From Burkholderia cepacia ATCC 25416 (GTDB lineage: Bacteria; Pseudomonadota; Gammaproteobacteria; Burkholderiales; Burkholderiaceae), in the NCBI RefSeq assembly GCF_001411495.1, contig NZ_CP012983.1:62001-126000 (forward strand): DNA of 64,000 bases. The letters are read 5' to 3'. This document shows, one piece after another, positions 1 to 64,000 of this stretch (the stretch's first letter is position 1; every line of letters begins with the position of its first letter). Made by a program: the position numbers and the translations under genes. The notes beneath the pieces were generated by a model. The model was not told where the DNA came from. It was given only the letters and a program-made list of their open reading frames with translations, and ran no database searches.

Positions 1-537
1 GAAGTTGCCCGGCGAGCACGCGTCCAGCCATTGACGCGCGACGAACCCGACCAGTTCCTCGTGGTGCCGTTCGACGCCCGGCACGCCGCGCGTTGCGTCG
101 CGCCACCAGCGCTGGATCGACAGGAAACTGTCGCGATACGCGCTGAACGGCCAGCCGGCCCACGCCGGCACGGCGAAGCGCGGATCGGCCTCGCCGGCAT
201 GCACGGCAAGGCCGCTCATGTCCGCAGCGTCGGCGTCGCCCTCACGCCGGTTTGCCGCCGGTGCAACGGCGGCCGTGCACGCCTGCGTCGCGAGCTCGAA
301 GCACTTCCCCGGCGACACCGCCAGATGCGCGCCCCAATCGAGCATGGCCAGCGCCAGCGATACGGGTGACAGCCCGAAGGTCATCGCGGCGACGGTCGCA
401 TGCGCTGCGCGGTTCCATTGTTCGGCAGGCGAAGTCGTTCCCGCCGGGCATTCGGCGGAACGCGACGCCTGCCCGCCCCGATCCGGCGGCGGATTCGATT
501 CGTGCGTGAACGGTGCACGGATGACGGAGGCTGTCAT
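1..537 (-). CDS. phaC: PHB synthase (class I PhaC), N-terminal part, cut by window edge
   Basis: Translating the minus strand from an ATG at 537 gives 179 residues that run off the left edge without a stop. The end of the visible part (DPRFAVPAWAGWPF..., then RDSFLSIQRWW, GVERHHEELVGFVARQ and SPGNF) is the N-terminal signature of class I poly-3-hydroxybutyrate polymerases. These condense (R)-3-hydroxybutyryl-CoA into PHB on granules. The first 100 residues are poorly conserved, as usual for the family. The ATG overlaps the phaB stop as ATGA, so the two are translationally coupled in a phasin-phaB-phaC operon. The catalytic lipase-like box lies outside the window. Confidence 0.88.
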   Translation of the reverse strand, partial: MTASVIRAPFTHESNPPPDRGGQASRSAECPAGTTSPAEQWNRAAHATVAAMTFGLSPVSLALAMLDWGAHLAVSPGKCFELATQACTAAVAPAANRREGDADAADMSGLAVHAGEADPRFAVPAWAGWPFSAYRDSFLSIQRWWRDATRGVPGVERHHEELVGFVARQWLDACSPGNF

Positions 538-1280
538 TGCATGTGCATGCCGCCGTTGACATCGAATTCCGCGCCCGTCGCAAATGCGCCCGCATCGGAA
601 CACAGGAAGCCGACGAGCGCGGCGATCTCGTCGGGGCGGCCGAGACGCCCCACCGGGATCTGCGGCAGGATCTTCGTGTCGAGCACTTCCTTCGGCACCG
701 ATTCGAGCATCGCCGTATCCAGGTAGCCTGGCGCGACCGTGTTGACCGTCACGCCGTGACGCGCAAGCTCGAGCGCGAGCGCCTTCGTGAAGCCGTGGAT
801 GCCGGCCTTCGCGGCCGCATAGTTCGTTTGCCCGTACGCACCTCTCGAACCGTTGACGGACCCGATGTTCACGATCCGCCCGAAGCCCGCGTCGATCATG
901 CCGGGCACGAACGGCTTCGTCATGTTGAACATGCTGTCGAGGTTGGTGCGCAGCACCGCATCCCACATGCCCTTGGTCATCTTCACGAAGGTGGCATCGT
1001 GCGTGATGCCGGCGTTGTTGACGAGCACGTCGACGCGCCCGAATTCGGCCAGCACGCGTGCCGCGCAGTGCTGGCACGCATCGTAATCGGCAACGTCGAC
1101 CTCGTACGCATGAAACGCGCGGCCGGCGTCGCGTTCCTGCGTGAGCCACGTCGCGACGTGGTCGTTGTGTTCGGTGTGCGACACCGCCACCGTCATGCCC
1201 GCGTCGTGCAGGCAACGGCTGATCGCGGCGCCAAGGCCGCCCATTCCACCCGTGACGAACGCGACGCGCCTAGCGGACAT
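534..1280 (-). CDS. phaB: Acetoacetyl-CoA reductase (NADPH)
   Basis: A 248-residue short-chain dehydrogenase with the cofactor loop VTGGMGGLGAAI at the N-terminus, an NNAGIT motif, a Ser region (IGSVNGSRG) and the catalytic YAAAK. It reduces acetoacetyl-CoA to (R)-3-hydroxybutyryl-CoA, the PHB monomer. A start at 1301 is possible, but the ATG at 1280 gives MSARRVAFVTGG, the usual family N-terminus, with a GGGAG upstream. It overlaps the phasin gene by 11 nt and phaC by 4 nt, so all three form one operon. FabG is the alternative; the phasin/phaC context favours PhaB. Confidence 0.9.
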   Translation of the reverse strand: MSARRVAFVTGGMGGLGAAISRCLHDAGMTVAVSHTEHNDHVATWLTQERDAGRAFHAYEVDVADYDACQHCAARVLAEFGRVDVLVNNAGITHDATFVKMTKGMWDAVLRTNLDSMFNMTKPFVPGMIDAGFGRIVNIGSVNGSRGAYGQTNYAAAKAGIHGFTKALALELARHGVTVNTVAPGYLDTAMLESVPKEVLDTKILPQIPVGRLGRPDEIAALVGFLCSDAGAFATGAEFDVNGGMHMQ

Positions 1281-1809
1281 GATCGTGCTCCCGCGCGGCA
1301 AGGTGGTCGTCCGGCAGTCGCATGGCCACCGGCCCGCCGTCGCTCGCGCCGACGGCCTCCGTGATGCCGAGCTCGAACGCCGCCATCCAGTCGCGCCACG
1401 GCATGCTGGCCTCGTTGATCACGGCCAGCCGCCCGAGGTCGGGCAGCCAGTCGGTCTGGTAGCGCGCCAGCCCGCCGGGGCCGTATTCGCGCAGCCACGT
1501 GCGCCACGCGCCGGCACTCTCGAACTGCCCGCGCATGCAGAGCTCGGTGGCGTCCTGCCAGATCGCGACGGTGGCGACCGTGTAGTCGCGCATCGCCAGC
1601 CGGGCCGCTTCACCGAAGGCCGTCCACTCGTTCGTAGCCGTGAGCGCCTGCTGCAGGCCGCGCACGGCGTCGCGGTCCCGTTCGATGCAGCGCCCCGCGA
1701 GCGCATGCCATTCCTGCTGCCAGCCTCGGTTCAGCGCGGCCATGCGCAATGCAAGATCGCATCCCGCGCGGCAGGCGTCGTTCGGTGTCGTCAAAGCATG
1801 GGCGCTCAT
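1270..1809 (-). CDS. Phasin-like PHB granule-associated protein
   Basis: A 179-residue, helix-rich protein with many Trp and amphipathic segments (NEWTAFGEAARLAMRDYTV, DWMAAFELG) and no signal peptide. Its position as first gene of a phasin-phaB-phaC operon supports a surface protein of PHB granules. Assignment rests mainly on context and composition, since phasins diverge quickly. The promoter is shared with the divergent stress protein at 1999; an FNR-like box at 1918-1931 lies in the intergenic gap, 115 bp upstream of this start. Confidence 0.65.
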   Translation of the reverse strand: MSAHALTTPNDACRAGCDLALRMAALNRGWQQEWHALAGRCIERDRDAVRGLQQALTATNEWTAFGEAARLAMRDYTVATVAIWQDATELCMRGQFESAGAWRTWLREYGPGGLARYQTDWLPDLGRLAVINEASMPWRDWMAAFELGITEAVGASDGGPVAMRLPDDHLAAREHDHVR

Positions 1810-1917
1810 CGTGTTCCCTCCTTCGATCCGGTCAACGGGTTCGCATCCGCCTCGTGCCGCCTGCCGGGCATCGGCATGGCGACCGCCTCACTGTGCGGCC
1901 GCGGCGCTCGGCTGCCG

Positions 1918-1931
1918 TTGATCTGAGTCAA
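1918..1931. promoter_or_regulatory. FNR-like box between phasin and USP
   Basis: TTGATCTGAGTCAA fits TTGAT-N4-ATCAA with one mismatch. Its centre is about 75 bp before the USP start at 1999, a spacing that suits an FNR-activated class II promoter. Confidence 0.65.
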
Positions 1932-1998
1932 GCGCGCGGAAACCCTGCTTCGTAGACTGGATTGCACTGGCGGATCACCCGTCGATGGAGCGATTCCG

Positions 1999-2838
1999 AT
2001 GAGCTACAAAAGCATGGTCGTGCACCTCGATACGAGCGCCCGCGCGCATTCGCGCCTCGAGTTCGCGTTGCGTCTCGCCCGGCGCTTCGGTGCGCATCTC
2101 ACCGGGCTGTTCGCGGTCTACACGCCCGAGCCGTATTCGTTCTACGTGATGGCCGGTTCCGCCGACTATTTCCGCGAGCACCGCGAGCGGCGCGACGAAC
2201 GGCTCGCCGCGCTGGAGCGCCTGTTCCATGCGGAGACCGCCCGCGCCAAGGTGCCGGCAACCTGGGTTCACGCGGACGAACGCGCGAATCTGGCCGTGCT
2301 GCGCGCCGCGCGACTCGCCGATCTCGTGATTGCGGGCCAGAGCGACCCGAACGATCCCGAGACCTTTATCGACGACCAGTTTCCGGAGAACCTGGTGCTG
2401 TCCGCCGGCCGCCCGGTGCTGTTCGTGCCGTACACCGGAGAATTTCCGTCGATCGGCGAGCGGGTATTCGTCGCATGGGACGGCAGCCGCGAAGCGGCCC
2501 GTGCCGCGCACGACGCGCTCCCGTTTCTCGAGCATGCGAAGCGCACGACCGTCGCCGCCGTGGTCGACGCCGATTCGGAGGCGGCGACCACGCGCATTCC
2601 GGCCGCCGATGCCGCGCTGATGCTGGCACGCCACGCGCACGACGTGAACGTGCTCGACATCGGTACCGGCGCCGGCGCGTCGATCGGCGACACGCTGCTG
2701 TCACGCGCGTACGAAACGGGTTCCGACCTGCTCGTGATGGGGGCCTACGGCCATCCGCGCTGGCGCGAACTGGTGATGGGCGGCGCCACGCGCACGGTGC
2801 TGGGGTCGATGACGCTGCCGGTGCTGATGTCGCACTGA
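1999..2838 (+). CDS. Universal stress protein, tandem UspA domains
   Basis: A 279-residue protein starting MSYKSMVVHLDTSA, with two UspA folds (about residues 1-145 and 150-279). The second ends with the nucleotide-binding pattern G-x2-G-x9-G-S/T (GAYGHPRWRELVMGGATRTVL). It is related to the 277-residue protein at 3584, and both begin MSYK. Tandem UspA proteins commonly act in survival under low oxygen or energy limitation; the substrate or partner is unknown. The FNR-like box at 1918-1931 suggests low-oxygen activation. Confidence 0.88.
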   Translation: MSYKSMVVHLDTSARAHSRLEFALRLARRFGAHLTGLFAVYTPEPYSFYVMAGSADYFREHRERRDERLAALERLFHAETARAKVPATWVHADERANLAVLRAARLADLVIAGQSDPNDPETFIDDQFPENLVLSAGRPVLFVPYTGEFPSIGERVFVAWDGSREAARAAHDALPFLEHAKRTTVAAVVDADSEAATTRIPAADAALMLARHAHDVNVLDIGTGAGASIGDTLLSRAYETGSDLLVMGAYGHPRWRELVMGGATRTVLGSMTLPVLMSH

Positions 2839-3010
2839 GCCGGCCGATGCGATGCCGCTCGGCACGAGCGATCCCTGTCGCGACATGCCTGCGCGGATCG
2901 CGACGTGGATCCGTGTGCAGTTGCCGCACATCACGGTGGGCGCCATTGCCCATCGCGTCGTGCCCGGCGGCACGCGCCGCGGTGCGCGTGCCGCGCGGCA
3001 ACCGCGCCGC

Positions 3011-3024
3011 TTGATCCAGATCAG
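3011..3024. promoter_or_regulatory. FNR-like box before USP pair
   Basis: TTGATCCAGATCAG matches TTGAT-N4-ATCAA at all but the last base and is centred 66 bp before the ATG at 3084. It is the closest match to the classical E. coli FNR consensus among the nine boxes seen here. Confidence 0.65.
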
Positions 3025-3083
3025 CGCCGTCGGCACGCACGCGCCGATGATGACCTCATCCACATCCGTTCAAGGGAAATGCC

Positions 3084-3587
3084 ATGTACTCGAACATTCT
3101 GGTTGCGCTCGACGGCAGCGACACGTCGTCCCGCGCACTCGACGCCGCGCTGACGCTCGCGGCGGAGACGGGTGCGCGGCTGACCCCCGTCTACGTCGTC
3201 GATTTCCTGGTGCCGGCCTACGACACGTACGGATACGATCCGTCGATCCTCGTCGATGCCTTCCGCGAGGAGGGGCTGCGCGTCACCGACGACGCGGCGC
3301 GACGCCTGAAAGCGCGCGACGTGGCCGGCACGCCGCAGATCTCCAACGTCGAGCCCGCGGGCGAGGACATTCCGCGCCGGATCGTCCGTCTTGCCGACGA
3401 AACCGGGGCCGACCTGATCGTGATGGGCACGCACGGCCGGCGCGGCTTTCAGCGCCTCTTCCTCGGCAGCGTGGCCGAGCGCGTGCTGCGCCTGGCCACC
3501 TGCCCCATCCTGATGATTCCGGCGAACTGCCCGTCGGAGAAACCCGCCGAAACCGCCGCGGCATCAACCGAAAAGGAGCCGTCATGA
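3084..3587 (+). CDS. Universal stress protein, single UspA domain
   Basis: A 167-residue UspA protein (MYSNILVALDGSDTS start) with the complete ATP-binding signature GTHGRRGFQRLFLGS near residue 115. The tail is Ala/Glu/Pro-rich and may be disordered. It follows an FNR-like box at 3011-3024 and overlaps the next USP by an ATGA junction, so they form a two-gene operon. The upstream 245 bp (2839-3083) hold no other credible gene. Confidence 0.9.
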   Translation: MYSNILVALDGSDTSSRALDAALTLAAETGARLTPVYVVDFLVPAYDTYGYDPSILVDAFREEGLRVTDDAARRLKARDVAGTPQISNVEPAGEDIPRRIVRLADETGADLIVMGTHGRRGFQRLFLGSVAERVLRLATCPILMIPANCPSEKPAETAAASTEKEPS

Positions 3588-4417
3588 GCTACAAGACCCT
3601 GCTCGTCCACCTCGACGACAGCGAGCGCTGCGCGACGCGCGTCGGCCTCGCACTCGAACTCGCGGCGCGCTGGAACGCGCATCTGATCGGCCTCTACGTG
3701 GTCTGCCAGGACCTGTTCGAGCCGTTGCGGCGGCCCGACGAACCGCTGAAGCTTGCCGTGTACGAGCGGCTGTGCGAGCAGCGCCGCAAGGAAGCCGAGG
3801 AAAAATTCCTGACGGTCGCCGAGCGCGCGGGACGCAGCGTCGAATGGCAGGCCCCCGCCGGCGACGCGACCGCCGCCGCCATTCTGCACGCGCGTCACGC
3901 CGATCTGCTGGTGCTCGGCCAGGAAGACCCCGACGATCGCATGACCTACGTCGCGCGCCATTTCGTCGAGGATGTCGTGATGGGCAGCGGCCGCCCGGCG
4001 ATCGTCGTGCCCTATGCGGGCGACGTGCGAACGATCGGCGAGAACGTGCTGATCGGCTGGGACGGCGGGCGCGAAGCCGCCCGCGTGATGGCCGATGCGC
4101 TGCCGCTGCTCGCCCGCGCGCGCTTCGTCAACGTCGAGACGGTCGTGCGCGGGCAGCCCGACCCGGACAAGACGCCCGCGGGCGTCGACGTCGCCGCGTA
4201 TCTCGAACGGCACGGTGTTCGCGCGTCGTTCTCCACGACGCCGCGCGACCGGTCGGTCGGCGTGGGCGCGACGCTGCTGAACCGGGTGACCGACCTGCAC
4301 GCGGACCTGCTCGTGATGGGTTTGTACAGCCATGCGCGCATGCACGAACGCGTGCTGGGCGGCGCCACACGCACGATCCTCGAGACGATGACGGTGCCGG
4401 TGCTGCTGTCTCACTGA
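3584..4417 (+). CDS. Universal stress protein, tandem UspA domains
   Basis: A 277-residue double-domain UspA protein (MSYKTLLVHLDDSERC). The second half ends MGLYSHARMHERVLGGATRTIL, an adenine-nucleotide-binding loop variant. The start at 3584 overlaps the previous stop (ATGA) and has an AAAGGAG ribosome site. It is a likely paralogue of 1999-2838. Transcription ends at a strong hairpin at 4423-4460. Confidence 0.88.
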   Translation: MSYKTLLVHLDDSERCATRVGLALELAARWNAHLIGLYVVCQDLFEPLRRPDEPLKLAVYERLCEQRRKEAEEKFLTVAERAGRSVEWQAPAGDATAAAILHARHADLLVLGQEDPDDRMTYVARHFVEDVVMGSGRPAIVVPYAGDVRTIGENVLIGWDGGREAARVMADALPLLARARFVNVETVVRGQPDPDKTPAGVDVAAYLERHGVRASFSTTPRDRSVGVGATLLNRVTDLHADLLVMGLYSHARMHERVLGGATRTILETMTVPVLLSH

Positions 4418-4422
4418 GCCGT

Positions 4423-4460
4423 CGAAAAGGGGGCAGCCGCTTGCGGCCGCCCCCTTTTCG
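4423..4460. terminator. Bidirectional intrinsic terminator
   Basis: A long inverted repeat between convergent genes: CGAAAAGGGGGC pairs with GCCCCCTTTTCG, and an inner GCCGC pairs with GCGGC. Each arm gives an A/T tract, so it can stop transcription from both the plus-strand USP operon (stop 4417) and the minus-strand USP (stop 4461). Confidence 0.85.
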
Positions 4461-4931
4461 TCACAACACGGCCGCACACGCGCCCTGCCCCTCCCGCACG
4501 ACCAGCACCGGCCGGTCGGCGGTGCGCACCAGCGATTCGGCGACGCTGCCGAGCAACGCGCGGCGCACGCCGCGCCGCCCGTGCGTGCCCATCACGATCA
4601 GCTCCGCGTCGCATTCGGCGGCGGCCCGCGCCAGAACGGACGACACGTCCTCGCCGCACGCGTCGAGCGTGTGTGCCGTGCCGCGGACGCCGCACAGGCG
4701 AAACGCGGTCTCCGCGTCCGCCACCGCGATCGCGGCCCTGTCCGCATCCAGCCCCGCCGGGTCGCGCTGGCCGATATAGCCGCTGTCGACGTCGGCCACC
4801 CTCGGCGCGTCCGATACCACGCACACGGCGACGATCAGGCCGCCTGAATCGCGGGCGAGCGCGATCGCCTCGTCGAGCGCGAGTCGCGAAGCGCGGCTGC
4901 CGTCGAGTGCCGCAAAGATCCGTGCATACAT
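4461..4931 (-). CDS. Universal stress protein, single UspA domain
   Basis: A 156-residue UspA protein (MYARIFAALDGSRAS) with the intact binding loop GTHGRRGVRRALLGS. An upstream in-frame Met at 4967 exists, but the ATG at 4931 is preceded by GGAGG and gives the family N-terminus. It is convergent with the preceding USP operon and has an FNR-like box 78 bp upstream (5003-5016). Confidence 0.88.
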   Translation of the reverse strand: MYARIFAALDGSRASRLALDEAIALARDSGGLIVAVCVVSDAPRVADVDSGYIGQRDPAGLDADRAAIAVADAETAFRLCGVRGTAHTLDACGEDVSSVLARAAAECDAELIVMGTHGRRGVRRALLGSVAESLVRTADRPVLVVREGQGACAAVL

Positions 4932-5002
4932 GGAACCTCCCCGTTGCCGTTCGGATTTGACCGGCATGCCAGACCAGTCTGGGCCCGACGCGCATCGTCC
5001 GG

Positions 5003-5016
5003 TTGACGCCGGTCAA
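5003..5016. promoter_or_regulatory. FNR-like box upstream of USP
   Basis: TTGACGCCGGTCAA, with symmetrical arms TTGAC/GTCAA. It is centred about 78 bp before the minus-strand USP start at 4931 and could also serve the plus-strand kinase remnant/response regulator unit starting at 5173. Confidence 0.6.
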
Positions 5017-5172
5017 GCCCGCACGGAAACAGGCGTACGCATCGGTCCCGATTGGCGAATCCGGACAAAACGCGCACGATTTCGGGCGATATCGCAGTTT
5101 CGGCCGGCCCCGCTTCCCGTGCCCCGCGTCCGGCCCGCCGGCCGCCGGCGAAATCCGTCAGGATGAACGGCA

Positions 5173-5424
5173 ATGACAGTCCATGTGCCCGCCTTCAAGG
5201 CCGGGCCGTCTCCGCGCAGGGTCCGGCCCGCGCGATCCGCGACCCTCGCCGCGCTGCTGACGCTGGCGCTCGGCCTGGCCACGTCGTTCGGGCTGATCGG
5301 CATCCGTGAGCGCGCGCACATGCTCGACGGCACGGTGACGATCGAGAACCGGCCGGGAACGGGATTCACGATTACCGTGGCGTTGCCGCTTCACGCCATC
5401 CAGCAAGGAGATGTGCTGTCATGA
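5173..5424 (+). pseudogene. Collapsed sensor histidine kinase, ends only
   Basis: An 83-residue frame with an N-terminal hydrophobic segment (SATLAALLTLALGLAT) joined directly to the last part of a NarX/DegS-type HATPase domain (FGLIGIRERAHMLDGTVTIE, then PGTGFTITVALPL). The sensor, dimerisation/phosphoacceptor and most of the ATPase domain are absent, so it cannot be an autokinase. Reading frame is kept across the apparent deletion and the stop overlaps the response-regulator ATG at 5421 (ATGA), as in an intact kinase-regulator pair. It may be a simple deletion relic or a small membrane peptide still translated to couple the next gene. Confidence 0.7.
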
Positions 5425-6068
5425 TCAGGGTACTCATCGCCGACGACCATGCCCTCGTCAGGGACGGCCTGCGGCACATCCTGCAGAACGCAAGCGGCTT
5501 CGAGGTCGCGGGCGAGGCGTGCGACAGCGCATCCACGATCGCACTCGTACGCGGCACGGCCGCGAACGTGCTGGTGCTCGACCTGTCGATGCCCGGCCGG
5601 AACGGCGTCGAACTCATCAAGCAGATCAAGGACGAGAAACCGGCCTTGCATGTCCTCGTGCTGACGATGCACGCCGAGCAGCAATACGCGGTGCGCGCGT
5701 TCCGCGCGGGCGCATCCGGCTACATGACCAAGGAGAGCGCGAGCGCCGAGCTGGTCGCGGCGCTGACCAAGATCGCGGCCGGCGGCGTGTATGTCAGCCT
5801 GACGATGGCCGAACAGTTTGCGCAGAGCCTGAACGAACCGACCGATCTCCTGCCGCACCAGCGTCTGTCCGACCGTGAATTCGACGTCTTCCGGCGCGTC
5901 ACCACCGGCGAGTCGATTTCCGAAATCGCGCAGGCGCTCTGCGTCAGCGTCAAGACCGTCAGCACGTACAAGACGCGCATTCTCGAGAAGATGCAAATGC
6001 CGAACGACACGGCGCTCGTGCGTTATGCGATGCGCCACAAGCTGTTCGACGACCCGGACGAACTCTGA
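5421..6068 (+). CDS. NarL/FixJ-family response regulator
   Basis: A 215-residue regulator. The receiver domain (residues 1-120) has acidic pocket DD at 8-9, phosphoacceptor D54 in LVLDLSMPG, and K in MTKES. A LuxR/GerE HTH follows (LSDREFDVFRRVTTGESISE, then VKTVSTYKTRILEKM). It likely binds DNA as a phosphorylated dimer. Its cognate kinase at 5173-5424 has collapsed, so it may be driven by another kinase or be phosphorylation-independent. Similar regulators occur in Burkholderia low-oxygen loci. Confidence 0.88.
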   Translation: MIRVLIADDHALVRDGLRHILQNASGFEVAGEACDSASTIALVRGTAANVLVLDLSMPGRNGVELIKQIKDEKPALHVLVLTMHAEQQYAVRAFRAGASGYMTKESASAELVAALTKIAAGGVYVSLTMAEQFAQSLNEPTDLLPHQRLSDREFDVFRRVTTGESISEIAQALCVSVKTVSTYKTRILEKMQMPNDTALVRYAMRHKLFDDPDEL

Positions 6069-6156
6069 CGGCCGCCAGGCAGCCGGCTGCTTGCGCCGAC
6101 GATCCCGCTGCCACCGGCCGCGTGGGCGGCAAGATCGCGGCAAGATGCCGCCCCCT

Positions 6157-6176
6157 TTGTAGGAAACGCCCTACAA
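6157..6176. repeat. Inverted repeat upstream of FNR-type regulator
   Basis: TTGTAGG-N6-CCTACAA, perfect 7-bp arms, followed at 6189-6198 by TCCTACCGCA. The latter string recurs at 10862-10871 beside another GTAGGAA inverted repeat. Possibly an operator in the 370-bp leader of the FNR-type gene. The leader also holds a small perfect hairpin GAGACCG-GTTT-CGGTCTC at 6301-6318. Confidence 0.45.
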
Positions 6177-6438
6177 CGCTTCCACGTGTCCTACCGCATC
6201 TTCAATTCCGGCTGATTTCCGTCGAGCGCCGCGCCATCCATACTGCGTATCAAGAAAAACAAGCCAGCGTGCCACCCGGAGCAAAGGCCCCCTCAACCCC
6301 GAGACCGGTTTCGGTCTCCTGGCCCGTCCGGTGTGGTTCCCCATCAGGAAGGCGGCAGACACCAAGGCCGCCGGTACGACGGCCAGCGCGATCCTGCCCG
6401 ACAGCGATTCGCCGCTGGCCCAGGAATTGGAGCCGATC

Positions 6439-7239
6439 ATGCAAAGCCATGCCGATGTTTCGCAGACCATGCCGTTACACCCGTTACACCCGTTACAACC
6501 GTCACGTCCGTTCATCCCGCTGCATCCCGTCGAACGGGCGGACCAGCCGAAGCGCGCCGCGTCCCGTTGCTCGACGTGCGCGCTGCGTACCGTGTGCATG
6601 CCGCCCGATCTTTCGCCTGACGATTTCGCGCGCGTCGACGCGATGATCTGCACGACGCGGCACGTCAGGCGCGGCGAAACGCTGTTTCGCGCGGGTGACG
6701 CATTCAACAGCATCTATGCGGTCAGAACCGGTTCGTTCAAGACCATCGTGATGCATCGCGACGGAGACGAGCAGATCACCGGCTTCCAGATCGTCGGCGA
6801 ATCGCTCGGGCTCGACGGCGTGCACACCGGGCGGCACAACGGCGACGCAATCGCGCTCGAGGACAGCACCGTCTGCATCATTCCGTTCGGCCAGCTCGAG
6901 CAGATGTGCCGCGACGTTCGGCCGATGCAGCATCACGTGTATCAGATGATGAGCGGCGAGATCGTGCGCGAATCCGCGCAGATGCTGCTGCTCGGCACGA
7001 TGACCGCCGAGCAGCGCGTGGCCGCCTTCCTGCTGAACCTGTCCACGCGCTTCAAGGCGCGCGGCTACTCGGCCGCCGAATTCGTGCTGCGGATGACGCG
7101 CGACGAGATCGGCGAGTATCTCGGGATGAAGCTCGAAACGGTCAGCCGCATGATGTCGAAGTTCCAGCGCAAGGGGCTCGTCGCCGCGCAAGGCAAGCAG
7201 ATCCGCATCGTCGATTCGGACGGCCTCGGGCGCATCTGA
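6439..7239 (+). CDS. FNR/ANR-type oxygen-responsive transcription regulator
   Basis: A 266-residue CRP/FNR protein. The N-terminal CSTCALRTVC puts cysteines at 44, 47 and 53 with FNR spacing; a fourth at C146 (VCIIPF) matches the E. coli FNR C122 context. All four 4Fe-4S ligands are therefore present, implying oxygen sensing. The HTH has ETVSR, the E-x-x-S-R recognition element that reads TTGAT half-sites. The ATG at 6439 has GGAG six bases upstream; a GTG at 6331 would add 36 residues. Residues 11-30 are a Pro/His/Leu repeat from a CCGTTACAC repeat in the DNA. It is the likely regulator of the nine FNR-like boxes nearby. Confidence 0.92.
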   Translation: MQSHADVSQTMPLHPLHPLQPSRPFIPLHPVERADQPKRAASRCSTCALRTVCMPPDLSPDDFARVDAMICTTRHVRRGETLFRAGDAFNSIYAVRTGSFKTIVMHRDGDEQITGFQIVGESLGLDGVHTGRHNGDAIALEDSTVCIIPFGQLEQMCRDVRPMQHHVYQMMSGEIVRESAQMLLLGTMTAEQRVAAFLLNLSTRFKARGYSAAEFVLRMTRDEIGEYLGMKLETVSRMMSKFQRKGLVAAQGKQIRIVDSDGLGRI

Positions 7240-7270
7240 GCGCATTGCGGTGCGGGCATGTCGAGCGGGA

Positions 7271-8260
7271 TCAGCCGCGCATGCCGAGCACGGCGGCGCC
7301 GGATACGCGCCCCGCGCGCAGATCGTCCAGTGCGCGGTTTGCATCGGTCAGCGCGTAACGCACCGCTTCGACCCGCAGCGGCATCGCATCGGCGATCCGC
7401 ATGAACGCGGCCGCGTCCGCTCGCGTCAGGTTGGCGACCGACGCGATGCGGCGCTCGCCCCACAGCCACGCGTACGGAAAGCCCGGGATATCGCTCATGT
7501 GAATGCCGCCGCATACGACGATCCCGCCTTTGTCGACCGCGCGAAGCGCGGCCGGCACCAGTGCGCCCACCGGCGCGAAGACGAGTGCGGCGTCGAGGGG
7601 TTCCGGCGGCGTTTCGTCGCTGCCGCCGGCCCATGCGGCACCGAGTGACAGCGCGAGCTGCTGGGCGACGGTGTCGCCGGGCTTCGTCAACGCAAACACC
7701 TTCCGCCCCTCGAAATGCGCGACCTGCGCGACGAGATGGGCGGCCGCGCCGAAGCCGTAGATGCCGACGCGACGCGCATCGCCGGCCATGCGCAAGGTTC
7801 GGTAACCGATCAGGCCGGCGCACAGGAGCGGCGCGGCCTCGAGATCGGAATAGCGCCGCGGCAGGTGCACACAATAGCGATGGTCGGCAACGGCGCACTC
7901 GGCATAACCGCCGTCGATCGTGTAACCGGTGAATCCCGGGCTGTCGCACAGGTTTTCGCGGCCGGACGCGCAGTACGCGCAATGCCCGCAGGTCGAGCCC
8001 AGCCATGGAACGCCCACCCGGTCGCCGACGGAGAATCCCGTCACGCCTTCACCCAGCACGCGCACCGTTCCGACAATTTCGTGCCCCGGCACCAGCGGCA
8101 GCTTCGGGTGCGCGAGTTCGCCGTCGACGACATGGAGATCGGTCCGGCATACACCGCACGCGTGCACGTCGATCAGCAACTGGCCCGGCGCCGGCAGCGG
8201 ATCCGGCACGCGCGCCTCGCGCAAATGCGGCGTCGTGCCGTCAAACATCATCGCAAGCAT
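7271..8260 (-). CDS. Zinc-dependent alcohol dehydrogenase
   Basis: A 329-residue medium-chain dehydrogenase. Catalytic zinc ligands appear as C35 (ACGVCRTDLH) and H60-E61 (GHE); the structural zinc site is C91-x2-C94-x2-C97-x7-C105. The cofactor loop is IYGFGAAAH, a variant of GxGxxG. It probably interconverts alcohols and aldehydes with NAD(P)H. The ATG at 8260 has GGGAGG upstream. The divergent nitroreductase shares an intergenic FNR-like box (8350-8363), consistent with fermentative redox balancing at low oxygen; the substrate is unknown. Confidence 0.88.
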   Translation of the reverse strand: MLAMMFDGTTPHLREARVPDPLPAPGQLLIDVHACGVCRTDLHVVDGELAHPKLPLVPGHEIVGTVRVLGEGVTGFSVGDRVGVPWLGSTCGHCAYCASGRENLCDSPGFTGYTIDGGYAECAVADHRYCVHLPRRYSDLEAAPLLCAGLIGYRTLRMAGDARRVGIYGFGAAAHLVAQVAHFEGRKVFALTKPGDTVAQQLALSLGAAWAGGSDETPPEPLDAALVFAPVGALVPAALRAVDKGGIVVCGGIHMSDIPGFPYAWLWGERRIASVANLTRADAAAFMRIADAMPLRVEAVRYALTDANRALDDLRAGRVSGAAVLGMRG

Positions 8261-8349
8261 GCTCGCCTCCCCTCGCCATCGTGTTCGCGCGCGTCACGAT
8301 CCAAGGCTAGTCGCCACGCGCCGCGCGCGCATGGCGCAGTGACGGGCGC

Positions 8350-8363
8350 TTGACGTGGGTCAA
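8350..8363. promoter_or_regulatory. FNR-like box in divergent promoter
   Basis: TTGACGTGGGTCAA lies between the alcohol dehydrogenase (96 bp) and the nitroreductase-like gene (78 bp), and could serve both. Confidence 0.6.
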
Positions 8364-8434
8364 CGGCGGCCGGCCGGTTGCTGACACGATGAAGTGGCAT
8401 GACGCCGCCGGCCCGGCGACCAGGAGATGATCGA

Positions 8435-9436
8435 ATGACAGCCGTTCCCCCACTTGCCGCAAGCGCGCATCCCGAAGCGCATCTGAAGTCGCTGCTGGCC
8501 TATGCGGTGCTGGCCCCGTCCAGCCACAACTCGCAGCCGTGGCGGTTCATCGTCGACGGGCCCACGATCGCGGTCTGCGCGGACCGCGTCCGTGCGCTGC
8601 CGGTGGTCGATCCGTTCGATCGCGAGCTGATCATCAGTTGCGGCGCCGCCTTGCTCAACCTGCGTGTCGCGCTCGACCACGCAGGGCTCGCCCACACGAT
8701 CAGCACGTTTCCCTCCGAAGTCGACCCCGATCTGCTCGCACTGGTGCGGGTCTGCGACGACGGCTATTCCGACGCGTCGCTCGGCGCGCTGTTCGATGCG
8801 ATTCCGGAGCGCGTGACGACGCGCGCGCCGTTCGAATCGACGGCCGTTCCGGACACGCTCCAGCGCGAGCTGATCGCGGCCGGCGCGGCGGAAGGCGTCG
8901 AGGTCGCCTGTGTCGACGCGATCGCGCACCGCGCACGGGTGGCCGAGCTCGTCGCCGAGGCCGACCGGCAGCAGTTCGCCGATCCGCGCTTCCGGCGCGA
9001 GCTGGCGAGCTGGATCGATCCGCGCCGGCACGTCGACGGCATGCCGGCATTCGCGGCCGGCGTGCCGACGCTGCTGGACTTCGCGGCGCCCGTCGTGACG
9101 ATGGCGGTCCGGACGTTCGATCTCGGCAACGGGCTCGCCGCGCTGCATCACCAGCTCGTCGGCGCGTCGCCGCTGATCGTCTGCCTGTCGACCGTACGCG
9201 ACGATCGCGAGGCGTGGCTCGCCGCCGGACAGGCGCTGGAGCGCGTCCTGCTCGTCGCGACGCGCGCGGGCCATACGGCGTCCTACCTGAACCAGCCGAT
9301 CGAGACGGCCGGGCTGCGCGCCCACCTGCGCCACATGCTCGGGCTGCGCGGCGAGCCGCAGTTGCTGCTGCGCGTCGGGCGCGGCCCGCATACACCGCAT
9401 TCGCCGCGCCGCCCGCTCGACGAAGTCGTCTCCTGA
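8435..9436 (+). CDS. Acg-type nitroreductase-like protein
   Basis: A 333-residue protein with an N-terminal LAPSSHNSQPWRF motif, the FMN-phosphate-binding signature of nitroreductases, and a long middle region as in the Acg family. Mycobacterium tuberculosis Acg proteins belong to the hypoxia DosR regulon and bind FMN; enzymatic activity is doubtful there. The ATG at 8435 has GGAG upstream. Placement behind an FNR-like box fits a low-oxygen role, and the small cytochrome c gene follows by 51 bp. Function beyond flavin binding is inferred. Confidence 0.75.
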   Translation: MTAVPPLAASAHPEAHLKSLLAYAVLAPSSHNSQPWRFIVDGPTIAVCADRVRALPVVDPFDRELIISCGAALLNLRVALDHAGLAHTISTFPSEVDPDLLALVRVCDDGYSDASLGALFDAIPERVTTRAPFESTAVPDTLQRELIAAGAAEGVEVACVDAIAHRARVAELVAEADRQQFADPRFRRELASWIDPRRHVDGMPAFAAGVPTLLDFAAPVVTMAVRTFDLGNGLAALHHQLVGASPLIVCLSTVRDDREAWLAAGQALERVLLVATRAGHTASYLNQPIETAGLRAHLRHMLGLRGEPQLLLRVGRGPHTPHSPRRPLDEVVS

Positions 9437-9487
9437 TCGCGCCGCGAGGCAAGGTGCGCCCCCTCCGACCCGGACGAGGATAAAAAC

Positions 9488-9823
9488 ATGAACCTCCTGC
9501 GTTTCGCCGCCCTCTGCGCGATCGCTGCGGCGGCCGGCCCGGCCGCCGCGCAGACGGCCGTGCCCGAGCCGACCGATCTCGTCAACGCGCAGCACTGCAT
9601 GTTCTGCCACACGCCCGACATGAGGTTCCTCGGGCCGTCGTTCCACGAGATCGCGCAGCGCTATCGCGGCGATCCGGCGGCCGCCGCGGAACTGGAACGC
9701 AAGCTGCGCGTCGGCGGCCGCGTGCACTGGGGCGACACGCCGATGCCGTCCGCCGAGGATCGCGGCGGCCCGCTGTCCGCCGACGATGCGCATCAGCTCG
9801 TGCAATGGGTGCTGAGCCAGTAG
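9488..9823 (+). CDS. Small periplasmic class I cytochrome c
   Basis: A 111-residue protein with a cleavable signal peptide (cut after AAAGPAAAQ, about residue 22) and a single haem-attachment site C37-M-F-C-H41. A later Met (GDTPMPS) is a candidate axial ligand. Size and layout match c551/c5-type electron carriers that donate to a terminal oxidase or reductase. It lies downstream of the Acg-type gene and may be co-transcribed with it. Confidence 0.85.
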   Translation: MNLLRFAALCAIAAAAGPAAAQTAVPEPTDLVNAQHCMFCHTPDMRFLGPSFHEIAQRYRGDPAAAAELERKLRVGGRVHWGDTPMPSAEDRGGPLSADDAHQLVQWVLSQ

Positions 9824-9845
9824 CCGGCCCGCCGGCCCGCACCGC

Positions 9846-10835
9846 ATGCCGACCGCCATCAAACGCCTACCCGCCCGTACGGTACGAGGCAACGCGCGCC
9901 GCCGTGCCGCACCCGGCGCGCCGCCGGCGGACACGCGCGGCACACGCGCACGTACGCGGCCCGATGCGCTCGCCGGCAACGACGACAGCGCCCGGCCCGG
10001 CCCGCGCCGCGCGCGGCGTCCCGCCCAACGCCCGAAGCGCACGCCTGCCGACGACGACGCCACCATCCTGCAGCGCGCGAGCATGCGCGGCATCCGGCTG
10101 CAGCTCGACTACTGGAAAGCCGAGGCGCGCCTGCAGAGCGAAGGCATCGGCCATGCCGTCGTGATCTACGGCAGTACGCGCATCGTCGCCCCTGCCGTCG
10201 CGAATGCCCGGCTGGACGAAGCCAATCGCCTGCTCGCGCAGCGTCCGCACGATGCGGGCCGGCGCCGCGCCGTCGCGGCGGCGAGCCGGCTCGTCGAGCA
10301 CAGCGCGTATTACCGCGTCGCACGCGAATTCGGGCGCATCGTCGGCCACGCCGACCGCTGCACGCGCGCCGCGCGGCTCGCCGTGGTCACCGGCGGCGGC
10401 CCCGGCATCATGGAGGCCGCGAACCGCGGCGCATACGAACTCGGCGCGCCGAGCATCGGCCTGAACATCGAGTTGCCGCGCGAACAGGCGCCGAATCCGT
10501 ACATCACGCCCGGTCTCGGTTTCCGGTTTCACTATTTCGCGATCCGCAAGCTGCACCTGCTCGAACGCGCGAAAGCCGCCGTGTTTTTCCCGGGCGGCTA
10601 CGGCACATTCGACGAGCTGTTCGAGGTCCTGACGCTGCTGCAGACGCGCAAGATCCCGCCGCTGCCCGTCATCCTCGTCGGCGAGGCGTACTGGCGCCGC
10701 GCGGTGGACCTGGCCTTCCTCGCCGACGAGGGGATGATCGATCGCCGCGATCTCGACCTGTTCACGTACTGCGAATCCGCCCCCGACATCTGGCGCGCGA
10801 TCGGAAGCTGGTATGCACGGCGGCGTGCCGTGTAG
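9846..10835 (+). CDS. LOG-family nucleoside-monophosphate phosphoribohydrolase
   Basis: A 329-residue protein with a disordered Arg/Ala/Pro-rich N-terminus (about 70 residues) and a Rossmann-type LOG domain carrying GGGPGIMEAANRGA and the signature PGGYGTFDELFE. The family releases the base from AMP or cytokinin-type nucleotides. It lies 22 bp after the cytochrome gene. The N-terminal extension is longer than in most LOG proteins and its start is uncertain. The stop codon sits inside an inverted repeat at 10832-10867. Confidence 0.8.
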   Translation: MPTAIKRLPARTVRGNARRRAAPGAPPADTRGTRARTRPDALAGNDDSARPGPRRARRPAQRPKRTPADDDATILQRASMRGIRLQLDYWKAEARLQSEGIGHAVVIYGSTRIVAPAVANARLDEANRLLAQRPHDAGRRRAVAAASRLVEHSAYYRVAREFGRIVGHADRCTRAARLAVVTGGGPGIMEAANRGAYELGAPSIGLNIELPREQAPNPYITPGLGFRFHYFAIRKLHLLERAKAAVFFPGGYGTFDELFEVLTLLQTRKIPPLPVILVGEAYWRRAVDLAFLADEGMIDRRDLDLFTYCESAPDIWRAIGSWYARRRAV

Positions 10836-10867
10836 GAATCTGCCGACGCGCTCCGCGCGATTCCTAC
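10832..10867. repeat. Inverted repeat after LOG gene
   Basis: GTAGGAATC (10832-10840) pairs with GATTCCTAC (10859-10867), 9 of 9. The sequence continues TCCTACCGCA (10862-10871) followed by CTTC, as at 6189 before the FNR-type gene. It could be a terminator for the LOG gene or an operator for the 74-residue gene downstream. Confidence 0.45.
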
Positions 10868-10974
10868 CGCAGCTTCGGGGCATGCCGATTGAATCGCGCG
10901 GGCGCGGCAACGATACTGAAATCACGGATCGCGGCTGCGCGCCAGCCGGATTCCGGGCCATCAGGAGAGCCGTC

Positions 10975-11199
10975 ATGACACACGCTACCCCGCTTCCCGA
11001 TTCGGGCGACCAGGCCCGCCGGCCTGACGCTGCCGCGCTCGACACGCAGGCGCTCGTCGCCCTGGCGCGCGACGCCGGCATGCTCGTGATCCTCGACGGA
11101 CAGATCGGGCGCGAGCGGTACGAGAGCGTGACGGGCTCGATCGCCACGCTGGCCCGCTTTGCGCAGGCACTGCAACTGTCGGCACTCAAGGCCGCCTGA
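10975..11199 (+). CDS. Small conserved-looking protein, function unknown
   Basis: A 74-residue protein (MTHATPLPDSGDQARR...) whose second half forms two amphipathic helices (IGRERYESVTGSIATLARFA). No signal peptide or known motif. The ATG at 10975 has an AGGAG ribosome site and coding-type GC3. It sits alone between the LOG and SulP genes, with the GTAGGAA inverted repeat 108 bp upstream. I do not recognise it; a regulatory or adaptor role would be guesswork. Confidence 0.6.
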   Translation: MTHATPLPDSGDQARRPDAAALDTQALVALARDAGMLVILDGQIGRERYESVTGSIATLARFAQALQLSALKAA

Positions 11200-11314
11200 A
11201 GCCCGCAGCCGTGCCGCGCCGCCGGCATCCGGCGCGACGGCGGCGGCCCGGTCACCACGCGCCTGCCGAAGCCGTCCATCCCGTTCGCCCGGACGTCTCC
11301 GGGATGAAGCCGCG

Positions 11315-13081
11315 ATGAACCGGCACCTTTCCGAACACGTCGCCCACCTGTTTCCGGGCATCGCACTGCTCACGCACTACCGGCGCGCATGGCTGTCGCG
11401 CGACCTGTATGCGGGCATCGCGCTGTCGGCCGTGCTGGTGCCCGTCGGCATGAGCTATGCACAGGCGGCCGGCCTGCCCGCCGTCACGGGCCTCCATGCG
11501 TCGATCGCCGCGTTGCTCGCGTATGCGCTGCTCGGCCCGAGCCGGATCCTCGTCCTCGGCCCCGATTCGGCGCTGGCCGCGCTGATCGCCGGCGCGATCG
11601 CCCCGCTCGCCGACCATGACCCGCAGCGCGCCATCGCGCTGGCCGGCGCGATGGCGCTGTCGGCCGGCACGATCTGCATCCTGCTCGGCACGCTCCGCCT
11701 CGGCTTCGTCACCGACCTGCTGTCACGTCCGATCCAGTACGGCTACCTGAACGGTATCGCGATCGCGCTCGCGATCGGCCGGTTGCCGGAACTGCTCGGC
11801 ATGCCCGCGGCGGGCGGCGACGTGTTCTCCAGCGTGCCGCCCATCGTGCACGCCCTCGCCGAAGGCCGGTTCTCCACCGATGCCGCGCTGCTGGGCATCG
11901 GTGCGCTCGCCACCATTTTCCTGATGAAACGGGTGATGCCGCGCGCACCCGGCGTATTGATCGCGGTGCTGGCCGCGACCGTGGTCGCGCACGTGTCGCC
12001 GCTGCACGGCATCGCGACGGTCGGCACGTTGCCGGCCGGCGCGCCCGTGGCGCACCTGCCGGTCGTCTCCGTCGCCGACCTGGGCGCGCTCGCGTCCGGC
12101 GCCGTCGCCGTCGCGCTGGTGTCGTTCGCCGACATCAGCATGCTGTCGCGCGCCCTGTCGGCACGTTCGGGCGAAACGCCGGATCGCAACCAGGAACTGG
12201 TCGCACTGGGCGCCGCCAATCTGCTGGCCGGCATGATGCAGGGCTGCGCGGTCAGCAGCAGCGCATCGCGCACGCCCGTCGCGATTGCCGCGGGCGCGCA
12301 GAGCCAGGTCACGAACCTCGTCGCGGCGGCGTGCATCGCGATCCTGCTCGTTGCCGCGCCGACGCTCCTGACCGGTGTCCCGCGCGCGGCGCTGGCCGCC
12401 GTCGTGATGTACGCGGCGTTCGGCATCGCGGACGTGCGCAGCGTCGTCCGGCTGTACCGGATGCGTCGCGGCGAATGCCTGATTGCGGTGCTGTGCTTTG
12501 CCGGCGTGGTCGGCATCGGCGTCGTGCCCGGCATCCTGCTCGCCAGCGCGCTGTCGCTGCTGTCGTTCGTGTGGCGAGCCTGGCATCCGTACGATGCGGT
12601 GCTGGGCCGGCTGGCCGGCGTGCGCGGCTATCACGACATCGCGCGCCATCCGGACGCCGTGCAGACGCCGGGGCTCCTGCTGTTCCGCTGGGATGCGCCG
12701 CTCTTCTACGCGAACGTCGAGATTTTCTGCGAGCATCTGCACGCGGCCATCGTATCGTCGGCGTCTCCGGTCACGCGCATCGTCATCGCGGCCGAGCCCG
12801 TCACGGATATCGACGTCAGCGCCGCCGACCGGCTCGTGGCGCTTTGCGAGGAACTCCGCGCGCAGACAATCGCACTGGACTTCGCCGAAATGAAGGGGCC
12901 GGTGAAGGATCGCCTGCGCGCCTACGGGCTGTTCGACGCGTTCGATCCCGCCAGCTTCTTTCCGACCGTGACCGACGCCGTCGCGCATCATGTCCGGCGG
13001 CAACGCGAACATGCGCGTGACGACGAACCGGTTGCGCACCCCGCGCCGCCGCCTGCCGACCGCGACCGCGCGGACGGGTAG
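11315..13081 (+). CDS. SulP-family anion transporter with STAS domain
   Basis: A 588-residue membrane protein with about 10-12 hydrophobic segments and the SulP signature near residues 25-55 (YAGIALSAVLVPVGMSYAQA), followed by a C-terminal cytoplasmic STAS domain (about 450-560; DIDVSAADRL). Family substrates are sulfate, bicarbonate or dicarboxylates. The ATG at 11315 is chosen because upstream in-frame sequence is Arg-rich and non-coding in character. SulP genes recur next to USP/low-oxygen genes in proteobacteria, but substrate cannot be read from the sequence. Confidence 0.88.
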   Translation: MNRHLSEHVAHLFPGIALLTHYRRAWLSRDLYAGIALSAVLVPVGMSYAQAAGLPAVTGLHASIAALLAYALLGPSRILVLGPDSALAALIAGAIAPLADHDPQRAIALAGAMALSAGTICILLGTLRLGFVTDLLSRPIQYGYLNGIAIALAIGRLPELLGMPAAGGDVFSSVPPIVHALAEGRFSTDAALLGIGALATIFLMKRVMPRAPGVLIAVLAATVVAHVSPLHGIATVGTLPAGAPVAHLPVVSVADLGALASGAVAVALVSFADISMLSRALSARSGETPDRNQELVALGAANLLAGMMQGCAVSSSASRTPVAIAAGAQSQVTNLVAAACIAILLVAAPTLLTGVPRAALAAVVMYAAFGIADVRSVVRLYRMRRGECLIAVLCFAGVVGIGVVPGILLASALSLLSFVWRAWHPYDAVLGRLAGVRGYHDIARHPDAVQTPGLLLFRWDAPLFYANVEIFCEHLHAAIVSSASPVTRIVIAAEPVTDIDVSAADRLVALCEELRAQTIALDFAEMKGPVKDRLRAYGLFDAFDPASFFPTVTDAVAHHVRRQREHARDDEPVAHPAPPPADRDRADG

Positions 13082-13150
13082 GCACACCGATACCCATGCG
13101 ACGCGGCGCTCGTTGCATCGGATGACGAACGAAACGTCGACGCACGGGAG

Positions 13151-13190
13151 ACACGTTCACGTGCGCCGTGGCGTCAGACCGTGAACGTGT
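13151..13190. terminator. Hairpin between convergent genes
   Basis: ACACGTTCACG (13151-13161) is perfectly complementary to CGTGAACGTGT (13180-13190), with an 18-base loop. It lies between the SulP stop (13081) and the minus-strand gene stop (13174) and overlaps the last codons of the latter. No clear T-run, so a terminator role is tentative. Confidence 0.45.
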
Positions 13191-13413
13191 TCGATTTCCT
13201 CATCTCGACCCAGGTCATTCCGGCGCGCAGCCCGTCGATCGCGGCTTCACGCTCGGTATCGTGGTTCCGGCTGTGCGCGAACGTGCGCTCGCATGCGCCA
13301 TCCGGCGACGTGAACGTCACGTGGATCCTGCAACGGTAGCCGCCCGCTTCGGCGGCAATCGTCTCGATCGTCACCGACCAGTCCGCGTCGTGTACCTCGC
13401 CTGACAGTGTCAT
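13174..13413 (-). CDS. Small conserved protein, function unknown
   Basis: A 79-residue cytosolic protein (MTLSGEVHDADWSVTIETIA...) with alternating beta-strand character and a Cys pair. GGAGG precedes the ATG at 13413, which I prefer over upstream starts that run into non-coding sequence. It is 55 bp downstream of the BON-domain gene on the same strand and may share its FNR-like box. I do not recognise a family. Confidence 0.6.
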   Translation of the reverse strand: MTLSGEVHDADWSVTIETIAAEAGGYRCRIHVTFTSPDGACERTFAHSRNHDTEREAAIDGLRAGMTWVEMRKSNTFTV

Positions 13414-13468
13414 CCGGCTTCCCTCCTTCAACTGCGCGGACTGCCCATCCGGTTGCCGGGTTCCGCGC

Positions 13469-14119
13469 TTACTCGACAACCAGGTCGTCGACCACCGCAC
13501 GCACGCCGCGCGCCGACCACGCGGCACCGCGCACAGCCTTGCGCTCGGAGAACGAACCGACCTTGCCGGACAGCCGCACGGTGCCGTCGTGCACCTCGAT
13601 CGCGATGTGCTTCGCCTCGCGCTCCGCGTGGCGCATGATCGCGCGCTTGATGCTGCCGCCGATGTCGGCCGACCCGACCGCCCCCTGCACCGCGATGTGG
13701 TCGGTCACGCCGGTCACGCTGCGCATCTGCGAGATCGCCCGCACGGCCATATGGCTCTGGTACGCCCAGTCGACCCTGCCGGACAGCGTGATCCAGCCGT
13801 GTTCGACCTGCACCTTGACCGCGTCGTCGTGCAGACCGACCGTCCAGTGCAGAACCGAGCGCACGGCATTCGCGATGTCCTCGTCGGTGCGGACGTCGTC
13901 GTCCGGCAAATGCACGGTCATGTCGACGACGAGCGCCTTGACGCCGGCCACGCGGTTCGCCGCACGCTCGATCGCCAGTTTCTCCGCATAGCTCGGCGGG
14001 TGACCCGAGAGCGTCACGATCCGGTTGACGACCTCGACACCGATACGTGTCGCGTCGATCGCCGGGTCGGATTCGAGTTCGTCCTGGACGTCCTGCTTCA
14101 GTTGCTTGTCGGTTTTCAT
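13469..14119 (-). CDS. Triple BON-domain protein
   Basis: A 216-residue protein with three BON domains (about residues 5-70, 75-145, 150-216), each with the repeated pattern V-x-V-x-x-G-x-V-T/R-L-S-G followed by AERxA-like helices (VNRIVTLSGHPPSYAEKLA; VEHGWITLSGRVDWAYQ; VHDGTVRLSGKVGSF). BON domains bind phospholipid and stabilise the envelope under stress. No signal peptide is visible, unlike OsmY. The start MKTDKQLKQDVQDEL is typical. An imperfect FNR-like box (14196-14209) lies 83 bp upstream. Confidence 0.88.
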   Translation of the reverse strand: MKTDKQLKQDVQDELESDPAIDATRIGVEVVNRIVTLSGHPPSYAEKLAIERAANRVAGVKALVVDMTVHLPDDDVRTDEDIANAVRSVLHWTVGLHDDAVKVQVEHGWITLSGRVDWAYQSHMAVRAISQMRSVTGVTDHIAVQGAVGSADIGGSIKRAIMRHAEREAKHIAIEVHDGTVRLSGKVGSFSERKAVRGAAWSARGVRAVVDDLVVE

Positions 14120-14195
14120 CGCCTGCACTCCTGTGAGCCGCGGCGTGCCTGTCCGCCGCATATGCCCAGATTTGCACATGCACGGCCGGGGATCG

Positions 14196-14265
14196 CTGAT
14201 GCAGGTCAACGGACGCCGCTCGACGCGCATCGCGGCCTGCCGGTGCGCCGCTTGACGGAGGTCAA
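14196..14265. promoter_or_regulatory. Two FNR-like boxes in divergent promoter
   Basis: CTGATGCAGGTCAA (14196-14209; one arm imperfect) is 83 bp before the BON gene on the minus strand. TTGACGGAGGTCAA (14252-14265; symmetrical arms) is 91 bp before the nitroreductase at 14350 on the plus strand. Each divergent gene thus appears to have its own site. Confidence 0.6.
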
Positions 14266-14349
14266 GCCGGCGCGGCCCGGCAGACTTATCGTGAGATCGC
14301 CGATGCGCGACGCCCCGGGCAAGCACGGCGATGCTCCAAGGAGACTCAC

Positions 14350-15015
14350 ATGACGGAACAGCAACTGTTGGCCTATTCGCCGACACCACCGGCAGGGCCG
14401 GTATCGCCACAGGGCGAATCCCCGCCCCTCATCGACCTGCCGTACCCGGACCTCGACGGCGGCCCGCCATTGATGACCGCACTCGCGGCAAGAATGAGTT
14501 CCCGCGAATTCGCCGCCACGCCCCTGCCGCCCGCGACGCTCGGCGCGATGCTGTGGGCCGCGGACGGCGTCAACCGGCCGGTCGGCGGCGGCCGCACGGC
14601 GCCGTCCGCGCATGCGTTCAACGAAATCGACGTGTACGTCGCGCTGCCGTACGGCGTCTATCGCTACGACGCGCCCGCGCATCGGCTCGTGCTGAAACAC
14701 GCCGTGGATGCCCGCAACCTGACGGGTTACCAGGACTTCGTCGGGCGCGCGCCGCTGGATCTCGTCTACGTCGTGCGGACCGCCGCGATCCTCGACATGC
14801 CGCCGCAGCAGCGCGACGTGTTCTCGGCGATCGCGGCCGGCGCCATCGCGCAGAACGTGTCGCTTTACTGCGCGGGCGCCGGCCTCGGCACGGTCGTGCG
14901 CGGCTGGATCAACCATCGCGTGCTGGCCGACGCGCTGCGGCTGAACGAGGACGAGCTGCCGATCCTCGCGCAGACGGTCGGCTACCGCGCAGGCGGTGCC
15001 GCATCGAATGCGTGA
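14350..15015 (+). CDS. SagB-type nitroreductase/dehydrogenase-like protein
   Basis: A 221-residue flavin-type oxidoreductase. MSSREFAATPLPPATLGAML is the start of the nitroreductase fold (R-S/R-x-F near the FMN site), followed by AWAADGVNRP-like and PSAHAFNEIDVYVAL segments and a C-terminal GAIAQNVSLYCAGAGLGTVV. SagB-like members oxidise thiazolines or reduce nitro groups and quinones; no peptide-modification partners are present, so a redox role under low oxygen is more likely. A strong terminator follows at 15039-15070. Confidence 0.78.
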   Translation: MTEQQLLAYSPTPPAGPVSPQGESPPLIDLPYPDLDGGPPLMTALAARMSSREFAATPLPPATLGAMLWAADGVNRPVGGGRTAPSAHAFNEIDVYVALPYGVYRYDAPAHRLVLKHAVDARNLTGYQDFVGRAPLDLVYVVRTAAILDMPPQQRDVFSAIAAGAIAQNVSLYCAGAGLGTVVRGWINHRVLADALRLNEDELPILAQTVGYRAGGAASNA

Positions 15016-15038
15016 GCGCCCCGGCGCCCGCTTCAACG

Positions 15039-15070
15039 AAACGGCGCGCGGATCGCTCCGCGCGCCGTTT
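15039..15070. terminator. Strong intrinsic terminator
   Basis: A perfect 14-bp stem, AAACGGCGCGCGGA with its complement TCCGCGCGCCGTTT, around a TCGC loop. It ends the plus-strand nitroreductase unit and faces the convergent hsp20 gene (stop 15120). Confidence 0.8.
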
Positions 15071-15119
15071 CCTCCTGTCGGGCAGCGCATGCCGGCGCCA
15101 CCCGCGGCCTGCCGCCCGA

Positions 15120-15554
15120 TCAGCCGATCGTCAGCTTTTTCTGCGCGACCGGCGCCTTCTTCGGCAGCGTCAGCGACAGCACGCCGTCCTGATACGTCGC
15201 CGTTGCCTTCGCGTCGTCGATTTCACCCGACAGCGAGAACGAGCGGCTGACCGCGCCGCTATAGCGCTCGCGCCGGATCACGCGCTCGCCTTCCTTCTGC
15301 TCGCTGTTGCGCTGGATTTTCGCGTTGATCGATACGGTACTGCCCGTCACCTGAACGTCGATGTCGTCCCTGGCGACGCCCGGCAGCTCCGCGTTGACCT
15401 TGTACGCATCGTCGCTTTCCGTCACGTCGATCTTCATCGATGCAAGATCGGGCTCGTCCGCCAGCGTCATCCCGCGCAGCGGCCTGAACAGGCCCTGAAA
15501 CAGGTCGGCGACGGGTTCGATCGAAAACGGATCGTACCGTGTGACATTGCTCAT
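15120..15554 (-). CDS. Small heat-shock protein, Hsp20/alpha-crystallin
   Basis: A 144-residue protein with an N-terminal arm (MSNVTRYDPFSIEPVADLFQ) and an alpha-crystallin domain at about 40-135: DVTESDDAYKVNAELPGV, then the A-x-x-x-n-G-v-L signature as YQDGVLSLTLPKK. It is an ATP-independent holdase. The ATG at 15554 has AGGAG upstream; the longer frame to 15656 is unlikely. An FNR-like box at 15708-15721 lies 160 bp upstream. The N-terminus resembles Hsp20 proteins of lxa-type loci. Confidence 0.92.
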   Translation of the reverse strand: MSNVTRYDPFSIEPVADLFQGLFRPLRGMTLADEPDLASMKIDVTESDDAYKVNAELPGVARDDIDVQVTGSTVSINAKIQRNSEQKEGERVIRRERYSGAVSRSFSLSGEIDDAKATATYQDGVLSLTLPKKAPVAQKKLTIG

Positions 15555-15707
15555 GGTTCGTACTCCTCGAGCGATTGACATGCGGCCCGCGCTTTCGTCC
15601 CGCCCGCGCGAAGCCATGACGAAGATCGGATTGGCGCGGCACCGTGTGCCGGGCAACGGACGAACGATCGTCAGGATTCCAGCGTAACTGCCCGCATCGG
15701 CATGGGC

Positions 15708-15721
15708 TTGACGCGCGTCAA
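15708..15721. promoter_or_regulatory. FNR-like box upstream of hsp20
   Basis: TTGACGCGCGTCAA, a perfect 14-bp palindrome, between the DUF1488 stop (15735) and hsp20 (start 15554). The 160-bp distance implies a long leader or a start site further upstream. Confidence 0.6.
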
Positions 15722-15734
15722 CGGGAGCGGACGC

Positions 15735-16010
15735 TCAGGTGCAGAACCGGAAATAGCCGCTGTGGAGCAGGATCGGCCGGCCGCCCATCTCCTCGAGCAG
15801 GCAACGCGCGGCGCGCTCGATCGCGGGTCGATGACGGGCGAATGCCTCCACGAGATCCTGTTCACGCGGCGATGCCGCGCGGAAGTGATCCTCCAGCGCT
15901 TCCGCGGTGATCGCGCAGTGCACACGGCGGCCTTCGACCAGCGCGGGAAACGCCAGCGCGGGATCCTGGCTGCAATACGTCGGATGTTCGCAAGGAAAGG
16001 AGATCTGCAT
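15735..16010 (-). CDS. DUF1488-like small protein
   Basis: A 91-residue protein (MQISFPCEHPTYCSQDPALAF...) with VEGRRVHCAITAEALEDHF and a C-terminal region rich in charged helix ending GRPILLHSGYFRF, matching the DUF1488 pattern as I know it. Function unknown. The ATG at 16010 has an AAAGGAG ribosome site. It lies 97 bp downstream of the USP at 16108 on the same strand and may be co-transcribed from the FNR-like box at 16659. Confidence 0.7.
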   Translation of the reverse strand: MQISFPCEHPTYCSQDPALAFPALVEGRRVHCAITAEALEDHFRAASPREQDLVEAFARHRPAIERAARCLLEEMGGRPILLHSGYFRFCT

Positions 16011-16107
16011 GATGGTCACCTGTGCAGGTTGCGCATGGGTGGGCACGGGCTGGCGGTGCCCCGGGTGCTGCCCGCGTCCTCGCCGCGAGGCGCCGCGCGC
16101 GAAAACG

Positions 16108-16581
16108 CTAGGCTGCCGCCGCCGCGGCCGGGGCGGCATCGCCGGCGCGTACGAGCAGGACCGGGCAACTCGATCCGCGCAGGAAACGCTCCGCGACGCT
16201 GCCGAGAAACAACCGCCGGACACCGCGGCGGCCGTGCGTGCCGATCACGGCCAGATCGATCGAGCGCTCGACGACGTACCGTTGCAGCCGTTCGGCGACA
16301 TTCTGGCCAGGCTCGGTCTCGACGATTTCCGTGTCGCCGTTGACCGCCGCATGCGAGATCGCCCGTTCCGCGCTGCGCAGCACCGCCGCGCCGTCGCGCC
16401 GAACCTCGTCGAGCAGCGCGTCCGGATCCATTCGTCCGGCGTACGTCACCAGAAGCGAGCGGTCGACGACGAAAACGGCGAACAGGCGCGCGCCGTACGA
16501 TCGCGCCACCTTCAGACCTTCGTCGAGCGCCAGTTTCGATGAAGGACTGCCGTCCACGGCGACCATGATGTTCGTGTACAT
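16108..16581 (-). CDS. Universal stress protein, single UspA domain
   Basis: A 157-residue UspA protein (MYTNIMVAVDGSPSS) with an intact nucleotide-binding loop GTHGRRGVRRLFLGSVAERF, followed by a poly-Ala tail. It closely resembles the USP at 4461-4931 in length and loop. Preceded by an FNR-like box (16659-16672) 84 bp upstream. Confidence 0.9.
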   Translation of the reverse strand: MYTNIMVAVDGSPSSKLALDEGLKVARSYGARLFAVFVVDRSLLVTYAGRMDPDALLDEVRRDGAAVLRSAERAISHAAVNGDTEIVETEPGQNVAERLQRYVVERSIDLAVIGTHGRRGVRRLFLGSVAERFLRGSSCPVLLVRAGDAAPAAAAAA

Positions 16582-16658
16582 ACCGACCTCGCTGGATGAA
16601 CCGACGCGCCGGCGGCGTGCGGATGGGTGTCATCATCGGCGTTCGCCGGACGCGGGCG

Positions 16659-16672
16659 TTGACGGAGGTCAA
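16659..16672. promoter_or_regulatory. FNR-like box before USP
   Basis: TTGACGGAGGTCAA, identical to the box at 14252-14265 including the N4 spacer, centred 84 bp before the USP start at 16581. Confidence 0.6.
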
Positions 16673-16723
16673 CGGTTCGAAATCACGTGGAGGCGCGCGG
16701 GCGCACGGGCACGAGATGCCGGA

Positions 16724-17197
16724 TCAGCGCGGCGCGACCGGCTGCGGCGCGTCGGGGGAACGCGCCTGGCTCACGTCGGCCCGGAAACCCCGCTCGATGT
16801 CGAGGATCTTCGTCGCGCACGCGTCGTACCGCCACCCCGGGCCGCCATCGCTGCCGTACATGCCCTTGCACATCGCCTTGAGCCGGATCACCGCCGCGCC
16901 GCCGCCCGATGCGGTGCGCGAGGCCCACAAATAGACTTCGCCGGCCAGGAACGGCGGCGCCGTCTCGATCGTGTCTGCATCGGCCCGGGTGATCCGGGTC
17001 GACGAATGCCCTTCGACGTAGCGGCGCGCAAGGCGCCATGCGCGGTCGCATTCGGCCGGTGTCGAACACTGCAGCGCCGCGGCCTGGCGCGTCGCGAACA
17101 ATTGCGTTTCCGTCGACCGGAAGGCCGCGTTCCGCTCCACTCCGGCGCACGCACCCAACGCAAGCAGCACGCCGACTGCCCACACCCGTTGCTTCAT
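16724..17197 (-). CDS. Small lipoprotein, function unknown
   Basis: A 157-residue protein beginning MKQRVWAVGVLLALGACAG, a lipoprotein signal with lipobox L-G-A-C (Cys near residue 17). The mature part contains paired cysteines (CSTPAECDRAW, AMCKGMYG, YDACATKIL) suggesting periplasmic disulfides. I do not recognise the family. The start at 17197 is chosen from the signal peptide; the frame extends further upstream without a signal. An FNR-like box (17364-17377) lies 173 bp upstream. Confidence 0.7.
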   Translation of the reverse strand: MKQRVWAVGVLLALGACAGVERNAAFRSTETQLFATRQAAALQCSTPAECDRAWRLARRYVEGHSSTRITRADADTIETAPPFLAGEVYLWASRTASGGGAAVIRLKAMCKGMYGSDGGPGWRYDACATKILDIERGFRADVSQARSPDAPQPVAPR

Positions 17198-17363
17198 CTC
17201 GACCGCCCCGCAACACATCGCGCTCCGCTCGCCGTCGGGTAGCACGAACCCGTTCGACGCCAATCCGGCCGTATGACGGCCGACTTCCCGCATTCGACGC
17301 GCGGTCACGTGCCGCGGCGTCCGAGCGCTCGAATCGACTGTAGGGCCGCCATGGAAAACGCGG

Positions 17364-17377
17364 TTGACCTGCATCAA
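17364..17377. promoter_or_regulatory. FNR-like box, last of the series
   Basis: TTGACCTGCATCAA fits TTGAY-N4-ATCAA. It lies between the lipoprotein gene (start 17197) and the GH114-like gene stop (17442), so the lipoprotein is the likely target. Confidence 0.5.
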
Positions 17378-17441
17378 GCGCGTGCCGCACGCGCACGCGC
17401 TTCGCCGGCACGCCGGAGGGCACCCGGCTGCGTCCCGCCGC

Positions 17442-18323
17442 TCACTCGAACCGGCAGGCCGCGCGCGGCAGCGCCGAAAGCGTGTCGCTCGACAGTTTCA
17501 GAATGCCGTCGAAACCGGCCTGGTTGTCCGCCGGGCAGAAAGCCGCGAGCGTCATGCCGTCCGGGCGCGTGTACTCGACATTGAACACGGCCTTGTTCAG
17601 CGCGATGAAGCTCGCGTAACTGCCGCACTCGTGGAACCTGTTGCATTGCTCGTTGAGCGCCCAGTCGGCCACTTTCGCCATCGCGGCCGCGATACCCGAG
17701 CCGTTCTTCAGGCCCATCGACATCCCGCGATCGTGCGCGGCGGCGATCAGCGCCGTGTTGTACCGCAGTTGGTCGTCGCGCGTCAGCGGAAAACCCGTTT
17801 CCTGGCGATAGCTGTCGTCGAGGTCCGGCTCGATGCCGTCGCAGCCCTTTTTCTTCGCCATGTCGAGACGCGCCAGCATCAAGGGCATCAGGATCGCGGT
17901 CTGGCGAATGTCCAGCCAGCGTTCGTGATCCTCGTATCCTTCGACGGGGTAACCGAGCACGCTGTCGGGAAACCTGCCGGCATCGCCACGGGTGTCTTCC
18001 CGCCCGCCGACCTCCATGTAGCACACGACGGTGATGCCCTTCGCCTTCAGGCGCTGGATCGTGCCGGCATCGGTCAGTTCCATGTCGACGTCGTACATCT
18101 TGCGGGCGTTGTTCACGCCGTCCAGCACCTTCTCGTTGATCGTGTTGCCGTCGATCTGCCATTGCCAGCTCGTGCCGGGCACCAGTGGCTTCCACGCGGC
18201 GGCTTGCGACGCGCGCGCCGAAGCCGCCGCGACCGGGCCGCCCGGCACCGACGAATCCGAGTCGCCGCCGCATGCCGCAAGCAGCAGCATCAGCACGAAT
18301 GAGGCGAATGATCTTGCGGACAT
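17442..18323 (-). CDS. Secreted GH114-like endo-alpha-1,4-polygalactosaminidase lipoprotein
   Basis: A 293-residue lipoprotein: signal MSARSFASFVLMLLLAACGG, a Ser/Ala linker, then a TIM-barrel domain beginning PGTSWQWQIDG with the GH114 features YDVDMELTDAGTIQRLKAKG, VVCYMEVG and CDGIEPDLDDSY. The Asp/Glu-rich strand ends are the expected catalytic positions. Family members cut galactosamine-rich polysaccharide such as Pel-type exopolysaccharide. The gene is divergent from the biosynthetic cluster at 18639 and probably unrelated to it; the 300-bp gap holds a GCGAGRGT short repeat near 18360. Confidence 0.8.
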   Translation of the reverse strand: MSARSFASFVLMLLLAACGGDSDSSVPGGPVAAASARASQAAAWKPLVPGTSWQWQIDGNTINEKVLDGVNNARKMYDVDMELTDAGTIQRLKAKGITVVCYMEVGGREDTRGDAGRFPDSVLGYPVEGYEDHERWLDIRQTAILMPLMLARLDMAKKKGCDGIEPDLDDSYRQETGFPLTRDDQLRYNTALIAAAHDRGMSMGLKNGSGIAAAMAKVADWALNEQCNRFHECGSYASFIALNKAVFNVEYTRPDGMTLAAFCPADNQAGFDGILKLSSDTLSALPRAACRFE

Positions 18324-18558
18324 GGCGAATCCTTTGCCTGTTGGCGGCTCGTCAGGATGCGAGAGTGCGAGGGTGCGAGGGAGTCACGTGCAGCGAAATG
18401 CAGGCGATGCATCTGCCGATCGCGCAGTGGTGCGGGAACGCGCGAAGCACGTCCGGATGGTAGGCGGGAACACCACGCCCATCTGTTCCGATTTGTCGAT
18501 TTTTGTTTGTGTGGCGGGCCGGCGCTGTCCGGAAACGCACCGTCATCGCCGATGAGCG

Positions 18559-18576
18559 ATTGCGAAAAATGACAGT
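18559..18576 (+). promoter_or_regulatory. lux-box-like site, unit 1
   Basis: ATTGCGAAAAATGACAGT, 15 of 18 bases identical to the reverse complement of the site at 35640-35657. The TGACAGT half faces the gene, centred about 71 bp before the ATG at 18639. One of four such sites, each ahead of a transcription unit of the cluster. Confidence 0.55.
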
Positions 18577-18638
18577 TTCTCCGTCCCGGGGTTTTGGATA
18601 GATTGGCCGTACCGCATCCGCATCGCCTCAGGGACACC

Positions 18639-19790
18639 ATGAACTTCGAAGCCACCCCCGATCAACGCGCTGCCGCCGCCACCTATCGCGCCGTCGCGCT
18701 GCGTCACTTCGCGTCGTCGCCGCGCCGCGGCTTCGACTGGGCAACCTGGCGCGCGCTGTCCGAAGCAGGTCTGTGGCGCACGCTCGTCGCCGGCCGCGAT
18801 GCAGGCGCGGACGCGTCGTTGAATGTGTTCATCGCCGCATTCGAGGCGATCGTGACCGCGACGAGATCCGTCGGCTTCGCGATGGCGCTGGCGAATCAGG
18901 CGACCGTGATTCGCGCGCTGCTGCTCCACGGCACACCGTCGCAGCGCGACCGTTTCCTGCCGGCCCTGACGTCCGGCGCGGTGGCCGCGACCGCCATTTC
19001 CGAAAAAGGCACCGGCACCGAAATCCGTGCACTGCAGAGCCGCGTCACGCTGGACGGCCAGGATTGTCGCCTCGACGGTCACAAGTACAACATCAGCCAC
19101 GCCCCGGACGCGGCACTGATCCTCGTCGCCGCGAGCGCCGCGCACGACGGTCGCCCCGGTACGGCGCTGGTTCTTCTCGATCCGCAACGCGCCGGCGTGA
19201 CGCGCACCGCGCCCCAGGAAACCCTGGGCGTCGCCGATCTGCCGATCGGCGACATGACGTTCGACGGTGTTCCCGTCGGCACGGACGATTTGCTTTGCAC
19301 TCCCAAGGACGGATTGCGCGTGCTGATGGACATCGCGTCAATGAACCGCGCGTTGTTCGGCCTGCTGTGCGCGGACGTGGTCGGGCCGTTCCTCGCCGAC
19401 GCACTCGCGTACGTCGGCGAACGCGGCGCGCTCGGCGTGACGCTCGACAAGCATCAGCATGTCCAGCGGCGGCTCGTCGACATTCATGTCGGTGCGGAGC
19501 GCTCGCGCTGGATGGCACTCGCCGCGCTCGACCAGTTGAGGGCGGGCGACCCGTCCGCGCTCGCCAGTTGCTCCATTGCGAAACTGGGCGGCGCCCGCGA
19601 CCTGACCCAGGCCGCGCTGCACCTGCTCGCGATCTACGGCAGCGACGGTTATCGCCGCGGCCCGCTCGCGACCTTCGTTGCCGACGCACTCGCCATGGGA
19701 ACCGCGGGCGGCACCGAAGAAATGCACGCGCGCAACATCTTCAGCCAGATGCAGCGACGCGCGACCGCGTCGCACATGCACGCGGCCTGA
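18639..19790 (+). CDS. Acyl-CoA dehydrogenase-fold flavoprotein, possibly TdaE/TrlF-like
   Basis: A 383-residue protein with the three-part acyl-CoA dehydrogenase layout: N-terminal helices, a middle beta domain with AISEKGTGTEIRAL and LDGHKYNISHAPDA, and C-terminal helices. Where classical enzymes have the catalytic Glu (YEGT), this has GTAGGTEEMHARN, so simple alpha,beta-dehydrogenation is doubtful. In tropone pathways a protein of this fold (TdaE) carries out CoA-ester oxygenolysis and ring oxidation after the phenylacetate catabolon. It heads the plus-strand cluster and is followed by a thioesterase, as TdaE is by TdaD-type proteins. The precise reaction is inferred. Confidence 0.75.
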   Translation: MNFEATPDQRAAAATYRAVALRHFASSPRRGFDWATWRALSEAGLWRTLVAGRDAGADASLNVFIAAFEAIVTATRSVGFAMALANQATVIRALLLHGTPSQRDRFLPALTSGAVAATAISEKGTGTEIRALQSRVTLDGQDCRLDGHKYNISHAPDAALILVAASAAHDGRPGTALVLLDPQRAGVTRTAPQETLGVADLPIGDMTFDGVPVGTDDLLCTPKDGLRVLMDIASMNRALFGLLCADVVGPFLADALAYVGERGALGVTLDKHQHVQRRLVDIHVGAERSRWMALAALDQLRAGDPSALASCSIAKLGGARDLTQAALHLLAIYGSDGYRRGPLATFVADALAMGTAGGTEEMHARNIFSQMQRRATASHMHAA

Positions 19791-19828
19791 GTGCTCAATT
19801 TTCGTTTCTCATCCCGAAGGAGTCTGCC

Positions 19829-20233
19829 TTGACCATCCAGCCCGGCCTCCGTGCCCGTGCCACGCACCGTGTCGATACGATTTCGCTTGCAGATCAATGG
19901 GGCGGCGAAGCGCACGCCCTTGCCAGCCCGATCATGATCATCTTCATCGAGCAGACCTGCATGCAGGCAACCGATCACCTGCTCGGCTCCGACCTGATGA
20001 CGGTCGGCTACAACTTCGAGATCAAGCATCTCGCTCCGACGCCGCCCGACTGGGAAGTCACGGTCGACGCCGAGCTGATCTCCGTGGAAGGCCGGATGAT
20101 GACCTACAAGGTGTCGGTTCGCGATGCGGCCGGCGTCGTCGGCGAAGGCATCCATACACGCTGCGCGGTCGGTCGCGACAGTTTTCACGAGCGGCTTGCC
20201 GAGCGCCGCGACCGCGCACCGGTCGCGCAATGA
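19829..20233 (+). CDS. Hotdog-fold thioesterase-like protein (TdaD-like?)
   Basis: A 134-residue hotdog protein: ATHRVDTISLADQWGGEAHALASPIM..., IEQTCMQATDHLL helix and VSVRDAAGVVGEGIHTRCAV, the pattern of fluoroacetyl-CoA/4HB-CoA type thioesterases. The start is TTG at 19829 with AGGAG seven bases upstream, since no ATG is suitably placed. The gene sits 38 bp after the acyl-CoA dehydrogenase-like gene and likely acts on the same CoA thioester. Confidence 0.75.
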   Translation: MTIQPGLRARATHRVDTISLADQWGGEAHALASPIMIIFIEQTCMQATDHLLGSDLMTVGYNFEIKHLAPTPPDWEVTVDAELISVEGRMMTYKVSVRDAAGVVGEGIHTRCAVGRDSFHERLAERRDRAPVAQ

Positions 20234-20256
20234 GCACCACTGGAGGAGACACCCCG

Positions 20257-21246
20257 ATGCGCCCGACGCCGCTACACGACCTGCGCCTGCCGCTGATCGC
20301 GTCGCCGATGCTGATCGCCAGCTACCCCGAGATGGTGCTGGCGCAGTGCAAGAGCGGGATCGTCGGCGCCTTTCCCGCGCTCAATGCGCGACCGAGCGCG
20401 CAGCTCGGCGACTGGATCGATCGCATCGACGAGGAACTGGCCGCGCACCGTGCCGCCCATCCGGATGCGTGCGTGGGGCCGTACGCGGTCAATCACATCT
20501 GCCATCAGACCAACACGCGGCTCGAAGCGGACTTGCGGATCTGCATCGACCGGCGCACGCCGATCCTGATCACGAGCCTGCGCGCGCCGCCGCGCGAGAT
20601 CGTCGAAGCCGTGCACGCCTACGGCGGTGTCGTGCTGCACGACGTCACGACCGTGCGACACGCGGAGAAAGCGCTCGAGGCCGGTGTCGACGGCCTGATC
20701 CTGGTCGCGGCCGGAGCGGGCGGCCATGCCGGCACGCTGTCCCCGTTCGCGCTGGTGTCGGAGGTGCGCCGCATTCATGACGGCTTCATCGCGTTGTCCG
20801 GCGCGATCGCCACCGGCGCGGCCATCGCGGCGGCGCTTGCACTGGGTGCCGACTGCGCGTACATGGGCACCCGCTTCCTCGCGTCTCACGAAGCCAACGT
20901 GGCGCAGCGCTACAAGGACACGATCGTCGAGGCCACCGCCGCCGACATCGTCTACACCGATGCGTTCAGCGGCGTGCACGGCAACTATCTGCGCCAGAGC
21001 ATCGAGGCCGCGGGCATGGACGTCCGCAACCTGCCCCGCAGCGAGCACGCACACCTCGATTTCTCGCCCGAATCCGGCGCGCGCCAGTGGCGCGACATCT
21101 GGGGCGCCGGCCAGGGCGTGGGCTCGATGGACACGGTACTGAGCGTCGAGCAGATCGTCGCGCAGCTCGAGATCGAGTACGGCGTCGCACTCGAACGCGT
21201 GCGTCACGAGTCCGCCCGCATCGGCCGGCACGCCCCCGCGCACTGA
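20257..21246 (+). CDS. Nitronate monooxygenase-like FMN enzyme
   Basis: A 329-residue TIM-barrel protein with the 2-nitropropane dioxygenase/NMO pattern: LPLIASPMLIAS near the N-terminus, SGIVGAFPALNARP, then GVDGLILVAAGAGGHAG (phosphate/FMN loop) and SGAIATGAAIAAALALGADCAYMGTRF. The start at 20257 has GGAGGAG; an ATG at 20230 overlaps the previous stop but lacks a ribosome site. The family includes nitronate oxidases and enoyl reductases. Its job in this cluster is unclear: ring oxidation, or detoxification of a reactive product. Confidence 0.82.
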   Translation: MRPTPLHDLRLPLIASPMLIASYPEMVLAQCKSGIVGAFPALNARPSAQLGDWIDRIDEELAAHRAAHPDACVGPYAVNHICHQTNTRLEADLRICIDRRTPILITSLRAPPREIVEAVHAYGGVVLHDVTTVRHAEKALEAGVDGLILVAAGAGGHAGTLSPFALVSEVRRIHDGFIALSGAIATGAAIAAALALGADCAYMGTRFLASHEANVAQRYKDTIVEATAADIVYTDAFSGVHGNYLRQSIEAAGMDVRNLPRSEHAHLDFSPESGARQWRDIWGAGQGVGSMDTVLSVEQIVAQLEIEYGVALERVRHESARIGRHAPAH

Positions 21247-21286
21247 CCGGGCACCCGCTTTCTTTCGCTACCTCCACGGTACCGTC

Positions 21287-22423
21287 ATGACCCTCACCGC
21301 CACCGACTTGCCCGCTCTCGATCCGGTCGCGCTGCAACGCGCGCAGATCGATGCCATCGACCAGGAACTGCTCGCGCTGATCGCGCGCAGGATGCAGCAC
21401 GCCGCCGCGATCGGCCGGTTCAAGGCGCTCGACGGCCGGACGATCCGCCAGCCGGCCCGGGAAACGGAAATCGTCGCGGGGCTGTGCGCCCGGCCGCACG
21501 GGCTGCTGCAGGCGCGCCACGTCGCGGCGATCTGGCACACGCTGTTCCGCGTCAGCCGCGAGTTGCAGCGGGTGCCGTCGGTCGCGTTCCTCGGCCCGCC
21601 CGGCACCTTTACCGAGACCGCGATGCAGCGCTACTTCGGCGCCCCGATCCGTCCACATGCGTGCGACACGCTCGAAGCGACATTCGCCGCACTGGCGGCC
21701 GCGAACGTCGACCATGCGGTGGTGCCGATCGAGAATTCAACCGAAGGCACCGTCACGCGCGCGATCGACCTGCTGGCCGACGCGACCGCTCCAGTGGTCG
21801 GCGAGATCGTGCTGCCGGTCGCGCACTGCCTGCTGAGCGCATCCGGCACGCTCGAAGGCGTCGACTGCGTGCTCGGTCATCAGCAGGCGCTGGCGCAGTG
21901 CCGTGCATGGCTCGATGCGCATGCGCCGCAATTGCGCCGCGTGCCTGTCGCGAGCAACGCCGCGGCCGCCCGCGAAGCAGCGAGCATGACGGATTGCGCG
22001 GCGATCGCCGGCGAACGGGCGGCCGACCAGTACGGACTGCGTATCGTGGCGAACGCGATCCAGGACGAGCCCGGCAATCGCACGCGCTTTCTCGTCCTCG
22101 GCGGGCCCCCGGCAGAGCCGACAGGCCATGACCGCACCAGTCTTCTGCTGCAGCTCGACGATACGATCGGCGCGCTCGCAGGCGTGTTCGATGCATTGGC
22201 GCGCCACCGGATCTCGGTGCTGTGGCTCGACGCGCGTCCCGGCCGCGCCGCCGGGTGGGCGTACCGCTTCTTCGTCGACATCGACGGCCACCAGGACGAC
22301 GCGCATGTCCGTGCCGCCCTCGGCGACATCAGGACGATCGCCGCCGACCTGCGAATCCTCGGTTCCTACCCGCGCGCGCCGTTCGTCGATGCCGGCGCCG
22401 TTGCCGAGCCGAGCGCGACATGA
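21287..22423 (+). CDS. pheA: Bifunctional chorismate mutase-prephenate dehydratase, altered ACT domain
   Basis: A 378-residue P-protein: AroQ-type mutase domain (about 12-95; QIDAIDQELLALIARRM), dehydratase domain (about 98-275; VAFLGPPGTFTETA, PIENSTEGTV, and the catalytic NRTRF near 263-267), and a C-terminal ACT domain. It converts chorismate to phenylpyruvate. In the ACT domain the Phe-binding ESRP of family members reads D315-A-R-P and GALV reads GALA, suggesting weakened feedback inhibition. As a cluster copy beside DAHP synthase and shikimate kinase, it likely feeds phenylpyruvate/phenylacetate to the product rather than protein synthesis. Confidence 0.93.
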   Translation: MTLTATDLPALDPVALQRAQIDAIDQELLALIARRMQHAAAIGRFKALDGRTIRQPARETEIVAGLCARPHGLLQARHVAAIWHTLFRVSRELQRVPSVAFLGPPGTFTETAMQRYFGAPIRPHACDTLEATFAALAAANVDHAVVPIENSTEGTVTRAIDLLADATAPVVGEIVLPVAHCLLSASGTLEGVDCVLGHQQALAQCRAWLDAHAPQLRRVPVASNAAAAREAASMTDCAAIAGERAADQYGLRIVANAIQDEPGNRTRFLVLGGPPAEPTGHDRTSLLLQLDDTIGALAGVFDALARHRISVLWLDARPGRAAGWAYRFFVDIDGHQDDAHVRAALGDIRTIAADLRILGSYPRAPFVDAGAVAEPSAT

Positions 22424-23100
22424 GTGCCGCGTCCGCCGATACCGCCGTCGCGCGCCGGGTGCGGGCCATCTGCGACGGTCACGACGATCGCCTGCTGGTC
22501 CTGCTCGGGGTCGTGCCGCCGTCGCTGCGTCGCGACACCGGCGCATGGCTGCGTGCATTGCGCGCGGACTACGAAGACGAACTGGAGTTGCTGACGCATG
22601 TGCAGCGCGTGGCCACGCCGGACGTCGACGACGACGCGCGGGCCGCGCTGCTTCGCCGGCTCGGCAGACTGCGGCTGCCGACGGCGTTGGTCGTCGATAC
22701 GTCCGCGACGGCCTACGGCCGCTGGTGCACGCGGAACGGCGCCACCGCGCACGGCTGGCGGCTGCTGGAAACCGCGCGTGGCGCGGCGCCCGTCGGCGGC
22801 GTACTCGTGCCCTGGCGCGACTGCCTCGCGGCACCCGCGACCTCGCGCCGCGTGCTCGCCGATTTCGGCCATGCGTGGGCCGGCATCGATACGAGCGTCG
22901 CCATGCTGACCGATGCGCTGCTTGCGAACGACGTGCAGGTCGGGGGCATCGCGCTGGGCGATCTGCTCGCGCAACCCGGTGCCGCGCCCGTATCGCCCGC
23001 AAGAATGACCGGCGTCCTGGACCGCCTCGCCAATACGGTGCGCCTGCGCCGTATCACGGCGGCGACGCGCCGGACGCATTCGCTGCGGAGCCGGCTGTGA
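22420..23100 (+). CDS. Shrunken DAHP synthase-like protein lacking catalytic residues
   Basis: A 226-residue protein coupled to pheA by ATGA and to the next gene by GTGA. Residues 14-60 (ICDGHDDRLLVLLG..., ALRADYEDELELL) align with residues 42-86 of the DAHP synthase at 34465 (LAGRDDRLALIVG..., PLRARYADTLEVV). Residues 86-170 align with its C-terminus: LPTALVVDTSATAYG versus LPPHVVIDASHGNSG, VGGVLVPWRD versus IAGVMVESFL. The middle of the barrel (KPRTT, lysines, most metal ligands) is missing, and GPCSIHD has become GVVPPSL. It cannot be a normal synthase; a regulatory or scaffold pseudoenzyme is possible. Clean overlaps argue that it is translated. Confidence 0.7.
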   Translation: MSAASADTAVARRVRAICDGHDDRLLVLLGVVPPSLRRDTGAWLRALRADYEDELELLTHVQRVATPDVDDDARAALLRRLGRLRLPTALVVDTSATAYGRWCTRNGATAHGWRLLETARGAAPVGGVLVPWRDCLAAPATSRRVLADFGHAWAGIDTSVAMLTDALLANDVQVGGIALGDLLAQPGAAPVSPARMTGVLDRLANTVRLRRITAATRRTHSLRSRL

Positions 23101-23612
23101 CGGCAGCGCACCATCCGCGCATCGCGTTGATCGGCATGCCCGGTGCGGGCAAGACGACGATCGGCGCGGCGCTTGCGGCGGCACTCGACCGCCCGTTCGC
23201 GGATTCCGACCGGGAGATGGAGCAGCGCTTCGGCGCCCCGCTTGCCATGCTGTTTCCGCTGCCGACGTTCCGCGCCCGCGAAGCCGGCGTCATCGATGCG
23301 CTGTCGCAACGCGACACGCTGATCCTCGCCACCGGCGGCGGCGCGGTGCTGCGCGACGACACCCGCGCGCGCCTCAAGGCGCGCTGCCACGTGATCTACC
23401 TGGTCAGCGACATCGACGCGCTGTACCGGCGCACCGGGCGCGATCCCGCGCGCCCGCTCCTGAACGTGCCCGATCCGCGCGCCGTGCTGGCCGAGTTGCA
23501 GCGGACGCGCGATCCGCTGTACCGGGCCTGCGCGCATCGCCTGCTCGACACGCGCGGCGCGTCGATCGACGAAATCGTCGCGGCGGCCCTCGCCGAATCC
23601 GCGTCCGCCTGA
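23097..23612 (+). CDS. aroK: Shikimate kinase
   Basis: A 171-residue kinase starting at a GTG that overlaps the previous stop. Walker A is G13-MPGAGKT-T; shikimate/Mg motifs follow as DSDREME (D36, D38), FRAREAGVI (FRxxE), ATGGGAV, and the lid arginines RPLL. It phosphorylates shikimate with ATP. A cluster-borne copy, together with DAHP synthase and PheA, would lift flux to chorismate. Length and motifs are complete, so it should be active. Confidence 0.93.
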   Translation: MTAAHHPRIALIGMPGAGKTTIGAALAAALDRPFADSDREMEQRFGAPLAMLFPLPTFRAREAGVIDALSQRDTLILATGGGAVLRDDTRARLKARCHVIYLVSDIDALYRRTGRDPARPLLNVPDPRAVLAELQRTRDPLYRACAHRLLDTRGASIDEIVAAALAESASA

Positions 23613-23679
23613 CGGTCGCGCCCATGCGCGCGGCTGCCCCGCTCCCGGTTCCCTTCCCGCCCCGTCACGGGCGCTCCCC

Positions 23680-23697
23680 ACTGCCATTTCTGACAGT
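23680..23697 (+). promoter_or_regulatory. lux-box-like site, unit 2 (efflux operon)
   Basis: ACTGCCATTTCTGACAGT has ACTG-N10-CAGT symmetry (six of nine positions palindromic). It shares 15 of 17 bases with 35678-35694. Centred 86 bp before the outer-membrane factor start at 23775. Confidence 0.6.
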
Positions 23698-23713
23698 TGC
23701 TCGTTGTTTGAGA

Positions 23714-23738
23714 ATATCTAAAGATATATTTTTAGATA
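23714..23738. promoter_or_regulatory. AT-rich nested palindrome before efflux operon
   Basis: ATATCTAAAGATAT (23714-23727) is a perfect palindrome, and its inner TATCTA also pairs with TAGATA at 23733-23738. It lies 37-61 bp before the start codon in otherwise GC-rich DNA. It may be a repressor operator or the -10 region of the promoter. Confidence 0.45.
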
Positions 23739-23774
23739 GTCTGAATTCGTCAACCGGACTCGTGGAAACCGATC

Positions 23775-25223
23775 ATGTCCAAGTTTCTTGTCTCGACTCG
23801 AAGATGGGGTCCGATCGCTACGGCAGCCGTGACGGCGGCCGTCATGGCCGGTTGTGCCCCGTTCGGCCAGCAGCCGGACCAACAGAAGATCACCCCGGTC
23901 GAACAGCTCGACCCGGGCCTCGCGCTTCACGCGGCCAAGGGTCAGGCCGACGTGGACGCGCAATGGTGGCGCACCTTCGGCGATCCGCAGCTCGACCGCG
24001 TGCTGGCCGACGCGCTCGCGGGCGCGCCGTCGCTGAAGGCCCAGCGCGCCCGGGTCGACGAAGCGCTCGCGCAAGCCGACGTCAGCGCGGCGGATTCCCT
24101 GCCGCTGCTCGGCGCAGCGGTCAGCGCGACGCCGACGCGGCTGCCGCGCAGCTACACCACCCCGCCCCCCGCCGCAGGCCACTGGCAAGTCAACGCGCAG
24201 GCGCTGCTGAATGCGTCGTTCGATCTCGACGTTGCCGGGCGCCTGCGCGCGCTGACCCGCGCCGCGACCCTGCGCGCCGGCGAGCAGCAGTCGCTCGAGC
24301 GCGCGGCAACCGTGTCGTTGCAGGCCGCGCTCGTCGAGACGTACCTGCAGCTCGCGCTCGAGCTGCAACTGCTCGACATCGCGAACGATACGCTGCGTCA
24401 GCACGATTACCTGCTGCGCCTCACCCGCCAGCGTGAAGCGGCGGGACTCGACATGCCGGTCGCGGTCGCGCGTGCCGGCGAGCCGCTGCCGCTCGCGCAG
24501 GCCGATGTCGAGCGGCAGCGCGCGGCCGTTGCGCTGCTGCGCCACCGGCTCGCGGCGCTCGTCGGGCGCGGGCCCGGTTATGCGGACACGCTCACGCCGT
24601 CACCGCGCGTGCTGCATGCCGTCGCGCCGTTGCCCGCGACGCTCCCGGCCGCGCTCGTCGGGCGCCGGCCCGACATCCTGGCCGCCCGCTATCGCGTCGA
24701 GGCCGCGTCGGCCGACATCGACGCGGCCCGCGCGGCGTTCTATCCGGACATCAACCTGATGGCGTTCGTCGGCGTGCAGAGTTTCGGCTTTCGCGCGCTG
24801 CTTCACGGCAGCAGCGGCACGTTCGGCGCCGGCCCCGCGATCACGCTGCCGATCTTCGAAGGCGGCAGGCTGCGAGCCGGCCTGCGCGCGCAGACCGACG
24901 CGTACAACGCCGCCGTCGCCGACTACGACGACACCGTCGTCAACGCGCTCGCCCAGGTCAGCGACTCGCTCGTGCAGCTCGACGCGCTGGCCAGGCAGCG
25001 CGACCTGAATCGCGATGCGCTGGCACGCGCGCAGCAGACCTACGACATCGAGACGCGGCGCTACCAGAAAGGCATTTCCGGCTACCTGGACGTGCTGCTG
25101 GCCGAAACCCGGCTGCTTGAAGACCGCCGGTCGGTCGCTCGCGCCGATACCTCACTTGCCGTCGAGCACGTCCGGCTGATCGCCGCGCTCGGTGGCGCAA
25201 CGAACCCCGGAGCCCAACAATGA
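23775..25223 (+). CDS. Outer-membrane efflux lipoprotein (NodT/OprM type)
   Basis: A 482-residue outer-membrane factor with a lipoprotein signal (AAVTAAVMAGCAP, Cys near residue 26). The pair of OEP domains carries typical features: QWWRTFGDPQLDRVLADAL, LLNASFDLDVAGRLRALTRA, VGRRPDILAARYRVEAASAD and PIFEGGRLRAGL. It forms the trimeric exit duct of a tripartite pump. The stop overlaps the emrA-like ATG (ATGA), so pump genes are coupled. A lux-box-like site and a palindrome lie upstream. Confidence 0.93.
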   Translation: MSKFLVSTRRWGPIATAAVTAAVMAGCAPFGQQPDQQKITPVEQLDPGLALHAAKGQADVDAQWWRTFGDPQLDRVLADALAGAPSLKAQRARVDEALAQADVSAADSLPLLGAAVSATPTRLPRSYTTPPPAAGHWQVNAQALLNASFDLDVAGRLRALTRAATLRAGEQQSLERAATVSLQAALVETYLQLALELQLLDIANDTLRQHDYLLRLTRQREAAGLDMPVAVARAGEPLPLAQADVERQRAAVALLRHRLAALVGRGPGYADTLTPSPRVLHAVAPLPATLPAALVGRRPDILAARYRVEAASADIDAARAAFYPDINLMAFVGVQSFGFRALLHGSSGTFGAGPAITLPIFEGGRLRAGLRAQTDAYNAAVADYDDTVVNALAQVSDSLVQLDALARQRDLNRDALARAQQTYDIETRRYQKGISGYLDVLLAETRLLEDRRSVARADTSLAVEHVRLIAALGGATNPGAQQ

Positions 25224-26467
25224 ATCGCACCGACACCCCGCCGGCCGCCGCGCCGGCCGCCGCGGGCGCGGCGTCGCCCCCGCCCGCCGAACAGGCGCTG
25301 CGCACCACGCGGCGCCGCTATTTCCGCTGGTTCTTCATCGCGCTCGCCCTGGCCGCACTGGCCGGCGGCTACTGGTGGGTCACGTCGCGCGGTACCGAGA
25401 CGACCGACGACGCCTACGTGACGGGCGATGTCGTGCAGGTATCGCCGCAGGTGGCGGGCACGGTCGACACGATCATGGTGCAGAACGCCGAATGGGTACA
25501 TGCCGGCGATCCGCTGTTCCGCGTCGATCCGACCGATGCGAAGCTCGCGCTCGACGACGCCGTCGCACAGCTCGCCCATGCGGTGCGCGAGTACCGCACC
25601 GCGCATGCCGACACGGCGCGCGAGGCGGCGCAGATCCTCCAGCGCAAGGCCGAGCTGTCGAAGGCCTCCGACGACCTGCAGCGGCGGCTCGGCCTCGCGC
25701 AGGACGGCGGCGTATCGCGCGAGGACATCCGCCACGCGCGCGACGCGATGACCAGCGCGTCCGCCGCGCTGGACGCGCAACAGGCCGCATACGACGCATC
25801 GCGTGCGCGCGTCGACGGCACGTCGATCGACTCGAACCCGCTGGTACGCGCCGCGGCCGCGCGGGTGCGCAGTGCGGCGCTCGCACTGCGCCGCACCGAA
25901 ATCCGCGCGCCGCTGGCGGGGCTCGTGACACGCCGTGTCGTGCAGGTCGGGCAGCACGTCACGCCCGGCGCGCCGGCCATGGCGCTCGTGCCGCTCGACC
26001 ATGTGTGGGTCGAGGCCAACTTCAAGGAATCGCAGCTGCGCGGCATGCACGCCGGGCAGGCCGTCGAGCTTCGCTCGGACCTGTATGGCTCCGACGTCGT
26101 GTTCCACGGCCGCATCGAAGGCGTCGAGGCGGGCACGGGTTCGGCATTCGCGTCGGTGCCCGCGCAGAATGCGACCGGCAACTGGATCAAGGTCGTGCAG
26201 CGTGTACCCGTACGGGTCGCGCTCGATCCCGGCGAATTGCGCGCGCACCCGCTGCGCATCGGCCTGTCGATGAACGCATCGGTCGTGCTCGGCGACAACG
26301 CGCCCGGCACCGCATCGGCCTCCGTGCGCCCCGCGCCGGCCGCCGCCCGGCGCCCGATCGACGCGACGTCGATCTTCGATGACGATGCCTCGTCCGGCGA
26401 CGCCCTCGTCAACGACACGATCCGCGCGAACGACGGCGTTGCCGTGCGCCGCGCGCCGGGAGCCTGA
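25220..26467 (+). CDS. EmrA-type membrane fusion protein (HlyD family)
   Basis: A 415-residue protein with one N-terminal membrane anchor (about residues 36-55, RWFFIALALAALAGGYWWVT), a biotinyl-lipoyl segment (TTDDAYVTGDVVQVSPQVAG), a coiled-coil hairpin (about 100-210), the second lipoyl half (AALALRRTEIRAPLAGLVTR) and a beta-barrel (VEANFKESQLRGMHAGQAV). It bridges the inner-membrane MFS pump and the outer-membrane duct. The C-terminal 60 residues are an unusual low-complexity tail. Confidence 0.92.
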   Translation: MNRTDTPPAAAPAAAGAASPPPAEQALRTTRRRYFRWFFIALALAALAGGYWWVTSRGTETTDDAYVTGDVVQVSPQVAGTVDTIMVQNAEWVHAGDPLFRVDPTDAKLALDDAVAQLAHAVREYRTAHADTAREAAQILQRKAELSKASDDLQRRLGLAQDGGVSREDIRHARDAMTSASAALDAQQAAYDASRARVDGTSIDSNPLVRAAAARVRSAALALRRTEIRAPLAGLVTRRVVQVGQHVTPGAPAMALVPLDHVWVEANFKESQLRGMHAGQAVELRSDLYGSDVVFHGRIEGVEAGTGSAFASVPAQNATGNWIKVVQRVPVRVALDPGELRAHPLRIGLSMNASVVLGDNAPGTASASVRPAPAAARRPIDATSIFDDDASSGDALVNDTIRANDGVAVRRAPGA

Positions 26468-26469
26468 GC

Positions 26470-28008
26470 ATGGCGCCCGTCGCTCGGGCTGCGGCGCCGA
26501 AACTGCCGCTGGAGCCGCTGCAGGGCCCGGCTCTCGTGCTCGTCGCGATCGCGATCAGCGTCGCCAACTTCATGCAGACGCTCGACCTGACGATCGCCAA
26601 CGTCGCGGTACCGACCATCGCCGGCGATCTCGGCGTCGCGCCCGACATGGGCACCTGGATGCTGACGTCGTTCGCGACGCCGCTCGCGATCACGCTGCCG
26701 CTGACCGGCTGGCTCGCGCAGCGCTTCGGCCAGGTGCGGCTGTTCCGGGTCTCGGTCGTGCTGTTCGTCCTGACCTCGATCCTGTGCGGCCTCGCACCGA
26801 ATTTCGAATCGCTGCTGCTGTTCCGCGCGCTGCAGGGCGCGGCCTCCGGGCCGATCACCGCGCTCTCGCAGGCGCTGCTGCTGGCCGTGTTTCCGGCCGC
26901 GCGCCGCAACGTCGCGCTGTCGGTCTGGCAGACCACCACGTTCGTCGCGCCCGTGCTCGGCCCGATCGCCGGCGGCTGGATCACCGACAACCTCTCGTGG
27001 CCCTACATCTTCTATGTCAACGTGCCGACAGGGGCGCTGGTCCTGCTCGTGCTGACCCGCTTCCTCGGCCGGCGCGACAACCCGACCCGCCACCTTCCCG
27101 TCGATTTCGTCGGCCTGCTGCTGCTCGCCGCCGCATTCGGCTCGCTGCAGCTGATGCTCGACCGCGGCCAGAACCTCGACTGGTTCGCGGCGGTCGAGAT
27201 CCGCGCGCTCGCCGTGCTCTGCGTCGTGTCGTTCGTCGCGCTGGTCCTCTGGGAGCTGACCGACGCGCATCCGATCGTCGACCTGCGGCTGTTCGCGGAT
27301 CGCGGCTTCACCGCGGGAACGATCGCGGTGACGGTCGGCTTCGGCGTCTATTACGGCGCGCTCGTGCTCGTGCCGCTCTGGTTGCAGACCGAGCAGGGCT
27401 ACACGGCAACCTGGGCCGGCATCGCCACCGCGCCGCTCGGCATCGCGGGTATCGTGATCGCGCCGTTGATCGGGCGCATCCAGGGGCGCACCGACCCGCG
27501 CCACCTCGCGACCGTGGCGCTGGTCGGCTGGGGCGCGGCGTCGTTCTGGCGCATGGGCTTCAATACCGACGTGACGCTCGGCGACATCGCGGCCAACTCG
27601 CTGCTGATGGGCGCGGCCACCGCGTTTTTCATCACCCCGCTCGTGTCGCTGTCGATCGCCGGGTTGCCGCGCGAAAGGCTGCCGGCGGCGTCGGGCGTGC
27701 AGAATGCGCTGCGCCGGATCGGCACCAGCGTCGCCACCTCCGTCGCGCCGACCTATTTCGAGCGGCGCTCGCGCGTTCACAACACATACCTCGTCGATCG
27801 CATCACGCCGTTCGATCCGGCCGCCGGCGACTGGCTCGCCCGGCTCGAACATGCGGGCATGTCGCCGGCCGGCGCGCTCGCGTCGGTCAGCCGCTCGATC
27901 GACGTGCAAGCCCACATGCTCGCGCTCAACGATTTCTCGTTCGGTTGCCTGCTGCTGTTCGGCGCGACCCTGCTGACCGTCTGGTCCATCCGCTACCGGC
28001 GTCCGTGA
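26470..28008 (+). CDS. EmrB-type 14-TM multidrug efflux transporter
   Basis: A 512-residue DHA2-family MFS protein: ISVANFMQTLDLTIANVAVP (TM1 motif), motif A-like GWLAQRFGQVRLF, motif C-like LGPIAGGWI, and about 14 hydrophobic spans. It pairs with the EmrA-like protein two bases upstream. EmrAB pumps export hydrophobic weak acids and uncouplers, a good match for an acidic aromatic or tropolone product; self-resistance is the likely role. Confidence 0.93.
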   Translation: MAPVARAAAPKLPLEPLQGPALVLVAIAISVANFMQTLDLTIANVAVPTIAGDLGVAPDMGTWMLTSFATPLAITLPLTGWLAQRFGQVRLFRVSVVLFVLTSILCGLAPNFESLLLFRALQGAASGPITALSQALLLAVFPAARRNVALSVWQTTTFVAPVLGPIAGGWITDNLSWPYIFYVNVPTGALVLLVLTRFLGRRDNPTRHLPVDFVGLLLLAAAFGSLQLMLDRGQNLDWFAAVEIRALAVLCVVSFVALVLWELTDAHPIVDLRLFADRGFTAGTIAVTVGFGVYYGALVLVPLWLQTEQGYTATWAGIATAPLGIAGIVIAPLIGRIQGRTDPRHLATVALVGWGAASFWRMGFNTDVTLGDIAANSLLMGAATAFFITPLVSLSIAGLPRERLPAASGVQNALRRIGTSVATSVAPTYFERRSRVHNTYLVDRITPFDPAAGDWLARLEHAGMSPAGALASVSRSIDVQAHMLALNDFSFGCLLLFGATLLTVWSIRYRRP

Positions 28009-28031
28009 CGCCGATCAACCGGCCCCTTCCG

Positions 28032-29231
28032 ATGAACGCCCCCGACCTCCAAAACGTAGTCGCACCCGACATCGCCCCGGCACGCACGGCCCGGCTCATC
28101 TGTTTCGGCGTCTTTCTCGGCGCGCTGACCTTCGGCCTCCTGCTGCCCGTCGTGCCGCTGTACGTGCACGACACGCTCGGCTTCGGCACGCTCGTCGTCG
28201 GCACGGCGGTCGGCGCGCAATTCCTCGCCACCGTGCTCACGCGGAGCGTCGCGGGCCGCCGCGCCGATCATCGTGGCGCGAAGCGCACGATGTGCGCGGG
28301 GCTCGTGTCGTGCGTCGTCGCGGGCGGCGTCTACGTCGCGAGCGCCACGGCGCCGGCCGGCCCCGGCGCACGTCTCGCGCTGCTGGTTGCCGCGCGGCTG
28401 CTGTCCGGGCTCGGCGAAAGCCAGCTCGTCACCGGGGCGCTCGCGTGGGGCATCGGCACGCTCGGCGCGACCCGCTCGGGCCGCGTGCTCTCGTGGACGG
28501 GCATGGCCCTCTACGGCGCGATCGCGCTCGGCGCCCCATGCGGGATGGCGCTCGCGCGCGCCGGCGGGCTGGCGGCCGTGGCCGGCGCCACGATCGTCCT
28601 GCCCTGCATCGCACTCGCGCTCGTCGCTTCGCTGCCTGCCGTCGCGCCGCAGCCGGGCCTGCGGGTGCCGCTGTCCCGCGTGCTGCGAATCATCGCGCGG
28701 CCCGGATGCAGCCTCGCGCTGCAGGGCGTCGGTTTCGCGGCGATCGGCGCGTTCGTGACGCTGCTGTTCCAGGCGCGCGGATGGGAAGGCGCGGGCCTCG
28801 CGCTCAGTTGCTTCGGCGGCGCCTTCGTCCTCGTCCGCGTCCTGTTCGGCCATCTGCCCGACCGGTTCGGCGGTTATCCGGTCGCACTCGCCGCGCTCGC
28901 GGTCGAGGCGATCGGCCAGCTTCTCCTGTGGGCGGCGCCGGTATCCGGCGTCGCGCTCGTCGGCGCGACCGTGTCCGGCCTCGGTTGTTCGCTGGTCTTT
29001 CCCGCGCTCGGTGTCGCCACCCTCCGGCACGTGCCGGCGCAGGCACGCGGCACCGCCCTCGGCGGCTTCACGGCGTTCCAGGACGTCGCCTATGCGTGCA
29101 CCGGCCCGCTCGCGGGCTGGGTCGTCGCGCGTACCGACTACCCGTCCGCCTTCGCCGTCGGCGCTTGCGCCGCATTCGCCGGCGTCCTGCTGACAGCGTG
29201 GCTGATGCACACCGACCGGTCGCCCCCGTGA
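28032..29231 (+). CDS. 12-TM MFS transporter
   Basis: A 399-residue MFS protein (YhhS/AraJ-like arrangement): FGLLLPVVPLYVHDTLGFG, then TRSVAGRRADHRGAKRTM (motif A) and AARLLSGLGESQLVTGAL. A GTG at 28005 overlapping the previous stop (GTGA) is an alternative start that adds nine residues. It directly follows the tripartite pump, so the cluster has two exporters: one to the periplasm and one across both membranes. Confidence 0.85.
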   Translation: MNAPDLQNVVAPDIAPARTARLICFGVFLGALTFGLLLPVVPLYVHDTLGFGTLVVGTAVGAQFLATVLTRSVAGRRADHRGAKRTMCAGLVSCVVAGGVYVASATAPAGPGARLALLVAARLLSGLGESQLVTGALAWGIGTLGATRSGRVLSWTGMALYGAIALGAPCGMALARAGGLAAVAGATIVLPCIALALVASLPAVAPQPGLRVPLSRVLRIIARPGCSLALQGVGFAAIGAFVTLLFQARGWEGAGLALSCFGGAFVLVRVLFGHLPDRFGGYPVALAALAVEAIGQLLLWAAPVSGVALVGATVSGLGCSLVFPALGVATLRHVPAQARGTALGGFTAFQDVAYACTGPLAGWVVARTDYPSAFAVGACAAFAGVLLTAWLMHTDRSPP

Positions 29232-29346
29232 ACCCCGGCGGACGGCGGGCGCATGCCCTGCCGTCCGCCGCCCGTATCCGACACCCTCGCGGCGCCCTCG
29301 CGGCGCCATCCTGCAGTCCTTCACGCTTCTACAAGGAGTACCGATC

Positions 29347-30369
29347 ATGGAATACCGAACCCTCGGCGGAACCGGCTTCAAGGTTCCCGTTCTGAGTCTC
29401 GGCACCGCGACGTTCGGCGGCGGCAACGCATTCTTCAGGGAATGGGGCAGCACGGACGCCGCCGGCGCGCGCGAGCTCCTCGACATCGCGCTCGACGCCG
29501 GCATCTCGATGTTCGACAGCGCGGACGTCTATTCCGACGGACTCGCCGAAGAGCTGCTCGGCCAGGCGATCGCCGGCCGGCGCGATCGCGTGATCGTGTC
29601 GACGAAGGGCACGTTCCGGCTCGGCGAAGGCCCGAATGACGTCGGGTCGTCGCGCCATCATCTCGCCAATGCCATTCACGGCAGCCTCAAGCGGCTCGGC
29701 ACCGACTACATCGACGTGTACCAGTTGCATGGATTCGATGCCCAGACACGCGTCGAGGAAACCCTGCGCACGCTTGACGATTTCGTGCGCGCCGGCAAGA
29801 TCCGCGTGATCGGCTGCTCGAACTTCTCCGGCTGGCACCTGATGAAGTCGCTCGCGGCCGCCGATCGCGACGGGCTCACGCGACATGCCGTGCACCAGGT
29901 CTACTATTCGCTGATCGGCCGCGACTACGAAACGGAGCTGATGCCGCTCGCGCTCGACCAGCAGGTGTCCGCGATCGTCTGGAGCCCGCTCGGGTGGGGA
30001 CGGCTGACCGGCCTGATCGGACGGGGCCGACCGTTGCCGGAGACGAGCCGGCTGCACAAGACCGCCAACGAGGGGCCGCCCGTCACGGATGCCCTGCTGC
30101 ACCACGTCGTCGACGCGCTCGACGAGATCGCCGCCGAAACCGGCAAGTCGGTCGCGCAGGTCGCACTCAATTGGTTGCTGCGGCGGCCGACCGTCGCGAA
30201 CGTGATCATCGGCGCCCGAAACGCCACGCAATTGCGCGAGAACGCGCAGGCGGCCAGCTGGGCCTTGACACCCGACCAGGTGAAACGGCTCGATGCCGCC
30301 AGTACGACGCAACTGCCCTACCCGTACTGGCACCAGCGCGGCTTCGAGCGCAATCCGGCACCGGTCTAA
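29347..30369 (+). CDS. Aldo-keto reductase
   Basis: A 340-residue AKR barrel with the full tetrad D57, Y62, K87, H128 (FDSADVYSDG, STKGTF, YQLHGFD) and C-terminal NADPH-binding VIIGARNATQLRENAQA. Similar to YajO/Tas-type AKRs. It has a good AAGGAG ribosome site and closes the plus-strand operon. Its stop overlaps the convergent FAD monooxygenase by four bases (30366-30369). Likely a carbonyl-reduction tailoring step or precursor aldehyde handling; substrate unknown. Confidence 0.9.
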   Translation: MEYRTLGGTGFKVPVLSLGTATFGGGNAFFREWGSTDAAGARELLDIALDAGISMFDSADVYSDGLAEELLGQAIAGRRDRVIVSTKGTFRLGEGPNDVGSSRHHLANAIHGSLKRLGTDYIDVYQLHGFDAQTRVEETLRTLDDFVRAGKIRVIGCSNFSGWHLMKSLAAADRDGLTRHAVHQVYYSLIGRDYETELMPLALDQQVSAIVWSPLGWGRLTGLIGRGRPLPETSRLHKTANEGPPVTDALLHHVVDALDEIAAETGKSVAQVALNWLLRRPTVANVIIGARNATQLRENAQAASWALTPDQVKRLDAASTTQLPYPYWHQRGFERNPAPV

Positions 30370-31640
30370 TACGGCGCCTGCGCGTGCGGCATCGGCGGCG
30401 ACCGATGCGACGGTACCGCACGCGTCGCCGCGGCCTGCATGCGCGCGGCGAGCGGCGACGCGCCGACCAGCCAGTCCAGCTCGACAGGTAACGGCGGCAG
30501 CGCGGGCGACGCGTGCGCGGTCAGCGCATCGTAGCCGAACACCCAGTCCGGCTCGGTCGGGCCGTGCATGAAGGTATTCGCGGCGGACACGCGATGCACT
30601 TCGCCGAGTCTCGCGACCCGGCACTGCGCATAGGTCGAGAACGCACTCGCCGCGTTCGACGAGCCGATGAGCGCACGCAGCAGGATCGTCGCGTCCTCGA
30701 GCGCCATGGCCGCGCCCTGCGACATGAACGGGCGCATCGGATGACAGGCGTCGCCGATCAGCACGACGCGCTCGTTGCCGAACTCGAACTGCGGCGAACG
30801 TTCGAACAACGCCCACTTCATGACCGACTCGCGTGGCGCGCGTGCCAGCATGTGACGCACGGCCGGATGAAAATCCGCGAAGATCGCCTGCATCTCGTCG
30901 ACGTCGCCCGGCATCGACGAAGCCTGCGTGGGCCACTCGGCCTGCGGTGTCATCGCGGCGAAATAGAATTCGCGGCGCGCACGATCGAGCCAGTACGACA
31001 GCACGAATTTCCGGTCGCCCCACCACTTGGTCAGATCCTCGATCGCGAGTTCGCCCAGCAGCGCGCGCGGATACGCCCCGCGAAACGCGACCTGCCCGGA
31101 GAATTCCGGCGCCTCGAATCCGCGCAGCGCCTCGCGCACGCGCGAGCGCAGGCCGTCTGCCCCGATCACCAGATCGGCCGTTTCGCTCGAACCGTCCTCG
31201 AACGTCAGCCTGATCGCGTCGCCCGCCGGGTCGAGGCCGGCGAGACGCTTGCCCCACGCGATCGTCCCGGGCGCCACCGCCCCCAACAGCGCGGCATGCA
31301 GGTCGCCGCGCTTGAGCGTCACGAACGTCGCGCCGAAGCGGCCGATCGCGTGTTCGCCGAGCGGCAGCCGATACAGCAGCTCACCGTCGGCCGCCTGGCG
31401 GTTGGCGAACGCATCGGGTTCCTGGCCCGCCCACAGGGCCTGGCGATGCACGCCGAGCAGCCGCATCACCCGCATCAGGTTCGGGCTCAGGTGAATGCCG
31501 GCGCCCACCCGGGCAAACGCCGGCGCCTGCTCGAACAGGCGCACGTCATGGCCGATCCGTTGCAGCATCGCGCCGAGCGCGCACCCGCCGATACCCGCGC
31601 CCACGATCGCGATGCGCGCCGCCGAAGTCGTCCCGGTCAT
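30366..31640 (-). CDS. FAD-dependent aromatic monooxygenase (salicylate-hydroxylase-like)
   Basis: A 424-residue group A flavoprotein: FAD-binding GAGIGG at 14-19, DLVIGADGLRSRVR (DG motif), and VVLIGDACHPMRPFMSQGAAMALEDA (GD motif). Closest in style to 6-hydroxynicotinate 3-monooxygenase/salicylate hydroxylase enzymes, which hydroxylate, often with decarboxylation, using NAD(P)H and O2. In Streptomyces tropolone clusters a similar protein (TrlE) hydroxylates the tropone ring. The start overlaps the upstream DUF1330 stop (ATGA). Confidence 0.9.
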   Translation of the reverse strand: MTGTTSAARIAIVGAGIGGCALGAMLQRIGHDVRLFEQAPAFARVGAGIHLSPNLMRVMRLLGVHRQALWAGQEPDAFANRQAADGELLYRLPLGEHAIGRFGATFVTLKRGDLHAALLGAVAPGTIAWGKRLAGLDPAGDAIRLTFEDGSSETADLVIGADGLRSRVREALRGFEAPEFSGQVAFRGAYPRALLGELAIEDLTKWWGDRKFVLSYWLDRARREFYFAAMTPQAEWPTQASSMPGDVDEMQAIFADFHPAVRHMLARAPRESVMKWALFERSPQFEFGNERVVLIGDACHPMRPFMSQGAAMALEDATILLRALIGSSNAASAFSTYAQCRVARLGEVHRVSAANTFMHGPTEPDWVFGYDALTAHASPALPPLPVELDWLVGASPLAARMQAAATRAVPSHRSPPMPHAQAPY

Positions 31641-31954
31641 CCCTGCTCTCCCACGGTTGCCGCCGGTGCCGCGCCCTGTACGATGATGCCGATCGTGCGT
31701 GCGGTGCGTTCGCGAATATCCCGTGCGCGCCGATAGCCGTCGGATTCGTACCACGCCTTTGCGCGGTCGATCGAATCGAATTCGAGCACCACGACGCGCC
31801 GAGGCGACCACGCGCCTTCGAGCGTTGCCGCCTCGCCGCCGCGCACCAGGAAACGCCCGCCGAATTCAGCGACGGTCGGCGCGCCGATCTCGCGGTACTG
31901 CTCATAACCGCGTGCGTCGTGAACGTCGATGTCAAACACGATATATGCCGTCAT
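31637..31954 (-). CDS. DUF1330 protein, copy 1
   Basis: A 105-residue ferredoxin-like-fold protein (MTAYIVFDIDVHDARGYEQY...) with the DUF1330 core GAPTVAEFGGRFLVRGGEAATLEG, RRVVVLEFDSIDRAKAWYES, YRRARDIRERTA. DUF1330 is related to dimeric alpha-beta barrel monooxygenase-like proteins. A paralogue is the next gene upstream (32004). Possibly a cofactor-free oxygenase, isomerase or stabilising partner for a reactive intermediate; nothing in the sequence decides. Confidence 0.85.
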   Translation of the reverse strand: MTAYIVFDIDVHDARGYEQYREIGAPTVAEFGGRFLVRGGEAATLEGAWSPRRVVVLEFDSIDRAKAWYESDGYRRARDIRERTARTIGIIVQGAAPAATVGEQG

Positions 31955-32003
31955 GTCTTCCCCCACTTGGTCTCGCGGGCCGCGGCCGAGCGCGGCCCCG
32001 GTT

Positions 32004-32291
32004 TCACAGGCTCCCGAGCGCGATGCTGTGCGTGTCGGCCGCATCGAGCCGCAGCTGCCTCGCGCGCTGATATTCGTCGGAACCGTGCCAGCGGCGCGCC
32101 GCGTCGAGATCGTCGAACTCCAGCACGACCAGGCGCCGCGGCGTCCATTCGCCTTCGAGCACGACCACGTCGTCGCTGCGCGCGAGCACGCGGCCGCCGT
32201 GCGCGGCGATCGTCGGCACACCGAGCTTCCGGTATTCGGCAAATCGCACTTCGTCGTATACGTCGACATCCACCACCACATAGGCACTCAT
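32004..32291 (-). CDS. DUF1330 protein, copy 2
   Basis: A 95-residue paralogue of the preceding entry ([20 protein letters not shown]..., [39 protein letters not shown]). Both copies keep the R-R-x-V-V-L-E-F-D core. Its start overlaps the ferredoxin stop (ATGA) and 49 bp separate it from copy 1. Tandem duplication with divergence suggests a heterodimer or two successive steps. Confidence 0.85.
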
Positions 32292-32650
32292 GTCCGCTCT
32301 CCCGTTGATGCATCCGCTTCGTCATGCGCGACTTCGGTATCGAATCGCACGAACACCCGGCCCGCCTCGATCTTCACCGGGAACGTCTTCACGCAAGCCG
32401 TGACCGGCGCGCACAGCGCGGCACCGGTCCGCACGCTGAAGCGCCCCTGATGCAGCGGGCACTCGATTTCGTCGTCGAGCAGAAAACCGTCGCTCAGGCG
32501 CGCCTCGCCGTGCGTGCACTGGTTGTCGGTCGCGAAGATCTCGTCGTCGACCGCGAACAGCGCAATGTCGCGCCCGCCGACGATCACGCCCGTCAGCCCC
32601 TCCTCGCGTACCGCGGCCGTATCGACCGCATAGGTCCATTCCGTCTTCAC
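32288..32650 (-). CDS. Rieske-type ferredoxin of ring-hydroxylating oxygenase
   Basis: A 120-residue protein with the Rieske 2Fe-2S ligands C45-x-H47 and C64-x2-H67 ([12 protein letters not shown]..., CPLHQGRF). It passes electrons to the oxygenase encoded just upstream. A reductase gene is absent from the cluster, so reducing power must come from a reductase encoded elsewhere. It lies nine bases after the beta-subunit gene. Confidence 0.93.
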
Positions 32651-32659
32651 GCTGCCTCC

Positions 32660-33193
32660 TCAGATCGGATAGATGATCGAATTCGGCACCATCTCGCTGT
32701 CGTACACGCAGATGCGCGACTCGAAACGCAGCCCGTGCGGCGTGCGGCGTATCCGGTCGAGATAACGACCGGTGTTGTACACGTCGCTCATCTGCTCGCT
32801 CTTGGTACGCAGCACCGCGTAGTTCGTCTCGGCCTCGATGACCGATTCGTCGAGATACGTGATGAGCGGCGTGCCGATCAGGTGGCGCTGGTAATACGGG
32901 TCGTAAAACAGCGTCTCCTTGATGCCGTACACGCGATCCTTCAGCATCCCCTTGCTCTCGAACGCGAGCAGCGCAAGCGGAAAGTCGCGTTCATGGTTCT
33001 CGCGCGGCAACAGCTGATACGTGCAGTCCTCCTCGAAGAATTCCGGCCACGCGTCCCAGTCGCCGCGATCCAGCGCGGACGCGTAGCGCGCGTTCAGGTC
33101 CACGAGCCCGTAGAAATCGGCGAAGGTCGCCGCAACCGTTCCGGTGCCGCGCGTCGCGGGCCGTGCGTCGGCCAATGCGGATGAAATCGTCAT
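32660..33193 (-). CDS. Ring-hydroxylating oxygenase beta subunit
   Basis: A 177-residue SnoaL-like/NTF2-fold subunit: LNARYASALDRGDWDAWPEFFEEDCTYQLLPRENHERDFP and ESKGMLKDRVYGIKETLFYDP are typical of anthranilate/salicylate-type dioxygenase small subunits. It has no metal ligands and structures the alpha3beta3 hexamer. It starts directly after the alpha stop codon. Confidence 0.92.
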   Translation of the reverse strand: MTISSALADARPATRGTGTVAATFADFYGLVDLNARYASALDRGDWDAWPEFFEEDCTYQLLPRENHERDFPLALLAFESKGMLKDRVYGIKETLFYDPYYQRHLIGTPLITYLDESVIEAETNYAVLRTKSEQMSDVYNTGRYLDRIRRTPHGLRFESRICVYDSEMVPNSIIYPI

Positions 33194-34453
33194 TCATGCC
33201 TCCATCACGTGGCGCCAGTACTGGTACATGCCGCGCACGAGCGTTTCGCTGACCATGTGGTCGGTGCGCTCGTCGACTTCGCGGCCGCCGAGCTCGTTGT
33301 ATACGTTGCCGTGCTGGATCTGCTCGAAGCTCTGCTGCACGCACTCGATCACTTCGCCGTCGTCCGCCGAAACGAAGCCGGCCGGCCCGAACAGGTTGGC
33401 CTGACGCAGCCGCCGGCGCGTCATGTCCTCGTCGTCCGTCTCGAATCCGAAGTGCGTCCAGACGTAATCGAACACGCCGGGGCTGACCGGGCGGATGCGC
33501 CGGGTCGACAGCGCATTCACCTGCTGCTGGATGATCACGCTCGGCATCAACGTCAACATCACGACGGTCGGCTCGCCCCACCACGGCTCGTGCACGACGT
33601 CGAGGAAACGGTCGTCGTTCAGCGTCATGCGCTCCTTGAAGCTCGTCACGTTGTGCGTGACCTCGCCGCCGCCCCCGCCGCTGCGGATCGAGATCATCGC
33701 GCCGTGACGGTGATGCGCGTCGGTGACCAGCTGGGCCGGATTGTCCGCGCGCCACAGCCCGAAGTTGACGAACCAGGTGTGCAGGAGCCCCGCGTGATAG
33801 GGGTCCTTGATGTTCTCCACCATCAGCTTCCAGTTGCTCGGCACGCGCTGGCGCGTATAACCGAGCACGGTCAGCTTCGGCCCGTGGAACAGGCGGTCGT
33901 AATAGCGCAGGATGTCGGGACCGAGGAAATCCTCGAACGACTCGACGTCCTGGTCGAACGACGCGAACACCGCGCCGCCGCGCGTCGACACGCGCAGCCG
34001 CCGCAACGCGTGATTCTTCGGATCGAAATCCGGCGGCATGCCGCCGTTGATCTTGCCGCTCTGCCGTACGCCGCGCCGGAACGGCACGCCGACCAGGTTG
34101 CCCTTCAGGTCGTAGTTCCACTGGTGATACGGGCAGTGGAAATCCTTCGCGTTCCCCGCGCGTTCACGACAGAACTGCATGCCGCGATGCGCGCAGGCGT
34201 TCTCGAACACGACCACCTCGCCGTCCTCGGTGCGCGTCATCACGACCGAGCGCTCGCCGACTTCGGTGCGCTGGAAATCGCCGGGAGACGGCACTTCCGC
34301 CTCGAGGCCGATGTAACACCAGTGTTTCGAATAGAACAAACGCTCCAGTTCGCGCTGGTAAAGCGCATCGCTCGTATAGGCTTCGAACGGTGTCCGGCTT
34401 GCGCCGTCCCCCTTCCAGTCGAGCGCGTGTGCGATATCGATGGGTGAGTTCAA
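33194..34453 (-). CDS. Ring-hydroxylating oxygenase alpha subunit
   Basis: A 419-residue catalytic subunit. Rieske ligands are C87-x-H89 and C107-x2-H110; the mononuclear iron site is D217-x2-H220-x4-H225 (NIKDPYHAGLLH). The start is TTG at 34453 with AAAGGAG six bases upstream; the frame extends to 34735 but only Arg-rich shadow lies there. Overall style fits anthranilate, salicylate or terephthalate dioxygenases. In this cluster it could hydroxylate an aromatic precursor or the seven-membered ring. It begins 11 bp after the DAHP synthase stop. Confidence 0.92.
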   Translation of the reverse strand: MNSPIDIAHALDWKGDGASRTPFEAYTSDALYQRELERLFYSKHWCYIGLEAEVPSPGDFQRTEVGERSVVMTRTEDGEVVVFENACAHRGMQFCRERAGNAKDFHCPYHQWNYDLKGNLVGVPFRRGVRQSGKINGGMPPDFDPKNHALRRLRVSTRGGAVFASFDQDVESFEDFLGPDILRYYDRLFHGPKLTVLGYTRQRVPSNWKLMVENIKDPYHAGLLHTWFVNFGLWRADNPAQLVTDAHHRHGAMISIRSGGGGGEVTHNVTSFKERMTLNDDRFLDVVHEPWWGEPTVVMLTLMPSVIIQQQVNALSTRRIRPVSPGVFDYVWTHFGFETDDEDMTRRRLRQANLFGPAGFVSADDGEVIECVQQSFEQIQHGNVYNELGGREVDERTDHMVSETLVRGMYQYWRHVMEA

Positions 34454-34464
34454 GAAAGCTCCTT

Positions 34465-35565
34465 TCAGTAAGAAATGGCTTGTACGGTGCCGGCCGGAAC
34501 ACCCGGTACCAGAAAGCCGACTCGGGACCGCCGCCGCGACGCGACCGCGGCGGCGAACAGCTCGATCAGTGCAACCGTGTCCTCCCAGCCGAGACAGGCG
34601 TCCGTCACGCTCTGCCCGTAGGTCAGTGCCCGGCCGGGCACGATGTCCTGCCGCCCCTCGACGAGAAACGACTCGACCATCACGCCGGCAATCGCGCGCT
34701 GCCCGTCGCGCAGCTGCCCGGCCACGTTCTCGCATACGGCGATTTGGGCGCGCGTCTGCTTTCCGCTGTTGCCGTGACTCGCATCGATCACGACGTGCGG
34801 CGGCAACTGCGCATCGCGCAGCGCCGCACAGGCGGCCGTCACGCTGACGTCGTCGTAGTTCGGCACGCGCCCGCCGCGCAGCACGATGTGCGTATTCGGA
34901 TTGCCCTGCGTGGACGCGACCTCGAGGCCGCCTTCGTCACGCGGACGGAGATAGTGATGCGCTGCCCGCGACGTGCGAACCGCGTCGATCGCGATCTTCA
35001 CGTTGCCGTCGGTGCCGTTCTTGAAGCCGATCGGCGCATCGAGGCCGGATGCGATCTGCCGGTGAATCTGCGACTCGGTCGTGCGTGCGCCGATCGCACC
35101 CCAGGACACCAGATCGTCGAGGTAGGGCGCCGTGAGCGGATCGAGAAACTCGGTCGCGACCGGCATGCCGAGTGCGTTGACGTCGAGCAGCAGGCGACGC
35201 GCAAGACGCAGCCCGTCATCGACGCGATAGCTTCCGTCGAGCCGCGGATCGTTGATCAAGCCCTTCCAGCCGACCGTGGTGCGCGGCTTTTCGAAGTACG
35301 TGCGCATCACGACCTCGAGCGTATCGGCGTAACGCGCCCGCAGCGGCGCGAGCCGGCGCGCGAATTCGAGCGCGGCGTCCGTGTCGTGAATCGAGCACGG
35401 CCCGACGATCAACGCGAGGCGATCGTCCCTGCCCGCGAGGATGCGGGCGAGTGCGCGCTGGGCGCCACGTACCACACGAGTGGTCGCGGCGTCGGCATGC
35501 AACTCGCCGCGCAGTTGCATTGCCCCGGTGACCGCCGCCGTCCCTTTCAGATGAGGCTGTTCCAC
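34465..35565 (-). CDS. DAHP synthase, AroG/AroF/AroH type (type I alpha)
   Basis: A 366-residue enzyme condensing phosphoenolpyruvate and erythrose-4-phosphate, the entry to the shikimate pathway. Motifs: GPCSIHD with metal ligand C57, YFEKPRTTVGWKGLINDP (PEP binding), and GFKNGTDGN. Further motifs are IVLRGG and VVIDASHGNSGKQ with the metal His. It is a full-length secondary copy heading the minus-strand oxygenase operon, about 83 bp from a lux-box-like site. Feedback specificity cannot be read with confidence. A degenerate homologue is encoded at 22420. Confidence 0.95.
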   Translation of the reverse strand: MEQPHLKGTAAVTGAMQLRGELHADAATTRVVRGAQRALARILAGRDDRLALIVGPCSIHDTDAALEFARRLAPLRARYADTLEVVMRTYFEKPRTTVGWKGLINDPRLDGSYRVDDGLRLARRLLLDVNALGMPVATEFLDPLTAPYLDDLVSWGAIGARTTESQIHRQIASGLDAPIGFKNGTDGNVKIAIDAVRTSRAAHHYLRPRDEGGLEVASTQGNPNTHIVLRGGRVPNYDDVSVTAACAALRDAQLPPHVVIDASHGNSGKQTRAQIAVCENVAGQLRDGQRAIAGVMVESFLVEGRQDIVPGRALTYGQSVTDACLGWEDTVALIELFAAAVASRRRSRVGFLVPGVPAGTVQAISY

Positions 35566-35639
35566 TTGACTCTCCGATTTCGATTCGACAATACGAAACT
35601 CACGGGGGTCAATTAAAGCTTTATCAAATTCGATTCGAT

Positions 35640-35657
35640 ACTGTCATTTATCTCAGT
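35640..35657 (-). promoter_or_regulatory. lux-box-like site, unit 3 (DAHP synthase operon)
   Basis: Plus strand ACTGTCATTTATCTCAGT; read toward the minus-strand gene it is ACTGAGATAAATGACAGT, ending in the same ATGACAGT as 18559-18576. Centred 83 bp before the DAHP synthase start. Confidence 0.55.
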
Positions 35658-35676
35658 CGCCGATCGAATTCCTCAA

Positions 35677-35694
35677 TCTGCCATTTTTTACAGT
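35677..35694 (+). promoter_or_regulatory. lux-box-like site, unit 4 (thioesterase)
   Basis: TCTGCCATTTTTTACAGT, near copy of 23680-23697, with CAGT proximal to the thioesterase gene. Centred 89 bp before its ATG. The two sites in this divergent region are 19 bases apart edge to edge. Confidence 0.55.
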
Positions 35695-35774
35695 ATCTAA
35701 AACCATCCGATTCAATTTATTTTCATCGCGAGGACATGCGCCATTGCACCTCGCACTCTCACATGGAGATACAC

Positions 35775-36200
35775 ATGACGAAAAATCATTATGAAACTGA
35801 AATTACCGTTAAATACCGGGAGACGGACGGACTCGGGCATGTCAGCAGCCCGGTTTATTACGATTACCTTCAACACGCGTATCTGACGTTCATGCACGAC
35901 CTGCTGGAGCTGCCGTATTCGGAGAAGTTGCCGCACATCATGGTCAAGACGTCGTGCGAGTACCTGAAGCCCGCGCAGTACGGGGATACGATCACGGTAC
36001 GCAGCAGCATTACCCGTTTCGGCTCGAAGAGCTTCGAGCTCGAGCACCTGATGATGCGGGACAACGGCGCGGCCGGCGACGACGCGATCGTTGCCCGCGC
36101 ACAGTCGACGCACGTGATGTTCGACTATGCGAGCAATGCGACGATGCCGGTTCCCGAAGAGTTCAAGGCACGCGTGCTGGCGTTCCAGGGCGCGATCTGA
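35775..36200 (+). CDS. Acyl-CoA thioesterase, 4-hydroxybenzoyl-CoA/YbgC type
   Basis: A 141-residue hotdog enzyme. YRETDGLGHVSSPVYYDYLQHA matches the family active-site pattern Y-x-x-T-D-x-x-G-H-V-x-x-x-x-Y. It hydrolyses aromatic or short acyl-CoA thioesters. GGAGA precedes the ATG at 35775; earlier in-frame Mets lack a ribosome site. It is divergent from the DAHP synthase operon and is the cluster's second, unrelated-looking hotdog protein. A terminator follows at 36212. Confidence 0.88.
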   Translation: MTKNHYETEITVKYRETDGLGHVSSPVYYDYLQHAYLTFMHDLLELPYSEKLPHIMVKTSCEYLKPAQYGDTITVRSSITRFGSKSFELEHLMMRDNGAAGDDAIVARAQSTHVMFDYASNATMPVPEEFKARVLAFQGAI

Positions 36201-36211
36201 CAAACGGCTTC

Positions 36212-36231
36212 CCGGGGCGGGCGCCCCGGGT
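36212..36231. terminator. Intrinsic terminator
   Basis: CCCGGGGCG-GG-CGCCCCGGG, perfect 9-bp arms followed by TCCTTTCT. It ends the thioesterase gene and separates it from the convergent LuxR-type gene (stop 36237). Confidence 0.8.
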
Positions 36232-36236
36232 CCTTT

Positions 36237-36476
36237 CTAAACGAATACGATCAGGCCCATCAGCACGGCTTTCACGACCGCGTTTGTCTTGTTCGAAGCG
36301 TCCAGCTTGGCAATGGAACGTGAAATGTGAAAATTGATCGTACGTTCGGTCAATCCGAGAATCATGCCTATCTCATAGGCAGTCTTCCCTTCGGCTGCCC
36401 ATTTCAATACTTCACACTCTCTCGTGCTCAACGCGACCGCAGTGGGGGGTGTCATGTTCAATGCCAACCGAGTCAT
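36237..36476 (-). CDS. Stand-alone LuxR-type DNA-binding domain protein
   Basis: A 79-residue protein that is almost entirely a LuxR/GerE HTH: LSTRECEVLKWAAEGKTAYE, IGMILGLTERTINFHISRSI and ASNKTNAVVKAVLMGLI. The wording closely follows quorum-sensing LuxR proteins (ERTINFH, NKTNAV), but the roughly 160-residue acyl-homoserine-lactone-binding domain is absent. The ATG at 36476 has GGAGA six bases upstream; the frame extends to 36569 without adding a domain. It could be a constitutive activator, an inhibitor by heterodimerisation, or the relic of a longer gene. Confidence 0.85.
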   Translation of the reverse strand: MTRLALNMTPPTAVALSTRECEVLKWAAEGKTAYEIGMILGLTERTINFHISRSIAKLDASNKTNAVVKAVLMGLIVFV

Positions 36477-36856
36477 TCTAATCTCCAGAACAATTAACCA
36501 TGCTGGCCGACTCGGCGCACGCCCATCCTGCGAAGCGTGAATCATCCTGTTCAGCCCTCGAAAGCGCAAACGACAGTGCTTGGCGCCAAAGCGCCAGCCT
36601 GTTTCTTTATTTATTAAGTCAGTAATGCACGCGAATCGGCCATGTGCCGCTCGCGTACCTCGGGATCATTATCAGCAACGATCAGGCAACAATCACGAAT
36701 CAAGGTGCATTGAGCGAAACAATGCAATACGGATTAATTACGCCGGACGCAGCAATCGGACAAGGTTGAGCATACCGAGTTGCAATCCCGCGCGGAAGAT
36801 GCGTCAGGCTCAATGTATTCATGCAGTTGACGCGCGCGAACGTGACGTGTGCACCG
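36477..36856. other. Intergenic region, no gene seen
   Basis: About 380 bp, lower in GC than its flanks. It holds a hairpin TGGCGC-CAAA-GCGCCA (36581-36596) followed by a T-rich stretch, possibly a terminator for plus-strand transcripts. I found no trace of a missing autoinducer domain for the adjacent LuxR-type gene. Confidence 0.5.
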
Positions 36857-37783
36857 TCATGGTTCAGGTGCGCCGACATCGTACAACGACGACGCCTGGG
36901 TCGCGCAGACACGTCGCAGGCAACTGCGCAGCCAGCGATGCGCGGGGTCGTTATCGAAGCGCGGATGCCATATCTGCGAAACCGTCAACGTGGCAGTCAG
37001 CACCGGCAACGGGAAGCTGAACATTCCCCCCCGCGATTTCGCGGTCTGCCGCTCCGGAACATTGGCGATCAAATCCGAATCGCGCGCCAGGGACAATGCG
37101 GCGGGAAAACCGGACACGATCGCCGCGACGGTTCGCTGCAGCCCCAGCGTATCAAGCACGTTGTCGATGGGACCGCTGAGCTGCCCCCGCCGCGACACGC
37201 TGATATGGCCGAACGATGCATATCGCTGCGGCGTGACCTCCTCCCGCGCAAGCGGGTGACCGGCCCGAACGACGCCGATGAAGCGGTCGCGGAACAGCGC
37301 CTGTACACGCAATTCGGGGCCCGTATGGCCCACCACGCCGATTTCGAGATCGACGGCCCCCATGCGCAACGCCTCGACACTCTTGTCCGGCTTCGGCGCG
37401 AAGCGCAGCCGAACGTTCGGCGCGGTTTCCATCACCAGCGCGAGCAGTTCGGCCGCGAACGTATCGACGAACCCTTCGTTGGCACGGATCGTAAACGTGC
37501 GCTCGAGCCCGCCGAGGTCCGCGTTCTTGCACGGACAAAGGACAGCCTGCGCCCCTTCCACGAGCGCGCGAACCTGGACCCGCAGTTCAAGCGCATGAGG
37601 CGTCGGCACCAGATCGCGTCCGGCCCTGACGAGCAGCGGATCACCCGTCGTGGCCCTCAGGCGGGCCAGGGACCGGCTCAATGCCGACGGGCTGAGGCCG
37701 AGCGTCTCCGCGGCCCGCGCGACGCTGTTCTCGGACAGCAAGGCATCCAGAACAATCAAGAGATTGAGGTCAGGTGCATTCAT
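36857..37783 (-). CDS. LysR-family transcription regulator
   Basis: A 308-residue LTTR starting MNAPDLNLLIVLDALLSENS, with the winged HTH (VARAAETLGLSPSALSRSLARLR) and a periplasmic-binding-protein-like effector domain (FTIRANEGFVDTFAAELLAL). The pattern is that of the NodD/NahR/SyrM branch, which senses aromatic compounds. It is the last regulator beside the aromatic cluster and points away from the following AsmA gene; it may control the cluster, but no T-N11-A site was established. Confidence 0.88.
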   Translation of the reverse strand: MNAPDLNLLIVLDALLSENSVARAAETLGLSPSALSRSLARLRATTGDPLLVRAGRDLVPTPHALELRVQVRALVEGAQAVLCPCKNADLGGLERTFTIRANEGFVDTFAAELLALVMETAPNVRLRFAPKPDKSVEALRMGAVDLEIGVVGHTGPELRVQALFRDRFIGVVRAGHPLAREEVTPQRYASFGHISVSRRGQLSGPIDNVLDTLGLQRTVAAIVSGFPAALSLARDSDLIANVPERQTAKSRGGMFSFPLPVLTATLTVSQIWHPRFDNDPAHRWLRSCLRRVCATQASSLYDVGAPEP

Positions 37784-37969
37784 CTTGTTCAACTCGTGCC
37801 GATCGGGACCCGGCCTGGATTGACGATTAACGGGAACCGCGAATTCGACGTGATATCCGCGCAGCGCACGATGACGGACAACCGTGCCGCTCGATCGGCG
37901 GCACGGCGCTCCATCAATCATCGTGCGACGGAATACGTGAAGCGAGACGGCCCGTTTGCGCGATGTCAT

Positions 37970-38448
37970 TCTGTTTCCGGATTGTGCACCGCACGCGATT
38001 CGATCTCAACCGCCATTCGACGTCGCCCCCTGTCCATATCGGCCGCAGACACCGGGTGACGGCAAGGCAAGCAGGAACCTGTCGTCACGGGTCGACGCGG
38101 TGCGCCTGCGTTCGGCCGATGCGGTGCCCTGCTGGCGGCCGGGAATCGGCCGGCCACGCAAATCGAACGGCATCCCGAACGCGATCTCGCGGTATTCCGG
38201 CTACCTGCATCGGCCGCGCTTCGCGGACGCGCGTCGCCACGCTACTTCGGCTTGTCGCCCATCGGATTCCGCAACCGGGCCCGCTTGTCGACGCGCGCAC
38301 GAGTTGCACACGACGACGTCGCGATTCATCAGCGCCACGAGGGTTGGGTCACGCGCGTATCGCAATCGCCGCGCCCCCTGCGCGATCTGTCGATGCTCGT
38401 GCGTGTACTCGAGGCGGCCGAGCGCGGGAACGGACCGCGCACGTGGCG
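37970..38448 (+). other. Possible decayed coding sequence
   Basis: No intact gene is credible in 37784-38448. From about 38186 two plus-strand frames read as one protein if a shift near 38240 is allowed (SRYSGYLHRPRFADARRHA, then FGLSPIGFRNRARLST), ending WVTRVSQSPRPLRDLSMLVR and a stop at 38461. GC3 is high in the second frame. The family is not recognised. Confidence 0.3.
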
Positions 38449-40935
38449 TTACCGGTCATGAGAGGAACCCCGGTTCGCCCGCGTCGAATGCCCGGGTTCG
38501 GCACCGTCCGGCGCGGAAGCGGCAGAAGCAGCCAACGGCGCGTTCATGTACGCCGGGACAGCCTTCTTTCCCTGTCGGACGCCCGGCGGCGGCGCCGTCG
38601 GGCGCTGCTCCATGTCGGCCAGCATCTGCCCGCACGGCAACGAGCGACTGCGGCCCGGCTGCAGCAACGCGAGCAGACTGGCGAGCGGATTCAGCAAGCC
38701 CAGCCCGATCGCGGCACCGCCACGCGCGATCAGTGCGCCCGCCTTCACCCCGACGTGCGGTTGCTTGAAGGACCCGGTGACGTACAGCGGCGAGCGTAGC
38801 GATATCACCCGGAATCCCTTGGTATGGGGATGGATCGTCAGGTTCATGGTCTCGTCCCGCAGGTTCACGTTGCCATCCATGCCGATCACCGCATCCTCGG
38901 TGTCGAGCGCGAATACGCGCGAGTCGAGCACGCCGTCGGTGACCACGAAGTCGGCCACACCGCAGTTGATCCTGACGTCGCGCGTGCCGAACAATTTCTC
39001 GTACACCACGTTTGCAACGTTCAGCCCCGCGGCTTCCATCAGCAAGAGACTCACCGTGCCGTCGGTCACCAATGTCTTCACTTCCCCGTTGGAAGTCGCG
39101 GCGAGTGCCGCCGGCGAATTGCCGGTGGCCGACAGCGCGGCATCGCCGTTGACCTCGCCGAGCGCCGTTTGCATCACCGGGAATGTCGGGAACAGTTGCT
39201 TGAGTTTCAGATGTCGCGCCTGCAGCGAGAACCGCCCCTTGAGCGGCGTGCCGCTGCCGTCCAGGTGGATGTTCGAAGCAAGCGTCCCCCCCGCGACGCC
39301 GAAGTTCAGCGGGTTGAGCGTCAGCACGCCGTCATGCAACACGACGTGGGTCGACAGGTCGGTGATCGGCAGGCTCGCGGTCTTGACGATGCGCCGCCCG
39401 GTCAATCGAACGTCGGCGTCGATCTTCTTCCAGCGGTCCGTGCGGAATGCCTCGACCGGCAACGCCTTGTTCGCGGGCTGCGCGACGGCGGCGCCCCGCC
39501 GCGCCTTGCTGGCATTCGTGTCGGCGCCGATGAGCGGCGCAAGGTCGGAAAACTGCAGCAGCCTCGACACCAGGGTACCGGACAAGAGCGGCCTCGGTTC
39601 GCGCGAAACGTAGACCAACGAGCCGTTGATGTCGCTGCCGCCGACGCGTCCCGTGAAGTCCTCGTACTTGAATACGTTGCCGGACGCCCGGAATTGGCCG
39701 ACCAGTCGGCCGTCGGTCGCATACGGAGCGGTTTCGGGAAGGGTGAGGCCCGTGACGTCATACAGCTTGGCCATGCTGGTGCCCGCGAGCCACAGTCGAA
39801 GATCGACCGCCGCCAGGTGAGCCGGATCGGTCAGCGTGCCGACGAGCGCCAGGTGCGTATCGCCAAAGCGCAAATCGGCTTGAACCGGAAACGGGTGTTG
39901 CGCGCCCTGCACCTCCAGCACATTGCCGATCTTGCCCGTGCCGGCGACCGCGCCTTTCTTGTAGGTCCCCTTGACGGTCCAGCCGATCGCGTACGTGCCG
40001 ACGCCGGCAGATGCCGCGGGTGCTGCGGATGCTGCGCCCGTCGATGCGCTCGTTGTCGCCGAAGCCGTTGCGCCCGACGCGGCCACTGCGGGCGCGCTCG
40101 ATGCCATCGACGGGCCTGATGCAGCCGGGGCTATCGTGGTGCGAGATGTCGTCGCCGCGGCATTGGACGCAGCGGCCAACGCTTGCGACGCCGCGGCCGA
40201 TGCGCGGGACGCCGCCTCGGCACCCGACGCAGGCACCACCGGTTGCGCCGGGCCGGCGCGCGCCTGGGCCGCGAGCTTTTTCTGACCTGCCGGCCCGACG
40301 GCACGCGCCGATTCGTGTTGCGCCAACGCCTCCTGCTGTTTCACCACCGCGCCGAACGGGATCGGCTGGCCAAGCGTGTCGACCACGGCGCTCAGATCGA
40401 ATTGCTTTTGCTGATCGTAGTAACCGAGACGACCCTGGGCAAACGCGATCTGATGCAGGTCGAGCGTCCATCGGCCCGGCTGCGCGGGGCTCTTGAGCTT
40501 GAGCGTCCAGTTGACTCGCCCGTCCCTGATGCGCTCGAGGTCGACAGAAGGATTGACCAGGTCGATTGCCGGAATCACGATGCGGCGTGCCATCAGCGGC
40601 AGCGCCTCGACTTCGAAGCTGATCATGTCCAGCATGACGAAATACTTCGTGCGCGCCCAATCGGGATTGGCGATCGTGACATCACGTGCGCTGAATCGCG
40701 GCCACGGCACCCATGCGCGCCAGCCTTGCTCGCTCACCGGCCGACGCCAATCGATACGCAATTCGCCGTTGATCGCGAACTGACGTCCGATCGCGTCCGA
40801 CACCTTGTCATCGATCCACGGCCGGGCTCGATTCCAGTCGAACGTGACGATGAAGATGACCAGCGCGGCAAGCGCCAGGGTGACGATGACGGCAAGCCAC
40901 GCGGCCACCTTGCCGACGGTGTGGCCAATGTGCAT
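38449..40935 (-). CDS. AsmA-family envelope protein
   Basis: An 828-residue protein with one N-terminal membrane span (about 10-32), an AsmA domain (WIDDKVSDAIGRQFAINGEL, IDWRRP) and the C-terminal AsmA region (DVRINCGVADFVVTDGVLDS; FRVISLRSPLYVTGSFKQP). These bridge-like periplasmic proteins are linked to phospholipid transport and outer-membrane maintenance. Residues of about 215-310 form an Ala/Ser/Thr-rich low-complexity insert interrupting the domain. It is probably monocistronic. Confidence 0.9.
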   Translation of the reverse strand: MHIGHTVGKVAAWLAVIVTLALAALVIFIVTFDWNRARPWIDDKVSDAIGRQFAINGELRIDWRRPVSEQGWRAWVPWPRFSARDVTIANPDWARTKYFVMLDMISFEVEALPLMARRIVIPAIDLVNPSVDLERIRDGRVNWTLKLKSPAQPGRWTLDLHQIAFAQGRLGYYDQQKQFDLSAVVDTLGQPIPFGAVVKQQEALAQHESARAVGPAGQKKLAAQARAGPAQPVVPASGAEAASRASAAASQALAAASNAAATTSRTTIAPAASGPSMASSAPAVAASGATASATTSASTGAASAAPAASAGVGTYAIGWTVKGTYKKGAVAGTGKIGNVLEVQGAQHPFPVQADLRFGDTHLALVGTLTDPAHLAAVDLRLWLAGTSMAKLYDVTGLTLPETAPYATDGRLVGQFRASGNVFKYEDFTGRVGGSDINGSLVYVSREPRPLLSGTLVSRLLQFSDLAPLIGADTNASKARRGAAVAQPANKALPVEAFRTDRWKKIDADVRLTGRRIVKTASLPITDLSTHVVLHDGVLTLNPLNFGVAGGTLASNIHLDGSGTPLKGRFSLQARHLKLKQLFPTFPVMQTALGEVNGDAALSATGNSPAALAATSNGEVKTLVTDGTVSLLLMEAAGLNVANVVYEKLFGTRDVRINCGVADFVVTDGVLDSRVFALDTEDAVIGMDGNVNLRDETMNLTIHPHTKGFRVISLRSPLYVTGSFKQPHVGVKAGALIARGGAAIGLGLLNPLASLLALLQPGRSRSLPCGQMLADMEQRPTAPPPGVRQGKKAVPAYMNAPLAASAASAPDGAEPGHSTRANRGSSHDR

Positions 40936-41188
40936 TGCTCCCTCCCCGAGTTTGCTGCACCGTATCCAGCAATTCGTGTTCCTGAATACGGGGTCCGCCC
41001 GCCAGGTAGCGTGCGTGCCTTCGAGATGGGGTTCGTACGACTTTTCAGGCGTCGATCTTCGCAGTAATGTTCCGGATCGACTGCGCTACCTGCCCCTCGC
41101 CGCGTAACGCCGGCAAGCTCGTTGAGCGAGAGAAGCGGACGCCTGCTGCAGTGCTTCCTGCATCCGCGGGATGCGATCGGGAGGATCA

Positions 41189-42997
41189 ATGGATCGTCGC
41201 CATTTCCTCAAGTCGTCGGCCTTTTTTACCATTGCGGCTGCCGCCGCTGCTGTCCCGTACGACGTTTCACCAGCGGGCCTGCCGGGCAGCACCGTGCGCA
41301 AAAAAACCAGTCAATTTCCGCAAGGTGTCGCAAGCGGCGATCCGCGCGATCGCTCCATCGTGTTCTGGACACGCTGCGTGCCGGTACCGAGAGGCGACCA
41401 GCACGATGCAAGAAGTGCCGCGCGCGCGGTACCGCTACGACTCGAAGTATCGACGCTGCCGGATTTCTCGACGCTCGTCGCCAGCGTACCGCTGAGGGCG
41501 CTGGCCATCTACGACTTCACCGTGCGCGCGAAGGTGACGGCGCTCTCGCCGAAGACGACCTACCACTACAGGTTCGTCGCCAGCGGCGACGTCAGCATGA
41601 CCGGTGTCGCGCGCACGGCACCGGAGGCCGGCGAGGCCAACGAACAGGTTCGCTTCGCGTGGCTCACCTGTCAGGACTGGAGCGTCAACCACTGGCAGGC
41701 GATGACGCTGATGGCCGCCGAACGCGATCTCGATTTCGTCGTGCACGTGGGTGACTATATCTATGAAACGGTCGGGACCTCTCCCCCCGGCCAGGCCGAG
41801 CCGGCACATTCTCCGCTGCATCTGCCCGACGGCAAGCGGCTCGCGGACGGCCGCGCGTATGCCGACACGCTCGAAGACTACCGGACGCTCTATCGCACCT
41901 ATCGTACCGATTCGCGCTTGCAGACACTGCACCAGCGCCTGCCGATGATCGCGATCTGGGACGACCACGAATTTTCCGACGATTGCTGGCAGGATCATCA
42001 GGTCTACACCAACGAGGAGCGACAGGAAACCCGGCGGCGGCGCAACGCCAGCCGCGCGTGGGCAGAGTACATGCCGGTGGATTGGGGCGACGTGCGCTTC
42101 GAGCCGGACAATCCGTCGTACACGAACATTCGCATCTACCGCGATTTTCGTTTCGGCATGCTGATGCATCTGGTGATGACGGACGAGCGGCTGTATCGCG
42201 ACGACCATGTCGTGAGCGAAGCGGCTATCGCGCGCGCGCACGGGCACGACCCGGTGCACGGTGACGACGCGGCCGGCTCGCGTTACTTCGTCAAGCAGGA
42301 TGGACTGCTACGCGACGAGGCGCGTCTTGCCCGGCAGTTGGGCCGCCCGCCGTCGCTGCTCGGTCCGGAACAGACGCAATGGTGGAAAGCCGCGATGAAG
42401 GACTCGCCGGCAACCTGGAAGGTATGGGGCAACGAGGTGATGTTGAACCGTCTGTGGTTCGTGATGCCGGGTGCACCCAAGACACCGGGAGCCCGCCTCG
42501 TGGTCGATTGCGACGCATGGGACGGTTATCCCGCGCACAAGCACGAACTGCTCGCCTACTTGAGGGAGCACGGGATCCATAACGTCGTCGCGATCACCGG
42601 AGACCTGCATGCATTTCAGTGCGGCATCGTGCGGGACGATCCCGATCCCGCGACGGGGGTGCCGGTCATCGTCGATTTCGTCTGCGCCGGCATCAGCAGC
42701 ATGTCCTTTTATTCCTACCTGAAGGCCGCATGGAACGGCACACCGCTCGCGTCCATCGCGGCGACGCCTGCCAGGCTCGACCGCTTCCTGATGGCGAACA
42801 ACCCCGATCTGTGCCACGCCGACCACGACGCACAGGGTTACGCGTCGGCCACGGTCACGCCGGACTCCTTTTCCGTCACGTTCAACAAGATGAAGCCGTT
42901 GAACCCGGACGGCGCCGCGCCCGCGGATGCACTGCTGGGTCGCACGCGATTGACCGTGCCCAGGGATTCGGTCGAGGTACGCGTCGAGCACATGTAG
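41189..42997 (+). CDS. phoD: PhoD-type alkaline phosphatase/phosphodiesterase, Tat-exported
   Basis: A 602-residue protein with a twin-arginine signal (MDRRHFLKSSAFF). The N-terminal PhoD domain has FPQGVASGDPRDRSIVFWTR. The metallophosphatase domain has HVGDYIYE, WDDHEFSDDCW and AITGDLHAF, the Fe/Ca-coordinating blocks. It releases phosphate from phosphomono- and diesters in the periplasm. The ATG at 41189 is preceded by GGAGG; the one at 41171 is weaker. No Pho box was identified by eye. Confidence 0.92.
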   Translation: MDRRHFLKSSAFFTIAAAAAAVPYDVSPAGLPGSTVRKKTSQFPQGVASGDPRDRSIVFWTRCVPVPRGDQHDARSAARAVPLRLEVSTLPDFSTLVASVPLRALAIYDFTVRAKVTALSPKTTYHYRFVASGDVSMTGVARTAPEAGEANEQVRFAWLTCQDWSVNHWQAMTLMAAERDLDFVVHVGDYIYETVGTSPPGQAEPAHSPLHLPDGKRLADGRAYADTLEDYRTLYRTYRTDSRLQTLHQRLPMIAIWDDHEFSDDCWQDHQVYTNEERQETRRRRNASRAWAEYMPVDWGDVRFEPDNPSYTNIRIYRDFRFGMLMHLVMTDERLYRDDHVVSEAAIARAHGHDPVHGDDAAGSRYFVKQDGLLRDEARLARQLGRPPSLLGPEQTQWWKAAMKDSPATWKVWGNEVMLNRLWFVMPGAPKTPGARLVVDCDAWDGYPAHKHELLAYLREHGIHNVVAITGDLHAFQCGIVRDDPDPATGVPVIVDFVCAGISSMSFYSYLKAAWNGTPLASIAATPARLDRFLMANNPDLCHADHDAQGYASATVTPDSFSVTFNKMKPLNPDGAAPADALLGRTRLTVPRDSVEVRVEHM

Positions 42998-43007
42998 GTT
43001 CCGACGC

Positions 43008-43026
43008 GCCGCCGTTTCCCGGCGGC
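43008..43026. terminator. Short hairpin after phoD
   Basis: GCCGCCG-TTTCC-CGGCGGC, perfect 7-bp arms 11 bp after the phoD stop, without a T-run. Weak terminator candidate. Confidence 0.4.
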
Positions 43027-43096
43027 ATTGCGCGTCTCCGAAAACTCGAGCAAGCGGCACTGTGCGGTCATGCACAGGGCCGTTCCGCGCGGCGCG

Positions 43097-43243
43097 TCAG
43101 TGGAAATGTCCGCCGAAAAGCCCGAGCAACCCTATGATGATCAGGTAAAGCGCAACGATGTAATTCAGCAGTCGCGGTACCACCAGAATGAGAATCCCGG
43201 CGATCAGCGAAACCAATGGGCTCCAGTTCGTGAATTCGTGCAT
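43097..43243 (-). CDS. DUF3096 small membrane protein
   Basis: A 48-residue protein (MHEFTNWSPLVSLIAGILIL...) with two hydrophobic segments joined by VPRLLNYIVA, the pattern of DUF3096. The ATG at 43243 has GGAGG seven bases upstream. Such tiny two-span proteins recur in Burkholderia stress regulons; function unknown. Longer upstream frames are rejected because the strong ribosome site lies here. Confidence 0.8.
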   Translation of the reverse strand: MHEFTNWSPLVSLIAGILILVVPRLLNYIVALYLIIIGLLGLFGGHFH

Positions 43244-44191
43244 GGCGCGGCCTCCTGACAGTGGATCGCGAAATCGGATATGCGTCGGTGCGACGTTGAT
43301 CCACGTATCGGAGCGATTTCCATGCCTGGCTCGACGCGTAACGTGTCGGGTCTTCGAATCGGCGGCCCACGCCGTCGTGCCCGTGCCGCAAGCCAATACC
43401 GGCGAACCGTCACGCGAGCAGCCGCAACGAGGTCGTCGCGCATCGTGCGTAGCAGGCGCTCGACCTCGAACGGCTCGGTGGTGTCGGCGGCGAAGTATAG
43501 TCGCGCGATCGTCGCGATCGGCAGGCCTTCGACCCGCGCGCCGCGCCCTGATTTCGGTGCGGCTGTCGGTGCGCGGCGGGAGGCAGCATCAGTTGCTGCG
43601 GGCGGTTCGATATCGGTCAGGCTGCCGCGGCTTGCGCCGCCTCACCGGCGCCGAATGTTTCCGCCCATTTCTCGTCGGAGACGGCGTCGAGCGTCGCGAT
43701 CGCGGCCGCGCGCGACGCGTCGATCGTCCGTGCCTCGATCTTTGGCACGTGGCGCCCGAGCAGCACGTCAGAGGCGATGTCGCACGGCGCGTTGTCAGGA
43801 CAAGCCCACGATGCCGTGCACGGCCCACGTCCGGCCGCGATGCGCGAGCGGGATGCCGATCACCGCGACGTCGCCGAAGCGCGTCGCGACCGCAAACACC
43901 ACGGCATTGACGTGGCCGGGTGCCGGCAGGGCCGGCGATTTCATGGCAGAGGAACGAGCCATGGATTCATGTCCTGTCGGGACGTGGCACGATGACGAAG
44001 GGCAGCGGCGGCTCGCCCCGCACCAGTGCGAAAAGCTCGCCGGCGCCGGCCTGATTGTCAATGAAGTCCTGCTGGTAGTGGCTGTCAACTCAAGGAGCCC
44101 GAAGGCCGACAGTGCTCGAAGAGATACTCTGTGCGACCAAATCGAGCGGCGCGTAGATCGATTCACGGCGTCGAGGAAAGCCATTCCCGCG
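43244..44191 (-). other. Decayed region with minus-strand gene remnants
   Basis: No intact gene over about 950 bp. The minus strand holds coding-like pieces in different frames. One reads DSHYQQDFIDNQAGAGELFA and ends GEPPLPFVIVPRPDRT (around 43970-44085). Another ends AVIGIPLAHRGRTWAVHGI (around 43800-43950). A third reads SDVLLGRHVPKIEARTIDAS and ends ATLDAVSDEKWAETFGAGEA (around 43620-43800). High GC3 in these pieces suggests a former operon broken by shifts and stops. Families not identified. Confidence 0.4.
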
Positions 44192-44758
44192 TTATCTGCA
44201 CAGCGCATCCCGAGCAGCCTCGAGTATTTCTTCCGACAGCGCCTCGTTATCCACCACGCGCGACATCATCAGCGCACCGATCATGGCTGACGCGGCCGCC
44301 AGCGACTTGCCACGCTTGCTTGCTTCCGTGCCCCCCAACTGTGCCTCGATGAGACCTACGAGACGGAGAAACCCGTCCGTCGCGACTTGCCGTGTGCGCG
44401 AATCGGCTCTCGCCATATCTCCACCCAGCGCCGCAAACGGGCAGCCTATCGACATATTGTCGCGATGCGCGACCGACAGGTAACGCTCCGCAATCTCCCG
44501 GCGCGCCTCACGAGGCGGTTTCCCCTGCACGAACGACTCGAGCGTTCCGTACAGCGTCGCACTGGCAACATCGCATGCTTCCGCCACGAGATGGTCCTTC
44601 GACTCGAAGTGCCGATAGAACCCGCCCGGGGTCAAGCCGGCAGCCGACATGATGTCGGCAATCCCCGCACCTACCACCCCCTTCTCGCGAAACTCCCTTG
44701 CAGCGGTTTCCACGATCCGCTTGCGGGTCTCGCTTGCCTCTTCCCTCGACTTTCTCAT
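44192..44758 (-). CDS. TetR-family repressor
   Basis: A 188-residue TetR protein: N-terminal HTH (TRKRIVETAAREFREKGVVG, IADIMSAAGLTPGGFYRHFESKD) and a C-terminal ligand domain with MSIGCPFAALGGDMARAD, as in the AcnR/NemR-like branch. Divergent from the epoxide hydrolase-MATE-thiolase operon, with a perfect inverted repeat at 44805-44826 in the shared promoter. It probably represses both directions until an inducing compound binds. Confidence 0.92.
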   Translation of the reverse strand: MRKSREEASETRKRIVETAAREFREKGVVGAGIADIMSAAGLTPGGFYRHFESKDHLVAEACDVASATLYGTLESFVQGKPPREARREIAERYLSVAHRDNMSIGCPFAALGGDMARADSRTRQVATDGFLRLVGLIEAQLGGTEASKRGKSLAAASAMIGALMMSRVVDNEALSEEILEAARDALCR

Positions 44759-44804
44759 ATCGATCTTGCGCCTGAGCGCTCCGTGTAAAACTTCCCGTTG
44801 ACAC

Positions 44805-44826
44805 TTAGAGTGTATTCATACTCTAA
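44805..44826. promoter_or_regulatory. TetR operator over divergent promoter
   Basis: TTAGAGT-N8-ACTCTAA, perfect 7-bp arms, with an inner GTAT-TC-ATAC palindrome. A TTGACA at 44798-44803 abuts it, so a bound repressor would cover the -35/-10 spacer of the plus-strand promoter. Centre is about 52 bp from the plus-strand start. Confidence 0.75.
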
Positions 44827-44867
44827 TTGGATGTCGACCATACTCTTATTTACCCAAGGGGGCGGAA

Positions 44868-45845
44868 GTGGGACAGGACTGGAAACATGGATACGTCCAT
44901 ACCAACGGCATTCGCATGCACTATGTGGAGCAGGGATCCGGGCCGCTGATCCTGCTCTGTCACGGGTGGCCTGAATCGTGGTTTTCGTGGCGCCATCAGA
45001 TCGCGCCATTGGCGCGGGCCGGGTACAGGGTTGTCGCAATGGATCAGCGAGGCTACGCCGACACCGATGCACCGCAAGCAATCGACGCATACAACGTCCT
45101 GAATCTCGTTGCAGACCTGGTCGGCCTGGTTCATGCGTTGGGGGAAGAACACGCGATTCTCGTCGGGCACGATTGGGGATCCATGGTCGCAGCGTCCGCC
45201 GCACTGCTTCGTCCCGACATGTTCCGCAAACTGGCTTTGCTGAGCGTGCCGTACCTGCCACGCCAGACACTGCGGCCGGCCGTCCGCTTTCAATTGCTCA
45301 CGCAGGAGCAGCATTTCTATCAACAGTATTTTCAGGAACCGGGGCGGATCGAGCGTGAGCTCGACGCCGACGTTCGCCGCGCTTTGCTGGGCATTCTGTA
45401 TTCGGCCTCGGGGCAGGCTCGTTCGAGTGAAAAACACCGCCATTCCAGCTTCGTCCGTTTCGACAAGGCCAGTCGTCTTGTCGACAGTCTCGTGTTCCCC
45501 GACGAGCAACTCGCCTGGCTGACGACGGAGGAACTCGACTACTTCACGGCTCAGTTCAAGGTGTCGGGTTTCCGGGGCGGCATCAACTGGTATCGGAACT
45601 TCGATCGGAACTGGGAGCTGACGCCGTTCCTGGACGGCGCGCGCATCCTCCAGCCCACGGTCTTCATCGCCGGTGAACTGGATGGCGTGCTGAAGATGGC
45701 GAAGGATGAATACGAGACGCTCGAACTTAACGTGCCCAACCTGAAGGGAAAGCACCTGATTGCCGGAATCGGTCATTACGCGCAGCAAGAAGCGCCGGAC
45801 GCAGTCAATCAGCTGCTGCTGTCGTTCCTGTCCGACCGGGGATAG
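44868..45845 (+). CDS. Epoxide hydrolase-like alpha/beta hydrolase
   Basis: A 325-residue alpha/beta hydrolase starting at GTG. HGWPESWFSW is the oxyanion-hole HGxP motif of epoxide hydrolases; the nucleophile is D102 in GHDWGS and the catalytic His is in GIGHYAQQEAP. The cap region holds Tyr candidates for epoxide activation (FQLLTQEQHFYQQYFQEPG). It opens rings of epoxides to diols. First gene of a TetR-controlled operon with an efflux pump and a thiolase, suggesting xenobiotic or plant-metabolite handling. Confidence 0.88.
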   Translation: MGQDWKHGYVHTNGIRMHYVEQGSGPLILLCHGWPESWFSWRHQIAPLARAGYRVVAMDQRGYADTDAPQAIDAYNVLNLVADLVGLVHALGEEHAILVGHDWGSMVAASAALLRPDMFRKLALLSVPYLPRQTLRPAVRFQLLTQEQHFYQQYFQEPGRIERELDADVRRALLGILYSASGQARSSEKHRHSSFVRFDKASRLVDSLVFPDEQLAWLTTEELDYFTAQFKVSGFRGGINWYRNFDRNWELTPFLDGARILQPTVFIAGELDGVLKMAKDEYETLELNVPNLKGKHLIAGIGHYAQQEAPDAVNQLLLSFLSDRG

Positions 45846-45856
45846 GGACGAAGCAT

Positions 45857-47236
45857 ATGGATCAGACTTCAAACAAGCCCGATGCCGGCGCGCTACGTCG
45901 CGCCCGCATTCTGGGCGGCCCCCTGTTTCGAACGCTGCTATCGCTCGGGGTGACCACCATGGCCGTATTGATCGCCCAGACATTCGTCGGCGTGCTGGAG
46001 ACGTGGTACGTGAGTTTTCTCGGTACCGATTCGTTGGTCGGCGTGTCGCTTGTCTTCCCGATCTCGATGTTGATGACGATGATGTCCAACGGCGGCATCG
46101 GAGGTGGCGTTGCGTCCGCCGTGGCTCGAGCAATTGGCGGCGGCAAACGGCGCGATGCCGACGCGCTCGTCCTGCATGCGGTTGTCGTGGCCGTGGCACT
46201 CGGCTGCCTTTTCACGATATTGGCGTGGTGCTACGGTCCCGAGTTGTATGCCGCACTCGGCGGCCGGGGGCCGGGACTCGCCGCGGCGGTGACCTATTCA
46301 AACTACGTATTCGCCGGCGCCATACCAGTCTGGATCGTCAACTTGCTGTGCGCAGCCCTGCGAGGTAGCGGGAACGTCAAGATTCCCGCGATCACGACCT
46401 TCGCCGGTGCGCTGGTGCTGATTCCGCTTTCGCCTTTGCTGATTTTCGGCATAGGCCCCGTACCCGGCCTGGGCATTGCCGGTGCGGGTATTGCCGTCTC
46501 CCTCTATTACAGCATCGCCGCCGTCGCGCTCCTGATCTACATGGCCAGGGGGCACGCCGGATTGGTCCTGACACGCACGCCGCTGAATCTGCGATTCTTT
46601 TCGGACATTCTTCGGGTTGGTGCGCTCTCGTCGATAGGCGCACTGCAACTGAATCTGATGGTCGTATTGCTGACCGCGGTGGTCGGGCGTTTTGGCCAGG
46701 CTGCGCTGGCCGGCTACGGCATCGCCTCACGACTCGACTACGTCTTGATACCGCTGCTGTTCGGTCTAGGTACCGCCGTGCTGACCGTCGTCGGGACATG
46801 CATGGGAGCCGGCGACATCGCGCGGGCCAGACGAGCTACATGGCTCGGCATTGCGATGGGAGCCGGCTTCACGCAGATCATCGGGTTGGTCGTCGCCATC
46901 CATCCCCCCGTCTGGCTGGGCCTGTTCACGCATGACACGGCCACGACACACTTCGGGGGCCTCTATTTGAGGACCATCGCGCCACTCTACGGTCTGGTCG
47001 GTGTGTCTTTCATCCTCTCGTTTGCGGCCCAGGGTATCGGCCGTCCTTTCTGGACAATCCTGGGTGGAACGGCTCGCTTGTTCATTGCGGCCGGTGGTGG
47101 ATGGCTGGCCGTCAATCAGCTGGGGGGCGGCATGGGCACGCTGTCCGCCTTCGTCGCGGCGGGGACGATCGGTTCAGCGCTGGTATGCGCGGCCACGATG
47201 GTGCCCAAACGTATCTGGACTCGGGTCGAGGTGTGA
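45857..47236 (+). CDS. MATE-family efflux transporter
   Basis: A 459-residue protein with about 12 membrane spans in two pseudo-symmetric halves. MATE signatures: LGVTTMAVLIAQTFVGVLET, SNGGIGGGVASAVARAIGGG, and FGQAALAGYGIASRLDYVLIP in the second half. It probably exports organic cations or drugs using H+ or Na+. It lies 11 bp after the hydrolase gene. Confidence 0.9.
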   Translation: MDQTSNKPDAGALRRARILGGPLFRTLLSLGVTTMAVLIAQTFVGVLETWYVSFLGTDSLVGVSLVFPISMLMTMMSNGGIGGGVASAVARAIGGGKRRDADALVLHAVVVAVALGCLFTILAWCYGPELYAALGGRGPGLAAAVTYSNYVFAGAIPVWIVNLLCAALRGSGNVKIPAITTFAGALVLIPLSPLLIFGIGPVPGLGIAGAGIAVSLYYSIAAVALLIYMARGHAGLVLTRTPLNLRFFSDILRVGALSSIGALQLNLMVVLLTAVVGRFGQAALAGYGIASRLDYVLIPLLFGLGTAVLTVVGTCMGAGDIARARRATWLGIAMGAGFTQIIGLVVAIHPPVWLGLFTHDTATTHFGGLYLRTIAPLYGLVGVSFILSFAAQGIGRPFWTILGGTARLFIAAGGGWLAVNQLGGGMGTLSAFVAAGTIGSALVCAATMVPKRIWTRVEV

Positions 47237-47290
47237 CGGATCGCGCAACGACCCGCCGTTATCGATCGGCTATATCTGGAGAATGGTGAA

Positions 47291-48451
47291 ATGAATCGTA
47301 CCGTCATCGCTGGTTATGTGCGCACGCCTTTCGCATTTGCACGCAAGGGGCCCTTTCATGCAACGCGGCCGGATGATCTCGCCGCCGTCGCACTTGCCGA
47401 ACTGGTCCGACGCAGCGGAATCGATCCGCACCTGATCGAGGATGTACTGATGGGGTGCGCCTATCCCGAGGGCGCTCAGGGCGACAACGTCGCACGTATC
47501 GCATCGCTGCTCGCGGGACTGCCCGTTCAAATCGGTGCCGCGACGGTCAATCGCTTTTGCGGCTCGTCGATGTATGCCATCCACATGGCGGCCGGACAGA
47601 TAGCCATCGGTGCCGGCGAAGCATTCATCGCGGCCGGTGTCGAGAGCATGACGATGGTGCCGCAAGGCGGCTTGTCGGCATCTCCGAATCCGCGTTTCGC
47701 GTCGAGAGAACATCCCGATGCGGACATTCCGACCCAGGCGTACACGCCAATGGGCATCACTGCCGAAAACGTGGCGGCACGCTGGGCTATTTCGCGTGAG
47801 CAACAAGACGCGTTCGCCGTCGAGTCTCAGCGCAAGGCTTCGCGTGCGCAAGCCGAAGGTCGTCTGGACGATGAGCTCGTGCCGGTTATCACGCCCGATG
47901 GCACCGTGGTCGATCGCGATCTTTGTCTGCGTCCGCAGACTTCGCTCGAAGGGCTCGCCGCGCTGAAACCTGCGTTCGGGGAAGGCGGTACTGTAACGGC
48001 TGGTACTGCCTCGCCTTTGACGGATGGTGCCGTTGCCGTACTCGTCACGTCGGAAGCATTCGCACGACAGCATGGGCTCGACATGCTCGCCCGTGTACGG
48101 TCGACTGCAATTGCGGGCCTTGAACCCGAAATCATGGGAATGGGGCCGGTACACGCGACCCGCAAGGCACTTGCGCGTGCCGGCTTGCGCATCGAGGACA
48201 TGGATGTGATCGAAATCAACGAAGCCTTTGCCTCGCAAGCGATCGCATGCATGCGCGAGCTCGGCATCCATCCCGATCGAACCAATATCGACGGCGGAGC
48301 AATCGCGCTTGGCCATCCGCTCGGCGCGACAGGCGCACGGATCACGGCCAAGGCGGCGACGCTACTGCGCCGTGTCAATGGTCGTTACGCGCTTGCCACG
48401 CAGTGTATCGGTGGCGGACAAGGGATCGCGACTGTTCTCGAAGCGTTGTAG
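47291..48451 (+). CDS. Thiolase (acetyl-CoA C-acyltransferase)
   Basis: A 386-residue thiolase with nucleophilic C90 in NRFCGSSM, the second active-site block EINEAFASQ, GHPLGATGARI (His) and CIGGGQG (second Cys). Such enzymes either cleave 3-ketoacyl-CoA or condense acetyl-CoA. As third gene of the hydrolase-MATE operon it may perform the last step of degrading a ring-opened substrate; that link is inferred. The stop lies 50 bp from the left end of an IS remnant. Confidence 0.93.
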   Translation: MNRTVIAGYVRTPFAFARKGPFHATRPDDLAAVALAELVRRSGIDPHLIEDVLMGCAYPEGAQGDNVARIASLLAGLPVQIGAATVNRFCGSSMYAIHMAAGQIAIGAGEAFIAAGVESMTMVPQGGLSASPNPRFASREHPDADIPTQAYTPMGITAENVAARWAISREQQDAFAVESQRKASRAQAEGRLDDELVPVITPDGTVVDRDLCLRPQTSLEGLAALKPAFGEGGTVTAGTASPLTDGAVAVLVTSEAFARQHGLDMLARVRSTAIAGLEPEIMGMGPVHATRKALARAGLRIEDMDVIEINEAFASQAIACMRELGIHPDRTNIDGGAIALGHPLGATGARITAKAATLLRRVNGRYALATQCIGGGQGIATVLEAL

Positions 48452-48500
48452 TCAGTGCACGGAGGCTCGGCCGAAGAAATCATTGGGAAGGTGGAAACCG

Positions 48501-48909
48501 TGACCTGCGGCGGAATTTCGTAGCCAATCAGGCAGTGAGTCTCGTGTCGATATTATCGGAATCCAGCCAGCCTCGACGGACCATGGCGGGAGGTTGATAG
48601 CGATGCGCGCTACGGGGCCGGCGCTTGTTGTAGAACTGCCGCCAGCGTTCAATGTGCACCTTCGCCTCGGCGCGACTGCGGAGCCATTCCCGGTTCAGCA
48701 ATTCGTCACGCAGCTTGCCATTGAAGCTCTCGAAGAACCCGTTTTGCCACGGACTGCCAGGCTCGACGAAGGCTGGACCGATCGCAGCGTCTCGCAACCA
48801 GCTGCATGATTTTGGCAGCGGTAAATCCGGCGCCGTTGTCAGACCGAACGAGCGCGGGCTTGCCGTACAGCCGCATCAGTCGCGATAGCGTCAGGATCAC
48901 GGCCGCTGG
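48501..48909 (-). mobile_element. IS3-family transposase remnant, frameshifted and truncated
   Basis: Minus-strand frames encode the C-terminal half of an IS3-type OrfB integrase: LMRLYGKPALVRSDNGAGFT (DDE second Asp) in one frame. FVEPGSPWQNGFFESFNGKL (third acidic residue) and YNKRRPRSAHRYQPPAM follow in another, from about 48797 to the stop at 48528. The shift lies near 48790-48800. The possible outer end starts TGACCTGC at 48501. The upstream part of OrfB, OrfA and the other terminal repeat are missing; the copy is inactive. Confidence 0.8.
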
Positions 48910-49140
48910 TGGCCGCTCGTGTTCTGCACGACGATGCCGGAGCGGGCCGCATGGCAGTACCTGCTCGTGCCGTTGCGTGCGGGCCGCGTACTGAGCCACT
49001 TCGCGTCGGTGCTGCGCGGCATTCACCGATTGCGGTCATGGAGCATGGTCGAGGTGCTGATGCTCGGCGTGCTCATCACGATCGTCAAACTGAGGAGCCT
49101 CGCACACGTACTCGCCTGGCCTACCATCGGACCCGCGTCA
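48910..49140 (+). pseudogene. PqiA-like membrane protein fragment
   Basis: A plus-strand piece reading VFCTTMPERAAWQYLLVPLR and then SWSMVEVLMLGVLITIVKLR, the conserved membrane segment of PqiA-type proteins (W-S-M-x-E-V-x-x-L-G-V-L-x-x-x-V-K-L). Both ends are missing; the IS remnant abuts its 5' end. The original gene was probably cut by the IS and later deletions. Confidence 0.55.
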
Positions 49141-49199
49141 CGGCAGAGCGTCGCGAGCGCATGCGTGCCCGGCTGATCGAAAGTCGCCGATCAACGACT

Positions 49200-49784
49200 G
49201 ACGGGGGGTGACCGCGCGGACGCGAAAGATAGCGAGGTTGAAAAACTATTTATAAAAATTATCGCGTATCGAGAGTGCGCTATGAAATTAAAATATGTAG
49301 AACAATGTTCGCGAATGCGGGCTATGCGTAGCGCCCTCGGTACCAAGTTACGACGTGCTGCACGTTACGAAAAGCCGATCAAACATTTCAAGCACGGCGA
49401 ACGAATTATTCTGATTGCTGACTCAACGTCTATTTGACATTCAATGAATTAGGTCGCGACGTGGCCCCGGCTTGAGCACACAGCCCCCCCGCTGTCCTTG
49501 CCACTCCCACCATCCAGCACGTGAAAGAAATTTAACAATCGCTGACGGTCGCCCCACGCTAGAACGCGCAATTGTGACTACTTGTATTACCATACGAGCG
49601 CAAAATGACTTTCTAGTCGAAGCGATTGATAAAAGACCCGCGCGCGGTGCTTCTAATTAGCGACGGATCTGTATGGTTAATGAAAGAATAATCAATTGCG
49701 ACGACACCGATTCTTACAAATTCAAATGCAGCTCTGAGAGGGCAATAATCGCTGCATTTATCTACCATCAGACGGGGTATCCGC
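49200..49784. other. AT-rich gap before vgrG, no gene seen
   Basis: About 580 bp clearly poorer in GC than the surroundings (A/T runs near 49235-49300 and 49660-49780). No ORF with a family resemblance. It probably holds the vgrG promoter and marks the foreign edge of the secretion island. Confidence 0.6.
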
Positions 49785-52292
49785 ATGAGTGGGCAAGTGT
49801 TGCTGAAGGCGCTACGCGGAGGGCACGCACAGTTCGATCGCATCATCAAGCTCGATACACCACTTGGTGAAGACTGGCTTGTGCCGCTGTACGTCAAGAT
49901 CAGCGCCAGACTTGGACGCAATTTCGAAGTCGTTGTCGACGCTTCGTCGGTCATGGGCGACAAGATCAAGCTCAATGCGCTGATGCTGAAACCCGTCACA
50001 CTCTGGATACAGCAGACCGACGGTGGTTACCTGCCGATTCATGGTTACGTGCAGCGGGCTCGTCGGCTGGGATACGACGGTTCTATCTCCTACTTTCAGC
50101 TCCAATTTTCTTCCTGGTTGAGCTTCTTGAAGCTCAGCAGCGATCGGCGCGACTGGCAGGAGGCCGGCGGCTGGCAGATCCTGACCGACGTGTTGAACAA
50201 GCATCCGCAGGCATCTGGCAATTACGGCCTCGAGTTGCGCGGGACGATCCGCTCGTATTCGCATCGCGTTCAGTGGGAAACCGACTGGAATTTCGTGCAC
50301 CGGAGTCTCGAGGAAGTCGGGGTGTTCATGCGATTCGACTTCGCGAAAGACGGGAAGGCCCACAAGGTAGTCATGATGGACGACCTCTATTTCGGGCCGT
50401 CGCTGCCGAATGTGGAAATGAAGTTCAGTCATGCCGGCACGGATGAAGATTTCGACGGGCTCACCCAGTTGAGCGAGCAGCAAGATGCGCAAAGTGACAC
50501 TCTCACGATCGGCACGGCCGACTACAAGCGCCCCAACCTCGATCAGCAGGTCAGCACGCCAGCCGCGGATCTGGAGAATTTGCCAGGTCAAGGTGAGGAC
50601 TATCTCTATACCGGGTCTCAGACCTGGGCGGGATCCGACGTCGGAGAACAGCAGGCCCGCATTCGCACCGAGGAATGGGCATCTCGGTCGAAGCGCTATT
50701 TCGCAACCGGCAGCCCACGTTACGCCCTTCCCGGTTACTGGTTCAAGGTGTCGGGGCATCCCGTCCTCGACACCCTGCCGGAAGACGAGCGCGAACTTTC
50801 GGTCATCGCAAGCGACTGGCTGATTCAGAACAACTTACCGGGCATAGACACGCTCACGCGGTTTCCGCGAAGCCTGCGTAGCGAAATCGAGCAGGTTCAA
50901 GCGGGCGGGACCGGTGCCACGGTGAGCCATCGTGATGGCAGCGTCGGATTCTTCCATGTCGAGATCGAGGCGCAACGGCGCAAGACACCGTTCCGTAGTC
51001 CATTCGAGCACCAAAAGCCCGAAATGCACCTGCAGACGGCCATCGTAGTGACGGACAGTGAAGAGGAGATCGTCACTGACGATGGCAACCGCGTGCGGGT
51101 CCGAACGTCGAACAGCCGGAACGATCGCAATACGAAGTCGACGACATGGATCCGCGCGGCGATGCCGGACGCTGGCGCGAAGCGCGGCGGCTACTTCCCG
51201 TTGCGCAAAGATGACCAAGTGCTCCTGGGGTTCGTGAATGGCGATTGCGATAGGCCGGTAATCATATCGAGGCTGCACGGTGGCGCGACGATGCCCGTAT
51301 GGCATACGCACGGCCTGCTGTCGGGCTTTCGGTCTCGTGAATACGGTGGCGATGGTTTCAACCAGCTCGTCATGGATGACTCGAGCGGCCAGAACCGGGT
51401 TCACCTTTACTCATCGAGTTACAGCTCCCACCTACATCTTGGCTACCTGATCGAGCAATCCGACAACACACGTGGTGCGTTCCTCGGCAACGGCTTCGAC
51501 CTGAAGTCGGGCGCGCACGGTGCGGTGCGCGCTGAACAGGGGCTGTATGTGTCGACACAGCCGGCCACCGCTCAGCCGCTGAACGTGACGGCTGCAACCG
51601 AGCCCCTTGCGGGCGCGGAGGCAGTGTTCGAAACCGTGTCGAAGGCCAGCGAAACAAATCGTGCCGAGAGCCTGCAAGACGGCCAGGCTGCACTGAAGTC
51701 GTTCACCGATGCGACGCAGCGTGCAGTCGCAGGCTCGACCAGCGGCGGCCGCACGGCCGGCGGCGGCACCGGGAGCGTGAACGGTTTCGCGAAGCCCGTG
51801 ATGTTGCTGTCTAGCCCCGAAGGCATTGCAGCGTCGACGCAGCAATCAGTGCATGTCACGGCGAACCAGCACGCGAACGTTGTTGCCGGCCAAAACGTCA
51901 ACCTGGCGGCCGGCAAGTCGTTGTTGGTAAGTGTGCTCGACAAGATCAGTGTGTTCGCTCAGAACCTCGGCATCAAGATTTTTGCAGCGAAGGGCTCTGT
52001 AGACATTCAGGCGCAAAGCAGCACGGCCTCGCTGGTGGCCCTGCAGGATGTGAAGATCGAGAGCGCTGACGGCCGGTTGATTCTGACGGCAGCGAAGGAA
52101 GTCTGGATCGGCGCCGGCGGCTCATATATCAGCATCAAAGGTGGTCTGATCGAGAACGTGACGACCGGGCAAATTCTAGAAAAATGCGGAAGTTGGGATA
52201 AATCCGGCGGTGAAAGCGGGACGATTCGCGATCCCTTGCAAGCGACGCCGGTATCGACTGACGGCGGTCGCGGCTCGTTGTTCTCCGGCTGA
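49785..52292 (+). CDS. vgrG: VgrG spike protein of type VI secretion, DUF2345 extension
   Basis: An 835-residue protein: gp27-like N-terminal domain (about 1-380; RSYSHRVQWETDWNFVHRSL is the typical VgrG block). The gp5/OB domain follows (about 430-520; DDGNRVRVRTSNSRNDRN, FPLRKDDQVLLGFVNGDCDR). A long linker and a C-terminal DUF2345 beta-prism follow (about 670-800; QSVHVTANQHANVVAGQNVN). It forms the trimeric needle tip that carries effectors. Effector, immunity candidates and PAAR follow in one direction. No other secretion core genes are in the window, so this is an orphan VgrG island. Confidence 0.94.
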   Translation: MSGQVLLKALRGGHAQFDRIIKLDTPLGEDWLVPLYVKISARLGRNFEVVVDASSVMGDKIKLNALMLKPVTLWIQQTDGGYLPIHGYVQRARRLGYDGSISYFQLQFSSWLSFLKLSSDRRDWQEAGGWQILTDVLNKHPQASGNYGLELRGTIRSYSHRVQWETDWNFVHRSLEEVGVFMRFDFAKDGKAHKVVMMDDLYFGPSLPNVEMKFSHAGTDEDFDGLTQLSEQQDAQSDTLTIGTADYKRPNLDQQVSTPAADLENLPGQGEDYLYTGSQTWAGSDVGEQQARIRTEEWASRSKRYFATGSPRYALPGYWFKVSGHPVLDTLPEDERELSVIASDWLIQNNLPGIDTLTRFPRSLRSEIEQVQAGGTGATVSHRDGSVGFFHVEIEAQRRKTPFRSPFEHQKPEMHLQTAIVVTDSEEEIVTDDGNRVRVRTSNSRNDRNTKSTTWIRAAMPDAGAKRGGYFPLRKDDQVLLGFVNGDCDRPVIISRLHGGATMPVWHTHGLLSGFRSREYGGDGFNQLVMDDSSGQNRVHLYSSSYSSHLHLGYLIEQSDNTRGAFLGNGFDLKSGAHGAVRAEQGLYVSTQPATAQPLNVTAATEPLAGAEAVFETVSKASETNRAESLQDGQAALKSFTDATQRAVAGSTSGGRTAGGGTGSVNGFAKPVMLLSSPEGIAASTQQSVHVTANQHANVVAGQNVNLAAGKSLLVSVLDKISVFAQNLGIKIFAAKGSVDIQAQSSTASLVALQDVKIESADGRLILTAAKEVWIGAGGSYISIKGGLIENVTTGQILEKCGSWDKSGGESGTIRDPLQATPVSTDGGRGSLFSG

Positions 52293-52352
52293 TGTTCGGC
52301 CTGAGAACGGCGCGTTTCCGCAAGAAGAGAGAACTGAGAGATCTCAAGAAAC

Positions 52353-55118
52353 ATGGACACAAATCATCCCTCGAAGTCGGCCGCCCCGGCCAAGCCGGCG
52401 AGTACGCCCGCCGCGCCTAGCGCAACCGTGCCCAAGCCTTTCACTCCGCTGAAATGGGCATTTCCATTTACGCCTGCGGGTAAGGAAGATCCAGACGATC
52501 CAATGACCTACATGAAGGCGCTGGCGACCGCTGAAGACGGCTACTACCCGCTTGGTGCAAACGGTATGTGGCACGGCGGTATCCATTTCGACCAGAATAC
52601 AGGTGTGTCACTGAAGCAAGACGACGGCGTCCGCGCAATCGCTGACGGTGAAGTGGTCGCATACCGGCTCGACAGCAAGTATCCTGAACAAGAGTACCAG
52701 GACGGTCGACATGCACTGTACTCGACCGGCTTCGTACTGATTCGCCATCGCTTGCAAATTCCGCCCGCGCCCCCGCCACCCGCGCCCGCAAAAGCGGACA
52801 CCGCAAAGAGCGCTCCAGCTCATCCCGCATCGCAAGCCAAGGCGGCGGCGGCAGCCAGATCCGCACCAACGACGGCATCAGGAACAGCAGCGGTACCGGC
52901 ACCGGCTTCAAGCAAACCGGCTCCAGACGAGACGTTGACGTTCTTTAGCCTGTACATGCACACGATGGACCACGACGGCTACGTGGCCGCAGCGAAACAA
53001 GCGAAGGCAAGCAAAGTCGACCACTCCCAGCCGAACATCGAGCCGATGTCGTATTGGGAAGGCGACCGCTACTATCGGGTGGGTGACAAGGCGAAAGGTA
53101 AGCAGACTGTACCGCATCCGAAAGTGCCATTGCCTTCGCGCGATATTCTCGGCGACTTCATCAAGAACGACTTCAAACTCCCACCGGAAGACGAAGCTCC
53201 CAAAGATACCAAGCCCCTGCCTCCACCGATCACTGGTGTCAACATTTACGACCTCCCGAACGGAAAGATCATCGGCATCTTGCCGACCGGAGCCGAGCTT
53301 ACGATCTCGAACACGGACGAGAAGGCCAAGGCCAAACCAGGTTGGGCGAAAATCCTGGCGATCAAATCAGGGAAGCCCGGTGCAACAGTCGTCGGCGAGC
53401 CGGTTTCACCGCATGCGCCATATGGCTATGTGATCGAGAATGAGTTGGATCTCATTGTCGATCCCAAGCCACTTGATACGGTCGTCGTCCTAAAGACGCC
53501 TCATCGAATCAACGCCGGGGATGTTGTTGGTCATCTCGGGCACTATCTGCGCTACCCCGACGCGAAACTACTGCCGGCGAAGCCGACTCGTTCTCAGCTT
53601 CATCTTGAAGTGTTCGCTGGCCCCGAACTCGAGAAGTTCATCAAAAAAAGTCAGGCTCGTGCCAAGGAGCGTCCCCCTGAGAACGCCTTTTTGGAAATCT
53701 CGCCAGGCGCGCTACTGGTCACCGACCTACCGGAGCCGGAGCAGAAATTGCAACCGGGTCTGAAACTCGTCCCCCTCGACAGCAGCGCCAAGGCCAAGTG
53801 GATCAAAGTGCAACCGAAAACGGTCACGATGCCCGCGAATGCGGGACACCATGCAAAGCCGACTCTGACCAATTCGGGCTCGCCGGTGTGGGTCGATGGT
53901 AGCTTCGCGGGCACCACGACAACCGGGATCATTCCGGCGTGGAAGGACTTCCCCCTGAGCTTCTCGAATGCGCGAGGGCCGGGCTCAGACTTCCGCAACG
54001 TCTTCCGGCGAGCCGACCTTGAGAAAAGCGGTGCCGACAAAATCGCAAAGGACGACAAGGGGCGGTTTTGGTACTACGTCGAACTCGGTGCTAAGGACGG
54101 CAGCAAGCGGGCGGGCTGGGTTTGCGAGCAAAATCTTCCCCTCGTGCGAATGTGTGGCCCTTGGGATTGGCCTGGCTTCGAACTGGCCGACAACACCAGC
54201 ATCTTGCCGATCGACATGCTCAAGCGTTACATCTACGTCACCGAGCAGCTTCTGGCGGATGAAAACAAGACCGAATTCGAGACAAGTGCAACGAAGGTCA
54301 ATGCGAGTTCGCTGATCGCGAAGCTTGAGAAGGCGATCGATGCGAATCAAGATGGGAAGGTCACTGCGCAGGAGTTGAAACATGCGCAGGAAACGCAGTG
54401 GACGGCGGAAGCCCTATCCCACCTTGTGGTACGGTGTGAAAGTGAATGGGGTGGTGGCTTGGGCAAGTGGGAAGCATTGTCCCCGCTGATGAAGAAGTTG
54501 CTGTGGTTGTGGAAAGCGGAGCTCGAGCGGATCGGTAAATTGCAGTGGTGGGAGCAAGTCGCCAGCGTGGAGGGGTTTCCCAAGGAGCCCAATCCGTGGC
54601 ATTTTCATCCGATCGGAATCGTCGGAAATTTTGCGACCCGGCGCCCTTCTGCGATCGGGACAGCGGCCTTCCCCGCGGAGGTCATCGAAGCGGCTCAAGC
54701 AAGCCAATCTAAATGGGGAATTCCAGCATCTATTTCGCTTGCCCAATGGGCGCTTGAAAGTGGTTTCGGGAAAAGAATGCCGCACGGAAGTAACAATCCA
54801 TTTGGAATCAAGGCGAATAAGCATGATCTCGAAACGGGAAACTATGTCAATGCAATGACGTCTGAGTTTGTCAACGGGAAGGAAATTAGAATACCTCAAC
54901 CATTTAAAAAATTCCCAACCTGGAAGGAGGCATTCGATTTCCATGCTGAACTCCTCGCCACTCGAAAACCGTACGCAGAGGCTCGGGCCCATCTTCCAGA
55001 TCCATTTGGATTTGCGAGAGGCCTTGATGGTCACTACGCGACAGACCCAATTTACAGCAAGAAGCTAATTGGCAGGATGATCGAGCCGTACAACCTAACT
55101 CAATACGATCTAAAGTAA
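52353..55118 (+). CDS. Putative T6SS peptidoglycan-targeting effector: M23-like plus GH73 glucosaminidase
   Basis: A 921-residue protein 60 bp after vgrG. The N-terminal part resembles an M23 endopeptidase (WHGGIHFDQNTG, VRAIADGEVVAYR, SQLHLEVFAG), but metal-binding HxxxD reads HGGIH and catalytic HxH reads QLH, so it may be inactive. An Ala/Pro-rich linker and SH3-like segment follow. An EF-hand-like loop lies near 663-674 (DANQDGKVTAQEL). A C-terminal GH73/FlgJ-type glucosaminidase domain has E802 (SLAQWALESGFGK) and NNPFGIKA. No signal peptide, as expected for T6SS cargo. GC falls toward the 3' end. Confidence 0.82.
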   Translation: MDTNHPSKSAAPAKPASTPAAPSATVPKPFTPLKWAFPFTPAGKEDPDDPMTYMKALATAEDGYYPLGANGMWHGGIHFDQNTGVSLKQDDGVRAIADGEVVAYRLDSKYPEQEYQDGRHALYSTGFVLIRHRLQIPPAPPPPAPAKADTAKSAPAHPASQAKAAAAARSAPTTASGTAAVPAPASSKPAPDETLTFFSLYMHTMDHDGYVAAAKQAKASKVDHSQPNIEPMSYWEGDRYYRVGDKAKGKQTVPHPKVPLPSRDILGDFIKNDFKLPPEDEAPKDTKPLPPPITGVNIYDLPNGKIIGILPTGAELTISNTDEKAKAKPGWAKILAIKSGKPGATVVGEPVSPHAPYGYVIENELDLIVDPKPLDTVVVLKTPHRINAGDVVGHLGHYLRYPDAKLLPAKPTRSQLHLEVFAGPELEKFIKKSQARAKERPPENAFLEISPGALLVTDLPEPEQKLQPGLKLVPLDSSAKAKWIKVQPKTVTMPANAGHHAKPTLTNSGSPVWVDGSFAGTTTTGIIPAWKDFPLSFSNARGPGSDFRNVFRRADLEKSGADKIAKDDKGRFWYYVELGAKDGSKRAGWVCEQNLPLVRMCGPWDWPGFELADNTSILPIDMLKRYIYVTEQLLADENKTEFETSATKVNASSLIAKLEKAIDANQDGKVTAQELKHAQETQWTAEALSHLVVRCESEWGGGLGKWEALSPLMKKLLWLWKAELERIGKLQWWEQVASVEGFPKEPNPWHFHPIGIVGNFATRRPSAIGTAAFPAEVIEAAQASQSKWGIPASISLAQWALESGFGKRMPHGSNNPFGIKANKHDLETGNYVNAMTSEFVNGKEIRIPQPFKKFPTWKEAFDFHAELLATRKPYAEARAHLPDPFGFARGLDGHYATDPIYSKKLIGRMIEPYNLTQYDLK

Positions 55119-55126
55119 AGATTGAT

Positions 55127-55540
55127 ATGAATGTTAATTTTATTGTCAAGAGATCAACCTTGATTGGTGTGACAATATTTGCTCTTTCTGGGTATTGTCC
55201 TATTGCACTTTCGGCCGTCGACTGCGGAAAATTAAACGCCAGCGCCTCCCAAGACGGTGATTTTATAATGGGTGATAGGGCTGGTAGGGTGGTAGTCGGA
55301 CACGGGCGGCTCCAGTTCTATTCTGCCCCGGATTATTCATGCAAAATGCAAGGAGTCTTTATTTTGCCGAGCGAGCAGGTTGATGCATATTCCAACTACA
55401 ATGGATTCACTCGGGTAATATACTTGGGCGCAAAGCAGGGTGGGCCAACGATAGGATGGGTGAGGAAAAGCCGGCTAAGGGCGAATGGTGTCGGAATAGC
55501 TCCGCCTCAGCCAATTATTAAGCCGAAAGGTGCTAAATGA
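55127..55540 (+). CDS. Secreted small protein, candidate immunity 1
   Basis: A 137-residue protein with an N-terminal signal peptide (KRSTLIGVTIFALSGYCPIALSA) and a beta-rich mature domain with two Cys (VDCGKLNAS, DYSCKMQG) and an SH3-like WVRKSRLR end. Periplasmic location matches protection against a peptidoglycan hydrolase delivered there. It lies nine bases after the effector and has markedly lower GC. No family recognised. Confidence 0.65.
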   Translation: MNVNFIVKRSTLIGVTIFALSGYCPIALSAVDCGKLNASASQDGDFIMGDRAGRVVVGHGRLQFYSAPDYSCKMQGVFILPSEQVDAYSNYNGFTRVIYLGAKQGGPTIGWVRKSRLRANGVGIAPPQPIIKPKGAK

Positions 55541-55638
55541 AGAATCCCATCCGTGTGAGTGACGGTGCTGGCTACGACGACAAAATTGACCAATGTTCGT
55601 CGCTTCTACAATTTTTATTGCGCGAAAATGTAATGTGA
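55537..55638 (+). CDS. 33-residue overlapping small ORF
   Basis: A short frame (MKNPIRVSDGAGYDDKIDQC...) whose ATG overlaps the previous stop (ATGA) and whose stop overlaps the next GTG (GTGA). The exact 4-nt junctions on both sides suggest translational coupling. No signal or family seen. It may be a truncated relic that still links its neighbours. Confidence 0.4.
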   Translation: MKNPIRVSDGAGYDDKIDQCSSLLQFLLRENVM

Positions 55639-55916
55639 AAGTAAAGAATCCTTCATTTATAATTGTTGCGTTTCTTATGGAATTCTCATACGTCAGCTTG
55701 GCTGCGACGCACAATTGTCAACAAGAGTTGCGAAATCTTGGTGTGTCGGCTATCGCAAGCTTCCCTATGCCTAAAAGCAAGATGCAGGTTGAGCTTCAGG
55801 AAATGTCGGACGACGACGGCAACCCCTCCACAGCTGCATATGGTGTGCAAATCTCGGTTCCCGCAGATAGCCCAGACAATGCTAACGGAAAGTTGCGATC
55901 GGATGGGTTAATTTAA
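55635..55916 (+). CDS. Secreted small protein, candidate immunity 2
   Basis: A GTG start at 55635 gives 93 residues beginning (V/M)KVKNPSFIIVAFLMEFSY with a signal peptide ending near SLAAT, followed by HNCQQELRNLGVSAIASF and a short polar domain. An in-frame ATG at 55593 exists but would put extra sequence ahead of the signal. It appears translationally coupled to the 33-residue ORF. Low GC, no recognised family. The 3' end may be truncated. Confidence 0.5.
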   Translation: MKVKNPSFIIVAFLMEFSYVSLAATHNCQQELRNLGVSAIASFPMPKSKMQVELQEMSDDDGNPSTAAYGVQISVPADSPDNANGKLRSDGLI

Positions 55917-56045
55917 ATATAGGCAAGATGAAGGCATTTGACGTGTCTCGAGATGATGACCATCCGCAATAATTGCATTTAAATAAGAAAAAATACTCGG
56001 ACTTCGTCAAAAACTGCATCAATTAGGGAGACTGAAATCAAGGCG

Positions 56046-56297
56046 ATGATAAACCTTATTCGCATCGGCGATGCTACAGACCACGGCGGCAAAGTCGAAA
56101 CTGGCTCAACGACAATGCGCTTCGACGGCCGCTATGTCGCTCGCAAGGGTGATCATGTGTCGTGTCCTCAGCACCCTGATGTCTCGCCCAATGTCATCGA
56201 GGAAGGCGATTCTTTGTTGACGGATGGCGGTATCCCGATTGCCCGGCACGGGCATCGGGCGACATGTGGGTGCCATCTAATCTCAAGCCTTGTCTGA
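56046..56297 (+). CDS. PAAR-domain spike protein
   Basis: An 83-residue PAAR protein: MINLIRIGDATDHGGKVETG, then VARKGDHVSCPQH (metal-ligand region) and ARHGHRATCGCHLISS. It caps the VgrG needle tip with a sharp zinc-bound point. It lacks a C-terminal toxin, so it is structural. About 130 bp of AT-rich DNA with a 14-codon scrap separate it from the immunity genes. Confidence 0.92.
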   Translation: MINLIRIGDATDHGGKVETGSTTMRFDGRYVARKGDHVSCPQHPDVSPNVIEEGDSLLTDGGIPIARHGHRATCGCHLISSLV

Positions 56298-56416
56298 ATG
56301 CCTGACGCACTTGCGGCGATCCCGCCCGCGACGCGTGCGTCCTACATCGATCGCCATGATCAGCATGTCGCGAGAGTCAGCGCGGGTCAACTGACGGGAC
56401 GACGGCACGTTTTCAT

Positions 56417-56688
56417 CTACAACGGAAACTCGCTGGCCACCAGGATCTCGGCGCGTAGCTCGCGCTTGCGGGCTTCGTCGATAAAGCGAAAGAGCACGAC
56501 CAACTGGAGCAGAACAGCGAGTCCGTGCGCCGAGCCGCGGCGCACGTGCGACGCCTCGAACGCCGCGTGATACTCCAACGCCAGCTTTCGGCTTGCCGAT
56601 TTGGCATCGGAAGCAATCGGGTTTTGGCAAGCTTCGCGAGCGCGACATACCTGTGTCGTTCTACTAATGGTATTCGTCGGGTGGACAT
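56417..56688 (-). pseudogene. Frameshifted small gene, family unknown
   Basis: A minus-strand start at 56688 gives MSTRRIPLVERHRYVALAKL; about 100 bases later the reading must shift to continue as LALEYHAAFEASHVRRGSAH and end RELRAEILVASEFPL at 56417. Both frames have coding-like GC3. It is probably a decayed accessory gene. Confidence 0.4.
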
Positions 56689-57486
56689 CGTAATTTCTTG
56701 CCTAGCCCTCAATGGGCCTTCAGCAACTTCCTGTAGGCGTGGAGAATCAACGCAATCTTTCTTCCCAATCTCGGCCAATGTGCGACATGCATCTCGACTG
56801 ATCGAGTCGGTATCGGTTCATCGACGCCCCCGGTCGGCGTTTGCTTGGGTGGCTCGATGCGTGGCACCTTGATGATGAGGCTTCCCCGTTCTCGAATGAG
56901 CATCGATTCGTCTCTGATGTCACACGATCACGCGAACGCATAGCGCAACCGCGTGTCCAGTACTGTGGCCTTGCGGCCACGAGAAGGGGCGCTCGCCGCG
57001 CGGCGAGCGCGTGCTGCCTCGCGTATCCGCATACCTCCAGCCCCTGAGCTCGTCGTCCCGAACGCGACCGTGGCCCTTCCGCGTTCCCATTCAAGGATCT
57101 GCTTCGCCGGCTGCGGCACCCGTTCGGTATTCGCCCTGCGGGCTGCGGCGCTCCGCGCGCGGCTTTGAACGTGGGGCGAAGCGGCCGCCACAGACATCCA
57201 TGTCGCTGCCGGCAACCAGCATCCGCACTGCGTGTTCATTTTCTCGCCGTGCAAGGGCGTATCTGGCAGACGTGTGAAGCACGGAAGGAAGGCCCGGTGG
57301 AACTCATCGTGTTCGAGAACGTGCCACGGCTGGCGACGCGGGCGCCACCTGCTCGACCAGATTGGGCAGATCCTGCGCCACTACGACTACGCCGTGAACG
57401 AGGCGACACACGACTGCGGCGAGATCGGCGGTCTCGCGCAGAGCCGGAAAGCGACTTATCCTCATCCGGCGAGCGGTTTCGAAGCA
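56689..57486. other. Decayed region without intact genes
   Basis: About 800 bp with short, Arg-rich frames only. A plus-strand piece starting GTG at 57297 reads VELIVFENVPRLATR and another frame continues HLLDQIGQILRHYDYAVNEA (57340-57420), suggesting one more broken gene. I see no RNA gene or complete repeat. Confidence 0.4.
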
Positions 57487-58605
57487 TCAATCACCGCGCG
57501 AATGCTGAGGTAGCACCCAGAGCATCCGTCCCACTGCCTCAGCCTGGTTCCGGGTGTGCGTCTTCTCGTAAATCGCGCGCAATTGAGTGCGAATGGTCGC
57601 GAGCGACACGCCCGCGCTGGCCGCGCATTCGTCCGGCGTCTTGCCACCGATCAACGCTTCGGCGACGGCGGCTTCCGCGCTCGACAAGCCGAACGCCTGT
57701 CGTAGCTGTTGCGCGGCGACGAGCGGCGCCCCGCTACGTTGCCTGGCCGTGACCAGCAGCGTCGCATCGCCGAGAACGGCATGCCGCCCGTGTCCGGACA
57801 AGGCGGCGATGCTCAGAAAGACTTCGTGCGCGGCGTTCACGGTGCTGGACAAGGCCAGACTCTCGCTTTTGCGGGTTTTCGCGACACGCCCCAGCGCCGC
57901 CTTGAGCGCGTCATTCTGAGGCGCACTTACCGCGCCAAGATGACCGTTCTCGAGCCTGATCCAGGTGGCCGCGCGGAGCATCGCTTCGGCCGCCCTGTTG
58001 ACGAACACGATGCGTGCATGCCGGTCCAGCGCGAAGACGGACAAGCCCAGTTCCTCCATCAGTTCGGTACCGAGTGCCGCATCGTGATGCAGTACCCTGG
58101 CGTCCTGCCACAGGTTGATCGAACGTTGCAGATGCCCGGCCATGCCGGTCAGCGTCGCACGCTCTTCCGGTGAATAGGGCGGGCGCCCGTGTGCGCGCAA
58201 CAGCCCGAGCAAGATGTTGTCGCTACCGGGGCGGGCGAACCGAATGCCCATCAGATAGCGAATGCCCGACGGAATCTGATAGTCCTGGAAGAATTCGCTG
58301 CGTTCGATATCGCGCTCGGTCAGGTAATCCTGGCAGCAAACGAATTCGCCTAGCGGTGCATTCTCCACGAAGCCTCGGCGTGGATCGAGCGCGCCGTAAT
58401 ACTGGTCGTAGAGCGCGACGATCTCGTCGAATTCCGCGCGCGGTGAATAAATCGAGAATTTCGGCGCATTGCGTGCGACGTCCCAACTGAACATGTGAAA
58501 TACATTTGCACCGAGGCTTTCGGATACCCGGTGAAAGACTTCGAGAAAACCATCCGGATGCAGCGCGGCCTCGTAGAGGTCCCCGATGAGTTGGTCACGG
58601 TGCAT
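57487..58605 (-). CDS. LuxR-type regulator with sensory N-terminus
   Basis: A 372-residue protein (MHRDQLIGDLYEAALHPDGF) with a GAF/PAS-like sensory part: GLSVFALDRHARIVFVNRAA near 190-210 is a PAS start. The C-terminal LuxR HTH (about 305-365) reads FGLSSAEAAVAEALIGGKTP, VSLATIRTQLRAIYEKTHTR. No receiver domain or autoinducer-binding signature. It is divergent from the large lipoprotein gene at 58842 and may control it. Confidence 0.88.
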   Translation of the reverse strand: MHRDQLIGDLYEAALHPDGFLEVFHRVSESLGANVFHMFSWDVARNAPKFSIYSPRAEFDEIVALYDQYYGALDPRRGFVENAPLGEFVCCQDYLTERDIERSEFFQDYQIPSGIRYLMGIRFARPGSDNILLGLLRAHGRPPYSPEERATLTGMAGHLQRSINLWQDARVLHHDAALGTELMEELGLSVFALDRHARIVFVNRAAEAMLRAATWIRLENGHLGAVSAPQNDALKAALGRVAKTRKSESLALSSTVNAAHEVFLSIAALSGHGRHAVLGDATLLVTARQRSGAPLVAAQQLRQAFGLSSAEAAVAEALIGGKTPDECAASAGVSLATIRTQLRAIYEKTHTRNQAEAVGRMLWVLPQHSRGD

Positions 58606-58841
58606 GCTCCCCCCGTCGCTTCGCGATCTTCGTATGTTGATTTTGTCTGACGATATTGCTTCGAATACCGAATGTTTTCAGGCTAACACAGGTTATTTGC
58701 ATGCAGTGCCATGTTATTTCCTGATTTTCATCCACCTGAATGATGATCAAAAAAAATGGCTTTGCGAGAATCCCGGCCATTCAGCGTGCATGAGCAGTGC
58801 AAATGGCACGTATCAACCAGCAGGCTCTCGGGGAAAAAACA

Positions 58842-60923
58842 ATGAAGCTCACACCTGTCGTATCCGGTATTGCAGTGCTCGTCCTGTCGGCTTGCGGCGG
58901 CGGTAGCAGTTCGTCCTCGTCGCCTGCCGAACCAACAGCACAGACGGTCAGCGGGGTCGCGGCCGCCGGCGCGGCGATGCAGGGCTCCACCGTGAAGCTG
59001 GTCGATGCCACCGGCAAAGCGGTGGACTGCCCGGCCGATGCGTCGACCGGCGCGTTTCATTGCACCGTAACGGGCTTGAGCGCGCCGTTCGCATTGTCCG
59101 CGTACGGCAACGTCGCCGATTCGCAAGCCACGCTGATCGCGCTCAGCGCGAAAGCCGGCACGCAGACCATCAACATCACGCCGATCACGAATGCAATCGC
59201 CGCCACGATCATCGGCGACAACCCGACGAAGCTGCTCGCCGACACCGGCTTGCTGCAGAGCAAAGTCACCGCGCAGGCAGTTGCGAGCACCGTGCAAGCT
59301 TATTCGTCTGCGCTATCGGACCTGCTGGCCGCGACCGGCAATACGGGTGTCGACCTGATTTCCGGCCCGCTGACCGCCGGCGCACCGGGCCTCGACCGGC
59401 TGCTCGACCAGGTGAAGGTCAACGTGCTGCCGGATGGCGGTGTCCAGATCAGCTCGGTGGCAGGCGCGTCCAGCGATACGCCGGTACAGCTTCAGCTAGC
59501 AGCTGGTGTCGCGCCGCAGGCCGGCGACAAGGCGAGCCTGCCGGCCGCCGCGACCATCAACGGTGCGGTAGTGTCGAATTTGCCGAGCGCCAGCGATCTG
59601 GCCGCATTGCAGACCGCACTCAACCAGTGCTTCGCCGGCTCGACCGGCACCGCGCGAACGGGCGGCAGCGTAGCGGCGTGCGGCCGGATCTTCGTGGACG
59701 ACGTCGCATCGAGTGCGCTGAACGCCGGCGTGCCGGCTGCATATCTCAACAACGGGATGTCGGCCGACCAGGAGTTCGGTGCAGTGGCCGGCAGAACGCC
59801 GGGGATCGTCGCCGACGATGCAATGAACAACGCCAGCTTCAGCTTGCCGGAAGTCATCCGCGTCGTTGCCGGTGACACGATGTGGGTCAAGCTCGCGTGG
59901 ACGCGCAGTGACGGCATTCGCGATGGCATGCAGCAGCATGTGCAACTGGCGGTGCGGGCGGGCAGTCTCGCGAGCGGCGACAACGGCTGGCGCGTGGTCG
60001 GCAATCAGCGCGCGGTATTGAGCAAGGTGAACGCGAACGCGCAAAAATGGGACTGGCTGAATCCGGCCAACCCGTCGACGGGAACCAATGCATTCGTCGA
60101 TTCGCTCAACCTCCAGGTGGGCGCTGTCGATGCGACCGGTACCGCCGTGGACTTCGCGATCGTGAACGGCCCCGGCTTGCGCAACGGCGTGTTCCTGCAG
60201 CCGTCGAGCGGCACCTGCGACACCTTGAACATCCGGGCGCAGATCGCGAGCGGGCAGACGCCGGCGCAGCTTGCCGCACTAGCGAAGAATGCGCTGTGCC
60301 GCAACAATTTCCGCCTCGCCGGCGTCGCGCAGGATCCGGCCACCCAGGGCCAGTTCACATGGCCCGGCGACGCGCCGCGCAACAATACCGCGTGGGCGAA
60401 ACCGCAACTGAGTGCCGCCGAGCTGGCCGACATCAAGCCGTTCAGCGCCTATACGATCGACGTATATCAGAACGGCAACACGTCGACACCAGCCAAACAC
60501 TACACGGTTCGGTTGCGTACGCCGTCGCCGCTTCCCGAAGCGTTGCGCCAGTACGCGTGGCACGAGCTGGCGCAATCCACGCGCGACAAGCTGACGCCGG
60601 GCACTGCCGATACATTCGTGGGCGGCACGACCTTTCCGCTGGCCTGGACGTCGAAAGCCGGACTGCCGTTCGTCAAGCGCGGCAACGTGCAGATTCGCGC
60701 AACCGCGGCCGGGCAGACGGCGGCGACGTTCGTCAATGGTTCGGCATCGGCGTTGCCGGTCCAGCCGGGCGCTGCGGTGACGCTCAACGTGCCGGGCGAC
60801 CAGGGCGTGGCGTTTCCGTCGGTCGCCGGCTGGACCGGCAGCACGGACTTCTCGTTCGTGAATTTGAACTGGTCCGATCCGGTCGACACGCTCTTTACCG
60901 AGTCCTTCGAGTACGACCGGTAA
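58842..60923 (+). CDS. Large lipoprotein, function unknown
   Basis: A 693-residue lipoprotein: MKLTPVVSGIAVLVLSACGG, then a Ser-rich linker. Residues of about 33-100 form a carboxypeptidase-regulatory-like or big-type beta domain (VSGVAAAGAAMQGSTVKLVD). The C-terminal part has several Cys and a WDWLNPANPS-like beta region. The start at 58842 gives a clean signal; the frame begins at 58797. Burkholderia encode several such lipoproteins, sometimes with catalytic domains; I see no enzyme motif. Confidence 0.75.
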   Translation: MKLTPVVSGIAVLVLSACGGGSSSSSSPAEPTAQTVSGVAAAGAAMQGSTVKLVDATGKAVDCPADASTGAFHCTVTGLSAPFALSAYGNVADSQATLIALSAKAGTQTINITPITNAIAATIIGDNPTKLLADTGLLQSKVTAQAVASTVQAYSSALSDLLAATGNTGVDLISGPLTAGAPGLDRLLDQVKVNVLPDGGVQISSVAGASSDTPVQLQLAAGVAPQAGDKASLPAAATINGAVVSNLPSASDLAALQTALNQCFAGSTGTARTGGSVAACGRIFVDDVASSALNAGVPAAYLNNGMSADQEFGAVAGRTPGIVADDAMNNASFSLPEVIRVVAGDTMWVKLAWTRSDGIRDGMQQHVQLAVRAGSLASGDNGWRVVGNQRAVLSKVNANAQKWDWLNPANPSTGTNAFVDSLNLQVGAVDATGTAVDFAIVNGPGLRNGVFLQPSSGTCDTLNIRAQIASGQTPAQLAALAKNALCRNNFRLAGVAQDPATQGQFTWPGDAPRNNTAWAKPQLSAAELADIKPFSAYTIDVYQNGNTSTPAKHYTVRLRTPSPLPEALRQYAWHELAQSTRDKLTPGTADTFVGGTTFPLAWTSKAGLPFVKRGNVQIRATAAGQTAATFVNGSASALPVQPGAAVTLNVPGDQGVAFPSVAGWTGSTDFSFVNLNWSDPVDTLFTESFEYDR

Positions 60924-61287
60924 CGGGAGGCTCAAAATCGGCGCTCGCTGACAGTCCCGTGCATGCCGGATCACCTTGGTCGTGTCCGGCTGCGAGGAAA
61001 GCGGCGAGCGTCGCGTCGAACCCGGCTCCGTGTCGTCGCGTAGCGGGATCGCCTCTTCCCGAGCCGTACGAAGACGGCGAGCGGACATTCCGCGACGCGA
61101 TGCCTCGCGCCCGGCCGACACGTGATGGGTCCAGGTCACCCTGGGCAGGCGACGAGCATTCGCGGCATTTCCGGCACGACAGAAACGACTCGAAACCATG
61201 AGTGACGCCGACCTCCCCGCGACTCGCTCACTGGCCATAATGATCTGCGCGGATACAGGCCAAATCGTTAGCCGCCGATAAAGCGAG
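60924..61287. other. Intergenic gap, no gene seen
   Basis: About 360 bp between the lipoprotein stop and the LysR stop (convergent). Only Arg-rich shadow frames; no clear terminator seen. Confidence 0.5.
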
Positions 61288-62211
61288 CTATCGCAGAAAC
61301 GGCGCCAACGCTTCTGAAGCTTCGGAGAACTGCTTTTCGAGGAAGTCGAGCAGTGTGCGCACGCGCGGTGCCATATAAAGCGTGCGTTGAAAGAGTGCGT
61401 TCACCGGCACGTCCGGGCAACGCCACTCCGGCAGGAGCAGCTTCAGCCGCCCGGCCTGCAGATCTGCGCCGATGTCCCAGATCGACTTCATGGCCACGCC
61501 GCGACCCTCTATCGCCCATTCGCGGGCAAGCGAACCGTCGTTCGTTTGACGTGAACTGTCGAGCGGTGCCGTGAACAATGCTGTCTCGCCATCGCGCGCG
61601 AAACGCCAGTTGTTCGCCGCGCCCGCTGCCGAAGAAAGTACGATGAACCGATGTTCGCGCAAATCGTCGGGATGGCTCGGCATACCGTGCGCGGCAATGT
61701 AGTCGGGCGACGCACATAGTGCACGGCGATTGTCGGCCATGCGCTTGGCGACCATCGAACTGTCGGCCGGCACGCCGAAGCGGATCGCGAGATCGATGTC
61801 GTCCTGCAGCAAATGTGACAGCGAATCGGACAGGACCAGCGTCAGCGTGACGTTCGGGTGGCGTTCGTTGAATTCGTCGAGCCATCGACGTAGCACGGTG
61901 CGTCCGAAATCGGAGGTAGCCGACACGCGCAACGCCCCACTCACCGACGCCCGTCCGGCCTGCAATGCAGCGCGCGCATCTTCCAGGGTTTGCAGCGCAT
62001 GCTGGCAATGTACGAGGTACAGGCGACCTTCGTCGGTGAGGCGCAGCTTGCGGGTCGACCGCTCGAACAGCTGAGTATGGAGTTCTCCCTCGAGCTTCAC
62101 GAGCCGGGCGCTCGCCGCGGCGGGAGAGAGGCCGAGCTTTCTGCCGGCAGCCGAAAGACTGCCTTGGCTTGCCGTTTCAACGAAGAGGCGAATATCACCG
62201 AGATTGTCCAT
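61288..62211 (-). CDS. LysR-family transcription regulator
   Basis: A 307-residue LTTR (MDNLGDIRLFVETASQGSLS) of the CrgA/DmlR-like branch: HTH AAGRKLGLSPAAASARLVKLE and effector domain with RVSATSDFGRTVLRRWLDEF. It lies 123 bp downstream of the SnoaL-like gene on the same strand, so it is probably not divergently placed from its target; regulon unknown. The start at 62211 is the typical MDNL-type N-terminus. Confidence 0.9.
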   Translation of the reverse strand: MDNLGDIRLFVETASQGSLSAAGRKLGLSPAAASARLVKLEGELHTQLFERSTRKLRLTDEGRLYLVHCQHALQTLEDARAALQAGRASVSGALRVSATSDFGRTVLRRWLDEFNERHPNVTLTLVLSDSLSHLLQDDIDLAIRFGVPADSSMVAKRMADNRRALCASPDYIAAHGMPSHPDDLREHRFIVLSSAAGAANNWRFARDGETALFTAPLDSSRQTNDGSLAREWAIEGRGVAMKSIWDIGADLQAGRLKLLLPEWRCPDVPVNALFQRTLYMAPRVRTLLDFLEKQFSEASEALAPFLR

Positions 62212-62334
62212 GATCGCGTCACGCGAAAATAATGATGGGTTGTGCCGCGCGATACCCCGCGTGGGCCCCGGCATGGTAACGCGATGCAGATCGAATCAGG
62301 AAAGGCCGACCGGCGGGATCGGCCTCATGCCCGT

Positions 62335-62892
62335 TTACCCGGCGACCACGCCGAGTTGCTGGAGGAACGTCAGATTGTCCTCGAGATGCCAGTTGTCGGT
62401 GATCTTGCCGTCGCGAACGCGATAGATGTCCGTCGCGATGAAGTCGACCACCTGCCCCTTTCCCTGCACGCCGTTGAAGCTGCCCGTGAAGTGACCGGTG
62501 AAGTGCAGATGGGTGATGACGCGGTCGCCTGCGACGATCATCTGTTCAACGTCGGCGTGAACGTCCGGCACGGCGCCATGGAAACCCTTCGATGCCGCGA
62601 GTGGCCCCGCGATGCCCTGCGGCCGGCCGGCGGGCAACGTGCGGTCGGTGAAATCGGCCGCCAGCGCCTCTCGAGCCTGGGCCTCGTCACCCGTGCTCCA
62701 GAAGGTATCGTAAAGGCGTGCCGCACGGATCTGTTGCTCGGCCTGATGCTTCGACAGACTCTTGTCGACAATCAGCGTTTTCGGTTGCACGAGATTGTCG
62801 TCGGTGGCGGAAACGGCCGGCAATGCGGCAGCAGCTGTGGCGGCGGCCAACGCGATGCGGGAAACGACGGAAACGACGGTGCTGGTTTTCAT
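62335..62892 (-). CDS. Secreted SnoaL-like (NTF2-fold) protein
   Basis: A 185-residue protein with a signal peptide (cut near AAALPAVSA, residue 29) and a SnoaL-like domain: LYDTFWSTGDEAQAREALAA, FTDRTLPAGRPQG, GDRVITHLHFTGHFTGSF and IATDIYRVRDGKITDNWHLE. Family members act as polyketide cyclases, ester hydrolases or binding proteins. Periplasmic location argues against polyketide cyclisation. The ligand is unknown. Confidence 0.8.
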   Translation of the reverse strand: MKTSTVVSVVSRIALAAATAAAALPAVSATDDNLVQPKTLIVDKSLSKHQAEQQIRAARLYDTFWSTGDEAQAREALAADFTDRTLPAGRPQGIAGPLAASKGFHGAVPDVHADVEQMIVAGDRVITHLHFTGHFTGSFNGVQGKGQVVDFIATDIYRVRDGKITDNWHLEDNLTFLQQLGVVAG

Positions 62893-63015
62893 GTCAGGCT
62901 CTTTTGCGGTGTGCTCGAAAAAATGAAATGAATCCGGAAATGATGCGGCTTTGAATGTTCAGGCGGGAATACGTGCTGCGCGATCGCATCAGTGCGAAGC
63001 CGCTCGGGCAGTACC

Positions 63016-64000
63016 CTAGATCGTCTCGCTTTCGCGTACCGTAATCGGGCTTTTCAGTACGAACCGCGCAATGTCGTCCTTGCGCATGAACGCAACGCCG
63101 GGATGGCTCTTCGCATAACGCAGAAACGCGTCCCATGCACGCGTCATCTGCGGCGTTCCGCTGATACGGTCATGCGCGCTGATCGACATCATGCGTCGAC
63201 GCGATCCCGCCTCTTCGTACAGCTGATCGAAATCGAACTTGATCTGTTCGAGGAATTTTTCCGGAGAGTAATTCCGGCCCTCGACCAGCAGGATGTCGTT
63301 ATTGCGCAGTGTGTACGGAACCACCACGAAATCCTTGCCGTTGACCTTTTCGATGAACGGCTCATCACGGCTCGTATCGTCGATGTGATAGACGTAACCG
63401 AGTTCCTGCAGCAACGACAGTGTGTTCGGGCCGCGTCGCAGCCAGTTCGCGTTATAGCCGATCGGGCGTTGACCAGTCACCTCTTCCACCATCGATCGCG
63501 CCTGGATCAGGAACTCGCGTTCCTGTGGCCGCGACATCGCGTACTGCGAGTTCCACGTCGGCCCGTGGCCCGACGCTTCATGGCCACGCGCCACGATCTC
63601 CCGAGCAATCTCCGGATGCCGCTTCGCTGCCTCGCCGATCATATGAGCCGTCACCTTCACATCGTGGCGATCCCAGAGATCCAGCATCCGGGGAATCCCT
63701 TCGCGATATCCATACGCAAACCACGCTTCGGCGGCCAGATCGGCGGGGACACTCGCCGGGAAATCGACCTTCGGGAACGGATTGTCGGCCCCCTTCGGGG
63801 GCTGCCCGCCCGCCTCGAACTGCATCGAGATTGAAATGACCAGCCGCGCGCCGTCAGGCCAGAATTCTCCCCGCCCGGGCGCAGCGACCGCGTTCGATTG
63901 GGAATGACTCGTTTGCGCGCCGACCTGTGCCGTTTGAAGCATCGCACCGACGGCGAAAGCACCCGCGCCGACACCGGCCTTGGTCAGGAAGGAACGGCGC
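63016..64000 (-). CDS. Tat-exported polysaccharide deacetylase-like protein, start beyond window
   Basis: A frame open at the right edge, beginning RRSFLTKAGVGAGAFAVGA, the core of a twin-arginine signal. The rest is a NodB-fold CE4-type domain: VTAHMIGEAAKRHPEIAREI, ARGHEASGHGPTWNSQYAMS (metal-binding H-x3-H region) and IDDTSRDEPFIE. The layout matches the PuuE/allantoinase-like deacetylase branch acting on small amides or polysaccharide. At least 328 residues are visible; the first few lie outside. Confidence 0.85.
   Translation of the reverse strand, partial: RRSFLTKAGVGAGAFAVGAMLQTAQVGAQTSHSQSNAVAAPGRGEFWPDGARLVISISMQFEAGGQPPKGADNPFPKVDFPASVPADLAAEAWFAYGYREGIPRMLDLWDRHDVKVTAHMIGEAAKRHPEIAREIVARGHEASGHGPTWNSQYAMSRPQEREFLIQARSMVEEVTGQRPIGYNANWLRRGPNTLSLLQELGYVYHIDDTSRDEPFIEKVNGKDFVVVPYTLRNNDILLVEGRNYSPEKFLEQIKFDFDQLYEEAGSRRRMMSISAHDRISGTPQMTRAWDAFLRYAKSHPGVAFMRKDDIARFVLKSPITVRESETI

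What the first reader, a model, noticed from the sequence alone, without database searches (positions are those of the whole stretch)
18559..36476. Candidate tropolone-type biosynthetic and export cluster with its own shikimate supply
Seen: PheA, DAHP synthase, shikimate kinase, acyl-CoA dehydrogenase-fold protein, two hotdog thioesterases, salicylate-hydroxylase-like FAD enzyme, Rieske oxygenase, two exporters and a LuxR-type protein. Known: tropone pathways (tda in Phaeobacter, trl in Streptomyces) draw on phenylacetate catabolism and pair TdaE-fold flavoproteins with thioesterases; trl clusters also carry DAHP synthase, prephenate dehydratase and a TrlE-type monooxygenase. Inferred: this is a Burkholderia variant with an added Rieske oxygenase, NMO-like enzyme, AKR and DUF1330 pair, so the product may be new. 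Alternative: a benzoate-like shikimate product.
Basis: partly seen in the sequence, partly recalled or inferred. Interest (0 to 1): 0.85.

Follow-up and report, generated by a model that had tools for sequence, protein, structure and literature searches.

The report
Tropone-type gene cluster with Rieske oxygenase
A Burkholderia gene cluster, shared with related soil and plant bacteria, looks like a new version of the machinery that turns a by-product of phenylacetate breakdown into seven-membered-ring, metal-binding compounds, but with its own thioesterase, a salicylate-hydroxylase-like oxygenase and what looks like a dead copy of a shikimate enzyme.

Summary
The genes are real and form a conserved block: two convergent gene runs (18639-30369 +, 30366-35565 -), then TdaD and a LuxR-type regulator. 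The flavoprotein is not an ordinary acyl-CoA dehydrogenase. It groups with the tropone enzyme TdaE, in a separate subclade with its own residue signature, and sits beside (in two database proteins, fused to) an FlK-type thioesterase. The 4HBT protein is TdaD (61% to Phaeobacter, 66% to B. plantarii). DAHP synthase, PheA, a DAHP-synthase-like protein without catalytic motifs (orf5), shikimate kinase and LuxR are shared with a B. plantarii-type tropolone locus. New relative to that locus are FlK, an NMO-like protein and a Rieske oxygenase closest to salicylate 5-hydroxylase, the most conserved protein of the cluster (86-98%). The FAD enzyme is nearest 6-hydroxynicotinate 3-monooxygenase, with TrlE second; it, the extra MFS and the AKR are accessory. 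Phenylacetate catabolon genes are present. A 2024 mBio paper already listed TpoE-type clusters with such thioesterases, B. cepacia included, as uncharacterised. Best reading: a tropone-type cluster making a hydroxylated tropolone or tropone acid. The product is not shown.

The parts
18639..19790 (+). TdaE-family flavoprotein of a divergent subclade (here called TdaE2)
   Evidence: ACAD fold; 43% to P. inhibens TdaE, 40% to the B. plantarii-type TdaE; trees and residue signature; the Glu of the YEG motif of 1ukw aligns with Gly357
19829..20233 (+). FlK-type (COG5496-like) hotdog thioesterase, TTG start
   Evidence: Pfam FlK 86 bits; Ser, Glu and His at the positions of the FlK triad in the alignment to 3kuv (triad recalled); fusions P0028 and P0165 with a TdaE-like protein
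20230..21246 (+). nitronate monooxygenase-like protein
   Evidence: Pfam NMO 93 bits; 72-80% in related clusters, 91% in G014
21287..22423 (+). PheA: chorismate mutase / prephenate dehydratase / ACT
   Evidence: Pfam PDT, CM_2, ACT
22420..23100 (+). orf5: degenerate DAHP synthase paralogue without catalytic motifs
23097..23612 (+). shikimate kinase
   Evidence: Pfam SKI 135 bits
23775..25223 (+). outer-membrane efflux protein (NodT/OEP type)
   Evidence: Pfam OEP
25220..26467 (+). membrane-fusion protein (HlyD/EmrA type)
   Evidence: Pfam HlyD_D23, HlyD_3
26470..28008 (+). MFS exporter (EmrB type)
   Evidence: Pfam MFS_1; 80-95% in related clusters
28032..29231 (+). second MFS exporter (accessory)
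   Evidence: Pfam MFS_1; besides the window seen only in G014 and P. ferrariae
29347..30369 (+). aldo/keto reductase (accessory)
   Evidence: Pfam Aldo_ket_red; a 50-residue match in G014, none in the other related clusters
30366..31640 (-). FAD hydroxylase, nearest 6-hydroxynicotinate 3-monooxygenase, TrlE-like entry second (accessory)
   Evidence: relatives at 63-92% only in G014, P. ferrariae, P. ribeironis and T. soli
31637..31954 (-). DUF1330 protein a
   Evidence: Pfam
32004..32291 (-). DUF1330 protein b
   Evidence: Pfam
32288..32650 (-). Rieske ferredoxin
   Evidence: Pfam Rieske
32660..33193 (-). Rieske oxygenase beta subunit
   Evidence: Pfam Ring_hydroxyl_B
33194..34453 (-). Rieske oxygenase alpha subunit, salicylate 5-hydroxylase (NagG) type; start uncertain
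   Evidence: 651 bits to 7c8z; equivalents of NagG M257, Q316, R323 kept in 14 of 14 homologues examined, 2 of them outside the cluster
34465..35565 (-). class I DAHP synthase, all five motifs present
   Evidence: Pfam
35775..36200 (+). TdaD/TpoD-type thioesterase
   Evidence: 61% to P. inhibens TdaD, 66% to the B. plantarii-type locus; B. plantarii protein P0199 is identical to that of the locus
36237..36476 (-). LuxR-type regulator, DNA-binding domain only
   Evidence: Pfam GerE; 51% to the DNA-binding end of the full-length LuxR of the B. plantarii-type locus

Best explanation
A tropone-type biosynthetic and export cluster. DAHP synthase, shikimate kinase and PheA push carbon to phenylpyruvate and so to phenylacetate (inferred). 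The chromosomal phenylacetate catabolon makes the seven-membered shunt thioester 2-hydroxycyclohepta-1,4,6-triene-1-carboxyl-CoA (established elsewhere; some of its genes shown here). TdaE2 oxidises the ring. FlK and/or TdaD removes CoA, leaving tropone-2-carboxylate or its epoxide, a ring with an oxygen beside a carboxylate, i.e. shaped like salicylate. The Rieske oxygenase, a salicylate 5-hydroxylase relative that keeps the carboxylate-binding Arg, hydroxylates this acid or the tropolone derived from it; in some strains the FAD enzyme may replace the carboxylate by hydroxyl. The OEP-HlyD-MFS pump exports a hydroxylated, metal-binding tropolone or tropone acid. All steps from TdaE2 onward are inferred from homology.
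For: TdaE-family placement; 39 of 91 TdaE-specific invariant residues kept in at least 90% of the subclade; TdaD 61-66%; DAHPS, PheA, TdaD and LuxR 59, 50, 66 and 51% to the B. plantarii-type locus, orf5 51% over 53 residues and 29% over the alignment, shikimate kinase 46%; that genome named by a TdaD identical to P0199 [Burkholderia plantarii]; paa genes; flavoprotein next to FlK in 10 of 12 related loci and fused in P0028 and P0165; cluster-type Rieske gene in 10 of 11 related genomes given to the search; NagG-like residues (proposed role of R323 from PMC9060491, passages).
Against: No product or activity is shown. 20 of the 91 TdaE-specific residues are found in under 20% of the subclade, and the TdaE paper says active-site residues are conserved in all predicted functional homologues (PMC8283759, section 9). 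The authors of PMC11481866 think it likely that many TpoE-associated clusters do not make tropolones. None of the 20 cluster proteins scanned is a Rieske reductase. In two Trinickia genomes the related flavoprotein stands apart: about 60 kb from the cluster in T. soli, and with no cluster seen around it or around the only Rieske relative in Trinickia sp. Y13.
Confidence: 0.66

Rival explanations
1. Plain tropolone cluster: TdaE2 and TdaD make tropolone as in B. plantarii; FlK is a helper thioesterase and the Rieske/DUF1330 set makes some hydroxytropolone as a side product or serves self-protection.
For: Shared DAHPS-TdaD-TdaE-PheA-orf5-SK set with the B. plantarii-type locus; a review says B. 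glumae and B. gladioli also make tropolone (PMC7497051, passages).
Against: Eight signature positions are changed uniformly in the core subclade, and the Rieske alpha subunit is the best conserved protein of the cluster (92-98% in Burkholderia), unlike a side function.
Confidence: 0.2
2. A different CoA-ester pathway: TdaE2 and FlK process another aryl- or acyl-CoA and the cluster makes a benzenoid salicylate/gentisate-like compound.
For: Rieske alpha subunit resembles salicylate 5-hydroxylase and the FAD enzyme 6-hydroxynicotinate 3-monooxygenase; changed flavoprotein signature.
Against: No salicylate synthase, CoA ligase or carrier protein among the Pfam matches of the cluster; TdaD retained; precursor genes lead to phenylpyruvate, not salicylate.
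Confidence: 0.12
3. Two separate neighbours: a tropone operon (18639-30369 plus DAHPS/TdaD) and an unrelated aromatic-acid detoxification operon (Rieske, DUF1330, FAD).
For: The Rieske operon is on the other strand; the FAD gene is absent from 10 of 14 related clusters.
Against: The Rieske genes lie directly behind the cluster's own DAHPS on the same strand and stay with it in Burkholderia, Trinickia and Paraburkholderia, including the rearranged P. ribeironis locus.
Confidence: 0.05

Closest known systems
   Same: DAHPS, TdaD, TdaE family, PheA, orf5, shikimate kinase, LuxR, OEP/HlyD/MFS-like exporter matches
   Different: Flavoprotein only 40% identical; no FlK, NMO, Rieske or DUF1330 match in L044; its LuxR has an autoinducer domain, the window's does not
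tda cluster of Phaeobacter inhibens (tropodithietic acid)
   Same: TdaE-family flavoprotein 43%, TdaD 61%
   Different: No glutathione S-transferase (TdaB-like; label recalled) among the Pfam matches of the window cluster; carries shikimate genes and a Rieske oxygenase
tpo cluster of Pseudomonas (3,7-dihydroxytropolone; PMC11481866)
   Same: TpoE/TpoD-type pair (by the paper's homology statements; no tpo sequence was compared by name)
   Different: Precursor supply by TpoF/TpoG/TpoN there (paper), by DAHPS/SK/PheA here
Uncharacterised TpoE clusters with COG5496 thioesterases (B. cepacia and others; PMC11481866, section 10)
   Same: Probably the same kind of cluster: TdaE-like protein with a small FlK-type thioesterase in B. 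cepacia; the cluster studied here also lies in B. cepacia LK29 (L006/L059)
   Different: The paper text gives no gene list or mechanism for it; figures and supplements were not seen, so identity is not proven
trl cluster of Streptomyces
   Same: Distant similarity of the FAD enzyme to the TrlE-like PDB entry 8rqh (162 bits)
   Different: TrlF is PaaY-type (PMC11110157); no hexapeptide (PaaY-like) protein among the Pfam matches of the window cluster
Salicylate 5-hydroxylase NagGH
   Same: Alpha subunit 651 bits, three NagG residues kept
   Different: No reductase and no gentisate-cleaving family among the cluster's Pfam matches; embedded in a biosynthetic cluster

Membership tests
TdaE/TpoE-dependent tropone cluster (Gram-negative type) | Flavoprotein of the TdaE family | tested here: met
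   36 family rows (91/99, 100/99) and 48 family rows (100/99) set apart from the host acyl-CoA dehydrogenases in the tree (6, 11 and 7 rows); window in its own subclade beside canonical TdaE
TdaE/TpoE-dependent tropone cluster (Gram-negative type) | TdaE active-site signature conserved | tested here: inconclusive
   91 TdaE-specific invariant columns: 39 kept in at least 90% of 15 subclade rows, 20 in under 20%; which columns the paper means (Figures S61-S62) was not seen
TdaE/TpoE-dependent tropone cluster (Gram-negative type) | TdaD/TpoD-type thioesterase (COG0824 in the paper) in the cluster | tested here: met
   35775-36200, 61% to the P. inhibens thioesterase beside TdaE
TdaE/TpoE-dependent tropone cluster (Gram-negative type) | Phenylacetate catabolon in the genome | tested here: met
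   two PaaA_PaaC matches at C1:1152301-1154324; PaaN2 at C1:1364209-1365867; no PaaZ fusion over the cut-off; paaG, paaK and other paa genes not searched
TdaE/TpoE-dependent tropone cluster (Gram-negative type) | Makes a tropone or tropolone | not testable with these tools
   needs LC-MS or enzyme assay
trl-type (Streptomyces) hydroxytropolone cluster | PaaY-type thioesterase TrlF | tested here: not met
   no hexapeptide family among Pfam matches of the 20 cluster proteins
trl-type (Streptomyces) hydroxytropolone cluster | TrlE as nearest relative of the FAD enzyme | tested here: not met
   among PDB sequences 6-hydroxynicotinate 3-monooxygenase 333 bits, tropone 2-monooxygenase 8rqh 162 bits; no tree
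Salicylate 5-hydroxylase | NagG-type alpha subunit with carboxylate Arg | tested here: met
   651 bits; R317 in 14 of 14 homologues examined
Salicylate 5-hydroxylase | Converts salicylate to gentisate | not testable with these tools
   substrate unknown
DAHP synthase (orf5) | DAHPS fold | tested here: met
DAHP synthase (orf5) | Catalytic motifs GPCS, KPRTT, FKN(G/S)T, D(A/V)SH, ESxLxxGRQ | tested here: not met
   0 of 11 orf5 rows, 10 of 10 true DAHPS rows for each motif

The most novel reading that the evidence does not exclude
A third bacterial route to tropolones: TdaE2 has lost self-cleavage of the thioester and works as a ring dehydrogenase coupled to (sometimes fused with) an FlK-type thioesterase; the released tropone-2-carboxylate is then hydroxylated by a captive salicylate 5-hydroxylase, a Rieske oxygenase acting on a seven-membered aromatic ring, of which one full-text search found no report; and an inactive DAHP synthase (orf5) binds the active one to free it from feedback control.
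Probability: 0.3. Interest if true: 0.78.

Novelty: new variant of a known kind. Interest (0 to 1): 0.58.

Why it matters
Tropolones are virulence factors, antibiotics and metal chelators, and how Pseudomonas adds further ring hydroxyls is an open question named in PMC11481866 (section 11). A Rieske oxygenase kept at 86-98% inside a TdaE-type cluster across three genera is a concrete candidate for that kind of step in Burkholderia and its kin. The FlK coupling speaks to whether TdaE homologues cleave CoA themselves (TdaE_Pi, TdaE_Bp) or need a partner (TpoE). The DAHP-synthase-like protein without catalytic motifs, shared by several tropone loci, suggests a way in which such clusters open the shikimate gate.

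Tried and rejected
Considered and dropped: ordinary fatty-acid or isovaleryl dehydrogenase for 18639-19790 (trees; only 85 bits to the best PDB chain); cepabactin as product (seen in B. cepacia extracts, PMC7912996 passages; no methyltransferase among the cluster's Pfam matches); anthranilate dioxygenase for the Rieske alpha subunit (NCBIfam AndAc 376 bits against a 750 cut-off, versus 651 bits to NagG). L044 was first taken for B. plantarii from its gene order, then for B. perseverans from P0057 (99%), then again as a B. plantarii-type genome because its TdaD is identical to P0199; the B. perseverans TdaD P0201 differs from it at one residue, so the species is not certain, and the published accession WP_042624079.1 itself was never in hand. 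Full-text searches for tropone+Rieske (one unrelated paper), tropolone+salicylate 5-hydroxylase (none) and tropolone+fluoroacetyl-CoA thioesterase (none) gave nothing; only CC-licensed PMC papers are held. Co-occurrence of window-type and canonical flavoproteins in Burkholderia (6 of 10 against 9 of 55 genomes, Fisher p 0.007; the partial match in G009 was left out of both) ignores relatedness, so little weight is put on it. In the trees several outgroup branches are very long. The group holding the window subclade and its nearest rows has 92/96 (20 rows), 87/36 (19 rows) and 99/98 (19 rows); its order relative to the Roseobacter and the other canonical TdaE rows is unresolved. No tree was made for the FAD enzyme or the Rieske subunit.
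Full report
What is there. The window lies on contig C3 (62001-126000) of an 8.6 Mb, four-contig genome of the genus Burkholderia (inferred from its matches). Between a GH114-type glycosidase gene (17445-18323, minus) and a LysR/AsmA neighbourhood lies a compact block. A plus-strand run holds flavoprotein, FlK thioesterase, NMO-like protein, PheA, orf5, shikimate kinase, outer-membrane factor, HlyD protein, MFS exporter, second MFS, AKR. Several stops and starts overlap by 4 bases. A minus-strand run holds DAHP synthase, Rieske alpha, beta, ferredoxin, two DUF1330, FAD hydroxylase, and meets the first at 30366-30369. TdaD (35775-36200, plus) is divergent from DAHPS, and a 79-residue LuxR-type DNA-binding protein follows on the minus strand.

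The flavoprotein. tblastn against plasmid records gave B. arboris first (67%), then Phaeobacter TdaE at about 43% over about 90% of the query (40 of 645 matching records listed). Pfam shows only the generic dehydrogenase domains. Trees with 36 family rows and 6 or 11 host acyl-CoA dehydrogenase rows, and with 48 family rows and 7 host rows, set the family apart at 91/99, 100/99 and 100/99. Inside it the window falls in a Burkholderia/Paraburkholderia/Trinickia subclade (17 rows, 100/100; 14 rows, 100/99), beside canonical TdaE (P. inhibens, the B. plantarii-type locus and others); the exact branching is not settled. Four outgroup rows and seven near-duplicate rows were dropped, and 19 rows added. 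In nine canonical rows (of 15 in that tree) 132 columns are invariant; 91 of these are rare in the host dehydrogenases; 39 of the 91 are kept in at least 90% of 15 subclade rows (of 17) and 20 in under 20%. The core subclade reads N86, S121, I203, N236, A238, F240, H274, A356, where canonical TdaE reads A, A, T, G, mostly L, Y, Y, V; both share Q87, N151, G357 and G358. In the alignment to 1ukw the Glu of the YEG motif, the usual catalytic base (recalled), is Gly357; the alternative base position of isovaleryl-CoA dehydrogenase (recalled) aligns with N236. So it is TdaE-like in lacking a standard base, with changed residues that probably, though not shown here, line the pocket.

Two thioesterases. 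The first is FlK-type: 86 bits to Pfam FlK, about 50 bits to FlK structures with Ser, Glu and His at the triad positions (triad recalled). It follows the flavoprotein in 10 of 12 related loci. P0028 is a flavoprotein-FlK fusion inside the subclade, and P0165 a second one at the base of the family. In 8 canonical loci (L015, L043, L044, L046-L050) tblastn at E 1e-4 found no FlK, NMO or Rieske relative within the roughly 9-10 kb on either side that was held; further out, the host's second locus has one weak NMO match (26%). The second thioesterase is TdaD: 61% to the P. inhibens protein and 66% to L044. In the protein search 107 of 112 candidates reached E 1e-30, and the two named Burkholderia plantarii are 66% identical to the window protein; P0199 is identical to L044 TdaD. 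This makes L044 a B. plantarii-type tropolone locus and shows that the window locus is a different type.

The Rieske oxygenase. The alpha subunit's best PDB relative is salicylate 5-hydroxylase (7c8z, 651 bits over residues 11-416; the next is 290 bits). Reading the printed alignment, with chain numbering offset by 19 (my count), NagG M257, Q316 and R323 correspond to M252, Q310 and R317; these are kept in 14 of 14 homologues examined, two of them 71% relatives outside the cluster. M257 and R323 are named in PMC9060491 (passages), which says R323 is proposed to bind the substrate carboxylate; Q316 is recalled. The alpha subunit is 86-98% identical among clusters, while the flavoprotein is 61-68% in most of them and 86% in G014. 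Of 11 related genomes given to the search (of 12 loci; B. arboris L004 not given), all had a match; in 10 it is the cluster gene, and in Trinickia sp. Y13 only a 71% relative lies elsewhere.

Accessory parts. Among 14 related clusters the FAD enzyme is found in 4 (G014, P. ferrariae, P. ribeironis, T. soli; 63-92%), the second MFS in G014 and P. ferrariae, and the AKR only as a 50-residue match in G014. Shikimate kinase was not found in two Trinickia clusters, nor PheA, orf5, SK and the outer-membrane factor in T. soli. T. soli keeps FlK, NMO, HlyD, MFS, FAD, the Rieske set, DAHPS, TdaD and LuxR together, with its flavoprotein about 60 kb away on the same contig. In 398 Burkholderiaceae genomes, 30 had a match at E 1e-75: 17 with the window subclade (over 400 bits) and 20 with a more distant homologue (262-316 bits), 7 with both.

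Host capacity. Two PaaA_PaaC proteins and PaaN2 (907 bits) are present; a PaaZ fusion is not found over the cut-off, so the aldehyde step is probably served by PaaN2 and a separate hydratase (inference). The same genome has a second tropone-type locus on C1, about 2872-2890 kb: shikimate kinase, TdaD (76%), DAHPS, exporter, full LuxR, GATase, Cys/Met PLP enzyme, PNPOx-like protein and canonical TdaE.

How it probably works, and novelty. In P. inhibens and B. plantarii TdaE opens the thioester itself (PMC8283759, sections 5 and 9 and passages seen). In Pseudomonas TpoE needs TpoD (PMC11481866, sections 10 and 11 and passages seen). In Streptomyces TrlF and TrlE do it differently (PMC11110157, passages). 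The window type adds FlK and a salicylate 5-hydroxylase relative, and tropone-2-carboxylate is a plausible salicylate mimic. I therefore expect a hydroxylated tropolone or tropone acid. The cluster is a new variant of a known kind: the mBio paper had noticed COG5496 thioesterases in uncharacterised TpoE clusters including B. cepacia. The Rieske oxygenase (0 occurrences of the word in its main text), the subclade signature and the degenerate DAHPS are not in what I read; its figures and supplements were not seen.

Noticed in passing
G000 C1 about 2872000-2890000 (loci L122, L043): A second tropone-type locus in the same genome with canonical TdaE (54% to P. inhibens), TdaD, DAHPS, shikimate kinase, exporter, full-length LuxR and a Cys/Met PLP enzyme; beyond TdaE the frames look by eye like mobile DNA. 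Possibly a sulfur-containing tropone cluster.
   Followed up: partly
22420-23100; also L044:11950-12789, L049:13015-13833, L050:6045-6863: A DAHP-synthase-like protein without catalytic motifs, conserved beside PheA in several tropone loci and fast-evolving.
   Followed up: yes
proteins P0028 and P0165: Fusions of a TdaE-like flavoprotein with an FlK-type thioesterase, one inside the window subclade and one at the base of the family.
   Followed up: partly
L101/L102 and L014 (Trinickia soli): Cluster without the flavoprotein, which lies about 60 kb away on the same contig; a second salicylate 5-hydroxylase-like gene set (71%) on another contig (L103).
   Followed up: partly
36237-36476: LuxR-type regulator reduced to the DNA-binding domain, whereas the B. 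plantarii-type locus has a full-length one with an autoinducer domain.
   Followed up: partly
L045 (G009:C1:114142-114594): A partial match to the window-type flavoprotein (60% over 149 residues) with no other cluster gene recognised nearby except a weak shikimate kinase match; perhaps a remnant.
   Followed up: no
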